From contig CADCML010000038.1 of assembly GCA_902802535.1 (NCBI GenBank), positions 1 to 40,192 on the forward strand: a stretch of DNA of 40,192 nt, given 5' to 3'. Below the pieces are notes generated by a model. It ran no database searches. It was not told the origin of the DNA and was given only the letters and a program-made list of their open reading frames with translations. Source of the stretch: an uncultured Bacteroidia bacterium. GTDB taxonomy: Bacteria > Bacteroidota > Bacteroidia > Bacteroidales > F082. The translations under genes were made by a program, and so were the position numbers. Each line of letters opens with the position of its first letter. Within the stretch, counting starts at the first letter, position 1. This document shows positions 1 through 40,192 of the stretch, in pieces.

Positions 1-1287
1 ACGGCTTCCGCCGCTATAACTGCTGCCCGAACTGCGGCTTGAACTCGATGAGGAACTTCTCGAAGGCGAACTGCTTCTGTTGTAACTGCCGCTTGACGAG
101 CTGCTCCTGTTGCTCGATGAACTAGGTCTGTTATAGCTGCCGTTGTTGGAGCTGTTTCTGTTGGTGGTCGTCGCTGAAGCCGAACGGGATGAGGACGAGC
201 CTTGCGGACGAACGTATTCCGAACTGGAACGCGATGGACGGTTGCTGCTGGGTGAGGTGTAGCTCTGGCGCTCACTGGTTTGGTTGCCCGTGCGGGCGCT
301 GGCTGAGCCGTTGGAGTTGTTTGTCGGACGGCTTGCCGCGACACTGCCCGTGCGACCGCTGGTGCCAGCTGTAGGTCTGTTGCTCACGGTCGGTCTGCTG
401 CTCGCGGTGGGTCTGTTGGCGCTGGCGCCTACACGTCCTTCCGATGCGGCGCTTGTGGTGGGACGGCTTGACATGCTACCCGAAGTTCTGCCGCTTTCGC
501 TTCCGCTGACGGTGGCGCGCCCCGACATGCTACCTCCCGTGCTACCACCTTGGTTTGGCAGGCGCGAGCTCATCGAGCCACCAGTGCCAGTGCTGCCGTG
601 TCTCACGCTGGCCACATAGTTGCTTAAGCTGCTACCGCCGCCACCGTTTCCGCCATTTCCGCCGTGATGATGGCCGCCACCGCCGTAATAGTCATTGTGG
701 TAGTAGTGGTGGTGGTGATGGTAATGATGATGGTAGCCATAGCTCCAGTAAGGATCCCAGCCCCAGTAGGAATAGTAGTAGGGATAGCCCCAGTAGCTTC
801 TCCAATACGGACGGTAGCCCCAGCCGATATAGAAGCCCGGGTAGTAGTCCCAATAGAAGGGGTCGTAGCTGTTCACGTACACGTAGGTGGAGCCGCTGCC
901 ACAGCTGCTGGTGTAATAGTCGTCGTAATAGTCTCTCGTCGAGGAGGCTTGCGTGCCGAAACGCTTGATGCGCGCAGCAAAGTCGGCATCGTAATACGTC
1001 TCGGTCGTGGTGTACACCACACCGTTTGTGTCGGTCACCGTCTCAGTGGTCTGATAAACGGGCTCGGCGTTGCTGACGTAGTTTTTGCTGTCGGAATAGT
1101 AAGTTTGGTAGTCGTATTCCGAGTTGCTGCTGATTTTGGGGCTCACGTAGGAGCCGTTGCTGGTGGTCATGTGACCGCCCGTGTTGCCGTAGGGCGAGTA
1201 GTAGGTGTCGTCTTTGGCCGTTTTCTGATTCGTCGAGCAGCTGGCGAGAATCAGGGCAATGATCGGTATTAATCTTAATGCTTTCAT
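1..1287 (-). CDS. Tyr/Trp/His/Ser-rich lipoprotein, 3' end outside window
   Basis: An open frame of 429 codons starts at ATG 1287 and runs off the window edge without a stop. The N-terminus is a lipoprotein signal: a hydrophobic stretch followed by the lipobox L14-A-S-C17, so the protein should be lipid-anchored in the envelope. Residues about 120-205 are packed with Tyr, Trp and Pro and contain a His cluster (about 185-195). A Gly/His stretch follows, and then about 200 residues of Ser, Arg, Thr, Pro and Asn rich low-complexity sequence that ends in an Arg-Ser rich tail. No catalytic domain is recognisable. Such low-complexity lipoproteins occur in Bacteroidales and usually have no assigned function. 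The His cluster could bind metal and the basic Ser-rich tail could contact polysaccharide or peptidoglycan, but both are guesses. The reading frame is well supported by length and by the signal peptide. Confidence 0.8.
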   Translation of the reverse strand, partial: MKALRLIPIIALILASCSTNQKTAKDDTYYSPYGNTGGHMTTSNGSYVSPKISSNSEYDYQTYYSDSKNYVSNAEPVYQTTETVTDTNGVVYTTTETYYDADFAARIKRFGTQASSTRDYYDDYYTSSCGSGSTYVYVNSYDPFYWDYYPGFYIGWGYRPYWRSYWGYPYYYSYWGWDPYWSYGYHHHYHHHHHYYHNDYYGGGGHHHGGNGGNGGGGSSLSNYVASVRHGSTGTGGSMSSRLPNQGGSTGGSMSGRATVSGSESGRTSGSMSSRPTTSAASEGRVGASANRPTASSRPTVSNRPTAGTSGRTGSVAASRPTNNSNGSASARTGNQTSERQSYTSPSSNRPSRSSSEYVRPQGSSSSRSASATTTNRNSSNNGSYNRPSSSSNRSSSSSGSYNRSSSPSRSSSSSSSRSSGSSYSGGSR

Positions 1288-1380
1288 TGTATGTGTGATT
1301 TTTTTTGTTTGTTTTCCAAAGGGTCTGTTGAACGTCTGAAACCTTACAAATTTCGTACCAAAAATTGAATTTTCCGAGGC

Positions 1381-2169
1381 TTATTCCAATTTGATGACTC
1401 TTCCGTCGCCTTCACATTCTTGGACAATCCATGGGTTGCCCCTATAATACACGTTTCCAATGCTATAGAGCCAAACGGTGAGCTTATTCGTGGAATAAAC
1501 ATAGGCATCGTTGGTGGAGTTTGACTTCACCCTCACAAAGATGGATTTGAGGTTCTCGGCATGGACGACCCCATAACTCCTCATGATGATGTCGGTGTAG
1601 GCTGCCGTGCCGCTCAGTGTGACCTCCGAAGTGCCATTGCCGAAGATGCATTTCACCACGTCGCAGTTGAAAGGCAGGTCGATTTTGCCGCAGCCCTCGT
1701 TGATGTTGAGGTGGAAAGTCTTGATGGGTATCGTGTCGATGTCGAGGCCGGTGGAGTCGATGCTGAGTTCCATGAAGCCGCGAAGGGTGTCGAGGCCGAT
1801 GAGGTCGCCGATGGAGGCATAGTTGATGGTGAGTAGGTTGTCGTAATACACGGTCAAGTCGATGCTGTAGTCGAAGCTGCGGAGCCAGTTGAAGTCGTTC
1901 TTGTTTTTGATGACCAACGTGTCGCCTTCAATCTCGGTGGTGATGTTGTCGATGAGGTTCTCGGGGCAGGTAAGCTCCAAGTGTGGATGGTCGCTCTGTA
2001 TCAACTTGACGTTCACGTTGTTGTACATGGAAATGGTGTTGAACGTGTGCCCAAGCTCACGTTGCTCCGTGACGGGCTTTCCGTTGTTGAAGAGCCGGTC
2101 GACCTTGCTGCACGAAACGGTCAGCAGGCTAACGAGGAAAAACAGGATTGCGACGTTGTTTCTTTTCAT
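1381..2169 (-). CDS. GIN/DUF2807-like lipoprotein
   Basis: This 262-residue protein has a lipoprotein signal ending in the lipobox L-T-V-S-C20. The rest resembles the 'putative auto-transporter adhesin, head GIN domain' family (DUF2807), a right-handed beta-helix. It shows the typical opening (a 'F..I.MYNNVNVKL.QSDHP' pattern near residues 40-60) and regularly spaced beta strands with alternating hydrophobic and polar residues. The exact function of the family is unknown; members are usually exported. The start was set at ATG 2169, although the frame is open to 2265, because only this start puts the signal peptide at the N-terminus. It overlaps the end of the upstream lipid A deacylase gene by 41 bases in another frame, so the two are probably co-transcribed and translationally coupled. 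Confidence 0.75.
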   Translation of the reverse strand: MKRNNVAILFFLVSLLTVSCSKVDRLFNNGKPVTEQRELGHTFNTISMYNNVNVKLIQSDHPHLELTCPENLIDNITTEIEGDTLVIKNKNDFNWLRSFDYSIDLTVYYDNLLTINYASIGDLIGLDTLRGFMELSIDSTGLDIDTIPIKTFHLNINEGCGKIDLPFNCDVVKCIFGNGTSEVTLSGTAAYTDIIMRSYGVVHAENLKSIFVRVKSNSTNDAYVYSTNKLTVWLYSIGNVYYRGNPWIVQECEGDGRVIKLE

Positions 2170-3313
2170 GACGGGGTAGATAATATTTGTGCTGGATATG
2201 ATAGCCGATGCCAAAACTGATGAAGTCGGCCTTGATGTCGTAGGTGGTGAAGGCGAGAGTGGCAAACAGGTTGTCGGTGAAATAGTAGCGCACCGCCACC
2301 TTCTGGTAGAACAGGAAGGCCTTGGCGAACAGTGCCTCGTTGTTGCGCAGGCCGGCGTTGAACATGAAACTGACGCGGTCGAGCATCATCTCATACGAAA
2401 CCAGCAGACTGACCTCCGTTTTCCAATCGGGATGGGTGATTTTGCTGCTGTTGTCGATGACCACCTCCGTGCCAAGGCCCAACCGGTCGCGCTCGGTGAG
2501 CTGGAACATGAAGTTGGCGGCCAGGTCGTGAACGAAAAAGTATTGGTGTGTGCCATATTGCTGGCTCATGTCCTTGAATCCCAATGTGTATTGGTAGTCG
2601 GTGACGAAATGCCGCTTGCCGTCGAACTCGAAAAGGTAGTTTTTCGGGCGCAACTTCTTGTCAATCTGAGCCTTGGGCGGTGTCAAACACCACGACAGCC
2701 CCGTGGCCACGCTGAAGATGTTGATGCCCATGTTGGGCGTGCGGGTGGCACCGTTCGAGAAGTGGGTCAGGCCTATGGAAGTCACCCAGTGCAGGCGTTC
2801 GATGATGCGCTGCCGGTATTCGAAAGAGAGGTTGATGGCTGCATTGACGTGCGACCCGATGGCATAGTTGTGGAAGTTCTCCTTCGGGTCGAACTTGTTG
2901 GTGAGAAACGACACGCCCACGCCCAACTTGAAGGTCAGTTTGCTGTTTTCGTTGGGCGTGATGGGGAAGTTGATGAAAGGATAGAGGGCAAACACCTTGC
3001 CCAACTCGGCGGAGATGCTGTCGTTGCCGAAACTGGAGTAATAGAAGGTGAAGCCCATGGAGGGGTAGTTGTGCAGCACTTCCCAACGGTGCTCGCCGTA
3101 TGTGTTGCGGTGGAACGACAACTCGTAGGCGGGCGTGTGGCGGCTGTAACGTCCTAAGGCTGAGTGGAATTCGTCGTTCTGGAAATACATGTAGCCAAAA
3201 TGCATCCGCGCCTCAATCGCATAGTTTCTGTGGCTGAGTTGGGCCTCTGCCGTTTTCCCTATTAATAATAAGGTGAGCAGGACGAAAAGGATATGGAGTT
3301 TTTGTCGTTCCAT
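2129..3313 (-). CDS. PagL-like acyloxyacyl hydrolase (lipid A 3-O-deacylase family)
   Basis: This 394-residue protein has a cleavable signal peptide (residues 1-24, ending A-E-A) and an aromatic, beta-strand rich body typical of an outer membrane barrel. The segment H184-F-S186-N-G followed by N194-x-G196 matches the PagL active-site signature (His-Ser motif followed by N-x-G). PagL enzymes remove the 3-O acyl chain of lipid A in the outer membrane. The protein is roughly twice the length of proteobacterial PagL, as is common for Bacteroidota homologues. The start at 3313 was chosen because the signal peptide begins there; an ATG-initiated frame at 3370 would put 19 polar residues ahead of it. 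A -7 box lies only about 9 bases upstream, which suggests a very short leader. The last ~14 codons overlap the downstream lipoprotein gene. Confidence 0.7.
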   Translation of the reverse strand: MERQKLHILFVLLTLLLIGKTAEAQLSHRNYAIEARMHFGYMYFQNDEFHSALGRYSRHTPAYELSFHRNTYGEHRWEVLHNYPSMGFTFYYSSFGNDSISAELGKVFALYPFINFPITPNENSKLTFKLGVGVSFLTNKFDPKENFHNYAIGSHVNAAINLSFEYRQRIIERLHWVTSIGLTHFSNGATRTPNMGINIFSVATGLSWCLTPPKAQIDKKLRPKNYLFEFDGKRHFVTDYQYTLGFKDMSQQYGTHQYFFVHDLAANFMFQLTERDRLGLGTEVVIDNSSKITHPDWKTEVSLLVSYEMMLDRVSFMFNAGLRNNEALFAKAFLFYQKVAVRYYFTDNLFATLAFTTYDIKADFISFGIGYHIQHKYYLPRHEKKQRRNPVFPR

Positions 3314-3321
3314 TTGAGCCG

Positions 3322-3329
3322 CAAAGGTA
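3322..3329 (-). promoter_or_regulatory. Bacteroidota -7 box (TACCTTTG)
   Basis: On the minus strand this reads TACCTTTG, an exact TAnnTTTG match. It would start transcription about 7 bases further on, almost at the ATG at 3313, which implies a nearly leaderless mRNA for the PagL-like gene. No clear -33 TTTG was found at the usual distance. Confidence 0.5.
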
Positions 3330-3360
3330 CAAAAACTCTCATAATCCTTGGATAGTATTT

Positions 3361-3558
3361 CTTTTGTCACAAAACCAGCAAAACAGACAAAACTTGTTTT
3401 GAAAACAACGGCTCACAACCGATTCGCCGTTGCAACGTTGCCCTGGCAGCCCGAAAAAGTTCAAACGGCATCCGAAAGGATGCATCGAAAAGGAGCCGGT
3501 TGGCGACTTTTTGTGCCAATATTGTTTTGAAGGTTTTGACCGTTTTGTGACCAAAAAA
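3361..3558. repeat. Imperfect inverted repeat bounding a ~200-bp intergenic segment
   Basis: The arm at 3361-3384 (core TCACAAAACCAGCAAAAC) is matched in inverse by the arm at 3533-3558 (core GTTTTGACCGTTTTGTGA), with a few mismatches. The ~150 bases between hold no gene that can be supported. It lies between the divergent PagL-like gene and mazG. It could be a remnant of a small non-autonomous element or simply A/T-rich promoter sequence. Confidence 0.35.
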
Positions 3559-3561
3559 GCA

Positions 3562-3569
3562 TATTTTTG
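3562..3569 (+). promoter_or_regulatory. Bacteroidota -7 box (TATTTTTG) for mazG
   Basis: This is an exact TAnnTTTG match 20 bases before the mazG ATG. Candidate -33 TTTG motifs lie upstream at 3535-3538 and 3544-3547, but neither is at the ideal spacing. Confidence 0.5.
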
Positions 3570-3589
3570 CATTCTCAAATAATCATAAT

Positions 3590-4360
3590 ATGGACGAAAG
3601 ACTACAAGCCTTCAAGCGACTACTGGATATCATGGACGCAGTGCGGGCGGGCTGCCCGTGGGACAGCACCCAAACCATCCACAGCCTGCGCCACCTCACC
3701 ATCGAGGAGACCTACGAACTCAGCCAAGCCATCCTCAATGACGACCTCAACGAGGTGAAAAAGGAACTCGGCGACCTCATGCTCCACCTCGTCTTCTACG
3801 CCAAGATAGGGCAGGAGCAAGGCGCCTTCGACATTGCCGACGTGCTCAACGGCATCTGCGACAAGATGGTGGTGCGTCATCCGCATATCTTTGGTAATGA
3901 GCACGTTGAGAATGCTGAGCAGGTGGAGCAGAACTGGGAGAAAATCAAGCTGGAGCGCGAGCACAACCGCAGTGTGTTGGGCGGCGTGCCCGATGGTCTG
4001 CCCTCGTTGCTGAAAGCCTATCGGATGCACCAGAAGACCGCCGGCGTGGGCTTCCGTTGGCCAAGTGCCGAGCAGGCTTGGCAAAAGGTGGAGGAAGAGA
4101 AGAAGGAGCTTTTTGCCGAGCTGCAAAAGCCCGACAACACCGAGCGCATTGAGGAGGAATACGGCGACTTGCTTTTTGCCTTGGCGGCTTATGGCATCTA
4201 CATCGGCGTGAATCCCGACGACGCCTTGGAGAAGACCGACAAGAAATTCCGCGAGCGTTTCAGCTATGTGGAACAGCGTGCCCGCGAGCAAGGCAAAGGC
4301 GTGCAGCACCTCACGCTTGAGGAGATGATTGCTTATTGGAAGGAAGCGAAGACGAATTAA
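3590..4360 (+). CDS. mazG: Nucleoside triphosphate pyrophosphohydrolase MazG
   Basis: This 256-residue protein has two MazG repeats. It hydrolyses (d)NTPs to the monophosphate and pyrophosphate in the cytoplasm, a house-cleaning role and, in E. coli, a brake on the ppGpp response. The N-terminal repeat begins with a C-P-W-D motif (residues 22-25), and its EExxE...ExxD metal site is visible as E39-E40-x-x-E43 and E59-x-x-D62. The C-terminal repeat carries E-E-Y-G-D-L followed by a K-F-x-x-R-F motif, as in full-length two-domain MazG. Length is normal for the family. The start at 3590 sits 20 bases after a -7 box. It is followed by a toxin-antitoxin pair with its own promoter, so an operon is not needed. 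Confidence 0.93.
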   Translation: MDERLQAFKRLLDIMDAVRAGCPWDSTQTIHSLRHLTIEETYELSQAILNDDLNEVKKELGDLMLHLVFYAKIGQEQGAFDIADVLNGICDKMVVRHPHIFGNEHVENAEQVEQNWEKIKLEREHNRSVLGGVPDGLPSLLKAYRMHQKTAGVGFRWPSAEQAWQKVEEEKKELFAELQKPDNTERIEEEYGDLLFALAAYGIYIGVNPDDALEKTDKKFRERFSYVEQRAREQGKGVQHLTLEEMIAYWKEAKTN

Positions 4361-4409
4361 AATATTGTGTGTCTTTGCGCAAATCATCTTGTTTTTCGAT
4401 GTTTTTGTT

Positions 4410-4417
4410 TATTTTTG
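4410..4417 (+). promoter_or_regulatory. Bacteroidota -7 box (TATTTTTG) for the toxin-antitoxin pair
   Basis: This TAnnTTTG match lies 22 bases before the antitoxin ATG. A CTTG at 4388-4391, 18 bases upstream, may serve as the -33 element. Confidence 0.5.
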
Positions 4418-4439
4418 CACCGTATTAAGAAAAACAGTC

Positions 4440-4694
4440 ATGACCGCAATCGAATTACAAACCGACACGATGCAACTGCTTCAGCAGTTCGACAAGACCG
4501 ACACTTCACTTTGGAAGAAGATACTTGATGCAATCGTCTCCATTTACCAAGATGAGGCAAGACAACAGGCTCAGAAGCGTGCCGAACAAAAGGCAAGAAT
4601 CCGCGAAATGGTTGGCGTTTTCGAGGAATGTGCTACTGACGACTGGAAACAAGCCAAGGAAGAGTATCTCACCGAGAAATACGCCCGACAATGA
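4440..4694 (+). CDS. Putative antitoxin of a PIN-domain toxin pair
   Basis: This small protein of 84 residues is mostly alpha-helical and charged, with a Gln/Lys/Arg-rich middle (about residues 40-60), and has no recognised DNA-binding fold. Its role is inferred from position: its TGA overlaps the ATG of the downstream PIN-domain gene (ATGA, 4691-4694), the standard coupled layout of type II toxin-antitoxin operons, and its size is right for an antitoxin. The start at 4440 was preferred over the open frame back to 4329 because the earlier one overlaps the end of mazG and lies upstream of the -7 box. It does not resemble VapB, Phd or RelB families by eye, so the antitoxin class is open. Confidence 0.65.
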   Translation: MTAIELQTDTMQLLQQFDKTDTSLWKKILDAIVSIYQDEARQQAQKRAEQKARIREMVGVFEECATDDWKQAKEEYLTEKYARQ

Positions 4695-5113
4695 GAGTTT
4701 TCATCGATACCAATGTTTTTCTTGATTTGCTTTGCAAACGAGAAGGTTTTTTCGCCGATTCGCTTAGTGTCTTTGACCTTGCTGTTGATGGGAGAATTGA
4801 ACTTTTGATTTCGGATTTGAGCATTGCCAACATTAAATATATTACCAGAAAAGACTTCTCTGTTGACAAGTTCTATGAAGTCATTTCTGTTTTCCGGCCT
4901 TTGTTCACCATAGTTCCTGTAGGCGAAACAGCCGTGGACGAAGCTCTTGCATTGAAAGATAGAGATTTTGAGGACGCTTTGCAATATTTTTCGGCTAATC
5001 AGGCTCATTCCGATTATTTGCTTACACGAAACATCAATGACTATGGTTTTGCCTCGATGATAGTCTTGACACCCTCGGATTTTCTCAAGCGTTGCTTCCC
5101 TGCAGCCACATGA
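4691..5113 (+). CDS. PIN-domain ribonuclease toxin (VapC-like)
   Basis: This 140-residue single PIN domain opens with V-F-I-D6-T-N-V-F, the classic first catalytic Asp and Asn of PIN nucleases. It contains D-R-D-F-E94-D95-A in the centre and closes with T-R-N-x-x-D117, giving the acidic cluster that binds Mg2+ and cuts RNA. VapC-type toxins cleave tRNA or rRNA and are held inactive by the antitoxin from the preceding, overlapping gene. The length matches VapC proteins (130-145 residues). The RNA target cannot be read from the sequence. The pair sits between mazG and a T9SS protein gene with no other sign of a mobile element. Confidence 0.85.
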   Translation: MRVFIDTNVFLDLLCKREGFFADSLSVFDLAVDGRIELLISDLSIANIKYITRKDFSVDKFYEVISVFRPLFTIVPVGETAVDEALALKDRDFEDALQYFSANQAHSDYLLTRNINDYGFASMIVLTPSDFLKRCFPAAT

Positions 5114-5154
5114 CAAAAAAATCCCCATTTTTTCTTGCACCAAACTTTTTTTGT

Positions 5155-5162
5155 TATATTTG
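5155..5162 (+). promoter_or_regulatory. Bacteroidota -7 box (TATATTTG)
   Basis: Exact TAnnTTTG upstream of the T9SS protein gene at 5228, with CTTG at 5134-5137 as a possible -33 element. The expected leader is about 60 bases. Confidence 0.55.
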
Positions 5163-5227
5163 CAGCGCATTTTGTGTGCAATTTGAATCAAATCAATTCA
5201 CTTAATACTAACCTAAATTCAATCAAA

Positions 5228-7603
5228 ATGAAAAAAGTATCTTTACTTATCGCGATGATTGCCTTCGTTTGCGGCAATGCTTTCGCACAGTTCAGTTACG
5301 ATTTTACCGGCTGCCCCGCAGGCGCTAAAATCGCTCAAACCCTTGGCGAGCCTTGGACTACTTGGAGCCAAGCTCCTGGAGGTGCCGAAGACGGTGTCTT
5401 CAATGAAATCGGTGGCTCGATGGCTGCCGAGTTTACCTATGGTAACGACCAAGTGCTCAGACTTGGTGGTGCAACTACCGGAAGATGGATATTCTCCTTC
5501 GACATGTACATCCCGACCGGAAAGGATGCCTACAACAACGTCCTTCATGCTTTCGCTGGCTCTGGCAGTGAATGGGCTACCGAGGTTTACTTCAAGAACT
5601 CTGATAACGGCACCATGATTGCTGCCGGTGGCAACAACTACACTTTCGATTGCCCCTACGATGCTTGGTTCAATGTGAAGTATGACATCGACCTCGACAA
5701 CGACCAAGCCACCTTCATGGTTGATGAGGTTGTTATTTGCACTTGGCAGTACAGCCTGCAAGCCAGCGGTGGTGCCGGTACGCGTCAGCTCGATGCCGCC
5801 GACTTCTATCCGCCGACCAGCGCTTCTATTTCCGACTATTTCGTCGACAATGTTGTCCTTGAAAGCAATTCAGGTGGTGAAACCCTCGTCATGGAACCTT
5901 TCGAGGAGTACACCGTGGGCAACAAGATTGCTGCTGAAGCCATTGCTGCCGGTCACGACTGGTGGACCACTTGGAGCAATGCTCCCGGCGGTGCTGAAGA
6001 CGGTGAAGTTGCTGAATTGAATGGTACCAAGTGCGGTAAGTTCACCTATGGCAACGACCAAGTCCTGCTCCTCGGTGACCAAACCAGCGGTACTTTCACC
6101 TGCAGCTTCGATATGTACATTCCTGCTGGTAAGGATGCCTACAACAACCTTCTCCACGCTTTCGCTGGCTCTGGCAGTGAATGGGCTTCTGAGGTTTACT
6201 ACAAAAACTCTGATAATGGCACAATGATTGAAGTTGGTGGCGTTAACTACAACTTCGATTGCCCCTACGATGCTTGGTTCAATGTGAAGTATTATATTGA
6301 CCTTGACAACGACGTGGCTTCCTTCTTGATCGACGGTGTGGAAATTGTTGCTTGGCAATACAGCCTGCAAGCCAGCGGTGGTGCCGGTACGCGCCAACTT
6401 GCCGCTATGGACTTCTATCCTCCGACCAGCGCAGCTGTTTCCGAATATTATGTTGACAACATCGAGGTCGAAAAGGTGGGTGGTTCAGCTGCTCCTCATT
6501 TCGTCGTCACTCCTACTGCTGTCACCCAAGAGCTCGAAGAAGACGACATCACCATGGTGGAGGTTTCTCTCGAAAACGCTGGTAACTCCATCGGTGACTG
6601 GTATGGCTGGCTTCAATTCGAACAAGGTGGTGCTGGTTCGCAAACCTCTGAACTTTACTACCACGATGGTCAAGTCGCTTCTGGTATCGGTTCGTCAGGT
6701 GCTGTCACCCGTGAAATGGCTATCCGTCTGCCCGCTTCCGCCTATGCTGGTGCTGCAATGGGTATGAGAATCGTTTCCGCCAAGTATTACATCTATGACA
6801 CTTATCAATCCACCGACTATAACTACATCTTCCACATCTATGGTCAAGGCCCCAACGGTCAACCTGGCCAAATGCTGGCTGAAAAGACTGTCCACAGCAC
6901 TGATATGGGTGTTTGGATCACCGCCACCTTCGACGAGGAGGTCTATATGACGGGTGAGGCCATGTGGATTGGCGTGCAGCTCGAACAAGGTGCTGGCGAA
7001 TATCCGCTGTCAATGGATGGTGGCGAATATGGTGAGATTCAAGACGGCAACTGGCTCAATTCGAACGGCGGCCCCTTCAGCCACTGCTATTCAGCTCCTT
7101 CTGGCAGTAGTGATGGTTTCCAAGGTGCTTGGCTGATTACGGCCACCTGCCAAGGCGAACTCGTTCCTGCTACTTGGGTCACGATGGACAAGACTGAAGG
7201 TTCTGTCCTCGGCGGTCAAAGCGAGACCCTCACCCTTACGCTCAACTCCATCGGCCTGCCTATGGGTACGAACTACAACTCCACGCTCGTCATCAACACC
7301 AACGACGAGGATCTGCCTATTGTTGAGATTCCTGTTGCCCTCGCCGTTACCGACGGTGTTGTGGAGACTGCCAACCAACTGGCCAGCATCTATCCCAACC
7401 CCGCCACTTCGGTGGTCACCCTCGAAGGCGACAACCTGAACAGCGTGGCTATCTACAATGTGGCCGGCCAGCTCGTCCGCGTGGTGAAGCTCGACAGCAT
7501 GGTGAACAACATCGACATGAATGTTGAAGCCGGTGTCTACTTCTTCAGCATCTATGACAACAATGGCCGCAACAGCGTGCAGCGCGTTGTTATTGTGAAG
7601 TAA
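5228..7603 (+). CDS. Secreted protein with duplicated jelly-roll-like domain and T9SS type A sorting domain
   Basis: This 791-residue protein has a signal peptide (MKK..., cleavage after A-F-A20). It then carries two tandem ~200-residue modules (about 25-212 and 222-414) that share W-T-T-W-S, A-P-G-G-A-E-D-G, F-T-Y-G-N-D-Q-V and F-D-M-Y-I-P motifs. These look like concanavalin/LamG-type beta-sandwiches that may bind glycans. A middle region (about 420-640) resembles adhesin-type beta domains. A BACON/Ig-like stretch follows, and the last ~75 residues are a T9SS type A sorting domain (I-Y-P-N-P start, G-V-Y-F-F..., R-V-V-I-V-K end). The protein is therefore expected to be moved across the outer membrane by the Por system and anchored or released outside. 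The start at 5228 is set by the signal peptide. A strong terminator follows at 7624. The ligand is unknown. Confidence 0.85.
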   Translation: MKKVSLLIAMIAFVCGNAFAQFSYDFTGCPAGAKIAQTLGEPWTTWSQAPGGAEDGVFNEIGGSMAAEFTYGNDQVLRLGGATTGRWIFSFDMYIPTGKDAYNNVLHAFAGSGSEWATEVYFKNSDNGTMIAAGGNNYTFDCPYDAWFNVKYDIDLDNDQATFMVDEVVICTWQYSLQASGGAGTRQLDAADFYPPTSASISDYFVDNVVLESNSGGETLVMEPFEEYTVGNKIAAEAIAAGHDWWTTWSNAPGGAEDGEVAELNGTKCGKFTYGNDQVLLLGDQTSGTFTCSFDMYIPAGKDAYNNLLHAFAGSGSEWASEVYYKNSDNGTMIEVGGVNYNFDCPYDAWFNVKYYIDLDNDVASFLIDGVEIVAWQYSLQASGGAGTRQLAAMDFYPPTSAAVSEYYVDNIEVEKVGGSAAPHFVVTPTAVTQELEEDDITMVEVSLENAGNSIGDWYGWLQFEQGGAGSQTSELYYHDGQVASGIGSSGAVTREMAIRLPASAYAGAAMGMRIVSAKYYIYDTYQSTDYNYIFHIYGQGPNGQPGQMLAEKTVHSTDMGVWITATFDEEVYMTGEAMWIGVQLEQGAGEYPLSMDGGEYGEIQDGNWLNSNGGPFSHCYSAPSGSSDGFQGAWLITATCQGELVPATWVTMDKTEGSVLGGQSETLTLTLNSIGLPMGTNYNSTLVINTNDEDLPIVEIPVALAVTDGVVETANQLASIYPNPATSVVTLEGDNLNSVAIYNVAGQLVRVVKLDSMVNNIDMNVEAGVYFFSIYDNNGRNSVQRVVIVK
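5300..6469. repeat. Intragenic tandem duplication in the T9SS protein gene
   Basis: Two copies (about 5300-5863 and 5891-6469) are offset by 609 bases (203 codons). They keep exact DNA blocks of 30-39 bases, for example the block starting TTCGATTGCCCCTACGATGC in both copies, so the duplication is fairly recent or kept alike by recombination. Confidence 0.85.
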
Positions 7604-7623
7604 TCCATCCTTGGATTGAATGG

Positions 7624-7655
7624 AAAAAACCGCTCCTTTGGGGGCGGTTTTTTTG
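7624..7655 (+). terminator. Rho-independent terminator after the T9SS gene
   Basis: A-tract, stem CCGCTCC / GGGGCGG (one T-G pair), 4-base loop TTTG, and a run of seven T. It lies 20 bases after the stop at 7603. Confidence 0.85.
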
Positions 7656-7660
7656 TTGTC

Positions 7661-7810
7661 TTGTCGCCGCTTCGCGTCATTGCGAGGCACGAAGCAATCC
7701 AGAATTGAGCCGTCTTGTCGCCGCTTTGCGTCATTGCGAGGCACGAAGCAATCCAGAATTGAGCCGTCTTGTCGCCGCTTTGCGTCATTGCGAGGCACGA
7801 AGCAATCCAG
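7661..7810. repeat. Tandem array (2.8 copies of 54 bp) of a dispersed palindromic repeat
   Basis: Units begin at 7661, 7715 and 7769 and are nearly identical. Each contains CATTGCGAGGCACGAAGCAA, which has the inverted ends ATTGC/GCAAT. Related copies lie at 8133-8174, 8937-9017 and 36818-36860. All six frames through the array are short and repetitive, so the peptides they would encode are not credible genes. The array ends exactly at the stop codon of the GIY-YIG gene. Confidence 0.9.
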
Positions 7811-8104
7811 TCAAAGAATAGAATCGAACAAATCAATCCAATCAGGGTTCATTCCTTCAATTAATTGTATTTTCTTCGCTCTCGATCCACCTTTTATTTG
7901 TTTCTCTCTGGCAATAGCATCCTTAATAGAAACAAATTCTTCGTAATAACCTAATTTGTCAACAGAGTATTTCGCAGTGAAACTGTCAGGATGAACTTTC
8001 GTTTTATGTTCATAGATTCGTTGCTTCAAATCAGAAGTCACTCCAGTATAAATAGTCCCGTTTCGCTTGCTGAAAAGCAGATAAACATATCCTTTTCTGT
8101 CCAT
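7811..8104 (-). CDS. GIY-YIG nuclease superfamily protein (UPF0213-like)
   Basis: This 97-residue single GIY-YIG domain shows the paired aromatic motifs G-Y-V-Y-L-L (5-10) and T-I-Y19-T-G-V-T-S-D (17-25), then R29 and a C-terminal R-E67-K-Q-I-K with the catalytic Glu. Its size is typical of the stand-alone YhbQ/UPF0213 group, whose cellular role is poorly known; GIY-YIG enzymes cut DNA with one metal ion. The stop codon abuts the repeat array at 7661-7810, and an inverted copy of the same repeat lies 29 bases before the ATG (8133-8174). The gene therefore sits inside an inverted-repeat cassette. No TAnnTTTG box was found close upstream. Whether the nuclease acts on the repeat is an inference. 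Confidence 0.88.
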   Translation of the reverse strand: MDRKGYVYLLFSKRNGTIYTGVTSDLKQRIYEHKTKVHPDSFTAKYSVDKLGYYEEFVSIKDAIAREKQIKGGSRAKKIQLIEGMNPDWIDLFDSIL

Positions 8105-8132
8105 TGTATTATGTAGTTAGTCTGTGTTCTGT

Positions 8133-8174
8133 CTGGATTGCTTCGTCGTGCCTCCTCGCAATGACGCAAAGCGG
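8133..8174. repeat. Dispersed palindromic repeat, inverse orientation
   Basis: Reads CTGGATTGCTTCG...CCTCGCAATGACGCAAAG, the reverse complement of the units at 7661-7810 with a few extra bases in the middle. With the array it brackets the GIY-YIG gene as an inverted pair with matching ends (CAATCCAG / CTGGATTG). Confidence 0.88.
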
Positions 8175-8185
8175 CAGTCAGTTTA

Positions 8186-8920
8186 TTACCTAGTTATCTC
8201 CCCCATAACAATTCCCCCAGCCACAGCCGCATTCAGCGATTCCGTTGCACTGCCGCCCACGCGCGGAATGGTGATAGGATGCGTGAGGCAAGGCAACACC
8301 TCATTGCGGATGCCGTGCGACTCGCTCCCGATGACGATGATGCCCTCGGGCTTGGCCTTCATCCGAAACAGGTTTTCCCCTTCGAGCAAGGCCCCATACA
8401 CCGCCTTGCCCTCGCGTTGCGCCTGCCTAAGATAGGTCGACAAGTCGGTTTTCCAGACCTTTACCCGAAACAGCGAGCCCATGGTGGCCTGCACCGTCTT
8501 GGGGTTCCACAGCTCCACGCAGTCCATGCTGCACACCACGTCGCCGATGCCGAACCACTCCGCCGTGCGGATGAGGGTGCCCATGTTGCCTGGGTTGGCG
8601 ATGCCGTCCAGGGCAAGGACGAAACGCGAGTGGGTTTGGAGGTCGCCCTGCTTCGGAATCCTGACCACGGCGAGGATGCCTGGTGGCGTGTCCTGATTGC
8701 TCATCTGCTGAATCTGCATCTCACTGACGGTTTCAGCTTCGCCGAAAGTCGATTGGTCGGCGAGGAAAGCCTCGGTGGCATAGAGTCCCACCGTCTCGAA
8801 GTCGGAGCGGAGCAGTTCTTCCGTCATCTTGCGTCCTTCCACTACGAAGAGGCCCAGCTCTTTTCTGAACTTTTGCTGCCTGAGTGCGGCGATTTGCTTT
8901 ATGGTGTTTTTGGTAATCAT
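8186..8920 (-). CDS. TrmH/SpoU-family RNA 2'-O-methyltransferase
   Basis: This 244-residue SPOUT methyltransferase carries the three SpoU motifs in order: L-D-G-I-A-N-P-G-N-M-G-T-L-I-R-T-A (mid protein, RNA-binding Asn/Arg), I-G-S-E-S-H-G-I, and I-P-R-V-G-G-S-A-T-E-S-L-N-A-A-V-A near the C-terminus. The last two form the knot that binds S-adenosylmethionine. A short N-terminal L30e-like substrate domain precedes them. Such enzymes methylate ribose in rRNA or tRNA; 23S rRNA (RlmB-type) is the most likely substrate but is not certain. The start at 8920 was chosen because upstream in-frame codons (to 8965) fall inside the dispersed repeat. Transcription probably starts near 9015, so the leader contains a repeat hairpin. 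Confidence 0.88.
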   Translation of the reverse strand: MITKNTIKQIAALRQQKFRKELGLFVVEGRKMTEELLRSDFETVGLYATEAFLADQSTFGEAETVSEMQIQQMSNQDTPPGILAVVRIPKQGDLQTHSRFVLALDGIANPGNMGTLIRTAEWFGIGDVVCSMDCVELWNPKTVQATMGSLFRVKVWKTDLSTYLRQAQREGKAVYGALLEGENLFRMKAKPEGIIVIGSESHGIRNEVLPCLTHPITIPRVGGSATESLNAAVAGGIVMGEITR

Positions 8921-8936
8921 ATAGTAATAGTATTTG

Positions 8937-9017
8937 ACACGCTTTGCCTCATTGCGAGGAGGCACGACGAAGCAATCTAAGAAATATCTGGATTACTTCG
9001 TTCCTCGCAATGACGAC
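8937..9017. repeat. Inverted pair of the dispersed palindromic repeat
   Basis: One copy (8937-8978) is followed 9 bases later by a partial copy in the opposite orientation (8988-9017). The arms CATTGCGAGGA (8950-8960) and TCCTCGCAATG (9002-9012) are perfectly complementary, so the pair can fold into one long hairpin. It lies between the likely trmH promoter and the trmH start. Confidence 0.85.
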
Positions 9018-9021
9018 TACG

Positions 9022-9029
9022 CAAAAGTA
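9022..9029 (-). promoter_or_regulatory. Bacteroidota -7 box (TACTTTTG), probable trmH promoter
   Basis: Minus strand TACTTTTG, an exact TAnnTTTG match, placed just after the rplI terminator. It would give a ~95-base leader for trmH that runs through the inverted repeat pair. No good -33 match was seen. Confidence 0.4.
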
Positions 9030-9030
9030 C

Positions 9031-9062
9031 AAAAAAAGACTGCCCCACGGATGAGGCAGCCC
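9031..9062 (-). terminator. Terminator of the rpsF-rpsR-rplI genes
   Basis: On the minus strand a stem GGCTGCC / GGCAGTC (one G-T pair) with a 10-base loop is followed by C and seven T. It lies 27 bases after the rplI stop. Confidence 0.8.
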
Positions 9063-9088
9063 AAAAACATATGAAAAAGTTGTGCTTC

Positions 9089-9538
9089 TTATTCGGCGAA
9101 GACGTTGAAGTCGATGTCGACGGCCACTTCCTTGTGGAGTTTCAGCTTGGCTTTGTAGTCGCCGATTTCCTTGATGGCTTCTTCGTTGAGGACGATGTGC
9201 TTGCGGTCCACTTCGATGCCGGTGGCTTCCTTGATGGCGTTGGCAATCATGATGGTGTTGACCGAGCCGAAAATCTTGCCCGTGGCGGCAGCCTTGGCAG
9301 GGATTTGCAGCTTCAGGCCTTCCAGGGCCTTGGCTTTCTCAAGGGCTTCGTTCTTGATTTTTTCTTCTTTGTGGGCTTGTTGGCGCATTTCTTCGGCAAG
9401 GATCTTGCGGTTGCGCTCGGTGGCGACGATGGCCATGCCTTGCGGGATGAGGAAATTGCGGCCGTAGCCGGGCTTCACGCTAACGATGTCGTTCTTATAT
9501 CCTAAGTTGTTGACGTCTTGTTTCAGAATGATATCCAT
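9089..9538 (-). CDS. rplI: 50S ribosomal protein bL9
   Basis: This 149-residue protein is full length for bL9. The N-terminal domain shows I-L-x-x-D-V-x-x-L-G-x-x-x-D-I-V-x-V-K-x-G-Y-G-R-N-F-L-I-P, the family signature, followed by the long connecting helix rich in Lys, Glu and Ala (about 40-75). The C-terminal domain contains G-K-I-F-G-S-V and ends in V-A-V-D-I-D. bL9 binds 23S rRNA near the L1 stalk and helps hold the reading frame. It is the last gene of an rpsF-rpsR-rplI cluster, 18 bases after the rpsR stop, with an unusually good Shine-Dalgarno sequence, and is followed by a terminator. Confidence 0.97.
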   Translation of the reverse strand: MDIILKQDVNNLGYKNDIVSVKPGYGRNFLIPQGMAIVATERNRKILAEEMRQQAHKEEKIKNEALEKAKALEGLKLQIPAKAAATGKIFGSVNTIMIANAIKEATGIEVDRKHIVLNEEAIKEIGDYKAKLKLHKEVAVDIDFNVFAE

Positions 9539-9544
9539 GATGTG

Positions 9545-9552
9545 TCCTCCTT
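9545..9552 (-). promoter_or_regulatory. Strong Shine-Dalgarno site of rplI
   Basis: Minus strand AAGGAGGA, 6 bases before the ATG at 9538. Most other starts in this window lack a clear Shine-Dalgarno sequence, as is usual for Bacteroidota, so this one stands out. Confidence 0.7.
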
Positions 9553-9556
9553 CAAA

Positions 9557-9781
9557 TTATTTCAAACAATCTGCTACGAATGGCATCAGGGCGAGGTGGC
9601 GGGCACGCTTGACGGCCTGGGCGACCTTGCGCTGGTATTTCATCGAAGTGCCGGTGATGCGGCGGGGCAGGATCTTGCCCTGCTCGTTGACGAACTTCAG
9701 CAAGAAGTCGGCATCCTTGTAGTCGATGTACTTGATGCGGTTCTTCTTGAAGCGGCAGTATTTCTTTCTCTTGGTATCGAC
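9557..9781 (-). CDS. rpsR: 30S ribosomal protein bS18, N-terminus damaged or missing
   Basis: The frame from 9781 down to the TAA at 9557 encodes 74 residues. They start [13 protein letters not shown] and contain [32 protein letters not shown] and P-F-V, which is clearly bS18. bS18 sits beside bS6 on the 30S platform. The family is normally about 80-90 residues, so 10-15 N-terminal residues are missing. The frame is open back to a TGA at 9851, but that stretch is rpsF read in another frame and holds no ATG, GTG or TTG. A start codon is therefore absent. A small deletion or a sequence/assembly error at the rpsF/rpsR junction is the simplest explanation. The 5' end given is the limit of homology, not a start. 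Confidence 0.8.
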
Positions 9782-9782
9782 T

Positions 9783-10124
9783 GCCTTCGGCGGCGGTTTC
9801 GGCTTTCTTGCGTTTCTTCTCGTTGTAGGCGATAGCGTGCTTGTCGAGTTTCACGGTGAGGAAACGCATAACGCGTTCGTCGCGCTTCAGTTCGGTTTCG
9901 ACATCGGCGATGACATTGCCTTCGGCTTTGTACTCAATGAGTTGGTAAAAGCCTGTGGACTTCTTCTGGATGGGATAGGCCAACTTGCGCATACCCCAGC
10001 TCTCTTCATGAACGATCTCTGCACCTTTTCCGGTCAGATGATCTTCATACTTCTTTACCGCTTCCTTCATCTGTTCGTCAGACAAAACGGGAGTTAAAAT
10101 GAAAACGGTTTCGTACTGATTCAT
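9783..10124 (-). CDS. rpsF: 30S ribosomal protein bS6, stop codon lost at junction
   Basis: The first 114 codons from ATG 10124 encode a normal bS6: Y-E-T-V-F-I-L-T-P near the start, the [10 protein letters not shown]-x-x-G-F-Y motif (46-60), then [16 protein letters not shown] Lys/Ala/Glu tail ends the homology. After about position 9783 the same frame runs on without a stop to 9552, reading through rpsR in the wrong frame and adding 76 unrelated residues. bS6 binds bS18 on the 30S platform. The 20-base gap from wecB and the downstream rplI suggest one operon. Homology ends at the position given; the true stop is not present in this sequence. Confidence 0.85.
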
Positions 10125-10144
10125 AACTCGGATTTTTTCTTAAT

Positions 10145-11296
10145 CTACAACACTTTAGCCGAAAAATTTTCCAACATCATTTTGAGCATGAACTCGGCGG
10201 CATGGCCGTCGCCGAAAATTTCGGGGAACGTGGTTGGTGGATTGCTTTGGAAATGCTGCCAGGCCTGCATGATGCGGCTCTCGTCGGCATCGGCGAGGAT
10301 GGCGTTGCCGGTCTGCACGATTTCCACCCATTCGGTTTCGGGCCTGAGGATGATGCATGGCTTCTGGAAGAAATAGGCTTCCTTTTGCACGCCGCCCGAA
10401 TCGGTCATCACCAACTGGGCGTGACGTTCCAAGGCAATCATCTCCAGGAACGACACGGGCGGAATGAGGCTGATGCTCGGATTGTTGAAAAGCTGCGCCT
10501 GTTTTTCGCCGTCCAAGTTGGTTTTCAGTAGTTTGGCTGTTCTGGGATGCAGCGGCAGCACGACTTGACATTCGTTTGAGAGACAAATCAAGGCGTTGAA
10601 AATCGCGTTGAGGCGTTCGGGTTGGTCGGTGTTGCTGTCGCGGTGGATGGTGGCGAGGATGAAAGGCTTGCCTGTCAGTTCCAACCGCTGTATGATGTCG
10701 GTCTTTGCTTCGGCGATGTCAGCGAAGTGCAGGCTGTTGTCGTACATGATGTCGCCACAATGATAGACCTTGGGGCTATCTATGGTATAAGGTGGCTCAT
10801 TGTCGATTGGAAAACCTTCGCGCTTCAGGTTCTCGAATCCGGCCTTGGTGGGGGAGAAAAGTAAGGTGGAGCAGTGGTCGCACACGATGCGGTTGATTTC
10901 CTCGGGCATGGTCTTGTTGAACGAGCGCAGTCCCGCCTCGATGTGGACGATGGGCACGTGGATTTTGGCGGCGGCCACGGCACCGGCGAGGGTCGAGTTG
11001 GTGTCGCCGTAGAGCACGATGAAGTCGGGTTGCTCCTTTATTAATATGCTTTCGAGGCCTTCGGTCATGCGGGCGGTTTGCACCCCATGCGAGGCCGAGC
11101 CGACGTGGAGGTTGTAGTCGGGGCGCGGGATGCCTAATTCGTCGAAGAAGACTTGCGACATGTTGTCGTCGTAGTGCTGTCCCGTGTGGACGATGATTTC
11201 CTGTATGCGGTCGGAAAAATGGTTCTTGATGGCGCGGCTCAGTGCGGCGGCTTTGATGATTTGGGGTCGGGCCCCGATGACGGTGACGAGTTTCAT
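10145..11296 (-). CDS. wecB: UDP-N-acetylglucosamine 2-epimerase (non-hydrolysing)
   Basis: This 383-residue protein matches WecB/MnaA, which interconverts UDP-GlcNAc and UDP-ManNAc in the cytoplasm for envelope polysaccharide synthesis. Visible signatures: G-A-R-P-Q-I-I-K-A near the start, H-T-G-Q-H-Y-D, Y-G-D-T-N-S-T-L-A-G, H-I-E-A-G-L-R-S with P-E-E-x-N-R, and T-D-S-G-G-V-Q-K-E-A followed by R-P-E-T-E-W-V-E in the UDP-binding half. All expected catalytic residues (Asp, Glu, His of these motifs) are present, and length is normal. It is odd company: it lies between radC (13-base gap) and rpsF (20-base gap), all on the same strand, so it may be transcribed with ribosomal protein genes. Confidence 0.93.
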   Translation of the reverse strand: MKLVTVIGARPQIIKAAALSRAIKNHFSDRIQEIIVHTGQHYDDNMSQVFFDELGIPRPDYNLHVGSASHGVQTARMTEGLESILIKEQPDFIVLYGDTNSTLAGAVAAAKIHVPIVHIEAGLRSFNKTMPEEINRIVCDHCSTLLFSPTKAGFENLKREGFPIDNEPPYTIDSPKVYHCGDIMYDNSLHFADIAEAKTDIIQRLELTGKPFILATIHRDSNTDQPERLNAIFNALICLSNECQVVLPLHPRTAKLLKTNLDGEKQAQLFNNPSISLIPPVSFLEMIALERHAQLVMTDSGGVQKEAYFFQKPCIILRPETEWVEIVQTGNAILADADESRIMQAWQHFQSNPPTTFPEIFGDGHAAEFMLKMMLENFSAKVL

Positions 11297-11309
11297 AAGC
11301 GTTTGGTTT

Positions 11310-12005
11310 TCAGAATGTCATCTCTCCGTAATCGAGGAAGCTATAGTAGCGCTCGTTGCCGATGATGACGTGGTCTTTCACATAGATGTCCAATAGTTTT
11401 CCGGCGGCCACGAATTTCTTGGTCAGCAGGCGGTCTTCCTCGCTGGGGCGCGGGTTGCCTGAGGGGTGGTTGTGGCCGAGTACGATTTGGGTGGCGCCCA
11501 GGGTCAGGGCGTTCTTGAAGATGATTCTTGGATCGGCGATGACGTGGGTGGTGCCGCCGTTGCTGACACATTCCACCTTCAGTGCGTGGTTGCTTTGGTT
11601 GAGGTACATGACGAGGAAATGCTCTTGCCGGAGGTCGTCGATGTAGGGGAGGAAACGTTCGAAAGCGGCTTTGGAGTCCTTCACTTCTTCGGGCAAAATG
11701 GATTCGGCGGCGCGACGGCGTTTGCCGAGTTCGAGGGCGGCCATGATGGTGACGGCTTTGGCCTCGCCGATGCCTTTGTGCCCCATCAGGTCGTCCAAGG
11801 TGAGGTTGGAGAGCTCAATGAGGTTGTTGTTGACGCTGTCGAGGATGGAGCGCGACAGTTCGACGGCCGAGAGCTCGCTGTTGCCTGATCCGATGAGGAT
11901 GGCGATGAGTTCGGCGTTGCTGAGCGAGGCTTTGCCTTTGTTGATCATTTTTTCGCGCGGGCGGTCGTCGGCAGCCCATTCCTTGATGGATTTTTTCTCG
12001 TTCAT
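11310..12005 (-). CDS. radC: RadC family JAMM/MPN+ domain protein
   Basis: This 231-residue protein has an N-terminal UPF0758 region, a helix-hairpin-helix (G-H-K-G-I-G-E-A-K-A, about 75-84) and a C-terminal JAMM metalloprotease-like domain with G-H178-N-H180-P-S-G...S-x-x-D191. The zinc ligands are therefore intact. RadC was once linked to DNA repair, but that role is doubtful; the true function is unsettled and may be nucleic-acid or peptide hydrolysis. The ATG lies only 12 bases beyond the rpsT terminator and no promoter is visible in between, so expression probably depends on read-through from rpsT or on a promoter inside rpsT. Confidence 0.92.
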   Translation of the reverse strand: MNEKKSIKEWAADDRPREKMINKGKASLSNAELIAILIGSGNSELSAVELSRSILDSVNNNLIELSNLTLDDLMGHKGIGEAKAVTIMAALELGKRRRAAESILPEEVKDSKAAFERFLPYIDDLRQEHFLVMYLNQSNHALKVECVSNGGTTHVIADPRIIFKNALTLGATQIVLGHNHPSGNPRPSEEDRLLTKKFVAAGKLLDIYVKDHVIIGNERYYSFLDYGEMTF

Positions 12006-12017
12006 GGTGTCTCAAGC

Positions 12018-12049
12018 AAAAAAGCCTCTTCCACAAGGGTAGAAGAGGC
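12018..12049 (-). terminator. Terminator/attenuator between rpsT and radC
   Basis: Minus strand: perfect 8-bp stem GCCTCTTC / GAAGAGGC, 10-base loop, then six T and G. It lies 27 bases after the rpsT stop and ends 12 bases before the radC ATG. Confidence 0.88.
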
Positions 12050-12076
12050 ACCAACATGTATGAATAAAACTTCCAA

Positions 12077-12331
12077 TTATGCCAATTTTGCCGTGTACTT
12101 CGACAACTTCGACTTCAGGTTGGCGGCTTTGTTCTTGTGGATGATACCGCGCTTGGCGACCTTGTCGATGATGGAGTACAGCTTAGGCAGCTGGCTCTCA
12201 GCCGTTGACTTGTCGGTTAAAGCCCTGAATTTCTTGACTTCGTTACGCATGTTCTTGGCGTAGTAACGGTTGTGCAAGCGTCTTTTCTCTGTCTGACGAA
12301 TTCTCTTTAATGCGTCTTTGTGGTTTGCCAT
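12077..12331 (-). CDS. rpsT: 30S ribosomal protein bS20
   Basis: This 84-residue protein, full length for bS20, begins M-A-N-H-K-D-A-L-K-R-I-R-Q and continues with R-R-x-x-N-R-Y-Y. It is a Lys/Arg/Ala-rich three-helix bundle, with the C-terminal motif I-H-K-N-K-A-A-N-L-K-S-K-L. bS20 binds the 5' domain of 16S rRNA during 30S assembly. It has its own -7 box at 12377 and a strong terminator at 12018, so it can act as a single-gene unit. Downstream radC follows closely and may share partial read-through. Confidence 0.97.
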   Translation of the reverse strand: MANHKDALKRIRQTEKRRLHNRYYAKNMRNEVKKFRALTDKSTAESQLPKLYSIIDKVAKRGIIHKNKAANLKSKLSKYTAKLA

Positions 12332-12376
12332 ATTTCTTATTCCTTATTGCTTGTAATACTTCTTGTAATTGGGCTG

Positions 12377-12384
12377 CAAAAATA
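12377..12384 (-). promoter_or_regulatory. Bacteroidota -7 box (TATTTTTG) for rpsT
   Basis: Minus strand exact TAnnTTTG match giving a leader of about 40 bases for rpsT. No clear -33 match. Confidence 0.5.
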
Positions 12385-12436
12385 CAACTTTTCTGTGAAA
12401 TACAGACCCATTTGCCGAAAAAATTTTTCTAATCCA

Positions 12437-13810
12437 CTAATTGTTTGATTTTCCGATGAATGACACTTTGTCTTCATGGCCTCGATTAATGATTTCTTCC
12501 AGCCTTATATTAATAAAGGTGTTCTTTTCGGCAGGGCAGTTTTCGACGCGGATGGGCAAATAATTCTCTCCGTAGCCTTTCGCCACACCTTTGCTGTCGA
12601 TGCGCTCGATGAGCATACGTTGGCTGCGGCCTTGCATCATATCGAAATATTTGGTTTTGTTATCCAATGAAATCTGCCGCATCACTTCGCTGCGTTCTGT
12701 CTTGACTTTTTCGGGCACTTGGTCGGGCATGGTGGCGGCTTTGGTGCCGGTGCGCACCGAGTATTTGAACGTATGGATGTGGCTAAACCCGATTTCTCGG
12801 GCAAAGTCGCAGCTTTCCTTGAAGGTTTGTTCGGTTTCGCCTGGGAAGCCCACGATGATGTCGGTGGTGAGGTTGAAGTCGGGGCGGAAGGTCTTGATGC
12901 GTTGGCACATGTCGCGGAACTGGGCGACGGTGTAGAAGCGGTGCATCCGTTTCAGGGTGTCGTCGGAGCCGCTTTGCAGGCAGATGTGCATGTGCGGAGC
13001 GAGTTTCTCATGTTGGAACAAGGCTAAAAATCGGTCACTGAACTGGTCAGGCTCGATGGAGGAAACACGCACACGGAAGTCGCCGTCGATGTTCAAGATG
13101 TTTTCCACCAATTGCTCGAAATTGGTGCCTTCGTGCTGGTAACGCCCCATGTTTACGCCCGTCAGCACGATTTCCTTGAAGCCGTGGGTGATGACCTCGC
13201 GCACATTATTATAGATGTCCTCGGCGGGACGGCTCGTTGCCCTGCCGCGCACCATCGGGATGATGCAGTAGGAGCAGAAGTTGTTGCAGCCGTCGTGGAT
13301 TTTGATGAGGCTGCGGGTATGGAAAGTGTCGAAGGCGGGCTGGTAGCTAAACAGGTCGCGGTCGTAGCCCTCGGGGTCGCTGTGGCCCGTTTTGAAATGT
13401 TCGTCGATGATGTCGAACAGGGCGGCTTTGCGTTCATTGTCGATGACATAATCCACCATGCCCGATTGCAAAAGTTCCTCTTTCCTGTGGTTCACCATGC
13501 AACCCGTGACGGCAATGAGTGCCTCGGGATACTTCCGCCTGATTTGGTGGATGGCCTGTCGGCATTTTTGGTCGCTCGTGTTGGTGACGGTGCAGGTGTT
13601 CACGACGAAGACATCCGCCGCGCTGTCGCCGTCGGCAATCTCATATCCCGCCGCCTTGAATCGCGACGCCAAAGCATCGGTTTCATACAGATTGACGCGG
13701 CAACCGAGGGTTTTGAAGGAGATTTTTTTCCCAACCATACGCGCCTGTTTGCACTCCAGCGTCACGCGCTCGCCTTTTTGCATGGCTCCTTTTATGGCGT
13801 TTTCGTTCAT
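12437..13810 (-). CDS. mtaB: tRNA t6A37 methylthiotransferase MtaB
   Basis: This 457-residue radical-SAM methylthiotransferase adds the 2-methylthio group to t6A37 of tRNA. The N-terminal MTTase domain has its three Cys at T-L-G-C37-R-V-N-x-Y-E-T, V-N-T-C73-T-V-T-N and V-T-G-C104. The radical-SAM cluster C175-x3-C179-x2-C182 (G-C-N-N-F-C-S-Y-C-I-I-P) and R-G-R follow. A C-terminal TRAM-like segment ends the protein. The pattern V-N-T-C-T-V-T-N with H-x-G-C-N-N-F-C is nearer MtaB than MiaB or RimO. The ATG at 13810 was chosen because a -7 box at 13832 gives it a ~15-base leader. An ATG at 13735 would match the usual family N-terminus better and cannot be excluded. Confidence 0.88.
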   Translation of the reverse strand: MNENAIKGAMQKGERVTLECKQARMVGKKISFKTLGCRVNLYETDALASRFKAAGYEIADGDSAADVFVVNTCTVTNTSDQKCRQAIHQIRRKYPEALIAVTGCMVNHRKEELLQSGMVDYVIDNERKAALFDIIDEHFKTGHSDPEGYDRDLFSYQPAFDTFHTRSLIKIHDGCNNFCSYCIIPMVRGRATSRPAEDIYNNVREVITHGFKEIVLTGVNMGRYQHEGTNFEQLVENILNIDGDFRVRVSSIEPDQFSDRFLALFQHEKLAPHMHICLQSGSDDTLKRMHRFYTVAQFRDMCQRIKTFRPDFNLTTDIIVGFPGETEQTFKESCDFAREIGFSHIHTFKYSVRTGTKAATMPDQVPEKVKTERSEVMRQISLDNKTKYFDMMQGRSQRMLIERIDSKGVAKGYGENYLPIRVENCPAEKNTFINIRLEEIINRGHEDKVSFIGKSNN

Positions 13811-13831
13811 GTGTTTTCTTTTTTCAGCCCA

Positions 13832-13839
13832 CAAAATTA
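13832..13839 (-). promoter_or_regulatory. Bacteroidota -7 box (TAATTTTG) for mtaB
   Basis: Minus strand exact TAnnTTTG. Transcription would begin near 13825, which supports the ATG at 13810. Confidence 0.5.
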
Positions 13840-13891
13840 CAACTATTCTTTTTCTTTACAATCCTAGTTGATTGCAAATGCTTCAAATGCT

Positions 13892-15262
13892 CTACACCAT
13901 TTCCAATTCAGGAAGGATGATCGTAGTGTCGTTTTCGGGGTCGTGCTGGAGAAACATGCAGTAATAGACGGGCATGTATGTGATGCCCTTCTTTTGATAC
14001 ACTTGCCGATCGTTGGAGAAAACGATGGCGCGGTCGATGCCATATTCTTCTGTTTCAATGAATTTGCTTAAGGCACTATGCTCGGTGTAGTTTTTTCCCG
14101 ACTTGATTTCCAAAGGCAACACTTTCAGCCGCTCAAAGTCGTCGATTAGGAAATCCACTTCGCCCTTCTGTTTGTTGTCGTAATAATGCAACGGAAAACC
14201 GTGGGCGTGGAGTTCTTGTGCCACCACAGACTCATACACCGTTCCAAGGTTGATGCTCTTGATGTCCTGCAGCACTGCATTGACATTCAAGCCATAAAGC
14301 AGATGCGTGAGAAGCCCCACGTCGTTCAGATACAATTTGATGAGCCGTTTTTGCTCTGATTCTATCAAAGGGAACTTGGGGTTGCTGATGGCGAGCACTT
14401 CCAAGGCCACCCCCGAACTGGAAAGGTATTCGAATTCATCGGCATAATCGGCGAAATGCTTCCCCGTCTTGTTCTCGATTTGCTTATAGACGACACGCTT
14501 TTTTCTGTTCTCCAAGTTGCTGGGAATCAAGTCGTAGATGCGGCGTATGATCAGTTTGTGCTCTTCGTCGTATTGTGAGGCATCAATGCGGTAGAGTTCG
14601 TGGATGTCCCTGTGTACCGACCTCACCCTCACCATGTTGCGGTCTTCCAAATAGCGGTTGACGGCTTCGGGCAATCCACCCACCAACAGGTAGTATTGGA
14701 AACGTTTCAACAAGAGGTTGTGCACATTTTCATCTAAAGGAATCTCCTGCAAGAAATGCTTTCTCACGTTCTCAATCCATTCCTTTCCGATTCCGGTTGC
14801 CCACAGAAACTCTTCGAAATCAAGAGGGTACATTTGCTCGATTTCCACGCTCCCAATGGGCACGGAAGGCGTTTGCGAAAGGGCTACACCCAACTGCGAG
14901 CCACTGGCGATGAAACGATAACGCCCTTCCTGATTCAAGAACTTGAGCATGGTGAGCAGGTGAGGGTAACTTTGTATCTCATCCAAAAAGACCAAGGTGT
15001 TCGTTTTGTCGCCCAAAGGCTCTGGATAATAGTTGCTTAAGCGCATGTAGAGGTCGTTGGTGGAACGTACATCAGCAAAGACCTGATCGCCTTCCTTGTC
15101 CTCCTTGAGGTTGATTTCGACATAATGGGCGAATAGTTTCTTGCCCACATAGCGAATAAGATACGACTTCCCGATTTGTCGTGCACCGTTGACGAGGAGG
15201 ATTTTGTCTGGTTTGTTTTGTAGGAAATCTTCGAGATAGGTCGTGAATTTGCGCTGTAACAT
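13892..15262 (-). CDS. AAA_14/DUF4143 family ATPase
   Basis: This 456-residue protein has two modules. The N-terminal P-loop ATPase has Walker A G26-A-R-Q-I-G-K-S33, Walker B L-V-F-L-D-E95 and a sensor-like I-A-S-G-S. The C-terminal DUF4143 domain carries a PD-(D/E)XK-type core: G-E-V-D370-F-L-I and L-E385-I-K387-S-G-K. The family is abundant in Bacteroidota and archaea. Its members are often strain-specific and have no proven role; nuclease or DNA-translocation activity is inferred from the fold. The start at 15262 was preferred over the frame open to 15328 because of the -7 box at 15286. Upstream of the promoter are three 33-bp-period direct repeats (15325-15401). The gene separates miaB from mtaB and looks like an insertion into a housekeeping block. 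Confidence 0.88.
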   Translation of the reverse strand: MLQRKFTTYLEDFLQNKPDKILLVNGARQIGKSYLIRYVGKKLFAHYVEINLKEDKEGDQVFADVRSTNDLYMRLSNYYPEPLGDKTNTLVFLDEIQSYPHLLTMLKFLNQEGRYRFIASGSQLGVALSQTPSVPIGSVEIEQMYPLDFEEFLWATGIGKEWIENVRKHFLQEIPLDENVHNLLLKRFQYYLLVGGLPEAVNRYLEDRNMVRVRSVHRDIHELYRIDASQYDEEHKLIIRRIYDLIPSNLENRKKRVVYKQIENKTGKHFADYADEFEYLSSSGVALEVLAISNPKFPLIESEQKRLIKLYLNDVGLLTHLLYGLNVNAVLQDIKSINLGTVYESVVAQELHAHGFPLHYYDNKQKGEVDFLIDDFERLKVLPLEIKSGKNYTEHSALSKFIETEEYGIDRAIVFSNDRQVYQKKGITYMPVYYCMFLQHDPENDTTIILPELEMV

Positions 15263-15285
15263 GGTATTTGCTTGAAAATCTGCTG

Positions 15286-15293
15286 CAAAAGTA
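15286..15293 (-). promoter_or_regulatory. Bacteroidota -7 box (TACTTTTG) for the AAA_14 gene
   Basis: Minus strand exact TAnnTTTG, with CTTG (minus strand, 15314-15317) 20 bases upstream as a -33 candidate. The direct repeats begin 8 bases beyond that -33 candidate. Confidence 0.6.
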
Positions 15294-15324
15294 TAGAGAA
15301 ATAATGAATCTTGCAAGCAAAAAA

Positions 15325-15401
15325 CCACTTATTCCATAAAATCAACCATAAAAATTACCACTTATTCCGTTTTTTAAGGGATAAAAACGACCATTTATTC
15401 C
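15325..15401. repeat. Three direct repeats with exact 33-bp spacing upstream of the AAA_14 ATPase
   Basis: The minus-strand core GGAATAAGTGG occurs at 15325-15335 and 15358-15368, with a variant GGAATAAATGG at 15391-15401. The steps are exactly 33 bases, close to three helical turns, so all copies lie on one face of the DNA. The two distal units also share TTTTTAT just after the core. The third copy overlaps the stop codon of miaB. The array sits immediately upstream of the promoter of the ATPase gene. Confidence 0.9.
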
Positions 15402-16765
15402 GTTTTCGATGATGCCAGTTCCCCCTCAATCGACAACGGCGAAGCCGAAGTAACTTTGACCTTCACAATTTGTCCGATAAGTTTCGTGTCTTTCGAAGCA
15501 AACCGAATGACAATCTTGCCCTCGGTGTGGCCAGTAAGGTAGCCGTTCTTGCGGTCGTGGCTCTCCACGAGCATCTTGACGGTCTGCCCGATGAGGCCTT
15601 GGTTATAGACAAGGCTGTGCTTCATCAATTCCTCGGTGAGGCGGTGGTAGCGCTGGCGTTTCACTTCCTTCGGCACGTCGTCGTCCCATTCCGAGGCCAC
15701 GGCACCAGGGCGCACGCTGTACTGCGCGATGAACGCCATGTTGTACTTGAACTCCTCCATGGCCTTGCGCGTGTTCTCGAATTCCTCTTCGGTCTCGTGC
15801 GTGAAGCCCACGATGATGTCGGTGAAGATGGTGGCGATGATATGGCGGTAGGTGGCCAGGTCGTGGTGGCGGTTCATGCGTTGCAGCATGTTCTCATCGC
15901 CCGACTGGATGGGGATGTGGATTTGTTTGCCGAGGCAGTCATATTGCGCCATCACCTCAATGACGTCGTCCTTCATGTCGCGGGGATGCGGCGCGGTGTA
16001 ATACACCCAAAACTCCTTTCCGCTGGCTTTGCCGTATTCACCCACACGGCGCAGAAGTTCCGTAAAGTTGATTTCTTCGCCTTTCTTGTCCAAGCCGTAG
16101 GAATTGACATTCTGTCCCAAAAGGGTGATGCTCTTGTAACCTTTTTCGACCAAATCCTTCAGCTCGGCCAAAATCTCCTCCGAAGGTCTCGACACCTCGC
16201 GGCCGCGGGTATAAGGCACGGCGCAGTAGGTGCAGAACTTGTTACAGCCGTTCTGAATAGGGATGAAAGCTTCGAATGAGGAGGTTTGTGTCGGTGTGAT
16301 GGCCCAAAAACGCTCCATATTAGCCGAGGGGTTGATTTTGTCATCTTTGTGGAACAGCGGTGCCAACGGCTTGACAACGGGTTGAAATTCAATCTCTTCC
16401 CCGAAGCGCAACGAGGCTGGCGTGACGATGCCGTATTGCCGAATCATTTCAGGCAAATTGGGCAGTTCGTTCATGGGGAACACGAGGTCGAAGAGCTTGA
16501 GGAAACGCAGGCGGTCGGCGGGCAGTATGCAGCCCGACACGAAGGTGATGACGCTCTGGCGGTTTTTCATGGCGTTCCATTTCTCAATGCGGCCATACAC
16601 CTTGTCGATGCCTTTCTGTCGCACCGAGCAAGCGATGATGCCGAGGATGGTGGCCTCGTTTTCGTTTTCAGTTTCGACGAAACCCATGCCGTTGAGCACC
16701 GTGCGCACGCGCTCCGTGTCGCTCAAGTTCATCTGGCAGCCTAAAGGAAGGAGATAGTATTTCAT
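15395..16765 (-). CDS. miaB: MiaB-family tRNA 2-methylthioadenosine synthase
   Basis: This 456-residue radical-SAM methylthiotransferase belongs to the family that adds methylthio groups to i6A37 of tRNA. The first domain has P-L-G-C10-Q-M-N-L-S-D-T-E-R, A-C46-S-V-R-Q and S-G-C79. The radical-SAM motif is N-G-C174-N-K-F-C178-T-Y-C181-A-V-P-Y-T-R-G-R-E, the classic MiaB form, followed by L-L-G-Q-N-V-N-S-Y. The C-terminus is a TRAM domain. The A-C-S-V-R-Q-K-G version of motif 2 differs from the usual Bacteroides MiaB (N-T-C-S-I-R-D), so it may be a divergent or laterally acquired MiaB. The start at 16765 fits the family; longer frames run into a hairpin repeat. Its last codon overlaps the upstream repeat array of the AAA_14 gene. 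Confidence 0.88.
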   Translation of the reverse strand: MKYYLLPLGCQMNLSDTERVRTVLNGMGFVETENENEATILGIIACSVRQKGIDKVYGRIEKWNAMKNRQSVITFVSGCILPADRLRFLKLFDLVFPMNELPNLPEMIRQYGIVTPASLRFGEEIEFQPVVKPLAPLFHKDDKINPSANMERFWAITPTQTSSFEAFIPIQNGCNKFCTYCAVPYTRGREVSRPSEEILAELKDLVEKGYKSITLLGQNVNSYGLDKKGEEINFTELLRRVGEYGKASGKEFWVYYTAPHPRDMKDDVIEVMAQYDCLGKQIHIPIQSGDENMLQRMNRHHDLATYRHIIATIFTDIIVGFTHETEEEFENTRKAMEEFKYNMAFIAQYSVRPGAVASEWDDDVPKEVKRQRYHRLTEELMKHSLVYNQGLIGQTVKMLVESHDRKNGYLTGHTEGKIVIRFASKDTKLIGQIVKVKVTSASPLSIEGELASSKTE

Positions 16766-16780
16766 ATTTGTTTGTCGTAG

Positions 16781-16802
16781 GGGCAGACCCACATGTCTGC
16801 CC
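16781..16802. repeat. Hairpin repeat in the miaB leader
   Basis: Perfect 8-bp stem GGGCAGAC / GTCTGCCC with a 6-base loop (CCACAT), preceded by GTAG. It lies between the likely miaB promoter and its ATG, so it would be part of the 5' untranslated RNA. It resembles short hairpin repeats that recur in Bacteroidota genomes, but no second exact copy was found in this window. Confidence 0.7.
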
Positions 16803-16840
16803 AAAATGATTATCAATTAGCAACGGTTCGATTTGGGGTG

Positions 16841-16848
16841 CAAAATTA
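16841..16848 (-). promoter_or_regulatory. Bacteroidota -7 box (TAATTTTG) for miaB
   Basis: Minus strand exact TAnnTTTG. It gives a leader of about 70 bases that contains the hairpin at 16781-16802. It is divergent from the promoter at 16871, 22 bases away. Confidence 0.5.
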
Positions 16849-16870
16849 GTTTAATTTTGTGGAAAATATG

Positions 16871-16878
16871 TATTTTTG
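16871..16878 (+). promoter_or_regulatory. Bacteroidota -7 box (TATTTTTG) for the His/Cys protein-TonB receptor operon
   Basis: Exact TAnnTTTG, 20 bases before the ATG at 16899. Confidence 0.55.
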
Positions 16879-16898
16879 CGCCCCGAAAGTGCAGAAAA

Positions 16899-17213
16899 AT
16901 GAAACGGTGCAAAGTTAAAATAGCGTATTTCCTGTTGGCGGTTTATCTGCCGATGTGGTTATTGGCATCGTTTCACGTTCATGTCAGTCCTTTGGAAAAT
17001 AATGGTTTGTCTACAGAACGACATGCTTCGGAGTTGGAGGGTGACGACTGTCTGCTCTGTCAGTTCCAGCAGCTTGTCTATGAAGACACGCCACAGATGT
17101 CAGTAGCGTTCATTTTGCCTGAAATTGAGGTAAATGTTCAGCCTTTCACCATTGGTGAGCAAAGCATTTTCGGAACCCGTTTCCTTTCCCGTGCACCTCC
17201 AGTCTTGTTGTAA
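16899..17213 (+). CDS. Small His/Cys-motif membrane protein ahead of a TonB receptor
   Basis: This 104-residue protein has one hydrophobic N-terminal helix (about 7-25) that could be a signal anchor. It is followed directly by H26-V-H28, then H42, and a C51-x-x-C54 pair set in an acidic patch (E-G-D-D-C-L-L-C-Q-F). The H-x-H plus C-x-x-C pattern suggests metal binding, most likely on the periplasmic side. It resembles the short DUF2946-like proteins seen beside metal-linked TonB receptors, but identity by eye is weak. It shares a promoter with the TonB receptor gene, which starts 50 bases after its stop. The ATG at 16899 lies 20 bases from the -7 box; the frame open to 16833 starts upstream of that box. 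Confidence 0.72.
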   Translation: MKRCKVKIAYFLLAVYLPMWLLASFHVHVSPLENNGLSTERHASELEGDDCLLCQFQQLVYEDTPQMSVAFILPEIEVNVQPFTIGEQSIFGTRFLSRAPPVLL

Positions 17214-17262
17214 ATTTAAGAGAATCAATCTACTACATTTTTAATTTATCAACAAGACTAAA

Positions 17263-19356
17263 ATGAAAAAACTATTATTATTAGGCTTGTCGTTGGCTTG
17301 TGCATTGCCGATGACAGCTCAGAGTTTGCCTGACTCTACAGATGTGTTTTTCAGGCATTTGGAATTGAAGGAAGTAATGGTGACGGGTGCCGTGGGCGAC
17401 ATGAAAATGAAGGAATCACCCCTGCCGATTACCATGCTTCATGCCAAGGAACTGCGCCAGTTGTCTTCTACCAACTTCATTGACGCACTCGCCAAACAAC
17501 CTGGCATGGCGCAAATTACAACAGGCAGTGGCATATCAAAACCAGTCATTCGAGGATTGGGTTACAACCGCATTGTGGTCGTCAATGATGGCATACGTCA
17601 GGAAGGCCAGCAGTGGGGCGACGAGCATGGCATCGAAATCGACGGCAACGAGGTGGGCTCGGTCGAAATCCTGAAAGGTCCCGCGAGCTTGATGTATGGC
17701 TCCGATGCCATGGGCGGTGTGTTGGTGTTCAAAGGGATGCCGACTCCACCCGAAGGTACAGTCAAAGGAGGTGTGAATGCTGAATATCAGACCAATAACG
17801 GCCTCATTGGGGCTTCGTTCAATATTGCTGGCAATCAAAAAGGTTTCACTTGGGATGCGCGTTACAGCGAAAAACACGCTCATGCCTACAAGAACCGTTT
17901 CGATGGCTATGTGCCTAATTCCCAGTTTGGTGAACGGGCTTTCTCGCTCAAGACGGGCTTGATGGGCTCGTGGGGTTTTTCCAATCTCAAATTCGGGTAT
18001 TACAACATCAATCCGAGCATTGTGGAAGGAGAACGCGACACGGTGACAGGCGAGTTGCTGTCGGAGAAGGGGGATTTGTTGACTTATCGTCACGGCTTGC
18101 CCTATCAGCGGGTGTATCATTTCAAGGCGGTTTCGGAGAGTTTCATCAACCTGTCGTCGGGCTATTTGAAGGTGATTGCGGGCTATCAGCAGAACCGCCG
18201 CCAGGAGTTTGAGGAGTCACCAGACGAATACGGCCTGTACCTGCAACTCCACACGCTGAACTATGATGTTCGTTATGTTTCGGAAGAAAAGTCGGGCTGG
18301 AAGTTCTCGACGGGCGTGAACGGCATGGGGCAAAAATCGCTCAATTTGGGCGATGAATTTCTCATTCCCGACTATACCTTGTTCGATGCAGGCGTATATG
18401 CCACGGCTTCCAAGAGCTTGGCCCGCTGGAATTTAAGCGGCGGCTTGCGTTTCGACTACCGCTATTTGAACGCAAAAGGCTTGGAAGAAGACGGCGTGAT
18501 GCGGTTTGAGGATTTCACGCGGCATTTCTGCGGTGTCACGGGCAGCATTGGAGCGACTTGCGAGGTCACGGAGCATTTGGATGTGAAACTCAACTTGGCT
18601 CGGGGGTTCCGCACGCCCAATATCAGCGAGTTGTCGTCCAATGGTGTGCACGAAGGCTCGTTGAGGTATGAGATTGGCAATCACAATTTTAAGTCGGAGT
18701 ATAGCTTGCAGGCCGATTTGGGGCTCAATTATGCCACACGCTATTTTGAGTTGCATGGTGCCGTGTTTGCCAACCATATCAGCAATTACATCTACCTGCA
18801 TCGCATTGACAGCATCATCGAGCCCGACCTGATGACTTTTGCCTACGCCCAAGGCGAGGCCATGCTGTTTGGTTTTGAGGGCAGCTTGGACTTCCATCCA
18901 CTTCATTCCTTGCATTTCGGGGCGGCTTTTTCGTATGTGAATGCGCAACTGCTGCACCAACCCGTGGAGATGAAGTATCTGCCTATGACACCGGCGCCGC
19001 GCCTCTCAGCCGATGTGAAATACGAGTTGACGCACGATGGCCAAGTGTTCAACAATGCATACGTGGCGGTTCAAGCGGATTGGTATCTGAAACAGGATCA
19101 TTATTTTGCGGCTTACGATACCGAAACGATGACGCCTTCTTATCTCCTGTTAGGCGTGTCGGTGGGCTCTGATGTGCTCATTAAAGGCAAGAAGGTGGCT
19201 GAGTTGCATTTGATTGTCGACAACTTGACCGATGTGTGCTACCAAAACCATTTGAGCCGCCTGAAATATGCCGACGTGAACGTCGTTACGGGCCGACGGG
19301 GTGTGTTCAACATGGGACGCAACTTCGTTTTCAAGCTGACGGTGCCCATTGGTTGA
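17263..19356 (+). CDS. TonB-dependent outer membrane receptor, probably for a metal or metal complex
   Basis: This 697-residue protein has a signal peptide (cleavage near A-Q-S at about 20), a TonB box-like L-K-E-V-M-V-T-G (about 35-42), a plug domain and a 22-strand barrel. The plug contains P-V-I-R-G-L-G-Y-N-R, D-G-I-R-Q-E-G-Q-Q-W-G-D-E-H-G and V-E-I-L-K-G-P-A-S-L-M-Y-G-S-D-A-M-G-G-V. It lacks the carboxypeptidase-like N-terminal extension of SusC proteins, so it is a classic siderophore/metal-type receptor. The G-Q-Q-W-G-D-E-H-G plug motif is common in receptors linked with copper or zinc, and the preceding His/Cys protein points the same way. The substrate is an inference. The stop is 5 bases from the stop of convergent lplA, with no terminator between. 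Confidence 0.88.
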   Translation: MKKLLLLGLSLACALPMTAQSLPDSTDVFFRHLELKEVMVTGAVGDMKMKESPLPITMLHAKELRQLSSTNFIDALAKQPGMAQITTGSGISKPVIRGLGYNRIVVVNDGIRQEGQQWGDEHGIEIDGNEVGSVEILKGPASLMYGSDAMGGVLVFKGMPTPPEGTVKGGVNAEYQTNNGLIGASFNIAGNQKGFTWDARYSEKHAHAYKNRFDGYVPNSQFGERAFSLKTGLMGSWGFSNLKFGYYNINPSIVEGERDTVTGELLSEKGDLLTYRHGLPYQRVYHFKAVSESFINLSSGYLKVIAGYQQNRRQEFEESPDEYGLYLQLHTLNYDVRYVSEEKSGWKFSTGVNGMGQKSLNLGDEFLIPDYTLFDAGVYATASKSLARWNLSGGLRFDYRYLNAKGLEEDGVMRFEDFTRHFCGVTGSIGATCEVTEHLDVKLNLARGFRTPNISELSSNGVHEGSLRYEIGNHNFKSEYSLQADLGLNYATRYFELHGAVFANHISNYIYLHRIDSIIEPDLMTFAYAQGEAMLFGFEGSLDFHPLHSLHFGAAFSYVNAQLLHQPVEMKYLPMTPAPRLSADVKYELTHDGQVFNNAYVAVQADWYLKQDHYFAAYDTETMTPSYLLLGVSVGSDVLIKGKKVAELHLIVDNLTDVCYQNHLSRLKYADVNVVTGRRGVFNMGRNFVFKLTVPIG

Positions 19357-19361
19357 TGCCT

Positions 19362-20327
19362 TTAGCTGTAAATCAGGCGGACGATATCGCTGAGGATTTC
19401 GTCGCTTGGGTCAAATGGGGGCATTTCGAAGGTGCTACTGCCGCGGAGCAGGGTTTCTGCCCTTTGAATCGCCTCAGGTTCAAGGCAATCCGAGGCGATT
19501 TGTAGGTCTTTGATGCGGGCGTTGGCCTCGTCGATTTGCAACGAAATTTCTACGCCGCCCCATGGGAAACGGTCTTTTTTCGTGGTCTTGAACTGCTCCC
19601 AACGGCCGAAAAGGAAGTCGTAGGACGAAATTTCCGACCGGATGGCTTGGACCTCAGCTATATTAATTAAGGTGTCGAAATCGGTGACGGTCGCTTTGCC
19701 TTCGTAAACCTTTTCAAACGCGGCAATCAACGGCTGCTTGATATGCTCCGAGGTCAATTCCGGGACAAGCTCGCTGAGGTTGACGACACGGCTGGCCACG
19801 CTCTTCACGCCGTTTTTCAGCAGTTTGGCCTTGTCGACGATGAGGTAGCGTTGCATCATTGCGCCGTCGGTCTTGATGAGGATGGTGCCGTGGTGCAGGT
19901 CGTTCCTTTGTCCTTTTGCGAAGGCGTTGCCGCTGAACTTGCGCCCTTGGCAAGTGAGGTCGTTGCGTCCCGAAATCTCGGTTTGCAAGCCGTAAGTGAG
20001 GAGCGCACTCTGGATGACGGAGAGCTGTTTCTTCACGTCATACAGCCTTTTGTCGGCAATGAACGAGAAGTTGATGTTGCCCAAATCGTGGTAGACCGCG
20101 CCGCCGCCCGTGCCGCGCCGCATGAGGTGGCCGCCGTCGTCCAACAGCAGTTTGACGTTGCATTCGGCGTACGGATTCTGGTTGTAGCCGATGACGACGG
20201 TGCGCTCGTTCTTCCACAGGTACAACGTAACCACCCCTTCCTCCTGGCGGTCGGTGAGATATTGCTCGACGGCGCGGTTGAGGAAGGGGTCGTACTGCGG
20301 GCTGATGATGACTCGAAGCCTGCTCAT
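19362..20327 (-). CDS. lplA: Lipoate-protein ligase A
   Basis: This 321-residue protein activates lipoate with ATP and attaches it to a lysine of E2 or GcvH proteins in the cytoplasm. The lipoate/biotin ligase signature is R70-R-G-T-G-G-G-A-V-Y-H80-D-L-G-N-I-N-F-S-F, followed by G-R-K-F-S-G-N-A with the substrate-binding Lys. A C-terminal accessory domain includes W-x-x-F-P-W-G-G-V-E. Length fits the bipartite LplA type. It begins 6 bases after the stop of the T9SS protein gene on the same strand, so the two are probably co-transcribed, although the partnership makes no obvious functional sense. LpdA, which uses lipoylated partners, is encoded at 35383-36774. Confidence 0.93.
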   Translation of the reverse strand: MSRLRVIISPQYDPFLNRAVEQYLTDRQEEGVVTLYLWKNERTVVIGYNQNPYAECNVKLLLDDGGHLMRRGTGGGAVYHDLGNINFSFIADKRLYDVKKQLSVIQSALLTYGLQTEISGRNDLTCQGRKFSGNAFAKGQRNDLHHGTILIKTDGAMMQRYLIVDKAKLLKNGVKSVASRVVNLSELVPELTSEHIKQPLIAAFEKVYEGKATVTDFDTLINIAEVQAIRSEISSYDFLFGRWEQFKTTKKDRFPWGGVEISLQIDEANARIKDLQIASDCLEPEAIQRAETLLRGSSTFEMPPFDPSDEILSDIVRLIYS

Positions 20328-20333
20328 GTTGTC

Positions 20334-22202
20334 TTATTTCTTGATGACAGTCACTTTTCGGCTCACTAATCGTCCGTCTTCGGTCAGGCCTTGGAGGATG
20401 TAGACACCGTTGTTGAGTTCGTTCATGTCGCTGACCGTGATGCGTTGGCCATTCATGTTGAAGATATTCAGCACGGTGACGATATTGTTGTCGGTATTTT
20501 CTTCAATGCCAGTGACTTCGATGTAAACAAAATCCTCGCCATTGGGCGTGAGGGCAAAGTCGGATTCGCAGTTCTCGTAGACGGCGGTCAGTTGGTATTT
20601 GTATTGTCCTATGCCGCTTTCGTCGAAATAGGTAGTGGCGTTGGCATCTACTTCAAAAAGGATTTCGTCCTTGTTGATTTCGTTGTAGCGGTAGAGATTG
20701 TAGTGCAAAGGCAGGGTTTCGGGTGCGGTCCAGCTGAGTTTCACGCCAAAGAGTTGTTCGTCCATGTCGTAGATGTAGGTGCCTTCGAAGTTTTCGGGCG
20801 CGAGGCAAGTGATGACGGGCGGCTCGATGGGGCCCATGCTGCCGTCGGGGCCGATGTTCTGGGCATAAACGCCACCATTGGCCGAATGTACCCAGGCCAC
20901 CACGTTCTGACCCAAATGGAAACCGGTGCTGTTGTCGCACATGGCTCTGCTGTAGTTACCCGCACTCATCTGCTTGCTCCACAGCGGGTTGCCGTCCATG
21001 TCGAAGCCTTTGGCTTCCACAGTGGAGTTATAGCCGTCGCCCTTGTTGTAAATGATGGAGAAGCCGCTGCCGTCCTCGAAAGCGTCAACCAAAATATCGG
21101 AATAGCTGTCGCCCACATAATCGGCCACCAGAATGCCTTCGCCCCACACCTTTTCGCCCGTGGCGGTGATGCGGTTCATGTAGATTCTGCTTTGCGCCTG
21201 CGTGTATGAGTCGGTCTGTTCGTAGGCGATGATGAGGTCGTGACTGATGGGGTCGACGGTGCCGTAAGCGCTCAAGTAGTAGTTGTTGGACTCAGGCTCG
21301 TGGACTGGAGTGCCGTTCAGGTCGTTGATGGTGGAGTTGCCGTATTCATCGAAATGGAAGACATAGGTGTTGAAAGCATTCATGAGGCCTGCGTGCCACA
21401 TATATGCATAACCGCCGTTCTGTCCGTCGGGCACCACGTAGTGGCAATAGCTGCCGCCCATGGTATAGGGAGCCATCAGCTGCACTTCGGGACCGATTTG
21501 CGCGCCGTCGGGGGTGTAGCCGACCACCCAAATCTCCTTCTCATAATAATAGGTGTAGGCCCAGTTTTCTTTCTCGAAAACGACCAAAACGCTGTTGCCG
21601 ATGGTGGGCACCATGAGGCCGAACATGTATTGGTGCTCGCCGTCGCCCATGGTGATGACGGGTCCCAAAGTGCCGTCGGCGTTGACGTATTGGAGATAGG
21701 TGTTGTCGTAGTCGGTACCGAGGGCCCAAATGCCGCCATCTTCGCCGGCCATCACTTCGGAGCGGTCGCCGCCCATGCCATCGAAGAGCATGATGCCGTG
21801 CTCACCCCAGGGAAAGGTGCCGTCGGCGTTGATTCTGACCGCAAAATGCTGTGCATCGGCGGTGCGGAACACGCTGACCACGCCGCCGTCGTTGGTGGCG
21901 GTCATGGCATAGCCTGGCGACCAAGTGGCAAGGTTGGGCGTGGTGATGTGGATGCCGTTTTCGCCCCATTGTGGCGTGCCGTCAAAGCTGAGGCGTTGCA
22001 GGTTGGGTGCCCAGCCGTTGGCACTACCTTCGGTCCATTGCACGTAGGTGTCGCCCGTGACGGGGTCGGTTGAGGTGTACAACTCGCCAGCGTCTGCCGA
22101 GCAGTTGGCGATAAAATTGTTGTGAAGCGGGTCGTCGACCCATTGGGCTTGGAGCGCAAAAGAAGCTGCCAAAGCCATGATAAGCAGGTTAAGTTTTTTC
22201 AT
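20334..22202 (-). CDS. Secreted beta-rich protein with C-terminal T9SS-type sorting region
   Basis: This 622-residue protein has a signal peptide (M-K-K-L-N..., cleavage near L-Q-A-Q20). The body has repeated blade-like segments with D-G-T, W-G-E-x-G-I and similar motifs spaced 40-60 residues apart, suggesting a beta-propeller. A fibronectin-like segment (about 490-565, with L-S-W-T-A-P-E) follows. The last ~55 residues (N-I-F-N-M-N-G-Q-R, N-N-G-V-Y-I-L-Q, S-R-K-V-T-V-I-K-K) match the end of a T9SS type A sorting domain, although the usual Y-P-N-P opening is missing. It should be exported through the Por system. Function is unknown; a surface-binding role is plausible. It is the first gene of a pair with lplA and has a good promoter at 22234. 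Confidence 0.78.
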   Translation of the reverse strand: MKKLNLLIMALAASFALQAQWVDDPLHNNFIANCSADAGELYTSTDPVTGDTYVQWTEGSANGWAPNLQRLSFDGTPQWGENGIHITTPNLATWSPGYAMTATNDGGVVSVFRTADAQHFAVRINADGTFPWGEHGIMLFDGMGGDRSEVMAGEDGGIWALGTDYDNTYLQYVNADGTLGPVITMGDGEHQYMFGLMVPTIGNSVLVVFEKENWAYTYYYEKEIWVVGYTPDGAQIGPEVQLMAPYTMGGSYCHYVVPDGQNGGYAYMWHAGLMNAFNTYVFHFDEYGNSTINDLNGTPVHEPESNNYYLSAYGTVDPISHDLIIAYEQTDSYTQAQSRIYMNRITATGEKVWGEGILVADYVGDSYSDILVDAFEDGSGFSIIYNKGDGYNSTVEAKGFDMDGNPLWSKQMSAGNYSRAMCDNSTGFHLGQNVVAWVHSANGGVYAQNIGPDGSMGPIEPPVITCLAPENFEGTYIYDMDEQLFGVKLSWTAPETLPLHYNLYRYNEINKDEILFEVDANATTYFDESGIGQYKYQLTAVYENCESDFALTPNGEDFVYIEVTGIEENTDNNIVTVLNIFNMNGQRITVSDMNELNNGVYILQGLTEDGRLVSRKVTVIKK

Positions 22203-22233
22203 TGAGATGTAATTTTTGCTTGGTTTGTTGCCG

Positions 22234-22266
22234 CAAAACTACAAAAATTTGTTTCTTTGCGCCAAA
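22234..22266 (-). promoter_or_regulatory. Bacteroidota promoter: -33 TTTG and -7 TAGTTTTG
   Basis: On the minus strand TTTG (22263-22266) and TAGTTTTG (22234-22241) are 21 bases apart, close to the Bacteroidota consensus spacing. It serves the T9SS protein gene at 22202. Confidence 0.65.
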
Positions 22267-22277
22267 ATTCTTTCGCT

Positions 22278-22616
22278 ATGGATGAAAAATTCACTACCGA
22301 GGAGCAAAAGGCCGTCGCCAGCGTGTTGTTCAACCTGGCTGCTGCCGATTTCCAAAACCACAAAGAGGAAAAGGAATGTCTTGAATCTTGCATGAAGGAA
22401 CTGGACTTTGACGCGACGGGTTTTGTCCCGATTCCGAAAAACGAATTGCCCAAACAGGCTTACGCAACGCTGAAACGCATGACGAAAGAAAAGAAGCGCA
22501 CTTTTTCACTCATGATGATGCGCCTCTCACGCTCCGACGACCACTTTGGCCCTCGCGAACGGACTTTCGTGATGGAAATTCTGAACCATTGCAACGTTCC
22601 GTTTGTCCACAGATAA
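22278..22616 (+). CDS. Small TerB-like helical protein of unknown function
   Basis: This 112-residue all-helical, charged protein has no signal or membrane helix. It starts at ATG 22278 (M-D-E-K-F-T-T-E-E-Q-K-A-V-A-S-V). The pattern of short helices with acidic, S-D-D-H-F-G-P-R-E-R-T-F type turns and a final E-I-L-N-H-C recalls the TerB-like/DUF533 fold (tellurite resistance B type), but identity is too weak to name it. TerB-like proteins bind Ca2+ and take part in stress complexes in other bacteria. The gene stands alone, divergent from the T9SS gene and convergent with the MFS gene. No exact TAnnTTTG box was found for it. A TTG at 22257 in frame is a weaker start. Confidence 0.62.
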   Translation: MDEKFTTEEQKAVASVLFNLAAADFQNHKEEKECLESCMKELDFDATGFVPIPKNELPKQAYATLKRMTKEKKRTFSLMMMRLSRSDDHFGPRERTFVMEILNHCNVPFVHR

Positions 22617-22619
22617 AGC

Positions 22620-22650
22620 TGTAGGGCTGTCGTATCACGGCAGCCCTACA
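22620..22650. terminator. Long hairpin between convergent genes, possible bidirectional terminator
   Basis: Arms TGTAGGGCTG (22620-22629) and CAGCCCTACA (22641-22650) are perfectly complementary. With a T-G pair and CGT/ACG the stem extends to 14 bp around a 3-base loop. Neither side has a strong T run, so it may terminate weakly or be a repeat element. Confidence 0.5.
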
Positions 22651-22686
22651 ATTCTAAGTTTTAGATTTTGAATTTTAAATCCAAAA

Positions 22687-24303
22687 TCAAATCTTGATGT
22701 TCGGCTCTTCCAGTCCGAGGTGCTTCTTGGCATCCACGCGCTTGAGGATGATACCGATAATCAATGCGGCCACGCCGAGGCAGGCAAGCATGACCAACGG
22801 CCAGGTGTAGTTGAGGGCCACGGGGTCGTCAACGCCTGGGTTGGTGTTTTCCAAAACCTTACCAATCAGCAGCGGGAACAGCCACAAGCCGATGTTCTGG
22901 ATCCAGAAAATCAGGGCGTAGGCCGAACCGATAATCTTTTCGTCCACCAACTTCGGGACGCTCGGCCACAAGGCGGCAGGCACCAACGAGAACGAGGCAC
23001 CCAACACGAGGATGGTCACATAAGCCACGACCACGCCACCGACGGCATTGCCCTTGAACATGGGCAGGATAAAGGCGAAGGTGAGGTGGCAGACGATGAG
23101 CAGCAAGGAACCAATCATCAGCATGGAAGCGGCCTTACCTTTCTTGTCGACGTAGTTGCCGAGGATGGGCGTGATGGCCACGGCCAACAGCGGGAACACG
23201 GCGAAGATGGTCTCGGCGGTACCACGCATGTAGCCCATGTAGCAGTAAACCACCAAGGCAATGATGGCCAGACCCATCAAGCTGAACTTCATGTTCTTTT
23301 GCTTCGAGAAGTTGCTGGAGAAGGAGCACACGGCCACCACGAGCATGATGATGTATTGGATGATGGTGACGGTGTCGCCGGCCCAGAACGAACCCGCGGC
23401 GGGTTCAGTGAGGGTGAGGTTGCACTGCAGCATGTTCACGGCATACTTCTGGAACGGGAAGATGGCCGAATAATAAAGCACGCAGAGCAAGGCGACCAAC
23501 CAGAAGCCCATGCTGGAGAGAATCTTGCCGATGTCGCTGACCTTGAACGGGTCGTCTTTCTCTTCGGCTTCGCCGGTTTGAGCATCAAGTTTCTTGTCCA
23601 TGAAGAAGTAAACCACGAACATCATAAGGGCGATGCAGAGCAACACTACACCGAAGGCCACGGAACGGCTCACGTTGATGGTGCCGCCCAGCTTGGCAAA
23701 GAAGGGTGAGAAAATCATGCAGGTGGCCACACCCAAACGGGCCAAAGCCATCTCGGAACCCATGGCCAAGGCAGTTTCACGGCCCTTGAACCACTTCACG
23801 ATACCACGGCTCACGGTGATACCGGCCATTTCCGTACCGCAACCGAAAATCATGAAGCCGAGGGCGGCCAACTTGGCGGAAGCGGGCATACCGCGATAGA
23901 ACGGCGAAACGCCCAACTCGTCAAAGAGCGGGATGTAGTTCAGGTTGTTGTTGAACCAAGTCTCGGCACCGCTGCCGATGAACGACTCGCTGATGGCGTA
24001 ATACTTGATGATACCGCCAACGAGCATCACCGCGCCCGAAAGCACGGCGGTGAAACGCACGCCCATCTTGTCCAAGATGATGCCGGCGAAGATGAGGAAG
24101 AACACAAAGACGTTCAAGAAGGTCTCAGCACCTTGCATGGTGCCGAAGGCGAGGCTGTCCCAACCGCGTTCGGTCTGCATCAGGTCCTTGATGGGGGACA
24201 GGATGTCCATGAAGATGTAGCTGCAAAACATGGCCAAGGCCAAGAGCAACAAGGCAATCCAACGCATGGTGGGGTTGTCTCTCAATGTTAGTTTTTCTGT
24301 CAT
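22687..24303 (-). CDS. Major facilitator superfamily transporter (MFSD1-like)
   Basis: This 538-residue inner membrane protein has about 12 hydrophobic helices in two halves, joined by a charged cytoplasmic loop (about 250-270, rich in Asp, Glu and Lys). The first half shows the G-x-x-x-D-K-x-G-V-R motif A after helix 2 and a matching Y-V-D-K-K-G-K in the second half. The segment S-V-P-K-L-V-D-E-K-I-I-G-S-A-Y-A-L-I-F-W-I-Q-N near the end resembles the MFSD1-type family, whose animal member moves dipeptides. The substrate in this organism is not known. Extra inserted sequence between helices 3 and 4 (about 105-140) makes it longer than a standard MFS protein. No other transport genes accompany it. 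Confidence 0.87.
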   Translation of the reverse strand: MTEKLTLRDNPTMRWIALLLLALAMFCSYIFMDILSPIKDLMQTERGWDSLAFGTMQGAETFLNVFVFFLIFAGIILDKMGVRFTAVLSGAVMLVGGIIKYYAISESFIGSGAETWFNNNLNYIPLFDELGVSPFYRGMPASAKLAALGFMIFGCGTEMAGITVSRGIVKWFKGRETALAMGSEMALARLGVATCMIFSPFFAKLGGTINVSRSVAFGVVLLCIALMMFVVYFFMDKKLDAQTGEAEEKDDPFKVSDIGKILSSMGFWLVALLCVLYYSAIFPFQKYAVNMLQCNLTLTEPAAGSFWAGDTVTIIQYIIMLVVAVCSFSSNFSKQKNMKFSLMGLAIIALVVYCYMGYMRGTAETIFAVFPLLAVAITPILGNYVDKKGKAASMLMIGSLLLIVCHLTFAFILPMFKGNAVGGVVVAYVTILVLGASFSLVPAALWPSVPKLVDEKIIGSAYALIFWIQNIGLWLFPLLIGKVLENTNPGVDDPVALNYTWPLVMLACLGVAALIIGIILKRVDAKKHLGLEEPNIKI

Positions 24304-24444
24304 AATTATTTGATTTAAAGATTTATGATTTCATTATTTGGACTATGGCCTCTGACTATGGCCTCTGGCTTGCTTCTTCCGAAGAGTGAAACTTCGAGCC
24401 TGTGAACGAAGCGAGCCATAAGCCATAAGCTATTGGCCATCGTA

Positions 24445-27246
24445 TTATTCAGGAATCTGCACCACTTCCTTCTTGTAGCCTTTCAGCACGGCCTTCGCCA
24501 TGTTGGCCACGTCGTCGGCGGTGATGCCGTTGATGATGTCGTTGTAGCCTTGCATCGGGTTGAAGCCGTCGCGATCCTTGGCTTGGATGCAGTTCATCCA
24601 GTAGCGGTTGTTCTCCAGGTCTTCGCTGTGCTTCTTGATGAGGAACTCCTTCACCTTCTTGAGGTCTTCGGCGCGCGGGCCTTGGTTGGCCACATTCTGC
24701 AACTCGCCAATGGCGATGCCCATCAGCTTTTCGTACATTTCTTTATTGGTGTCGAATCCGATGAGGAACATGAAGCTCGGTTTCGGGCGGAGGCTGAGGT
24801 TGCCGTTGACGCCCACGCCGTAGGTGCCGCCTTCATCTTCACGGATTTTCTCGGTGTAGACGATGTCCATCACGTCGCTCAATATCTGTAACTTCAGTTG
24901 GTTTTCCATGCTGTATTCCATGTCGCCGTTGTAGACCATGTAGCAAGTGACTTTCGGGTTCTCCATGGCCTTGGTATAGTGGCTGTTGACGTCCTTGTCG
25001 GTGATGACGGGCACGTTGTTGGTCCAGGTTTCGTCGTTTTTCATGGTCTCTAAGGCACCGATGTATTGCTCAACCAAAGGCTCGAAGGTTTCGGGGTCGA
25101 TGTTGCCAACGAAGGTGAACACAAAGTTATTGGCATCCTTGAAACGTTCGGCATAGAGTTTCAGGGCCTTTTCGTAGTCAATCTTGTCGTAGTCTTCGGC
25201 CTTCATGCGCTTGATCAACGGGTGGTTGTCGTAAAGGGCAAACATGAGGTTGTCGCGGAAGGCGGTGTTCGGGTCGGATTCGATGTTGGCGAGCATCGAC
25301 TTGGAACGGCTGATGTAGGATTGGAAGGCCTCCTCGTCGCTGCGGGGTGAAGTGAAATACAAATAGGTGAGTTGCAACATGGTTTCGAGGTCGCGGGTGG
25401 AGCAGTTGCCGCTCATGCCTTCAGTCATCGTGCTGATGAATGGATTGACCGAGGCTTTCTTGCCGGCTAATACCTTGGGCAGGTCGATGGCGCTGAAGTT
25501 GCCCACGCCGCCAAGGGTGGCCAAGCTGTTGATTTCCTGCAAGGTGTAGGGGTCGCTCTGGTCCATGACGGAGTAGCCGCCGAAGCTGTAGGCCGACATC
25601 AGGATTTCGTCGTCCTTGAAAGTGGTGGGCTTGTAGATGACCTTCGCGCCGTTCTTCAGGGTGAGGACTGTGGCGTCGAAAGTGTCGTCATGTTTCCTGC
25701 TCTCGATGGCACCTTTTTCGGGCAAAGTGGCAATCAGCGGTTCGTCGCTGACGGTTTCCACATAAGGCTCCACCTTGATTTCGTTGGCCTTGTTGAGTAT
25801 TTCGATGAGCTCTTCCTTGGTGGGCAACACTTCGCCTTCCTTCTCGGGCGCGGTCAGGGTGATGACGATGTTGTCTTTGGTGATGAGCTCAGGCACGTAT
25901 TGGTTGATGGCTTCCACGGGCAGGGCGGGCAGGATCTGGTTGAGCAGCATGTATTCGTTCTCGATGCCCAGCAAAGGCTCATTGGTGAGGAAGTGGGCGA
26001 GGATGGGGCTCATGTAACGTCCCGTTTCCTGCTTGTCGCGTTCATTGTATTGGTTCTCAATGCGTTTCATCAAGTCGGCCTTGGCGCGTTCAAACTCGGA
26101 GGCGGTGAAACCGTAGAGCTGCATGCGCTTGTTTTCGGTCACGAGGGTGGTGAGGGCTTCTTCGATGCCGTTCTTGTCCATGGCGTAGGCCAACGAAGTC
26201 CAAGCGTCCTTGGTGTCGCTGACGAAGAAGGTGCCGTAGTAACCGTAGCCGAAAATGAAGGGCGGGTTGGCCTTTTGGGTGAGCTCTTCCAAGCGGTTGT
26301 TGTACATGGTAGCTACCAAATCGTCGATGTAACCTTTTATCCAATAGGTGATGTCGCCTTTCTCCTCGTTCGGCACCACGTCATGCTTGTAGTAGATGGA
26401 AATGTTGTAGTGGGTGTTCTCGGGGTCGGTGCAGATGCTGACGATGGGCTCCTCGTTGTCGGCCACCTCGAAGCGGGTGCGTTCGGCGGGGTTGTCGGGG
26501 GCTGGGATGTCAGCGAAGATGGTCTTCAGGTGATTCTCCACTTCGTCCACGTCGATGTCGCCGATGATGATGATGCCTTGCAAATCAGGGCGATACCATT
26601 TGTGGTAGTAGGCACGCAAGGCCTCATGGTCGAAGCCGGTGATGACTTCTTCAAGGCCAATGGGCATACGGTGGCCATAAGGGCTGTTGGGGTAAATGTC
26701 GGGCAACATCTTTTCCCACATGCGCTGCTGGGCGTCGTTGCGGGTGCGTTTCTCTTCGAGGATGACGCCACGCTCCTTGTCAATTTCGGGACCTTCTAAG
26801 GAGATGAAGCTCGACCAGTCGTGGAGGATGAGGATGCACGAGTCGACGAGACCCATGTTGGTCGTCGGCACATTGGTGAGCATGTAGACAGTCTGCTCGA
26901 TGCTGGTCCAGGCGTTGACGTTTTCGCCGAACTTCACACCGTTGTGCTCCATGTAGTTAAGGAGTTCCTTGCCGGGGAAGTTCTTGGTGCCGTTGAAGGC
27001 CATGTGTTCCAAGAAGTGGGCCAAACCGCGTTGGTCTTCCTCTTCAAGGATGGAACCTACCTTCTGCGCAATGTAGAAGTTGGCGCGTTGGGCGGGTTTC
27101 TCGTTGTGACGGATGTAGTAGGTCAATCCGTTTTCCAATTTGCCACGCCTCACGTTCTGGTCGAAAGGCACGGGCATGGCTTGCTGGGCAAGCGCTGCGG
27201 CGCTCAGGGCGAGCACTGCGATTAGTGTTAGTGTCAGTTTTTTCAT
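24445..27246 (-). CDS. M16 family zinc peptidase (pitrilysin/PqqL-like), exported
   Basis: This 933-residue protein has a signal peptide (M-K-K-L-T...A-L-A20) and two M16 halves. The active site is the inverted zinc motif H77-F-L-E80-H81 in G-L-A-H-F-L-E-H-M-A-F-N-G-T, with the third zinc ligand E158 about 76 residues on. The second half (from about 520) lacks the zinc motif, as usual for M16B/PqqL-like proteins, where it closes the chamber. It contains the R/Y pair region (D-E-G-G-T-Y-G-V-G-V) near residue 825 that binds substrate. It probably degrades peptides in the periplasm. It is full length for Bacteroidales M16 peptidases. It stands between rsmG and the MFS gene with gaps of 88 and 141 bases, so co-transcription is uncertain. 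Confidence 0.93.
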   Translation of the reverse strand: MKKLTLTLIAVLALSAAALAQQAMPVPFDQNVRRGKLENGLTYYIRHNEKPAQRANFYIAQKVGSILEEEDQRGLAHFLEHMAFNGTKNFPGKELLNYMEHNGVKFGENVNAWTSIEQTVYMLTNVPTTNMGLVDSCILILHDWSSFISLEGPEIDKERGVILEEKRTRNDAQQRMWEKMLPDIYPNSPYGHRMPIGLEEVITGFDHEALRAYYHKWYRPDLQGIIIIGDIDVDEVENHLKTIFADIPAPDNPAERTRFEVADNEEPIVSICTDPENTHYNISIYYKHDVVPNEEKGDITYWIKGYIDDLVATMYNNRLEELTQKANPPFIFGYGYYGTFFVSDTKDAWTSLAYAMDKNGIEEALTTLVTENKRMQLYGFTASEFERAKADLMKRIENQYNERDKQETGRYMSPILAHFLTNEPLLGIENEYMLLNQILPALPVEAINQYVPELITKDNIVITLTAPEKEGEVLPTKEELIEILNKANEIKVEPYVETVSDEPLIATLPEKGAIESRKHDDTFDATVLTLKNGAKVIYKPTTFKDDEILMSAYSFGGYSVMDQSDPYTLQEINSLATLGGVGNFSAIDLPKVLAGKKASVNPFISTMTEGMSGNCSTRDLETMLQLTYLYFTSPRSDEEAFQSYISRSKSMLANIESDPNTAFRDNLMFALYDNHPLIKRMKAEDYDKIDYEKALKLYAERFKDANNFVFTFVGNIDPETFEPLVEQYIGALETMKNDETWTNNVPVITDKDVNSHYTKAMENPKVTCYMVYNGDMEYSMENQLKLQILSDVMDIVYTEKIREDEGGTYGVGVNGNLSLRPKPSFMFLIGFDTNKEMYEKLMGIAIGELQNVANQGPRAEDLKKVKEFLIKKHSEDLENNRYWMNCIQAKDRDGFNPMQGYNDIINGITADDVANMAKAVLKGYKKEVVQIPE

Positions 27247-27334
27247 TTTTTTTATTTTTGTTGTGTTGGTTGTTTGTCTTGTCTCCTAATAAAATTGACG
27301 GGTGTCCCGCGTCCCATGTCTCGCAGTCCTTCGT

Positions 27335-27961
27335 CTAATATAAATGCACCACATACTTTTCCTCAAAATACTCCTCCTTGAACCATTTTCCGACCGGCAC
27401 TTTCTTCACCTTCCAATAACGGTTGAGCTTGCCGATTTCCTCGGCCAGGTTGCCACCTTTTAAATATAGGATGCCACCAGCCTCAACGTCGCCTCTGATT
27501 CTTAACTTGTTTCCGGCAAGGTTGGCAATCTCAGGCAAGGTCATCACTGCGCGACCGGTCACCACATCGAATTTCGCTTTCACTTCCTCGGCGCGTTTCT
27601 GTTCGGCCACCACGTTCTCCAATCCAATAGCCTCCTTCACGGCATTCACCACCTTGATTTTCTTGCCTGTGCCGTCGATGAGGTAGAAATCCGTCTGCGG
27701 AAACAGGATGGCCAAGGGGATGCCGGGGAAACCACCGCCTGTGCCCAAGTCCATCACCTTCATGCCGGGTACCAGCTCGAAGTATTTGGCAATGGCCAAC
27801 GAGTGCAACACATGGTGCTCATAGAAGTGCTCCATGTCCTTGCGCGAGATGACGTTGATTTTGCTGTTCCAGTCCAAATAGATGTCTTTCAGTTGGTTAT
27901 ACTGCTCCTTCTGCTTCTCGGAAAGTTCAGGGAAATACTTGAAAAGGCTGGTTGTGTCCAT
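27335..27961 (-). CDS. rsmG: 16S rRNA (guanine-527-N7)-methyltransferase RsmG
   Basis: This 208-residue protein methylates N7 of G527 in 16S rRNA with S-adenosylmethionine; loss gives low-level streptomycin resistance in other bacteria. The SAM-binding loop is D71-L-G-T-G-G-G-F-P-G80, followed by I-P-L-A-I-L-F-P and D-G-T-G-K-K. N-W-N-S-K-I-N-V-I-S-R-type residues (about 30-40) form the family N-terminal signature, and a V-V-T-G-R-A-V segment marks the catalytic core. Length is normal. The ATG at 27961 was chosen over 27985 because the -7 box at 27983 would place the earlier codon inside the promoter. Confidence 0.95.
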   Translation of the reverse strand: MDTTSLFKYFPELSEKQKEQYNQLKDIYLDWNSKINVISRKDMEHFYEHHVLHSLAIAKYFELVPGMKVMDLGTGGGFPGIPLAILFPQTDFYLIDGTGKKIKVVNAVKEAIGLENVVAEQKRAEEVKAKFDVVTGRAVMTLPEIANLAGNKLRIRGDVEAGGILYLKGGNLAEEIGKLNRYWKVKKVPVGKWFKEEYFEEKYVVHLY

Positions 27962-27982
27962 AACATGCGCAAAAATTGGCTT

Positions 27983-27990
27983 CAAAGATA
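27983..27990 (-). promoter_or_regulatory. Bacteroidota -7 box (TATCTTTG) for rsmG
   Basis: Minus strand exact TAnnTTTG, giving a leader of about 15 bases and fixing the rsmG start at 27961. Confidence 0.55.
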
Positions 27991-28062
27991 GTGCTTTTTT
28001 CGGAGTTGAAGCGTTTTATTTTTAGTTTTATACGATTTTGGTGGGTTTTGCGTTTTGTTTAT

Positions 28063-29025
28063 ATGAAAAAAATTACCCTCATTCTCATATTTTTAGCCCC
28101 GCTGCTGGCGCAGGCACAACGCATCACTCCCGAAGAATACATCCTGACTTACAAGGACATCGCCATACGCGAAATGAAGGAACACAAGATTCCGGCTTCC
28201 ATTACGCTGGCGCAGGGACTGCTCGAATCGGGGGCGGGCAACAGCGCATTGGCTCGCGAGGCGAAGAACCATTTCGGCATCAAGTGCCACAAGGGCTGGA
28301 CGGGCAAGACCTATTACATGGACGATGACGAGGAAAACGAGTGCTTCCGCAAGTACAAGAACGCTGAGGAGTCGTTTCGCGACCATTCCGACTTCCTTTG
28401 TGGCCGCACCCGCTATGCCGCCCTTTTCGAACTCGAGATTACCGACTACAAGGGCTGGGCGCGCGGGCTGAAGGCGGCAGGCTATGCCACCAATCCCAAA
28501 TATGCCCAACTGCTCATCGACCGTATCGAGCTTTATGACCTCACCAAATACGACCAAATCGCCCTCGGAAGGATGACCGACGACGGCCAATTGCCTGACA
28601 TTGCCCCCGAAGACGAACTCCTCGAATTGGCTTATTCACCCACCAACCGTGCCGTCTTCGAGCTGGTCGACATGACTGCCGACAAGCGTTTCATCTACGA
28701 GAACAACGGCGTGCGCTTCGTCTTCGCCAAGGAAGGCGAAACGCCCGAACAGTTGGCTAAGGCTTTCGGCATCAAATACAAGAAGTTCTGTGACTACAAC
28801 CTGCTGCGTCGCCCCGACGAGATGGTCTTCCACAGCGGCGACGTAGTGTATCTTTCCAAGTTGCGCAACAGCAACTGGAAAGCAAAGAAACACATCCTCG
28901 CCGAGGGCGAAACCCTCCGCGACGTGGCCTTGCATTTCGCCGTAAAACCCGAAAGCATCCTCAGAAAAAGCGGCCTAAAGAAAGACGCCCGCATCAGTGC
29001 GGGGCAGGTGCTTTGGCTGAGGTGA
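28063..29025 (+). CDS. Peptidoglycan N-acetylglucosaminidase with LysM-like C-terminus
   Basis: This 320-residue protein has a signal peptide (M-K-K-I-T..., A-Q-A-Q19). A GH73 (FlgJ-type) glucosaminidase domain follows (about 25-165): P-A-S-I-T-L-A-Q-G-L-L-E55-S-G-A-G-N-S-x-L-A is the catalytic signature, then N-H-F-G-I-K-C-H and a Y-A-T-N-P-K-Y-A motif near the end of the domain. Residues about 215-320 hold two LysM-like segments (E-G-E-T-P-E-Q-L-A-K-A-F, A-E-G-E-T-L-R-D-V-A) for binding peptidoglycan. It should act in the periplasm on cell-wall glycan during growth or division. The start is fixed by the signal peptide; upstream in-frame codons are A/T-rich intergenic sequence. The stop is 84 bases from the next gene. 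Confidence 0.92.
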   Translation: MKKITLILIFLAPLLAQAQRITPEEYILTYKDIAIREMKEHKIPASITLAQGLLESGAGNSALAREAKNHFGIKCHKGWTGKTYYMDDDEENECFRKYKNAEESFRDHSDFLCGRTRYAALFELEITDYKGWARGLKAAGYATNPKYAQLLIDRIELYDLTKYDQIALGRMTDDGQLPDIAPEDELLELAYSPTNRAVFELVDMTADKRFIYENNGVRFVFAKEGETPEQLAKAFGIKYKKFCDYNLLRRPDEMVFHSGDVVYLSKLRNSNWKAKKHILAEGETLRDVALHFAVKPESILRKSGLKKDARISAGQVLWLR

Positions 29026-29077
29026 CCCATTTTAGTGAAAAGGGGAACACCAAAAGAGCCATAGAGAAAAAAAATGC

Positions 29078-29085
29078 TATTTTTG
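29078..29085 (+). promoter_or_regulatory. Bacteroidota -7 box (TATTTTTG)
   Basis: Exact TAnnTTTG, 24 bases before the ATG at 29109. A weak palindrome CCCATTTT-AGTG-AAAAGGGG (29026-29045) ends 32 bases upstream of it. Confidence 0.55.
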
Positions 29086-29108
29086 CAGCGGAAAAAAACC
29101 ATATCGCC

Positions 29109-30692
29109 ATGCTACCCATGAGACTCTACACCGCCGGCATCGCCGATTTTGAACGCATCCGCCAAGATGGACGCATTTACATTGACAAGACAGACCTTAT
29201 CTACAAACTGACAAAAGAATCGCAATTCGTCTTCCTCAGCCGCCCGCGAAGGTTCGGTAAGAGCCTGCTTTGCAGCACATTGAAATACTATTTCCAGGGT
29301 CGCAAGGACTTGTTCGAGGGTTTGGCCATCGGCGAGTTGGAGAAGGACTGGAAGCAGTATCCCGTGTTGCATTTCGACATCAGTGCCTGCAAGAACAAAT
29401 GGGAAATGAATCAGATTATCAATGAGTTGCATAGCCAGTTGGACATGCACGAGCGACGCTACAAATGGGAAAAGACAGAAGGCTCGCCCGGTGAACGCCT
29501 CAAGAAACTGATCCAGCAAGTACACGAGAAGACAGGCCTGAAAGCCGTGGTCGTTTTGGACGAGTACGATGCTCCCTTGCTTGATTATTTGCACAAGCCG
29601 GAACAACTGGCGGAAGTGCGCCGCATCATGCAGGAGTTCTATCAGGTAGTGAAAGTTTGTGATGCCGATGAGCAGTTCGTATTCATCACAGGCATTACGA
29701 AGTTCAGCCAACTGAGCATCTTCTCCACTTTGAACAACCTGACCAACATCTCAATGGATTCGGAATACACCGCCCTCTGCGGCATCACCAAGGACGAGAT
29801 GCTGACCGTCTTCGACCCCGACATCCAAATGCTTGCCGACCGTTACCATTGCTCCAAGGAGGAAATGATCGACATGCTGAAGCAACAATATGACGGGTAT
29901 CACTTCGGGAAAGACTCCAAGGACATTTTCAATCCTTACAGTTTGGTGAATGCATTCAAAATGAAAGACCTTGATTATTACTGGTTTGGCAGTGGCACTC
30001 CCACCTTCCTCTTCGAGTCGATGAAACGCTTCAACACAAATTTGCTTGAATTGGAGCAACTACAAGTGCCGTCAACGCAATTCGATGTGCCCACCGAAGC
30101 CATGACCTCCGCCTTGCCCTTGCTCTATCAGGCGGGCTATCTCACCATCAAGGGTTATGACTTTTTGAGCAACAAATACACGCTCGACTTCCCCAACGCC
30201 GAAGTGAAGGTGGGTTTCATGGAAAACTTCATGGCACGAATGATGAACCTCGGCAGCACCGATTCGAGGGGCTTCGCGGGTGATTTCTATGCCAACCTTT
30301 ACCATCACGACATCGAAGGTGCCTTGAAAGCCATGCAATCGTTCTTCTCCTCGATTCCTTATTTGGAATTTGGCGCAAAGGAATTGGACGACATCACAAA
30401 ATATGAGGCATATTACGAAGTGTTGACCTACGTGGTGTTCTCCATCTTCAATTGCCGCACCTTTACGCAGGTGAAGGTGGCGCGTGGCCGCACGGATGTG
30501 GTGGTCTTTATGCGCGACGCGGTCTACGTGATGGAGCTGAAGATGCGCGGCACGGCGCAAGAGGCCCTCGACCAAATCAACTCGAAAGACTACGCGATTC
30601 CTTACCAAGCCGAGGGCAAGCCAGTCGTCAAGATTGGCATCGCTTTCTCGCAAGAGACCAAGACGGTTTCTGATTGGATTATCGAGAAGTGA
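29109..30692 (+). CDS. AAA-ATPase-like protein with C-terminal PD-(D/E)XK domain (DUF1703 type)
   Basis: This 527-residue protein starts with the family's I-R-x-D-G-R-I-Y-I-D-K-T-D-L-I-Y segment and a P-loop-like R45-P-R-R-F-G-K-S52-L. V-V-V-L-D-E-Y-D-A-P-L-L (about 155-166) acts as Walker B. F-I-T-G-I-T-K-F-S is the sensor, and Y-D-G-Y-H-F-G marks the arm region. The C-terminus has the nuclease-like core G-R-T-D463-V-V-V ... V-M-E476-L-K478. These proteins are numerous and variable in Bacteroidota and have no established function. The start at 29109 follows the -7 box; the frame open to 29013 overlaps the upstream gene. It is the second of three AAA/PD-(D/E)XK genes in this window and stands alone in its transcription unit. 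Confidence 0.88.
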   Translation: MLPMRLYTAGIADFERIRQDGRIYIDKTDLIYKLTKESQFVFLSRPRRFGKSLLCSTLKYYFQGRKDLFEGLAIGELEKDWKQYPVLHFDISACKNKWEMNQIINELHSQLDMHERRYKWEKTEGSPGERLKKLIQQVHEKTGLKAVVVLDEYDAPLLDYLHKPEQLAEVRRIMQEFYQVVKVCDADEQFVFITGITKFSQLSIFSTLNNLTNISMDSEYTALCGITKDEMLTVFDPDIQMLADRYHCSKEEMIDMLKQQYDGYHFGKDSKDIFNPYSLVNAFKMKDLDYYWFGSGTPTFLFESMKRFNTNLLELEQLQVPSTQFDVPTEAMTSALPLLYQAGYLTIKGYDFLSNKYTLDFPNAEVKVGFMENFMARMMNLGSTDSRGFAGDFYANLYHHDIEGALKAMQSFFSSIPYLEFGAKELDDITKYEAYYEVLTYVVFSIFNCRTFTQVKVARGRTDVVVFMRDAVYVMELKMRGTAQEALDQINSKDYAIPYQAEGKPVVKIGIAFSQETKTVSDWIIEK

Positions 30693-30726
30693 CGGTGACT
30701 TCTATCCAACCCAAACGAAAAATGCG

Positions 30727-30745
30727 GCATCCCAAAACGGGGTGC
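30727..30745. other. Small hairpin between convergent genes
   Basis: Stem GCATCCC / GGGGTGC (one T-G pair) with a 5-base loop, in the 97-base gap between the AAA gene and uvrA. There is no T run, so a terminator role is doubtful. Confidence 0.3.
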
Positions 30746-30789
30746 AGTTGAACCAATTCAATGCTTGATTCAATGGCAATTCGTGTTAA

Positions 30790-33630
30790 TCAAGGCAGCA
30801 ACTCTTCCTTCAAATATTTTCCCGTGTAACTTTCGGCGCACTGCGCCACTTCCTCTGGCGTGCCTTCGCAAACGATGCGCCCGCCACGGTCGCCGCCTTC
30901 GGGACCCATGTCGATGACATAGTCTGCCATTTTGATAACATCCAAGTTGTGTTCGATGATGAGGACGGTGTTGCCTTTGTCCACCAATTTGTTCAGCACG
31001 TTCATCAGCACTTTGATGTCCTCGAAATGCAGGCCTGTGGTGGGTTCGTCTAAAACGTAGAGCGTCTTGCCTGTGTCACGTTTGGCGAGTTCGGTGGCCA
31101 GCTTTACACGCTGCGCCTCACCGCCTGAGATGGTGGTGGAGGCTTGGCCAAGGGTCAAGTAACCCAAGCCGACATCCTTCAACGTCTTGATTTTCTGGAC
31201 GATGTTGGGGATGTTCTCGAAAAACTCCACCGCCTCATTGATGGTCATGTTGAGTACGTCGTTGATCGACTTGCCTTTGTAGCGCACCTCGAGCGTCTCG
31301 CGGTTGTAGCGTTTGCCCTGACATTCCTCGCATAGCACCGTCACGTCGGGCAGGAAGTTCATCTCAATGACGCGCAGACCCGCGCCTTTGCAAGCCTCGC
31401 AGCGACCGCCTTTCACGTTGAACGAGAAACGCCCCGCCTTGTAGTTCCTGATTTTCGACTCGGGCAACTCGCCATAGAGCTTGCGGATGTCGTCGAAAAC
31501 CTTGGTGTAAGTCGCTGGATTCGAGCGCGGTGTGCGTCCAATCGGGGCTTGGTCGATTTGGATGATTTTGTCGAGCTTTTCCAAGCCTTCGATGCTGTCG
31601 TAAGGCAGCGGCTCTTTCACCGAGCGGTAGAACTTTTGGCTGAGGATGGGGGAGAGGGTCTCATTGATCAAAGTGGACTTGCCTGAGCCGCTGACTCCCG
31701 TCACGCAAACCATCACGCCAAGCGGCAGCTCCAAATCCACGTTTTTCAGGTTGTGGCCGCTGGCACCCTTGATGGTCAAAACATTGCCTTCCAAAGGTTT
31801 GCGTCGCGTTTTCGGCACTTCGATTTGGCGCAGGCCGTTGAGGTAGTCGCAGGTGATGGAATGGCCATTTTTCACCTCGGCGGGCTTGCCGGCAAAGACC
31901 ACCTCGCCGCCATGACGACCGGCTCCGGGACCTATATCGACCAAATAATCTGCGCTGAGCATGGTGTCCTTGTCGTGTTCCACCACGATGACCGAGTTGC
32001 CTATGTCGCGAAGTTCCTTCAGCGACTCGATAAGGCGTTGGTTGTCACGCTGGTGCAGGCCGATACTCGGCTCGTCCAAGATGTACAACACGCCCGTCAG
32101 TTGCGACCCGATTTGCGTGGCCAGTCGGATGCGTTGTGCCTCGCCGCCCGAAAGCGATGCTGCGGGTCGGTTCATGTTCAAATAATCGATGCCGATGTCA
32201 AGGAGGAAATGCACGCGCTTGTGGATTTCGCGCAAGATTTCCTTAGCTATATCGTTTTGTCTTTCAGTGAGTTTCGCGGGCAGTTCGTCAATCCATTGGC
32301 CGAGGCTGAGCGTGTCCATGTTGGCCACCTCGGCGATGTTTTTCCCGTCAATGCGGAACCATTGTGCTTCCTTTTTCAGTCGCGAGCCGCCGCAGACGGG
32401 ACAGCTGACATGGTTCATGAACGAGTTGGCCCAACGCGTGATGCTTGCCGGTGCATCCTCGTTGTTCTGGCTCTCGATGAAATTGATGACACCCTCGAAG
32501 TTGATTTTGTAGGTCGAGATGATGCCGAGGGTCTCGCGCTTCACCTCGAAGGTCTCGTTGGTGCCGTAGAGGATGACGTCGATGGCCTCGTCGGAAAAAT
32601 CCTTCAGCGGCGTGTCCAAGGTGTAGCCATATTTCAGTCCAATGGACTCCAACTGCTTGAAAATCCAGCCGCCGGCCTTGTATTCGCCCGTCGGGGCGAG
32701 GCCACCCTTGCGGATGCTCAGGTTGGGGTTGGGGATGAGTTTTTCCTTATCCACCACCGCGATTTCGCCGAGGCCGTTGCACTTGGGACAGGCGCCGTAG
32801 GGCGAGTTGAACGAGAAGGTGTTGGGTTCGGGGTCTTCGTAAGAGAGGCCTGTGGTGGGACACATGAGCAGTCGACTGTAGTAACGTAGCTGCTCCGTGT
32901 CGTTGTCCATCACCATCAACAATCCTTTGCCATAGCGGAAGGCGGTCTGCACCGACTTCTTGATGCGCGAAAGCGCGTCTTCGTGCACTTCAATACGGTC
33001 GATGACGATTTCGATGTCGTGGGTTTTGTAGCGGTCCACCATCATCCCGAACTCGATTTCGCGCATCTGGCCGTCCACGCGAACACGGGTAAATCCCGCT
33101 TGGCGGATGTGCTCAAACAATTCTCTGTAATGACCCTTACGACCTCTAACTGATGGCGCGAGGATGTTGATGCGTCGGCCTTGGAACTCGTTCATTATCA
33201 AGTCTGTGATTTGTTCCTCGGTGTAGCGTACCATGCGCTCGCCGGTGTTGTAGGAGTAAGCCTCGCCGATACGGGCATAGAGCAGGCGCAGGAAGTCGTA
33301 AATCTCGGTGATGGTGCCCACCGTCGAGCGTGGATTTTTGTTCACGCTTTTCTGCTCGATGGAGATGACCGGGCTTAATCCAGTGATTTTGTCCACGTCA
33401 GGGCGTTCCATGTTGCCGATGAACTGCCGCGCGTAGGCCGAGAAGCTCTCCATGTAGCGGCGTTGTCCCTCGGCATAAATCGTGTCGAACGCCAACGACG
33501 ACTTGCCGCTTCCGCTGATGCCCGTGACAACCACCAAGGCATTCCGCGGAATCGACAAATCGATGTTCTTCAGGTTGTTCTCCCGCGCACCGAGGATTTC
33601 GAGGGTTTTATCTTCTGAGAAGTCGTTCAT
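30790..33630 (-). CDS. uvrA: Excinuclease ABC subunit A
   Basis: This 946-residue protein is full length for UvrA, the damage-sensing ATPase of nucleotide excision repair. Each half is an ABC ATPase. The first Walker A is G37-I-S-G-S-G-K-S-S; the second, in the C-terminal half, is G-V-S-G-S-G-K-S-T. Signature motifs S-L-S-G-G-E-A-Q-R-I-R-L-A and T-I-S-G-G-E-A-Q-R-V-K-L-A and two Walker B motifs (L-D-E-P) are visible. Zinc-binding Cys pairs appear as C-P-K-C-N-G-L-G, C-P-V-C-G-G-S-R-L and C-E-A-C-K-G-A-G with C-E-E-C. It lies 21 bases after the lytic transglycosylase gene on the same strand and may be transcribed with it. It acts with UvrB and UvrC, which are not in this window. Confidence 0.97.
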   Translation of the reverse strand: MNDFSEDKTLEILGARENNLKNIDLSIPRNALVVVTGISGSGKSSLAFDTIYAEGQRRYMESFSAYARQFIGNMERPDVDKITGLSPVISIEQKSVNKNPRSTVGTITEIYDFLRLLYARIGEAYSYNTGERMVRYTEEQITDLIMNEFQGRRINILAPSVRGRKGHYRELFEHIRQAGFTRVRVDGQMREIEFGMMVDRYKTHDIEIVIDRIEVHEDALSRIKKSVQTAFRYGKGLLMVMDNDTEQLRYYSRLLMCPTTGLSYEDPEPNTFSFNSPYGACPKCNGLGEIAVVDKEKLIPNPNLSIRKGGLAPTGEYKAGGWIFKQLESIGLKYGYTLDTPLKDFSDEAIDVILYGTNETFEVKRETLGIISTYKINFEGVINFIESQNNEDAPASITRWANSFMNHVSCPVCGGSRLKKEAQWFRIDGKNIAEVANMDTLSLGQWIDELPAKLTERQNDIAKEILREIHKRVHFLLDIGIDYLNMNRPAASLSGGEAQRIRLATQIGSQLTGVLYILDEPSIGLHQRDNQRLIESLKELRDIGNSVIVVEHDKDTMLSADYLVDIGPGAGRHGGEVVFAGKPAEVKNGHSITCDYLNGLRQIEVPKTRRKPLEGNVLTIKGASGHNLKNVDLELPLGVMVCVTGVSGSGKSTLINETLSPILSQKFYRSVKEPLPYDSIEGLEKLDKIIQIDQAPIGRTPRSNPATYTKVFDDIRKLYGELPESKIRNYKAGRFSFNVKGGRCEACKGAGLRVIEMNFLPDVTVLCEECQGKRYNRETLEVRYKGKSINDVLNMTINEAVEFFENIPNIVQKIKTLKDVGLGYLTLGQASTTISGGEAQRVKLATELAKRDTGKTLYVLDEPTTGLHFEDIKVLMNVLNKLVDKGNTVLIIEHNLDVIKMADYVIDMGPEGGDRGGRIVCEGTPEEVAQCAESYTGKYLKEELLP

Positions 33631-33651
33631 TCCTTATTACTTACTCCTAAA

Positions 33652-34632
33652 CTATTCACTTCTCATAGGCTTATGCGTCTTCGCAAACTTCCCCGTAGGA
33701 ATCTTGATTTCATAACTGTTTCCGGGAGAAATGGTCAGCGAAGTGCCGCGCAGCCAAGGGTTGAAGTGTTTCAGCATCTTGAGGTTGGTGCCTTGCTCAT
33801 AGGCGAAATCCACCAGATTGGGAATCGACTCCGTGACGGTCACGGTTTTGGCCTCGAAAGGCCGGTACCAGCCGTTGTCACCGATTTGGAAACCGTATTT
33901 TTCGGGGTTCTCGGTGATGAGTTTCAGCGCGAGGATGCGGAACACATAGCGTTGCGTTTCCTCGGGTAATATCATGTCGTAATAGGAATCTACCCGCTGG
34001 TCTTCTTGCGTCTTGGAGATGCGACCGTTGCCGCAGTTGAAGGCCGCTGCCGCTGCCGTCCAACTGCCGAACTTCCTGTAGGATTCCTTCAAATACTTGC
34101 AAGCCGCAACGGTTTCTTTCTCAACGTTGTAGCGCATGTCCACCTCTTTGTTGATTTCCAAACTGTATTGTTTGCCTGTCGATTCAAGAAACTGCCAAAA
34201 CCCCACCGCCTTGGCAGGCGAGACGGCGTTGGTCAGTTCGCTCTCAATCATGGCGAGGTACTTGAAGTCGTCGGGCAGGCCGTATTTCTCCATCAGCGGT
34301 TCCATCACGGGAAACCACCTTGTGGTGCGTTTCAGCAACAAGATGGTAGCGGAATGTCTGTAGGAGTTGACCAACAGCTCACGCTCCAAACGTTCGCGGA
34401 CATAGAACAAATCCAACGGTACTTCCTCGCCGCAAAACTCCATCGACTCCGGCAGCTCGATGTCGTGCGTGATATGGTCGATGCGGTCGAAGGAGAGGTA
34501 TTCGCGATCGGTGCCTTCATATTCTTCCATTTGCTCGTCGTTGGACTGCGCCAAGGCAATCGTGATGGCAGCGGTTGCACCTATTAATATAATAGCCATG
34601 CCACATGCCAGGAGGATGTTCCTTGTTTTCAT
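33652..34632 (-). CDS. Lytic murein transglycosylase (SLT domain)
   Basis: This 326-residue protein has an N-terminal hydrophobic signal or anchor (about 7-28). An SLT domain (about 105-230) follows, with the catalytic Glu in L-A-M-I-E130-S-E-L, then A-V-G-F-W-Q-F and, further on, A-A-A-A-A-F-N-C-G-N-G-R-I, the usual transglycosylase motifs. The last ~60 residues look like a degenerate LysM or cell-wall-binding segment with N-P-W-L-R-G. It cleaves peptidoglycan between MurNAc and GlcNAc to give anhydro ends. It resembles MltD-type enzymes with a shortened tail. The start was set at 34632 because upstream frame positions lie inside rfbC. It follows rfbC by 26 bases and precedes uvrA by 21. Confidence 0.9.
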   Translation of the reverse strand: MKTRNILLACGMAIILIGATAAITIALAQSNDEQMEEYEGTDREYLSFDRIDHITHDIELPESMEFCGEEVPLDLFYVRERLERELLVNSYRHSATILLLKRTTRWFPVMEPLMEKYGLPDDFKYLAMIESELTNAVSPAKAVGFWQFLESTGKQYSLEINKEVDMRYNVEKETVAACKYLKESYRKFGSWTAAAAAFNCGNGRISKTQEDQRVDSYYDMILPEETQRYVFRILALKLITENPEKYGFQIGDNGWYRPFEAKTVTVTESIPNLVDFAYEQGTNLKMLKHFNPWLRGTSLTISPGNSYEIKIPTGKFAKTHKPMRSE

Positions 34633-34658
34633 AATGGTTCTATGTCTGTTAGAAATTC

Positions 34659-35201
34659 TCAAAATTGTGATACAAAATCTTTGAACATCGGCGACACCTT
34701 GTCTTTTTCCGAAAGAATCGGGTTCTCGATGTCCCACTTGATGCCCAAATCGGGGTCGTTCCAGCGGATGCTGCCTTCCGAGGCCTTGTTGTAGACATTC
34801 GTGCACTTATAGGTGAACACGGAATGGTCCTCCAAGCAAACGAAGCCGTGGGCAAAGCCTTCCGGAATCCAGTACATGAACTTGTTGGCTTCAGTCAGAA
34901 TGACCGATTCCCATTGCCCGTAGGTGGGTGAACCTTTTCTGATGTCGACGGCCACATCCATAACCGCGCCCTTCACCACGCGCACCAATTTGCCTTGCGC
35001 AAAAGGCGGTTTCTGGAAATGCAACCCGCGCAAAACGCCTTTCATCGACTGCGACTCGTTGTCCTGTACGAAATTCATTTCTAAGCCATGCTCGGCAAAG
35101 CGCGCCTTGTTGTAACTCTCGAAAAAATAGCCGCGTTCGTCCGAAAAAACATCCGGCTTGATGATTAACAGGTCTTTTATTTTGGTTTCAATGATTTCCA
35201 T
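34659..35201 (-). CDS. rfbC: dTDP-4-dehydrorhamnose 3,5-epimerase
   Basis: This 180-residue cupin enzyme carries out the third step of dTDP-L-rhamnose synthesis for surface polysaccharides. Visible features: D-E-R-G-Y-F-F-E-S (about 21-29), V-L-R-G-L-H61-F-Q with the catalytic His, D-V-A-V-D-I-R-K-G-S-P-T-Y-G, P-E-G-F-A-H-G-F, and Y-K-C-T-N-x-Y carrying the active-site Tyr. Length is exact for RfbC. The other rhamnose genes (rfbA, rfbB, rfbD) are not nearby, so this one is detached from the usual cluster. It heads a same-strand group with the transglycosylase and uvrA. Its upstream region is occupied by the inverted-repeat element at 35217-35375. Confidence 0.95.
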   Translation of the reverse strand: MEIIETKIKDLLIIKPDVFSDERGYFFESYNKARFAEHGLEMNFVQDNESQSMKGVLRGLHFQKPPFAQGKLVRVVKGAVMDVAVDIRKGSPTYGQWESVILTEANKFMYWIPEGFAHGFVCLEDHSVFTYKCTNVYNKASEGSIRWNDPDLGIKWDIENPILSEKDKVSPMFKDFVSQF

Positions 35202-35216
35202 TGTCTCTTATTTTTT

Positions 35217-35375
35217 AACTACGAATTACACGAATGTCACGAATATATTTAGAAAGTTATTGGGCAACAAGTTGCTGTTGTTACGAATTTTGAGGTCTTT
35301 TCATTCGTAAAAATGGAGGCTTGCGTCCTCGAAATTCTTTCGCTTCAATTTGTTCAATTCGTGTAATTCGTAGTT
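35217..35375. repeat. MITE-like element with 19-bp perfect terminal inverted repeats
   Basis: Ends AACTACGAATTACACGAAT (35217-35235) and its exact inverse at 35357-35375 bracket 159 bp with no gene. Inside is a second perfect pair, TTACGAAT (35281-35288) and ATTCGTAA (35303-35310). It fills nearly all of the 181-base gap between lpdA and rfbC. No flanking target duplication is obvious. A non-autonomous element or a folded RNA element are both possible. Confidence 0.75.
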
Positions 35376-35382
35376 TCTTTAA

Positions 35383-36774
35383 TCATAAATGTACACATTC
35401 GTTGTAGGCCGCCGCAGCCGCCTCCATGATGCCCTCCGACATGGTGGGGTGGGGGAACACGGCGCGGATGATGTCTTCTCCCTTGGCACCGAGCTCGCGG
35501 CAGAGAACAGCAGCTGCCACCATCTCGGTGACGTTGTCGCCAACCATGTGGCAACCTAACCAGTCGCCAGTCTTGGCATCGAAGACGACCTTGATGAAGC
35601 CGTCACGGTTGCCAGCAGCGGTGGCCTTGCCCGAGGCCGTGAAGGGGAACTTGCCAATCTTCACCTCGTAGCCTGCTGCGATGGCCTTGGCTTCGCTCAA
35701 ACCGACGGAGGCGATTTCGGGCGTGGTATAGGTGCAGCCCGGAATGTTGGCATAGTTCAGCGGCTTGGGATTCAGGCCGCAAAGTTTCTCCACGCAGATG
35801 GTGGCTTCGTGGTCGGCCTTGTGCGCGAGGGCGGGACCATGCACGATGTCACCGATGGCATAGATGCCCGGAACGTTGGTGCGATAATACTCGTCCACGT
35901 TGATTTTGCCGCGTTCAGTGCTGATGCCGAGTTCCTCAAGGCCGAGGTTATCGATGTTGGTCTGCACGCCGACGGCGGACAAAACGATGTCGGCCTCCAC
36001 GGTCTTCTCACCCTTCTTGGTGGCGATGGTGCATACGCACTTCTCGCCCGTGGTGTCGACATGGGTCACCGAGGCTTCGGTCATCACGGTCATCTTCAAT
36101 TTCTTGAAGGCGCGTTCCACCTGTTTGGAGACTTCTTCGTCCTCGTTCGGGACCACGTTGGGCAAGAATTCGACCAAGGTCACTTTCACACCCATTGAGG
36201 TGAAGAAGAAAGCGAACTCCGAGCCGATGGCACCTGAACCCACTACGACCATGCTCTCAGGCAATTTGTCCAAAACCAGAGCTTGACGGTAGCCGATGAT
36301 TTTCTTGCCGTCGATAGGCAAGGCGGGCAGCTCGCGCACACGTGAACCTGTGGCAAGGATGATGTGTTCTGCTTCGTGAAGGGTAACGTTGCCTTCGGCA
36401 TCGGTCACTTCCACTTGCTTGTCGGCGGTCAGTTTGCCGTAGCCGGCAATGACTTCCACGTTGTTCTTTTTGAGCAGGTATTGCACGCCTTTGCTCATGG
36501 TGTCGGCCACGCCGCGACTGCGGGCCACGACGGCCTCCATGTCGGGTTTCACTTCGCCTTCCACCTTGATGCCGTAGTTTTCGGCATGATTAATATAGGT
36601 GTAGACCTGCGCGCTTTTCAGCAGGGCTTTGGTGGGGATGCAGCCCCAGTTGAGGCAGATGCCGCCCACTTCGGCCTTTTCGACCACGGCGGTCTTCTTT
36701 CCAAGTTGTGATGCTCTGATGGCAGCCACATAGCCTCCCGGGCCGCTGCCGATAACGATTATGTCGTATTTCAT
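35383..36774 (-). CDS. lpdA: Dihydrolipoyl dehydrogenase (E3)
   Basis: This 463-residue flavoprotein reoxidises dihydrolipoamide of 2-oxo-acid dehydrogenase complexes or the glycine cleavage system, passing electrons to NAD+. The FAD-binding motif G-S-G-P-G-G-Y-V-A-A-I-R is at the start. The redox disulfide is C40-L-N-W-G-C45-I-P-T-K (Trp in place of the common Val). A second Rossmann motif (V-V-G-S-G-A-I-G-S-E-F) binds NAD, and the C-terminal H-P-T-M-S-E-G holds the catalytic His-Glu dyad. An ATG at 36774 is preferred; a TTG two codons earlier is possible. It stands alone here. Its lipoylated partners are not in the window, but lplA is. Confidence 0.95.
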   Translation of the reverse strand: MKYDIIVIGSGPGGYVAAIRASQLGKKTAVVEKAEVGGICLNWGCIPTKALLKSAQVYTYINHAENYGIKVEGEVKPDMEAVVARSRGVADTMSKGVQYLLKKNNVEVIAGYGKLTADKQVEVTDAEGNVTLHEAEHIILATGSRVRELPALPIDGKKIIGYRQALVLDKLPESMVVVGSGAIGSEFAFFFTSMGVKVTLVEFLPNVVPNEDEEVSKQVERAFKKLKMTVMTEASVTHVDTTGEKCVCTIATKKGEKTVEADIVLSAVGVQTNIDNLGLEELGISTERGKINVDEYYRTNVPGIYAIGDIVHGPALAHKADHEATICVEKLCGLNPKPLNYANIPGCTYTTPEIASVGLSEAKAIAAGYEVKIGKFPFTASGKATAAGNRDGFIKVVFDAKTGDWLGCHMVGDNVTEMVAAAVLCRELGAKGEDIIRAVFPHPTMSEGIMEAAAAAYNECVHL

Positions 36775-36817
36775 ATTCAAGGATTTAATGATTTAATATT
36801 CAAAGATTTAAGATTCT

Positions 36818-36860
36818 CTTGTCGACGCTTCGCGTCATTGCGAGGAACGAAGCAATCCAG
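36818..36860. repeat. Dispersed palindromic repeat, single copy
   Basis: Matches the units at 7661-7810 with few changes (CGTCATTGCGAGGAACGAAG core). It is 27 kb from the main cluster and lies between lpdA and the downstream end of the DUF234 gene. Confidence 0.88.
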
Positions 36861-36861
36861 A

Positions 36862-36887
36862 TTCGTAATTTTGCGCGAAATTACGAA
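36862..36887. other. Perfect 10-bp hairpin
   Basis: TTCGTAATTT (36862-36871) and AAATTACGAA (36878-36887) with a 6-base loop TGCGCG, directly beside the dispersed repeat. It may terminate the DUF234 transcript, though the T run is poor. Confidence 0.5.
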
Positions 36888-36919
36888 AAATTCCGCAATG
36901 CGTTGGCAATTTTGTCAAA

Positions 36920-38344
36920 TCATCCGAACAAATCTTCCAATTTCACCACATTTTGAATCATCCCCGAATACATCCCCTTTGCCAAGCCCTCGGTGGTAAT
37001 CAATGTGAGCCAAGAAGCATGGCGGAGGCCGGTCTCTTTAATAAAGGTGTTGCGTCTCCGATTGATTTTCTCGTATTCTTCTTTGTCAAGTTCGTATTCG
37101 TCTTGGCTGTATTTCACCTCGCACACGTTAACAATCTTGTCGGCACGCTCAATGATGAGGTCTATTTGGACGGCAGGTTTCGCGGTTTTGCTGCGCCACG
37201 AGTAGTTGAGCGTTGAGATGCCGTCGATGCGGAGTGCCCGCTTGATTTGCGGAATGTGAGCCAAACAAATGCGTTCGAAGGCCAATCCCATCCAAGTGTT
37301 CACCTCAGGCGTGTTGATGTGGTGCGACCAATATTCCGTTTCCACCTCAGCTCTGTCGACGAAGGTCAGGTAGAAAAGGCTGAAAAAGTCGCAAATCTGA
37401 TAAATGGCATCCTTGCTCTTGATTTCTTTTTCGCGGACGATATTTTTCCGAACAAGGTCGCAATGCACGAGGTCTTCCAACTTGTTGCCCAAATGTCCGT
37501 TGTTGGCGCATTTCAGTTCTGTAGTCAATTGCTCGCGGGTCATTCCGTGCCGACTTTTGCTCAGTGCCTTGACAATGTCGATGTATCTGTCGGGATGTTT
37601 GTAGAGCGTGTTGAATAGCCGGCGGAACTCGCGCCGCATTTTCGTGTCACGGCTGAAGAAAAGACGGTCGATGTTTTGGACAAAACTTTCGCTGTTGTCC
37701 AACAGACTGAGGTAATAGGGTATGCCGCCGAAGACCATATAGGCTTGAAGTGCCATCTGCCTGTTCCACACGAATTGGTGTTCGTTGAGGTATTCCTCCA
37801 CTTCACGCAAAGTGAAAGGATGTAAGGGCATCTCTTCCGTGAGGCGGTCATGCAAGCCGCCTTTGTTGTCGATGACGTTGGTAATCATCCAACTGGTTGC
37901 GCTACCGCAAATGATGAGGATGACATTGTCTTGAAGCGAAGCCCAGTTGTTCCAGAAATACCCAACTGCTCCAGCAACATTAGAGTTTTCGGCATCCAAG
38001 GCCGGCAACTCGTCAATGAAGATAATGCAGCGTTCCTCGCGTTTTGCCGTTTTCTTCAGCGCGTTTTTCAGCATGACAAATGCCGACATCCAGTCTTTTG
38101 GCTTTTCAGGAAGGTCGTATCCGAACTCTTCCATGGCATCGGAAAAGGCGGTGAATTGGTCTTTCAGAGTGCCTTCGATGACCCCAGTCATCTTGAAGGC
38201 GAACTGGTTTTTGAAAACTTGGTTGATGAGAAAAGTCTTGCCCACGCGCCGCCGACCAAACAGGGCGAGAAACTCTGCCCGAGGACTCTCACAGAGAGCA
38301 TTCAACCTGCTGATTTCAGCATTTCTTCCGATGATATTATCCAT
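36920..38344 (-). CDS. AAA ATPase with DUF234 domain (ATPase_2 family)
   Basis: This 474-residue protein has Walker A G30-R-R-R-V-G-K-T37, Walker B I-I-F-I-D-E112-L and a sensor-like I-C-G-S-A-T-S. A winged-helix-like middle follows, and the C-terminal DUF234 domain has the PD-(D/E)XK core V-Q-I-D395-L-I-I ... V-C-E409-V-K411. The N-terminal G-R-N-A-E-I-x-R-L opening is typical of the archaeal-type ATPase_2 family. Function is unproven; such genes are variable between strains. The start ATG 38344 is followed by a canonical short opening. Its promoter (38367-38398) is the best match in this window, and two perfect palindromes (38405-38492) lie just beyond it. This is the third AAA/PD-(D/E)XK gene here. 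Confidence 0.9.
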   Translation of the reverse strand: MDNIIGRNAEISRLNALCESPRAEFLALFGRRRVGKTFLINQVFKNQFAFKMTGVIEGTLKDQFTAFSDAMEEFGYDLPEKPKDWMSAFVMLKNALKKTAKREERCIIFIDELPALDAENSNVAGAVGYFWNNWASLQDNVILIICGSATSWMITNVIDNKGGLHDRLTEEMPLHPFTLREVEEYLNEHQFVWNRQMALQAYMVFGGIPYYLSLLDNSESFVQNIDRLFFSRDTKMRREFRRLFNTLYKHPDRYIDIVKALSKSRHGMTREQLTTELKCANNGHLGNKLEDLVHCDLVRKNIVREKEIKSKDAIYQICDFFSLFYLTFVDRAEVETEYWSHHINTPEVNTWMGLAFERICLAHIPQIKRALRIDGISTLNYSWRSKTAKPAVQIDLIIERADKIVNVCEVKYSQDEYELDKEEYEKINRRRNTFIKETGLRHASWLTLITTEGLAKGMYSGMIQNVVKLEDLFG

Positions 38345-38366
38345 AATGAAACTTGTTTTGACTTTG

Positions 38367-38398
38367 CAAAAATACGATGAATATATAAATCATGCAAA
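38367..38398 (-). promoter_or_regulatory. Bacteroidota promoter of the DUF234 gene: -33 TTTG, -7 TATTTTTG
   Basis: Minus strand TTTG (38395-38398) and TATTTTTG (38367-38374) with a 20-base spacer, an exact consensus arrangement. The palindromic repeats start 6 bases upstream of the -33 element. Confidence 0.75.
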
Positions 38399-38404
38399 TG
38401 TTTT

Positions 38405-38492
38405 GGGCGAAATCTATCAAAAATCATATAGATTTCGCCCTTTTTATGTGGTTTTAGGGCGAAATCTATTAAAAATTGGGTAGATTTCGCCC
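38405..38492. repeat. Two tandem perfect palindromes upstream of the DUF234 ATPase
   Basis: The word GGGCGAAATCTA occurs four times in alternating orientation. Palindrome 1 has a 13-bp stem (38405-38417 and 38428-38440, loop 10). Palindrome 2 has a 12-bp stem (38457-38468 and 38481-38492, loop 12). They are 52 bases apart. Outer flanks ATGTTT/AAACAT continue the symmetry. Both loops are A/T-rich. They sit directly upstream of the ATPase promoter and next to the small membrane protein gene. Confidence 0.93.
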
Positions 38493-38501
38493 GAAACATG
38501 A

Positions 38502-38672
38502 TTATGATTCGGATTTGGTTTCCATCGAATCGGCCTCCTTGTGAGTCGCCTCATCCTTCTGCTTCCGCTCGCTAATCCATTTGATAATCTTGAGAAAAAT
38601 CGCCCAAAGTCCGAAAAACCCCACTACGGCAATAGCACAAACAAAGATCACATCTATTACTTCACTAATCAT
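38502..38672 (-). CDS. Small single-pass membrane protein (56 aa), unknown function
   Basis: ATG 38672 to TAA 38502 gives 56 residues: M-I-S-E-V-I-D, then a hydrophobic helix (about 7-30, with F-V-C-A-I-A-V-V-G-F-F-G-L-W-A-I-F), then a charged cytoplasmic tail rich in Lys, Glu and Asp. A good -7 box (38693) and the clean split between membrane helix and charged tail support it as a real gene. Small proteins like this are easily missed. It lies between the palindromes of the DUF234 gene and the divergent gene at 38819. No function can be assigned; it may be a regulatory or stress microprotein. Confidence 0.65.
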   Translation of the reverse strand: MISEVIDVIFVCAIAVVGFFGLWAIFLKIIKWISERKQKDEATHKEADSMETKSES

Positions 38673-38692
38673 TTTCTTTTCGATTTCGGGCG

Positions 38693-38700
38693 CAAAGGTA
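38693..38700 (-). promoter_or_regulatory. Bacteroidota -7 box (TACCTTTG) for the 56-aa protein
   Basis: Minus strand exact TAnnTTTG, 20 bases from the ATG at 38672. Confidence 0.55.
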
Positions 38701-38785
38701 CAAAAAATGCGAGGTATATATTAATATAGGTGTGAAAAAAGTTCGGAATTTTTGTCCGCCAACTTGCGCGTTTCAAGAAATTCCC

Positions 38786-38793
38786 TATATTTG
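38786..38793 (+). promoter_or_regulatory. Bacteroidota -7 box (TATATTTG)
   Basis: Exact TAnnTTTG with CTTG (38763-38766) 19 bases upstream. It serves the gene at 38819. Confidence 0.6.
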
Positions 38794-38818
38794 CACCATC
38801 ATTCAAATTTGAACAGCT

Positions 38819-39148
38819 ATGAATTACGACGCAAATCCCGTACATCTCCTCTATAACGCAGAGGAAATGAGAGACAGAATCAACATGATTATGGACAGCC
38901 GCGACCACACCACTGGCATCACCTTCGTCAACCTGTGCTACCAACTTATTCAAATTGCCTTTCAGGAGAACAAGGTGAAAAGAACCGAGGGCGTGATCAT
39001 CACCAGTGAGGAACTGGCTCCCGAGGAACAGGTGCAAGTGAGCCGCATCCTGTGGGAACTCATCTGGAACCACAAGATTTTCCTCCTCTTTGGTCGCAGC
39101 GAACTGCTCGGTTTGAGCAACGGCGAAGACCGTTTCGTGAAGTATTGA
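38819..39148 (+). CDS. Conserved-looking hypothetical protein, 109 aa
   Basis: This soluble 109-residue protein has no signal peptide or membrane helix. It begins M-N-Y-D-A-N-P-V-H-L-L-Y-N-A-E-E-M and appears mainly helical, with a hydrophobic C-terminal part (I-L-W-E-L-I-W-N-H-K-I-F-L-L-F-G). No known domain was recognised. A clear promoter at 38786, an ATG 25 bases later and a strong terminator at 39171 show a complete single-gene unit, so it is very likely expressed. It lies just ahead of the str operon on the same strand but is separated from it by the terminator. Confidence 0.75.
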   Translation: MNYDANPVHLLYNAEEMRDRINMIMDSRDHTTGITFVNLCYQLIQIAFQENKVKRTEGVIITSEELAPEEQVQVSRILWELIWNHKIFLLFGRSELLGLSNGEDRFVKY

Positions 39149-39170
39149 GGTCTTGTTTCTTCTCTTTAAG

Positions 39171-39211
39171 GCGTCTTTTTCGACAAAAATCCATCGGAAA
39201 AGACGCTTTTT
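39171..39211 (+). terminator. Terminator after the 109-aa protein gene
   Basis: 13-bp stem GCGTCTTTTTCGA / TCGGAAAAGACGC (one T-G pair) with a 10-base loop, followed by five T. It ends the transcript before the str operon. Confidence 0.88.
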
Positions 39212-39331
39212 CTTTGTGTGGCAACAAGTTTTCAACATATTCAATTTATTGAAAAACAATACTATAAGTAGTTTTATCAACAAATTTCACGAAAAATTTC
39301 AAAAAAGTGCGCGGCGTATTGAAAAAAGTTG

Positions 39332-39339
39332 TACTTTTG
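39332..39339 (+). promoter_or_regulatory. Bacteroidota -7 box (TACTTTTG) for the str operon
   Basis: Exact TAnnTTTG. Transcription would start near 39346, leaving a leader of about 265 bases before rpsL. Confidence 0.55.
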
Positions 39340-39345
39340 CACCCG

Positions 39346-39610
39346 CTGAATTGAATGAGGGCTTGCCCTTGAAAATGATATAGTTAAGGAACCTGAAGTT
39401 AAACGTAATAGGTTTCTACACGATGTGACGCCAAAATCAAGCGTTCTTATAGTCACAGCGTGGGTTTATAGACTTCTAAGCCGTCAATGGCTTATTATGT
39501 TTCCCTGACTACATCTCGAAAGTGCTGCCCTCGGCCAGTTTGGTACGAGTTTGTAAATAATTCCTAATCAAAGGATTAAATAACTAACAAATTAACCTAA
39601 CAAATTAAAA
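39346..39610 (+). promoter_or_regulatory. Long structured leader of rpsL
   Basis: No coding frame or tRNA is credible in this ~265-base stretch. Three potential stems are visible: AACCT (39390) with AGGTT (39410); GTGAC (39425) with GTCAC (39452), enclosing ACGC/GCGT; and TAAGCC (39477) with GGCTTA (39489). The last ~70 bases are unstructured and A-rich. It may carry ribosomal-protein autoregulation, but no known leader family was recognised. Confidence 0.45.
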
Positions 39611-40000
39611 ATGCCGACTATTCAACAATTAGTGCGCAAAGGGCGCAAGAAATTGATCGACAAGAGCAAGTCGCCTGCATTGGATGCCAGTCCGCAACGT
39701 CGCGGTGTGTGCGTGCGTGTTTACACGACGACCCCTAAGAAGCCTAACTCAGCTATGCGTAAGGTTGCCAGGGTTCGTTTGACCAACCAAAAGGAGGTCA
39801 ATGCCTACATCCCCGGTGAGGGCCACAACCTGCAGGAACACAGCATTGTTATGATCAGAGGAGGTCGTGTTAAGGATTTGCCAGGTGTGCGTTATCACAT
39901 CATTAGAGGTGCTTTGGATACCTCTGGTGTTGATGGCCGCCGCCAGCGCAGGTCGAAGTACGGTGCTAAACGACCCAAACAAACAGCCGCAAAGAAATAA
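39611..40000 (+). CDS. rpsL: 30S ribosomal protein uS12
   Basis: This 129-residue protein is full length. Signatures: P-T-I-Q-Q-L-V-R-K near the start, R-V-Y-T-T-T-P-K43-K-P-N-S-A-M-R-K, the [12 protein letters not shown] central loop, [13 protein letters not shown] and a basic tail. uS12 lies at the decoding centre and controls accuracy. Lys43 and the Lys of the V-K-D-L-P loop, whose mutation gives streptomycin resistance in other bacteria, are both wild type. The Asp of K-D-L-P is the usual methylthiolation site of RimO. It is the first gene of the str operon, followed 31 bases later by rpsG. Confidence 0.98.
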
Positions 40001-40030
40001 CGATTAGTCAAAACAGAAAGACTTAAAGAC

Positions 40031-40192
40031 ATGAGAAAAGCTAAACCAAAGAAGAGAATTATCCTTCCCGACCCGAAGTACGGTGATGTGCAAGTCACGA
40101 AGTTCGTGAACAACATCATGCTCAAGGGTAAGAAGAATTTGGCTTATCAGATTTTCTACGAAGCAATGGACATCGTTGAAAGTAAGCTCAAC
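40031..40192 (+). CDS. rpsG: 30S ribosomal protein uS7, 3' end outside window
   Basis: The first 54 codons are present: M-R-K-A-K-P-K-K-R, then [24 protein letters not shown] and [10 protein letters not shown], which is the N-terminus of uS7 of the Bacteroidota type. uS7 nucleates assembly of the 30S head and contacts the E site. The order rpsL-rpsG is the conserved str operon; fusA and further ribosomal genes would be expected beyond the window. Confidence 0.97.

What the first reader, a model, noticed from the sequence alone, without database searches (positions are those of the whole stretch)
13892..38492. Three unrelated AAA-PD-(D/E)XK genes, each with private symmetric DNA just upstream of its promoter
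The AAA_14/DUF4143 gene (13892-15262), the DUF1703-type gene (29109-30692) and the ATPase_2/DUF234 gene (36920-38344) all join a P-loop module to a C-terminal D...ExK core. Each is a single-gene unit dropped among housekeeping genes. Two have strong repeat arrays at the same position relative to the promoter. The third has a weak palindrome, CCCATTTT-AGTG-AAAAGGGG, at 29026-29045. The sequences differ, the architecture does not. A shared way of life is possible: a gene plus its cognate cis-sites acting as a selfish, regulatory or defence cassette.
Basis: inference. Interest (0 to 1): 0.72.

Follow-up and report, generated by a model that had tools for sequence, protein, structure and literature searches.

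The report
Nuclease genes carrying private DNA tags
Two of the three genes belong to a very common, poorly understood nuclease family in which most copies examined carry beside their promoter a short repeated DNA sequence of their own, which moves and changes together with the gene and is probably the site that the protein reads to control itself.

Summary
Genes A (13892-15262) and C (36920-38344) are homologous AAA+/PD-(D/E)XK proteins (PADLOC PDC-S01, PDC-S27). Their upstream repeats are real: A has three direct copies 33 bp apart, C two palindromes 52 bp apart. Gene B is another family; its 'palindrome' is chance-level and not conserved. The pattern reaches far beyond the window. Of 70 A/C relatives kept from this genome, 54 have significant upstream repeats (controls 32 of 190), with different unit sequences but few spacings (about 33, 22 or 52 bp). 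In A's subfamily a ~33-bp multiple was the top repeat offset in 80 of 80 genome loci, from Bacteroidota to Bacillota, mostly in fixed register with the promoter. Unit sequence tracks protein identity; of 85 within-genome pairs compared none shared a unit. In 99 genus genomes the exact A and C motifs lie beside their own intact gene (4 of 7, 7 of 10 genomes) or at relic or gene-less sites. Empty sites exist for both. Best reading: single-gene, horizontally exchanged nuclease cassettes, each with its own promoter-embedded operator array. That the protein binds the array, and autoregulation, are inferred. Copy-and-paste transposition is disfavoured: one of 2415 within-genome pairs reaches 70% identity.

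The parts
13892..15262 (-). Gene A: AAA_14 + DUF4143, PADLOC PDC-S01, 456 aa; Walker A near residues 26-32; PD-(D/E)XK candidates E344, D370, E385, K387
   Evidence: E344, E385, K387 invariant, D370 at 90% or more of 80 sequences; model, pLDDT 89.6
15286..15293 (-). -7 promoter-like element TACTTTTG of gene A (Bacteroidota TAnnTTTG; the consensus is recalled)
15325..15335 (-). Array unit 1 of A (GGAATAAGTGG)
15358..15368 (-). Array unit 2 of A (GGAATAAGTGG), 33 bp from unit 1
15391..15401 (-). Array unit 3 of A (GGAATAAATGG), 33 bp from unit 2; its TAA is the stop codon of the upstream miaB-type gene
36920..38344 (-). Gene C: ATPase_2 + DUF234, PADLOC PDC-S27, 474 aa; D395, E409 and K411 invariant in 13 sequences
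38367..38374 (-). -7 promoter-like element TATTTTTG of gene C
38405..38440 (.). Palindrome 1 of C, GGGCGAAATCTAT..ATAGATTTCGCCC
38457..38492 (.). Palindrome 2 of C, 52 bp from palindrome 1
29109..30692 (+). Gene B: AAA-ATPase_like + PDDEXK_9; a different family, not part of the repeat pattern
29026..29045 (.). B's weak palindrome: chance level, not conserved
15395..16816 (-). miaB-type gene, left neighbour of cassette A; the mtaB-type gene follows it directly in 20 of 29 relatives by my reading of the printed DNA
12437..13834 (-). mtaB-type gene, right neighbour of cassette A
35383..36780 (-). Dihydrolipoamide-dehydrogenase-type gene next to cassette C; relatives show the empty site upstream of it

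Best explanation
A and C are members of one AAA+/PD-(D/E)XK superfamily that spreads as single-gene cassettes made of [private repeat array + promoter + gene]. The array is most likely the operator of the gene: the protein assembles on regularly spaced copies of its own unit (about 33 bp apart in A's subfamily, 52 bp between palindromes in C's) that overlap or adjoin its core promoter, and so controls its own expression. The pairing is private: protein and unit change together, and no two A-subfamily members compared within one genome shared a unit, which would keep dozens of co-resident paralogues from cross-regulating. The nuclease core is conserved, so the output is probably DNA cleavage, plausibly anti-phage or anti-plasmid, with the array holding the protein in check until a trigger. 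SHOWN: repeats, spacing, register with the promoter, covariation, co-mobility, empty sites, gene-less motifs. INFERRED: that the protein binds its array, that binding represses, that the output is defence.
For: Upstream repeats in 54 of 70 own-genome members against 32 of 190 control upstreams; direct repeats 46 of 70 against 13 of 190. Significant direct repeats in the 33-, 52- or 22-bp classes in 41 of 70 members against 2 of 190 controls. Top offset is a multiple of about 33 in 80 of 80 genome loci, 70 of 80 at p 1/61. A permissive detector without shuffle control finds the lattice in 90 of 90 genus members with enough upstream DNA. Palindromes upstream of 28 of 30 C-type loci against 2.75 expected from shuffles; 25 of 30 have two or more counting downstream, no control for that count. 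The -7 element lies at phase 6-9 of the 33-bp lattice in 116 of 134; in Bacillota-type loci TTGAAA of the unit starts 23 nt before TATAAT in 9 of 11. Unit mismatches (of 11) rise from 0.16 at 90-100% protein identity to 4.3 at 50-55%; pairs sharing a unit: within genomes 0 of 85, between genomes 291 of 3909. Residue 364 covaries with one unit base: R with T 26 of 26, K with G or A 140 of 142. Exact A-array pattern in 7 of 99 genomes: 4 beside intact A, 3 beside a 23-residue C-terminal stub of A, two of these seen at the miaB site. Exact C palindrome in 10 of 99: 7 beside intact C, 3 without it. Empty sites. Fold class of Orc1/Cdc6-ORC and STAND proteins.
Against: No binding or expression data. 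16 of 70 own-genome members show no significant repeat, and four haloarchaeal and one Thermus relative were not significant. Covariation columns do not cluster in one DNA-binding surface, and the residue-364 switch may be only one or two events on the tree. The register could be inherited from one ancestor, since A-subfamily units share a GAA core. In a C subgroup one palindrome lies downstream of the stop codon, which a simple operator does not need. Repeats persist without an intact gene at six genomes' sites. Defence is a label only.
Confidence: 0.66

Rival explanations
1. The repeats are the ends of a single-gene mobile element: the AAA+ nuclease recognises its own array or palindromes to cut itself out and insert elsewhere (transposition or homing), and regulation is secondary.
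For: In C-type copies at different sites, local alignments break close to the palindrome edges: about -148 to -160 upstream (once -176) and -7 to -19 at the stop codon in the window-C group, and -101 to -106 and stop+63 to +65, where a second palindrome lies, for L082 and L085 against their relatives. A deletion derivative in G059, G060 and G066 keeps the array and the last 23 codons of A. Different family members occupy the miaB-mtaB site in different species. The C profile hits transposon protein TnsC.
Against: No amplification: 1 of 2415 own-genome pairs reaches 70% identity and none 90%. No recombinase domain reported by Pfam. No clean target-site duplication at the junctions read. In A-type copies the breaks are looser (about -97 to -224 upstream, -37 to +1 at the stop; for window A against L096 the break at -105 lies inside the array). 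Few gene-less motifs: one A relic class and three C sites in 99 genomes. Arrays are in register with the promoter.
Confidence: 0.18
2. Incompatibility or addiction: the array is a self tag that the nuclease must find, and cells or incoming DNA that lose or lack it are attacked, so two systems with the same tag cannot coexist.
For: 0 of 85 within-genome pairs share a unit and none reaches 70% protein identity, while family B in some of the same genomes has many similar copies. Iteron-like lattice and initiator-like AAA+ fold class.
Against: The shuffled-label test of exclusion is only weak (P 0.02 for protein classes, 0.06 for units). Arrays without an intact gene persist in several species.
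Confidence: 0.1
3. The repeats bind a host regulator or act as RNA hairpins (attenuator or terminator), and covary with the genes only by descent.
For: C-type palindromes could fold in RNA; covariation and register have few independent events.
Against: Dozens of different units exist in one genome, which no single host factor would be expected to read. A-type units are direct repeats. In many loci the units lie upstream of the -7 element and so outside the transcript.
Confidence: 0.06

Closest known systems
PADLOC PDC-S01 and PDC-S27 (single-gene phage-defence candidates)
   Same: A and C match these models at E 9.9e-182 and 5.6e-184. PMC12988326 (passages) describes both as ATPase domains fused to PD-(D/E)XK members and PDC-S01 as the fourth most common defence across prokaryotes, with validation pending for most PDCs of the core defensome.
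   Different: None of the passages I read mentions cognate repeats, promoter arrays or cassette behaviour.
RptR repressor of a phage-defence island (PMC12255303, abstract and outline seen)
   Same: Control of a defence locus by binding three direct repeats in its promoter.
   Different: RptR is a small separate regulator with a conserved TAGCTA site; here the presumed reader is the AAA+ nuclease itself and copies have their own units.
Archaeal Orc1/Cdc6 with origin boxes, and plasmid Rep proteins with iterons (adjacency and iteron facts recalled)
   Different: No evidence of an origin; a PD-(D/E)XK nuclease is fused; TM-scores are low (0.21-0.41 by query length in the 50 rows listed), so the match is of the fold class only.
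REP palindromes with RAYT transposases (recalled)
   Same: One gene bordered by its own palindromes.
   Different: No HUH/Y1 domain was reported by Pfam, and the palindrome is not dispersed in the genomes.
TnsC / IstB-type transposition ATPases
   Same: The C profile hits VchTnsC at 4.2e-07.
   Different: No partner transposase gene among the ten window ORFs scanned.

Membership tests
PDC-S01 / PDC-S27 | Match to the PADLOC profiles over nearly full length | tested here: met
   A 23-469 of the 478-aa ORF, C 1-473 of 474
PDC-S01 / PDC-S27 | Intact ATPase and PD-(D/E)XK residues | tested here: met
   Invariant or nearly invariant in A3 and A4; activity itself not tested
PDC-S01 / PDC-S27 | Protection against phage | not testable with these tools
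   needs plaque assays
PDC-S01 / PDC-S27 | Location among defence genes | tested here: inconclusive
   Eight of ten window ORFs scanned have housekeeping-type Pfam hits, two have none; other loci were not scanned for defence neighbours
Copy-and-paste transposon / IS element | Near-identical copies within a genome | tested here: not met
   1 of 2415 pairs at 70% or more, none at 90%
Copy-and-paste transposon / IS element | Known transposase or recombinase domain | tested here: not met
   Pfam hits of A and C are AAA-type ATPases and DUF4143/DUF234 only
Copy-and-paste transposon / IS element | Target-site duplication | tested here: inconclusive
   No clean duplication seen at the junctions, but relatives are diverged
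Autoregulated operator system | Sites at or beside own promoter, in fixed register | tested here: met
Autoregulated operator system | Cognate protein binds the sites and changes expression | not testable with these tools
   only covariation is available
REP/RAYT | Dispersed palindrome copies apart from the gene | tested here: not met
   Exact palindrome without an intact C gene at 3 sites in 99 genomes
Restriction-modification | Neighbouring DNA methyltransferase | tested here: not met
   None among the 10 window ORFs scanned; the GidB hit is an rRNA methyltransferase

The most novel reading that the evidence does not exclude
These are self-tagged nuclease cassettes: each AAA+ PD-(D/E)XK protein carries beside its gene an iteron-like array that is at once its operator and its identity tag. 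The nuclease-fold domain reads the tag (residue 364 with unit base 0). Genomes accumulate dozens of mutually private tag-nuclease pairs that behave like incompatibility types, attacking DNA or cells in which the tag is missing, displaced or out-titrated. This would be the missing mechanism of one of the commonest uncharacterised defence candidates.
Probability: 0.15. Interest if true: 0.95.

Novelty: new variant of a known kind. Interest (0 to 1): 0.79.

Why it matters
PDC-S01 is reported as the fourth most common defence type in prokaryotes, with validation pending for most PDCs (PMC12988326 passages). A private, promoter-coupled array beside the gene supplies the DNA ligand to use in binding assays, gives a sequence rule for finding and classing members, suggests how dozens of paralogues coexist, and predicts a specificity residue to test. 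If the array is also an identity tag, it would be a new way for a single gene to enforce its own maintenance.

Tried and rejected
Rejected: (1) B as part of the pattern. (2) 'Three unrelated families': A and C are homologous. (3) Locating one DNA-reading surface by covariation: top columns are scattered; residue 364 is among the top columns in both and was followed up. (4) Phage-borne targets: the A pattern hit two viral contigs, both inside low-complexity glycine/serine-repeat genes; the C palindrome hit none; the Bacillota-type pattern hit only a contig that carries a family member. (5) A first palindrome detector was too strict (16 of 30 upstream, 1 of 30 with two); relaxed arms with a shuffle control gave 28 of 30 against 2.75. 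The strict result is told because the relaxed setting was chosen after seeing it. (6) Single-protein scans of viral contigs found no relative; the alignment scan gave 11 loci. (7) Solved structures by sequence: best single-protein E 0.19 for A, no hit for C. (8) Relatives from 12 plasmid records, chosen by me from the listed hits: 6 of 12 reach p 0.016 in the direct or inverted test (Vibrio, Acinetobacter, Butyrivibrio, Emticicia, Rhodothermus, Bacteroides), Parabacteroides 0.033 at offset 33, Thermus and four haloarchaea not (24 tests, 60 shuffles each).

Limits of the counts: control genes are ORFs chosen by rule (150 aa or more, first ATG), not annotated genes. The 70 own-genome members include some truncated ones; ORFs without a matching P-loop pattern and repeated upstreams were dropped, and the middle's output was cut. 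Searches list only part of the matches; of the A-type hits listed at 53% or more I fetched those in L095-L124 and L293-L351 and left a few out (two on G066:C12, one at a contig edge). The array detector is permissive and has no shuffle control.

Literature: searches in the held open-access library found no paper whose listing describes such repeats for these families. That is absence in those searches only; most subscription papers are not held. Papers seen: PMC12988326, PMC13356809 and PMC4406477 as passages; PMC12255303 abstract and outline; the rest as search listings.
Full report
WHAT IS IN THE WINDOW. Gene A (13892-15262, minus) is AAA_14+DUF4143, gene B (29109-30692, plus) AAA-ATPase_like+PDDEXK_9, gene C (36920-38344, minus) ATPase_2+DUF234. 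PADLOC files A as PDC-S01 (E 9.9e-182) and C as PDC-S27 (E 5.6e-184); B has only one weak hit (E 0.025). A has three direct copies of a 17-nt repeat, 33 bp apart. Its 11-bp core occurs three times in the 40-kb window against 0.52 expected. C has two palindromes 52 bp apart; none is expected by chance. B's palindrome is ordinary: 60 of 251 windows of 160 nt hold one at least as good. Of ten other ORFs scanned, eight gave housekeeping-type Pfam hits and two none.

A AND C ARE ONE FAMILY. The genome (3.7 Mb, 139 contigs, completeness 85%, contamination 6.3%) has 63 DUF4143, 8 DUF234 and 11 AAA-ATPase_like matches. I fetched 64 stretches around them. Iterated profile searches from A and from C converge on largely the same 76-78 ORFs, fragments included; B recruits 9. 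70 A/C ORFs with a recognisable P-loop and distinct upstream DNA were kept.

MOST MEMBERS HAVE THEIR OWN REPEATS. In 160 nt upstream, 54 of 70 members have a direct or inverted repeat at p 0.01 or less against 100 dinucleotide shuffles; 32 of 190 control upstreams from the same stretches do. For direct repeats it is 46 of 70 against 13 of 190; for inverted ones 21 of 70 against 24 of 190. The units differ from member to member, yet the offsets of significant direct repeats fall in few classes: 30 near 33 bp or its multiples, 7 near 52, 4 near 22 and 5 other, against 2 near 33 and 11 other among controls. Of 45 units tested, 4 had any match at one mismatch or less outside their own upstream in the 0.79 Mb held.

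THE LATTICE CROSSES PHYLA. A scan of genome contigs with an alignment of A's subfamily kept the best 80 of 574 confirmed relatives, from Bacteroidales and from Bacillota such as Flavonifractor and Holdemania. In 80 of 80 the best direct-repeat offset was 32-34, 64-66 or 98 nt; 70 of 80 reached p 1/61. Within the genus, 30 A-type loci, 59 further fetched members and two own-genome paralogues gave 90 usable upstreams of 91 (L119 was too short), and 90 of 90 show the lattice by a permissive detector without shuffle control. The unit keeps a GAA core and varies beyond it: GGAATAAGTGG, GGAAAAAGTCCC, GGAAAAGTGTA, GGAAAACGCAGT, TTGAAAAGTCA and so on. For C-type genes 28 of 30 loci have upstream palindromes against 2.75 expected from shuffles, and 25 of 30 have two or more when the downstream side is counted, some of them likely terminators (a stricter detector found 16 of 30). 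Of 12 relatives on plasmids, 6 were significant; a Thermus and four haloarchaeal ones were not.

REGISTER WITH THE PROMOTER. Of 134 distinct upstreams with a TAnnTTTG element and an array, 116 have it at phase 6-9 of the 33-bp lattice, whether the last unit is 8-9 nt or one or two periods further upstream. In Bacillota-type loci the unit's TTGAAA can serve as the -35 box: in 9 of 11 it starts 23 nt before TATAAT, and a further unit follows the -10 box. Shared descent may account for part of this.

GENE AND REPEATS TRAVEL AND CHANGE TOGETHER. Orthologues at 82-91% identity to A and 84-87% to C carry the same or nearly the same unit, at several unrelated sites. Local alignments between C-type copies at different sites stop close to the palindromes (-148 to -160, once -176) and near the stop codon (-7 to -19), or, for L082 and L085 against their relatives, at -101 to -106 and at a second palindrome at stop+63 to +65. 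For A-type copies the breaks are looser, -97 to -224 and -37 to +1, and for window A against L096 the break lies inside the array. Unit mismatches (of 11) grow from 0.16 at 90-100% protein identity to 4.3 at 50-55%. Residue 364, in the PD-(D/E)XK domain just before E368 and D370, is R in 26 sequences, all with T at unit base 0, and K in 142, of which 140 have G or A. The tree needs at least two changes for the R/T group, but strongly supported branches force only one. Other covarying columns are scattered, so the reading surface is not settled.

EMPTY SITES AND RELICS. In 20 of 29 relatives read, the mtaB-type gene follows the miaB-type gene directly (my reading of the DNA printed); in 6 other DNA follows, and in 3 (L140, L141, L149) family members or remnants. 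Against L148, L151, L136, L154, L130 and L152 the window is 1678-1684 bp longer at A. In the window the stop codon of the miaB-type gene is supplied by array unit 3. C's site is empty in L159, L163, L179, L181, L167 and L170 (1764-1785 bp shorter). No clean target duplication was seen. The exact A array occurs in 7 of 99 genus genomes: 4 beside intact A and 3 (G059, G060, G066) beside a 23-residue C-terminal stub of A, at the miaB site in G060 and G066. The exact C palindrome occurs in 10 of 99: 7 beside intact C; G014 has the pair without the gene in the 3-kb locus, G020 one palindrome near the gene that precedes lpd elsewhere (by eye), and G049 one beside what looks by eye like a C-terminal fragment, although tblastn with C gave no hit there. 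Reversed control patterns gave 0.

WHAT ARGUES AGAINST A SELFISH TRANSPOSON. Among 70 own-genome members (2415 pairs) one pair reaches 70% identity (89%) and none 90%. Of 85 within-genome pairs of A's subfamily none shares a unit, while 291 of 3909 between-genome pairs do; the shuffled-label test for exclusion is weak (P 0.02 and 0.06). Family B does amplify in some of these genomes: G061 alone lists twelve hits at 78-91% identity to B, two of them partial. B upstreams have no such repeats (1 of 20 direct, 3 of 20 inverted).

STRUCTURE. The model of A is confident (pLDDT 89.6, pTM 0.89). Foldseek ranks Cdc6/Orc1 on origin DNA first, then Apaf-1, ORC subunits and the STAND protein EfAvs5, all with low TM-scores, so this is class-level similarity. 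The C profile finds 2fna, 2qen, VchTnsC and ORC4; the A profile finds midasin and 2fna. E344, E385 and K387 are invariant and D370 nearly so in 80 sequences, so the nuclease is probably active.

CONCLUSION. The rule is that AAA_14/ATPase_2-DUF4143/DUF234 genes commonly come with private, regularly spaced DNA sites that are coupled to their promoters and travel with them. Autoregulation by the encoded protein is the simplest account; the nuclease's target and any defence role are open.

Noticed in passing
window 7658-7810 and about 36820-36870: A 54-bp tandem repeat (2.8 copies) containing CGTCATTGCGAGGCACGAAGCAATCCAG; a close variant lies between C and lpd, and similar motifs precede lpd in several relatives. 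It looks like a dispersed intergenic repeat.
   Followed up: no
window 29109-30692; L382-L401: Family B (AAA-ATPase_like + PDDEXK_9) has many 78-91% similar copies in some genomes (for example G061, G066, G089) while 80 of 99 genus genomes have no match at E 1e-150, unlike A and C.
   Followed up: partly
L008 11330-12397 and about 12392-12440: A short family member whose unit appears upstream and, at one mismatch, twice at its 3' end, 32 bp apart.
   Followed up: no
L140, L141, L149: The miaB-mtaB junction holds different family members in different species (A, an A relic plus a C-type gene, or a C-type gene alone): an insertion hot spot.
   Followed up: partly
PMC4406477 passage: A Thermus thermophilus AAA_14/DUF4143 gene near a CRISPR locus, TT_P0211, is listed with a value of 6.6 in a section on expression changes caused by plasmid DNA; a possible trigger to test.
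   Followed up: no
L029 10087-11310 and L030 3844-5061: The only near-duplicate own-genome pair (89%); it may reflect assembly contamination (6.3%) rather than a true duplicate.
   Followed up: no
L408-L411 upstream: Four haloarchaeal relatives share a TCATTATC-type motif just before the start codon although the DNA further upstream differs; not significant by the repeat test.
   Followed up: no
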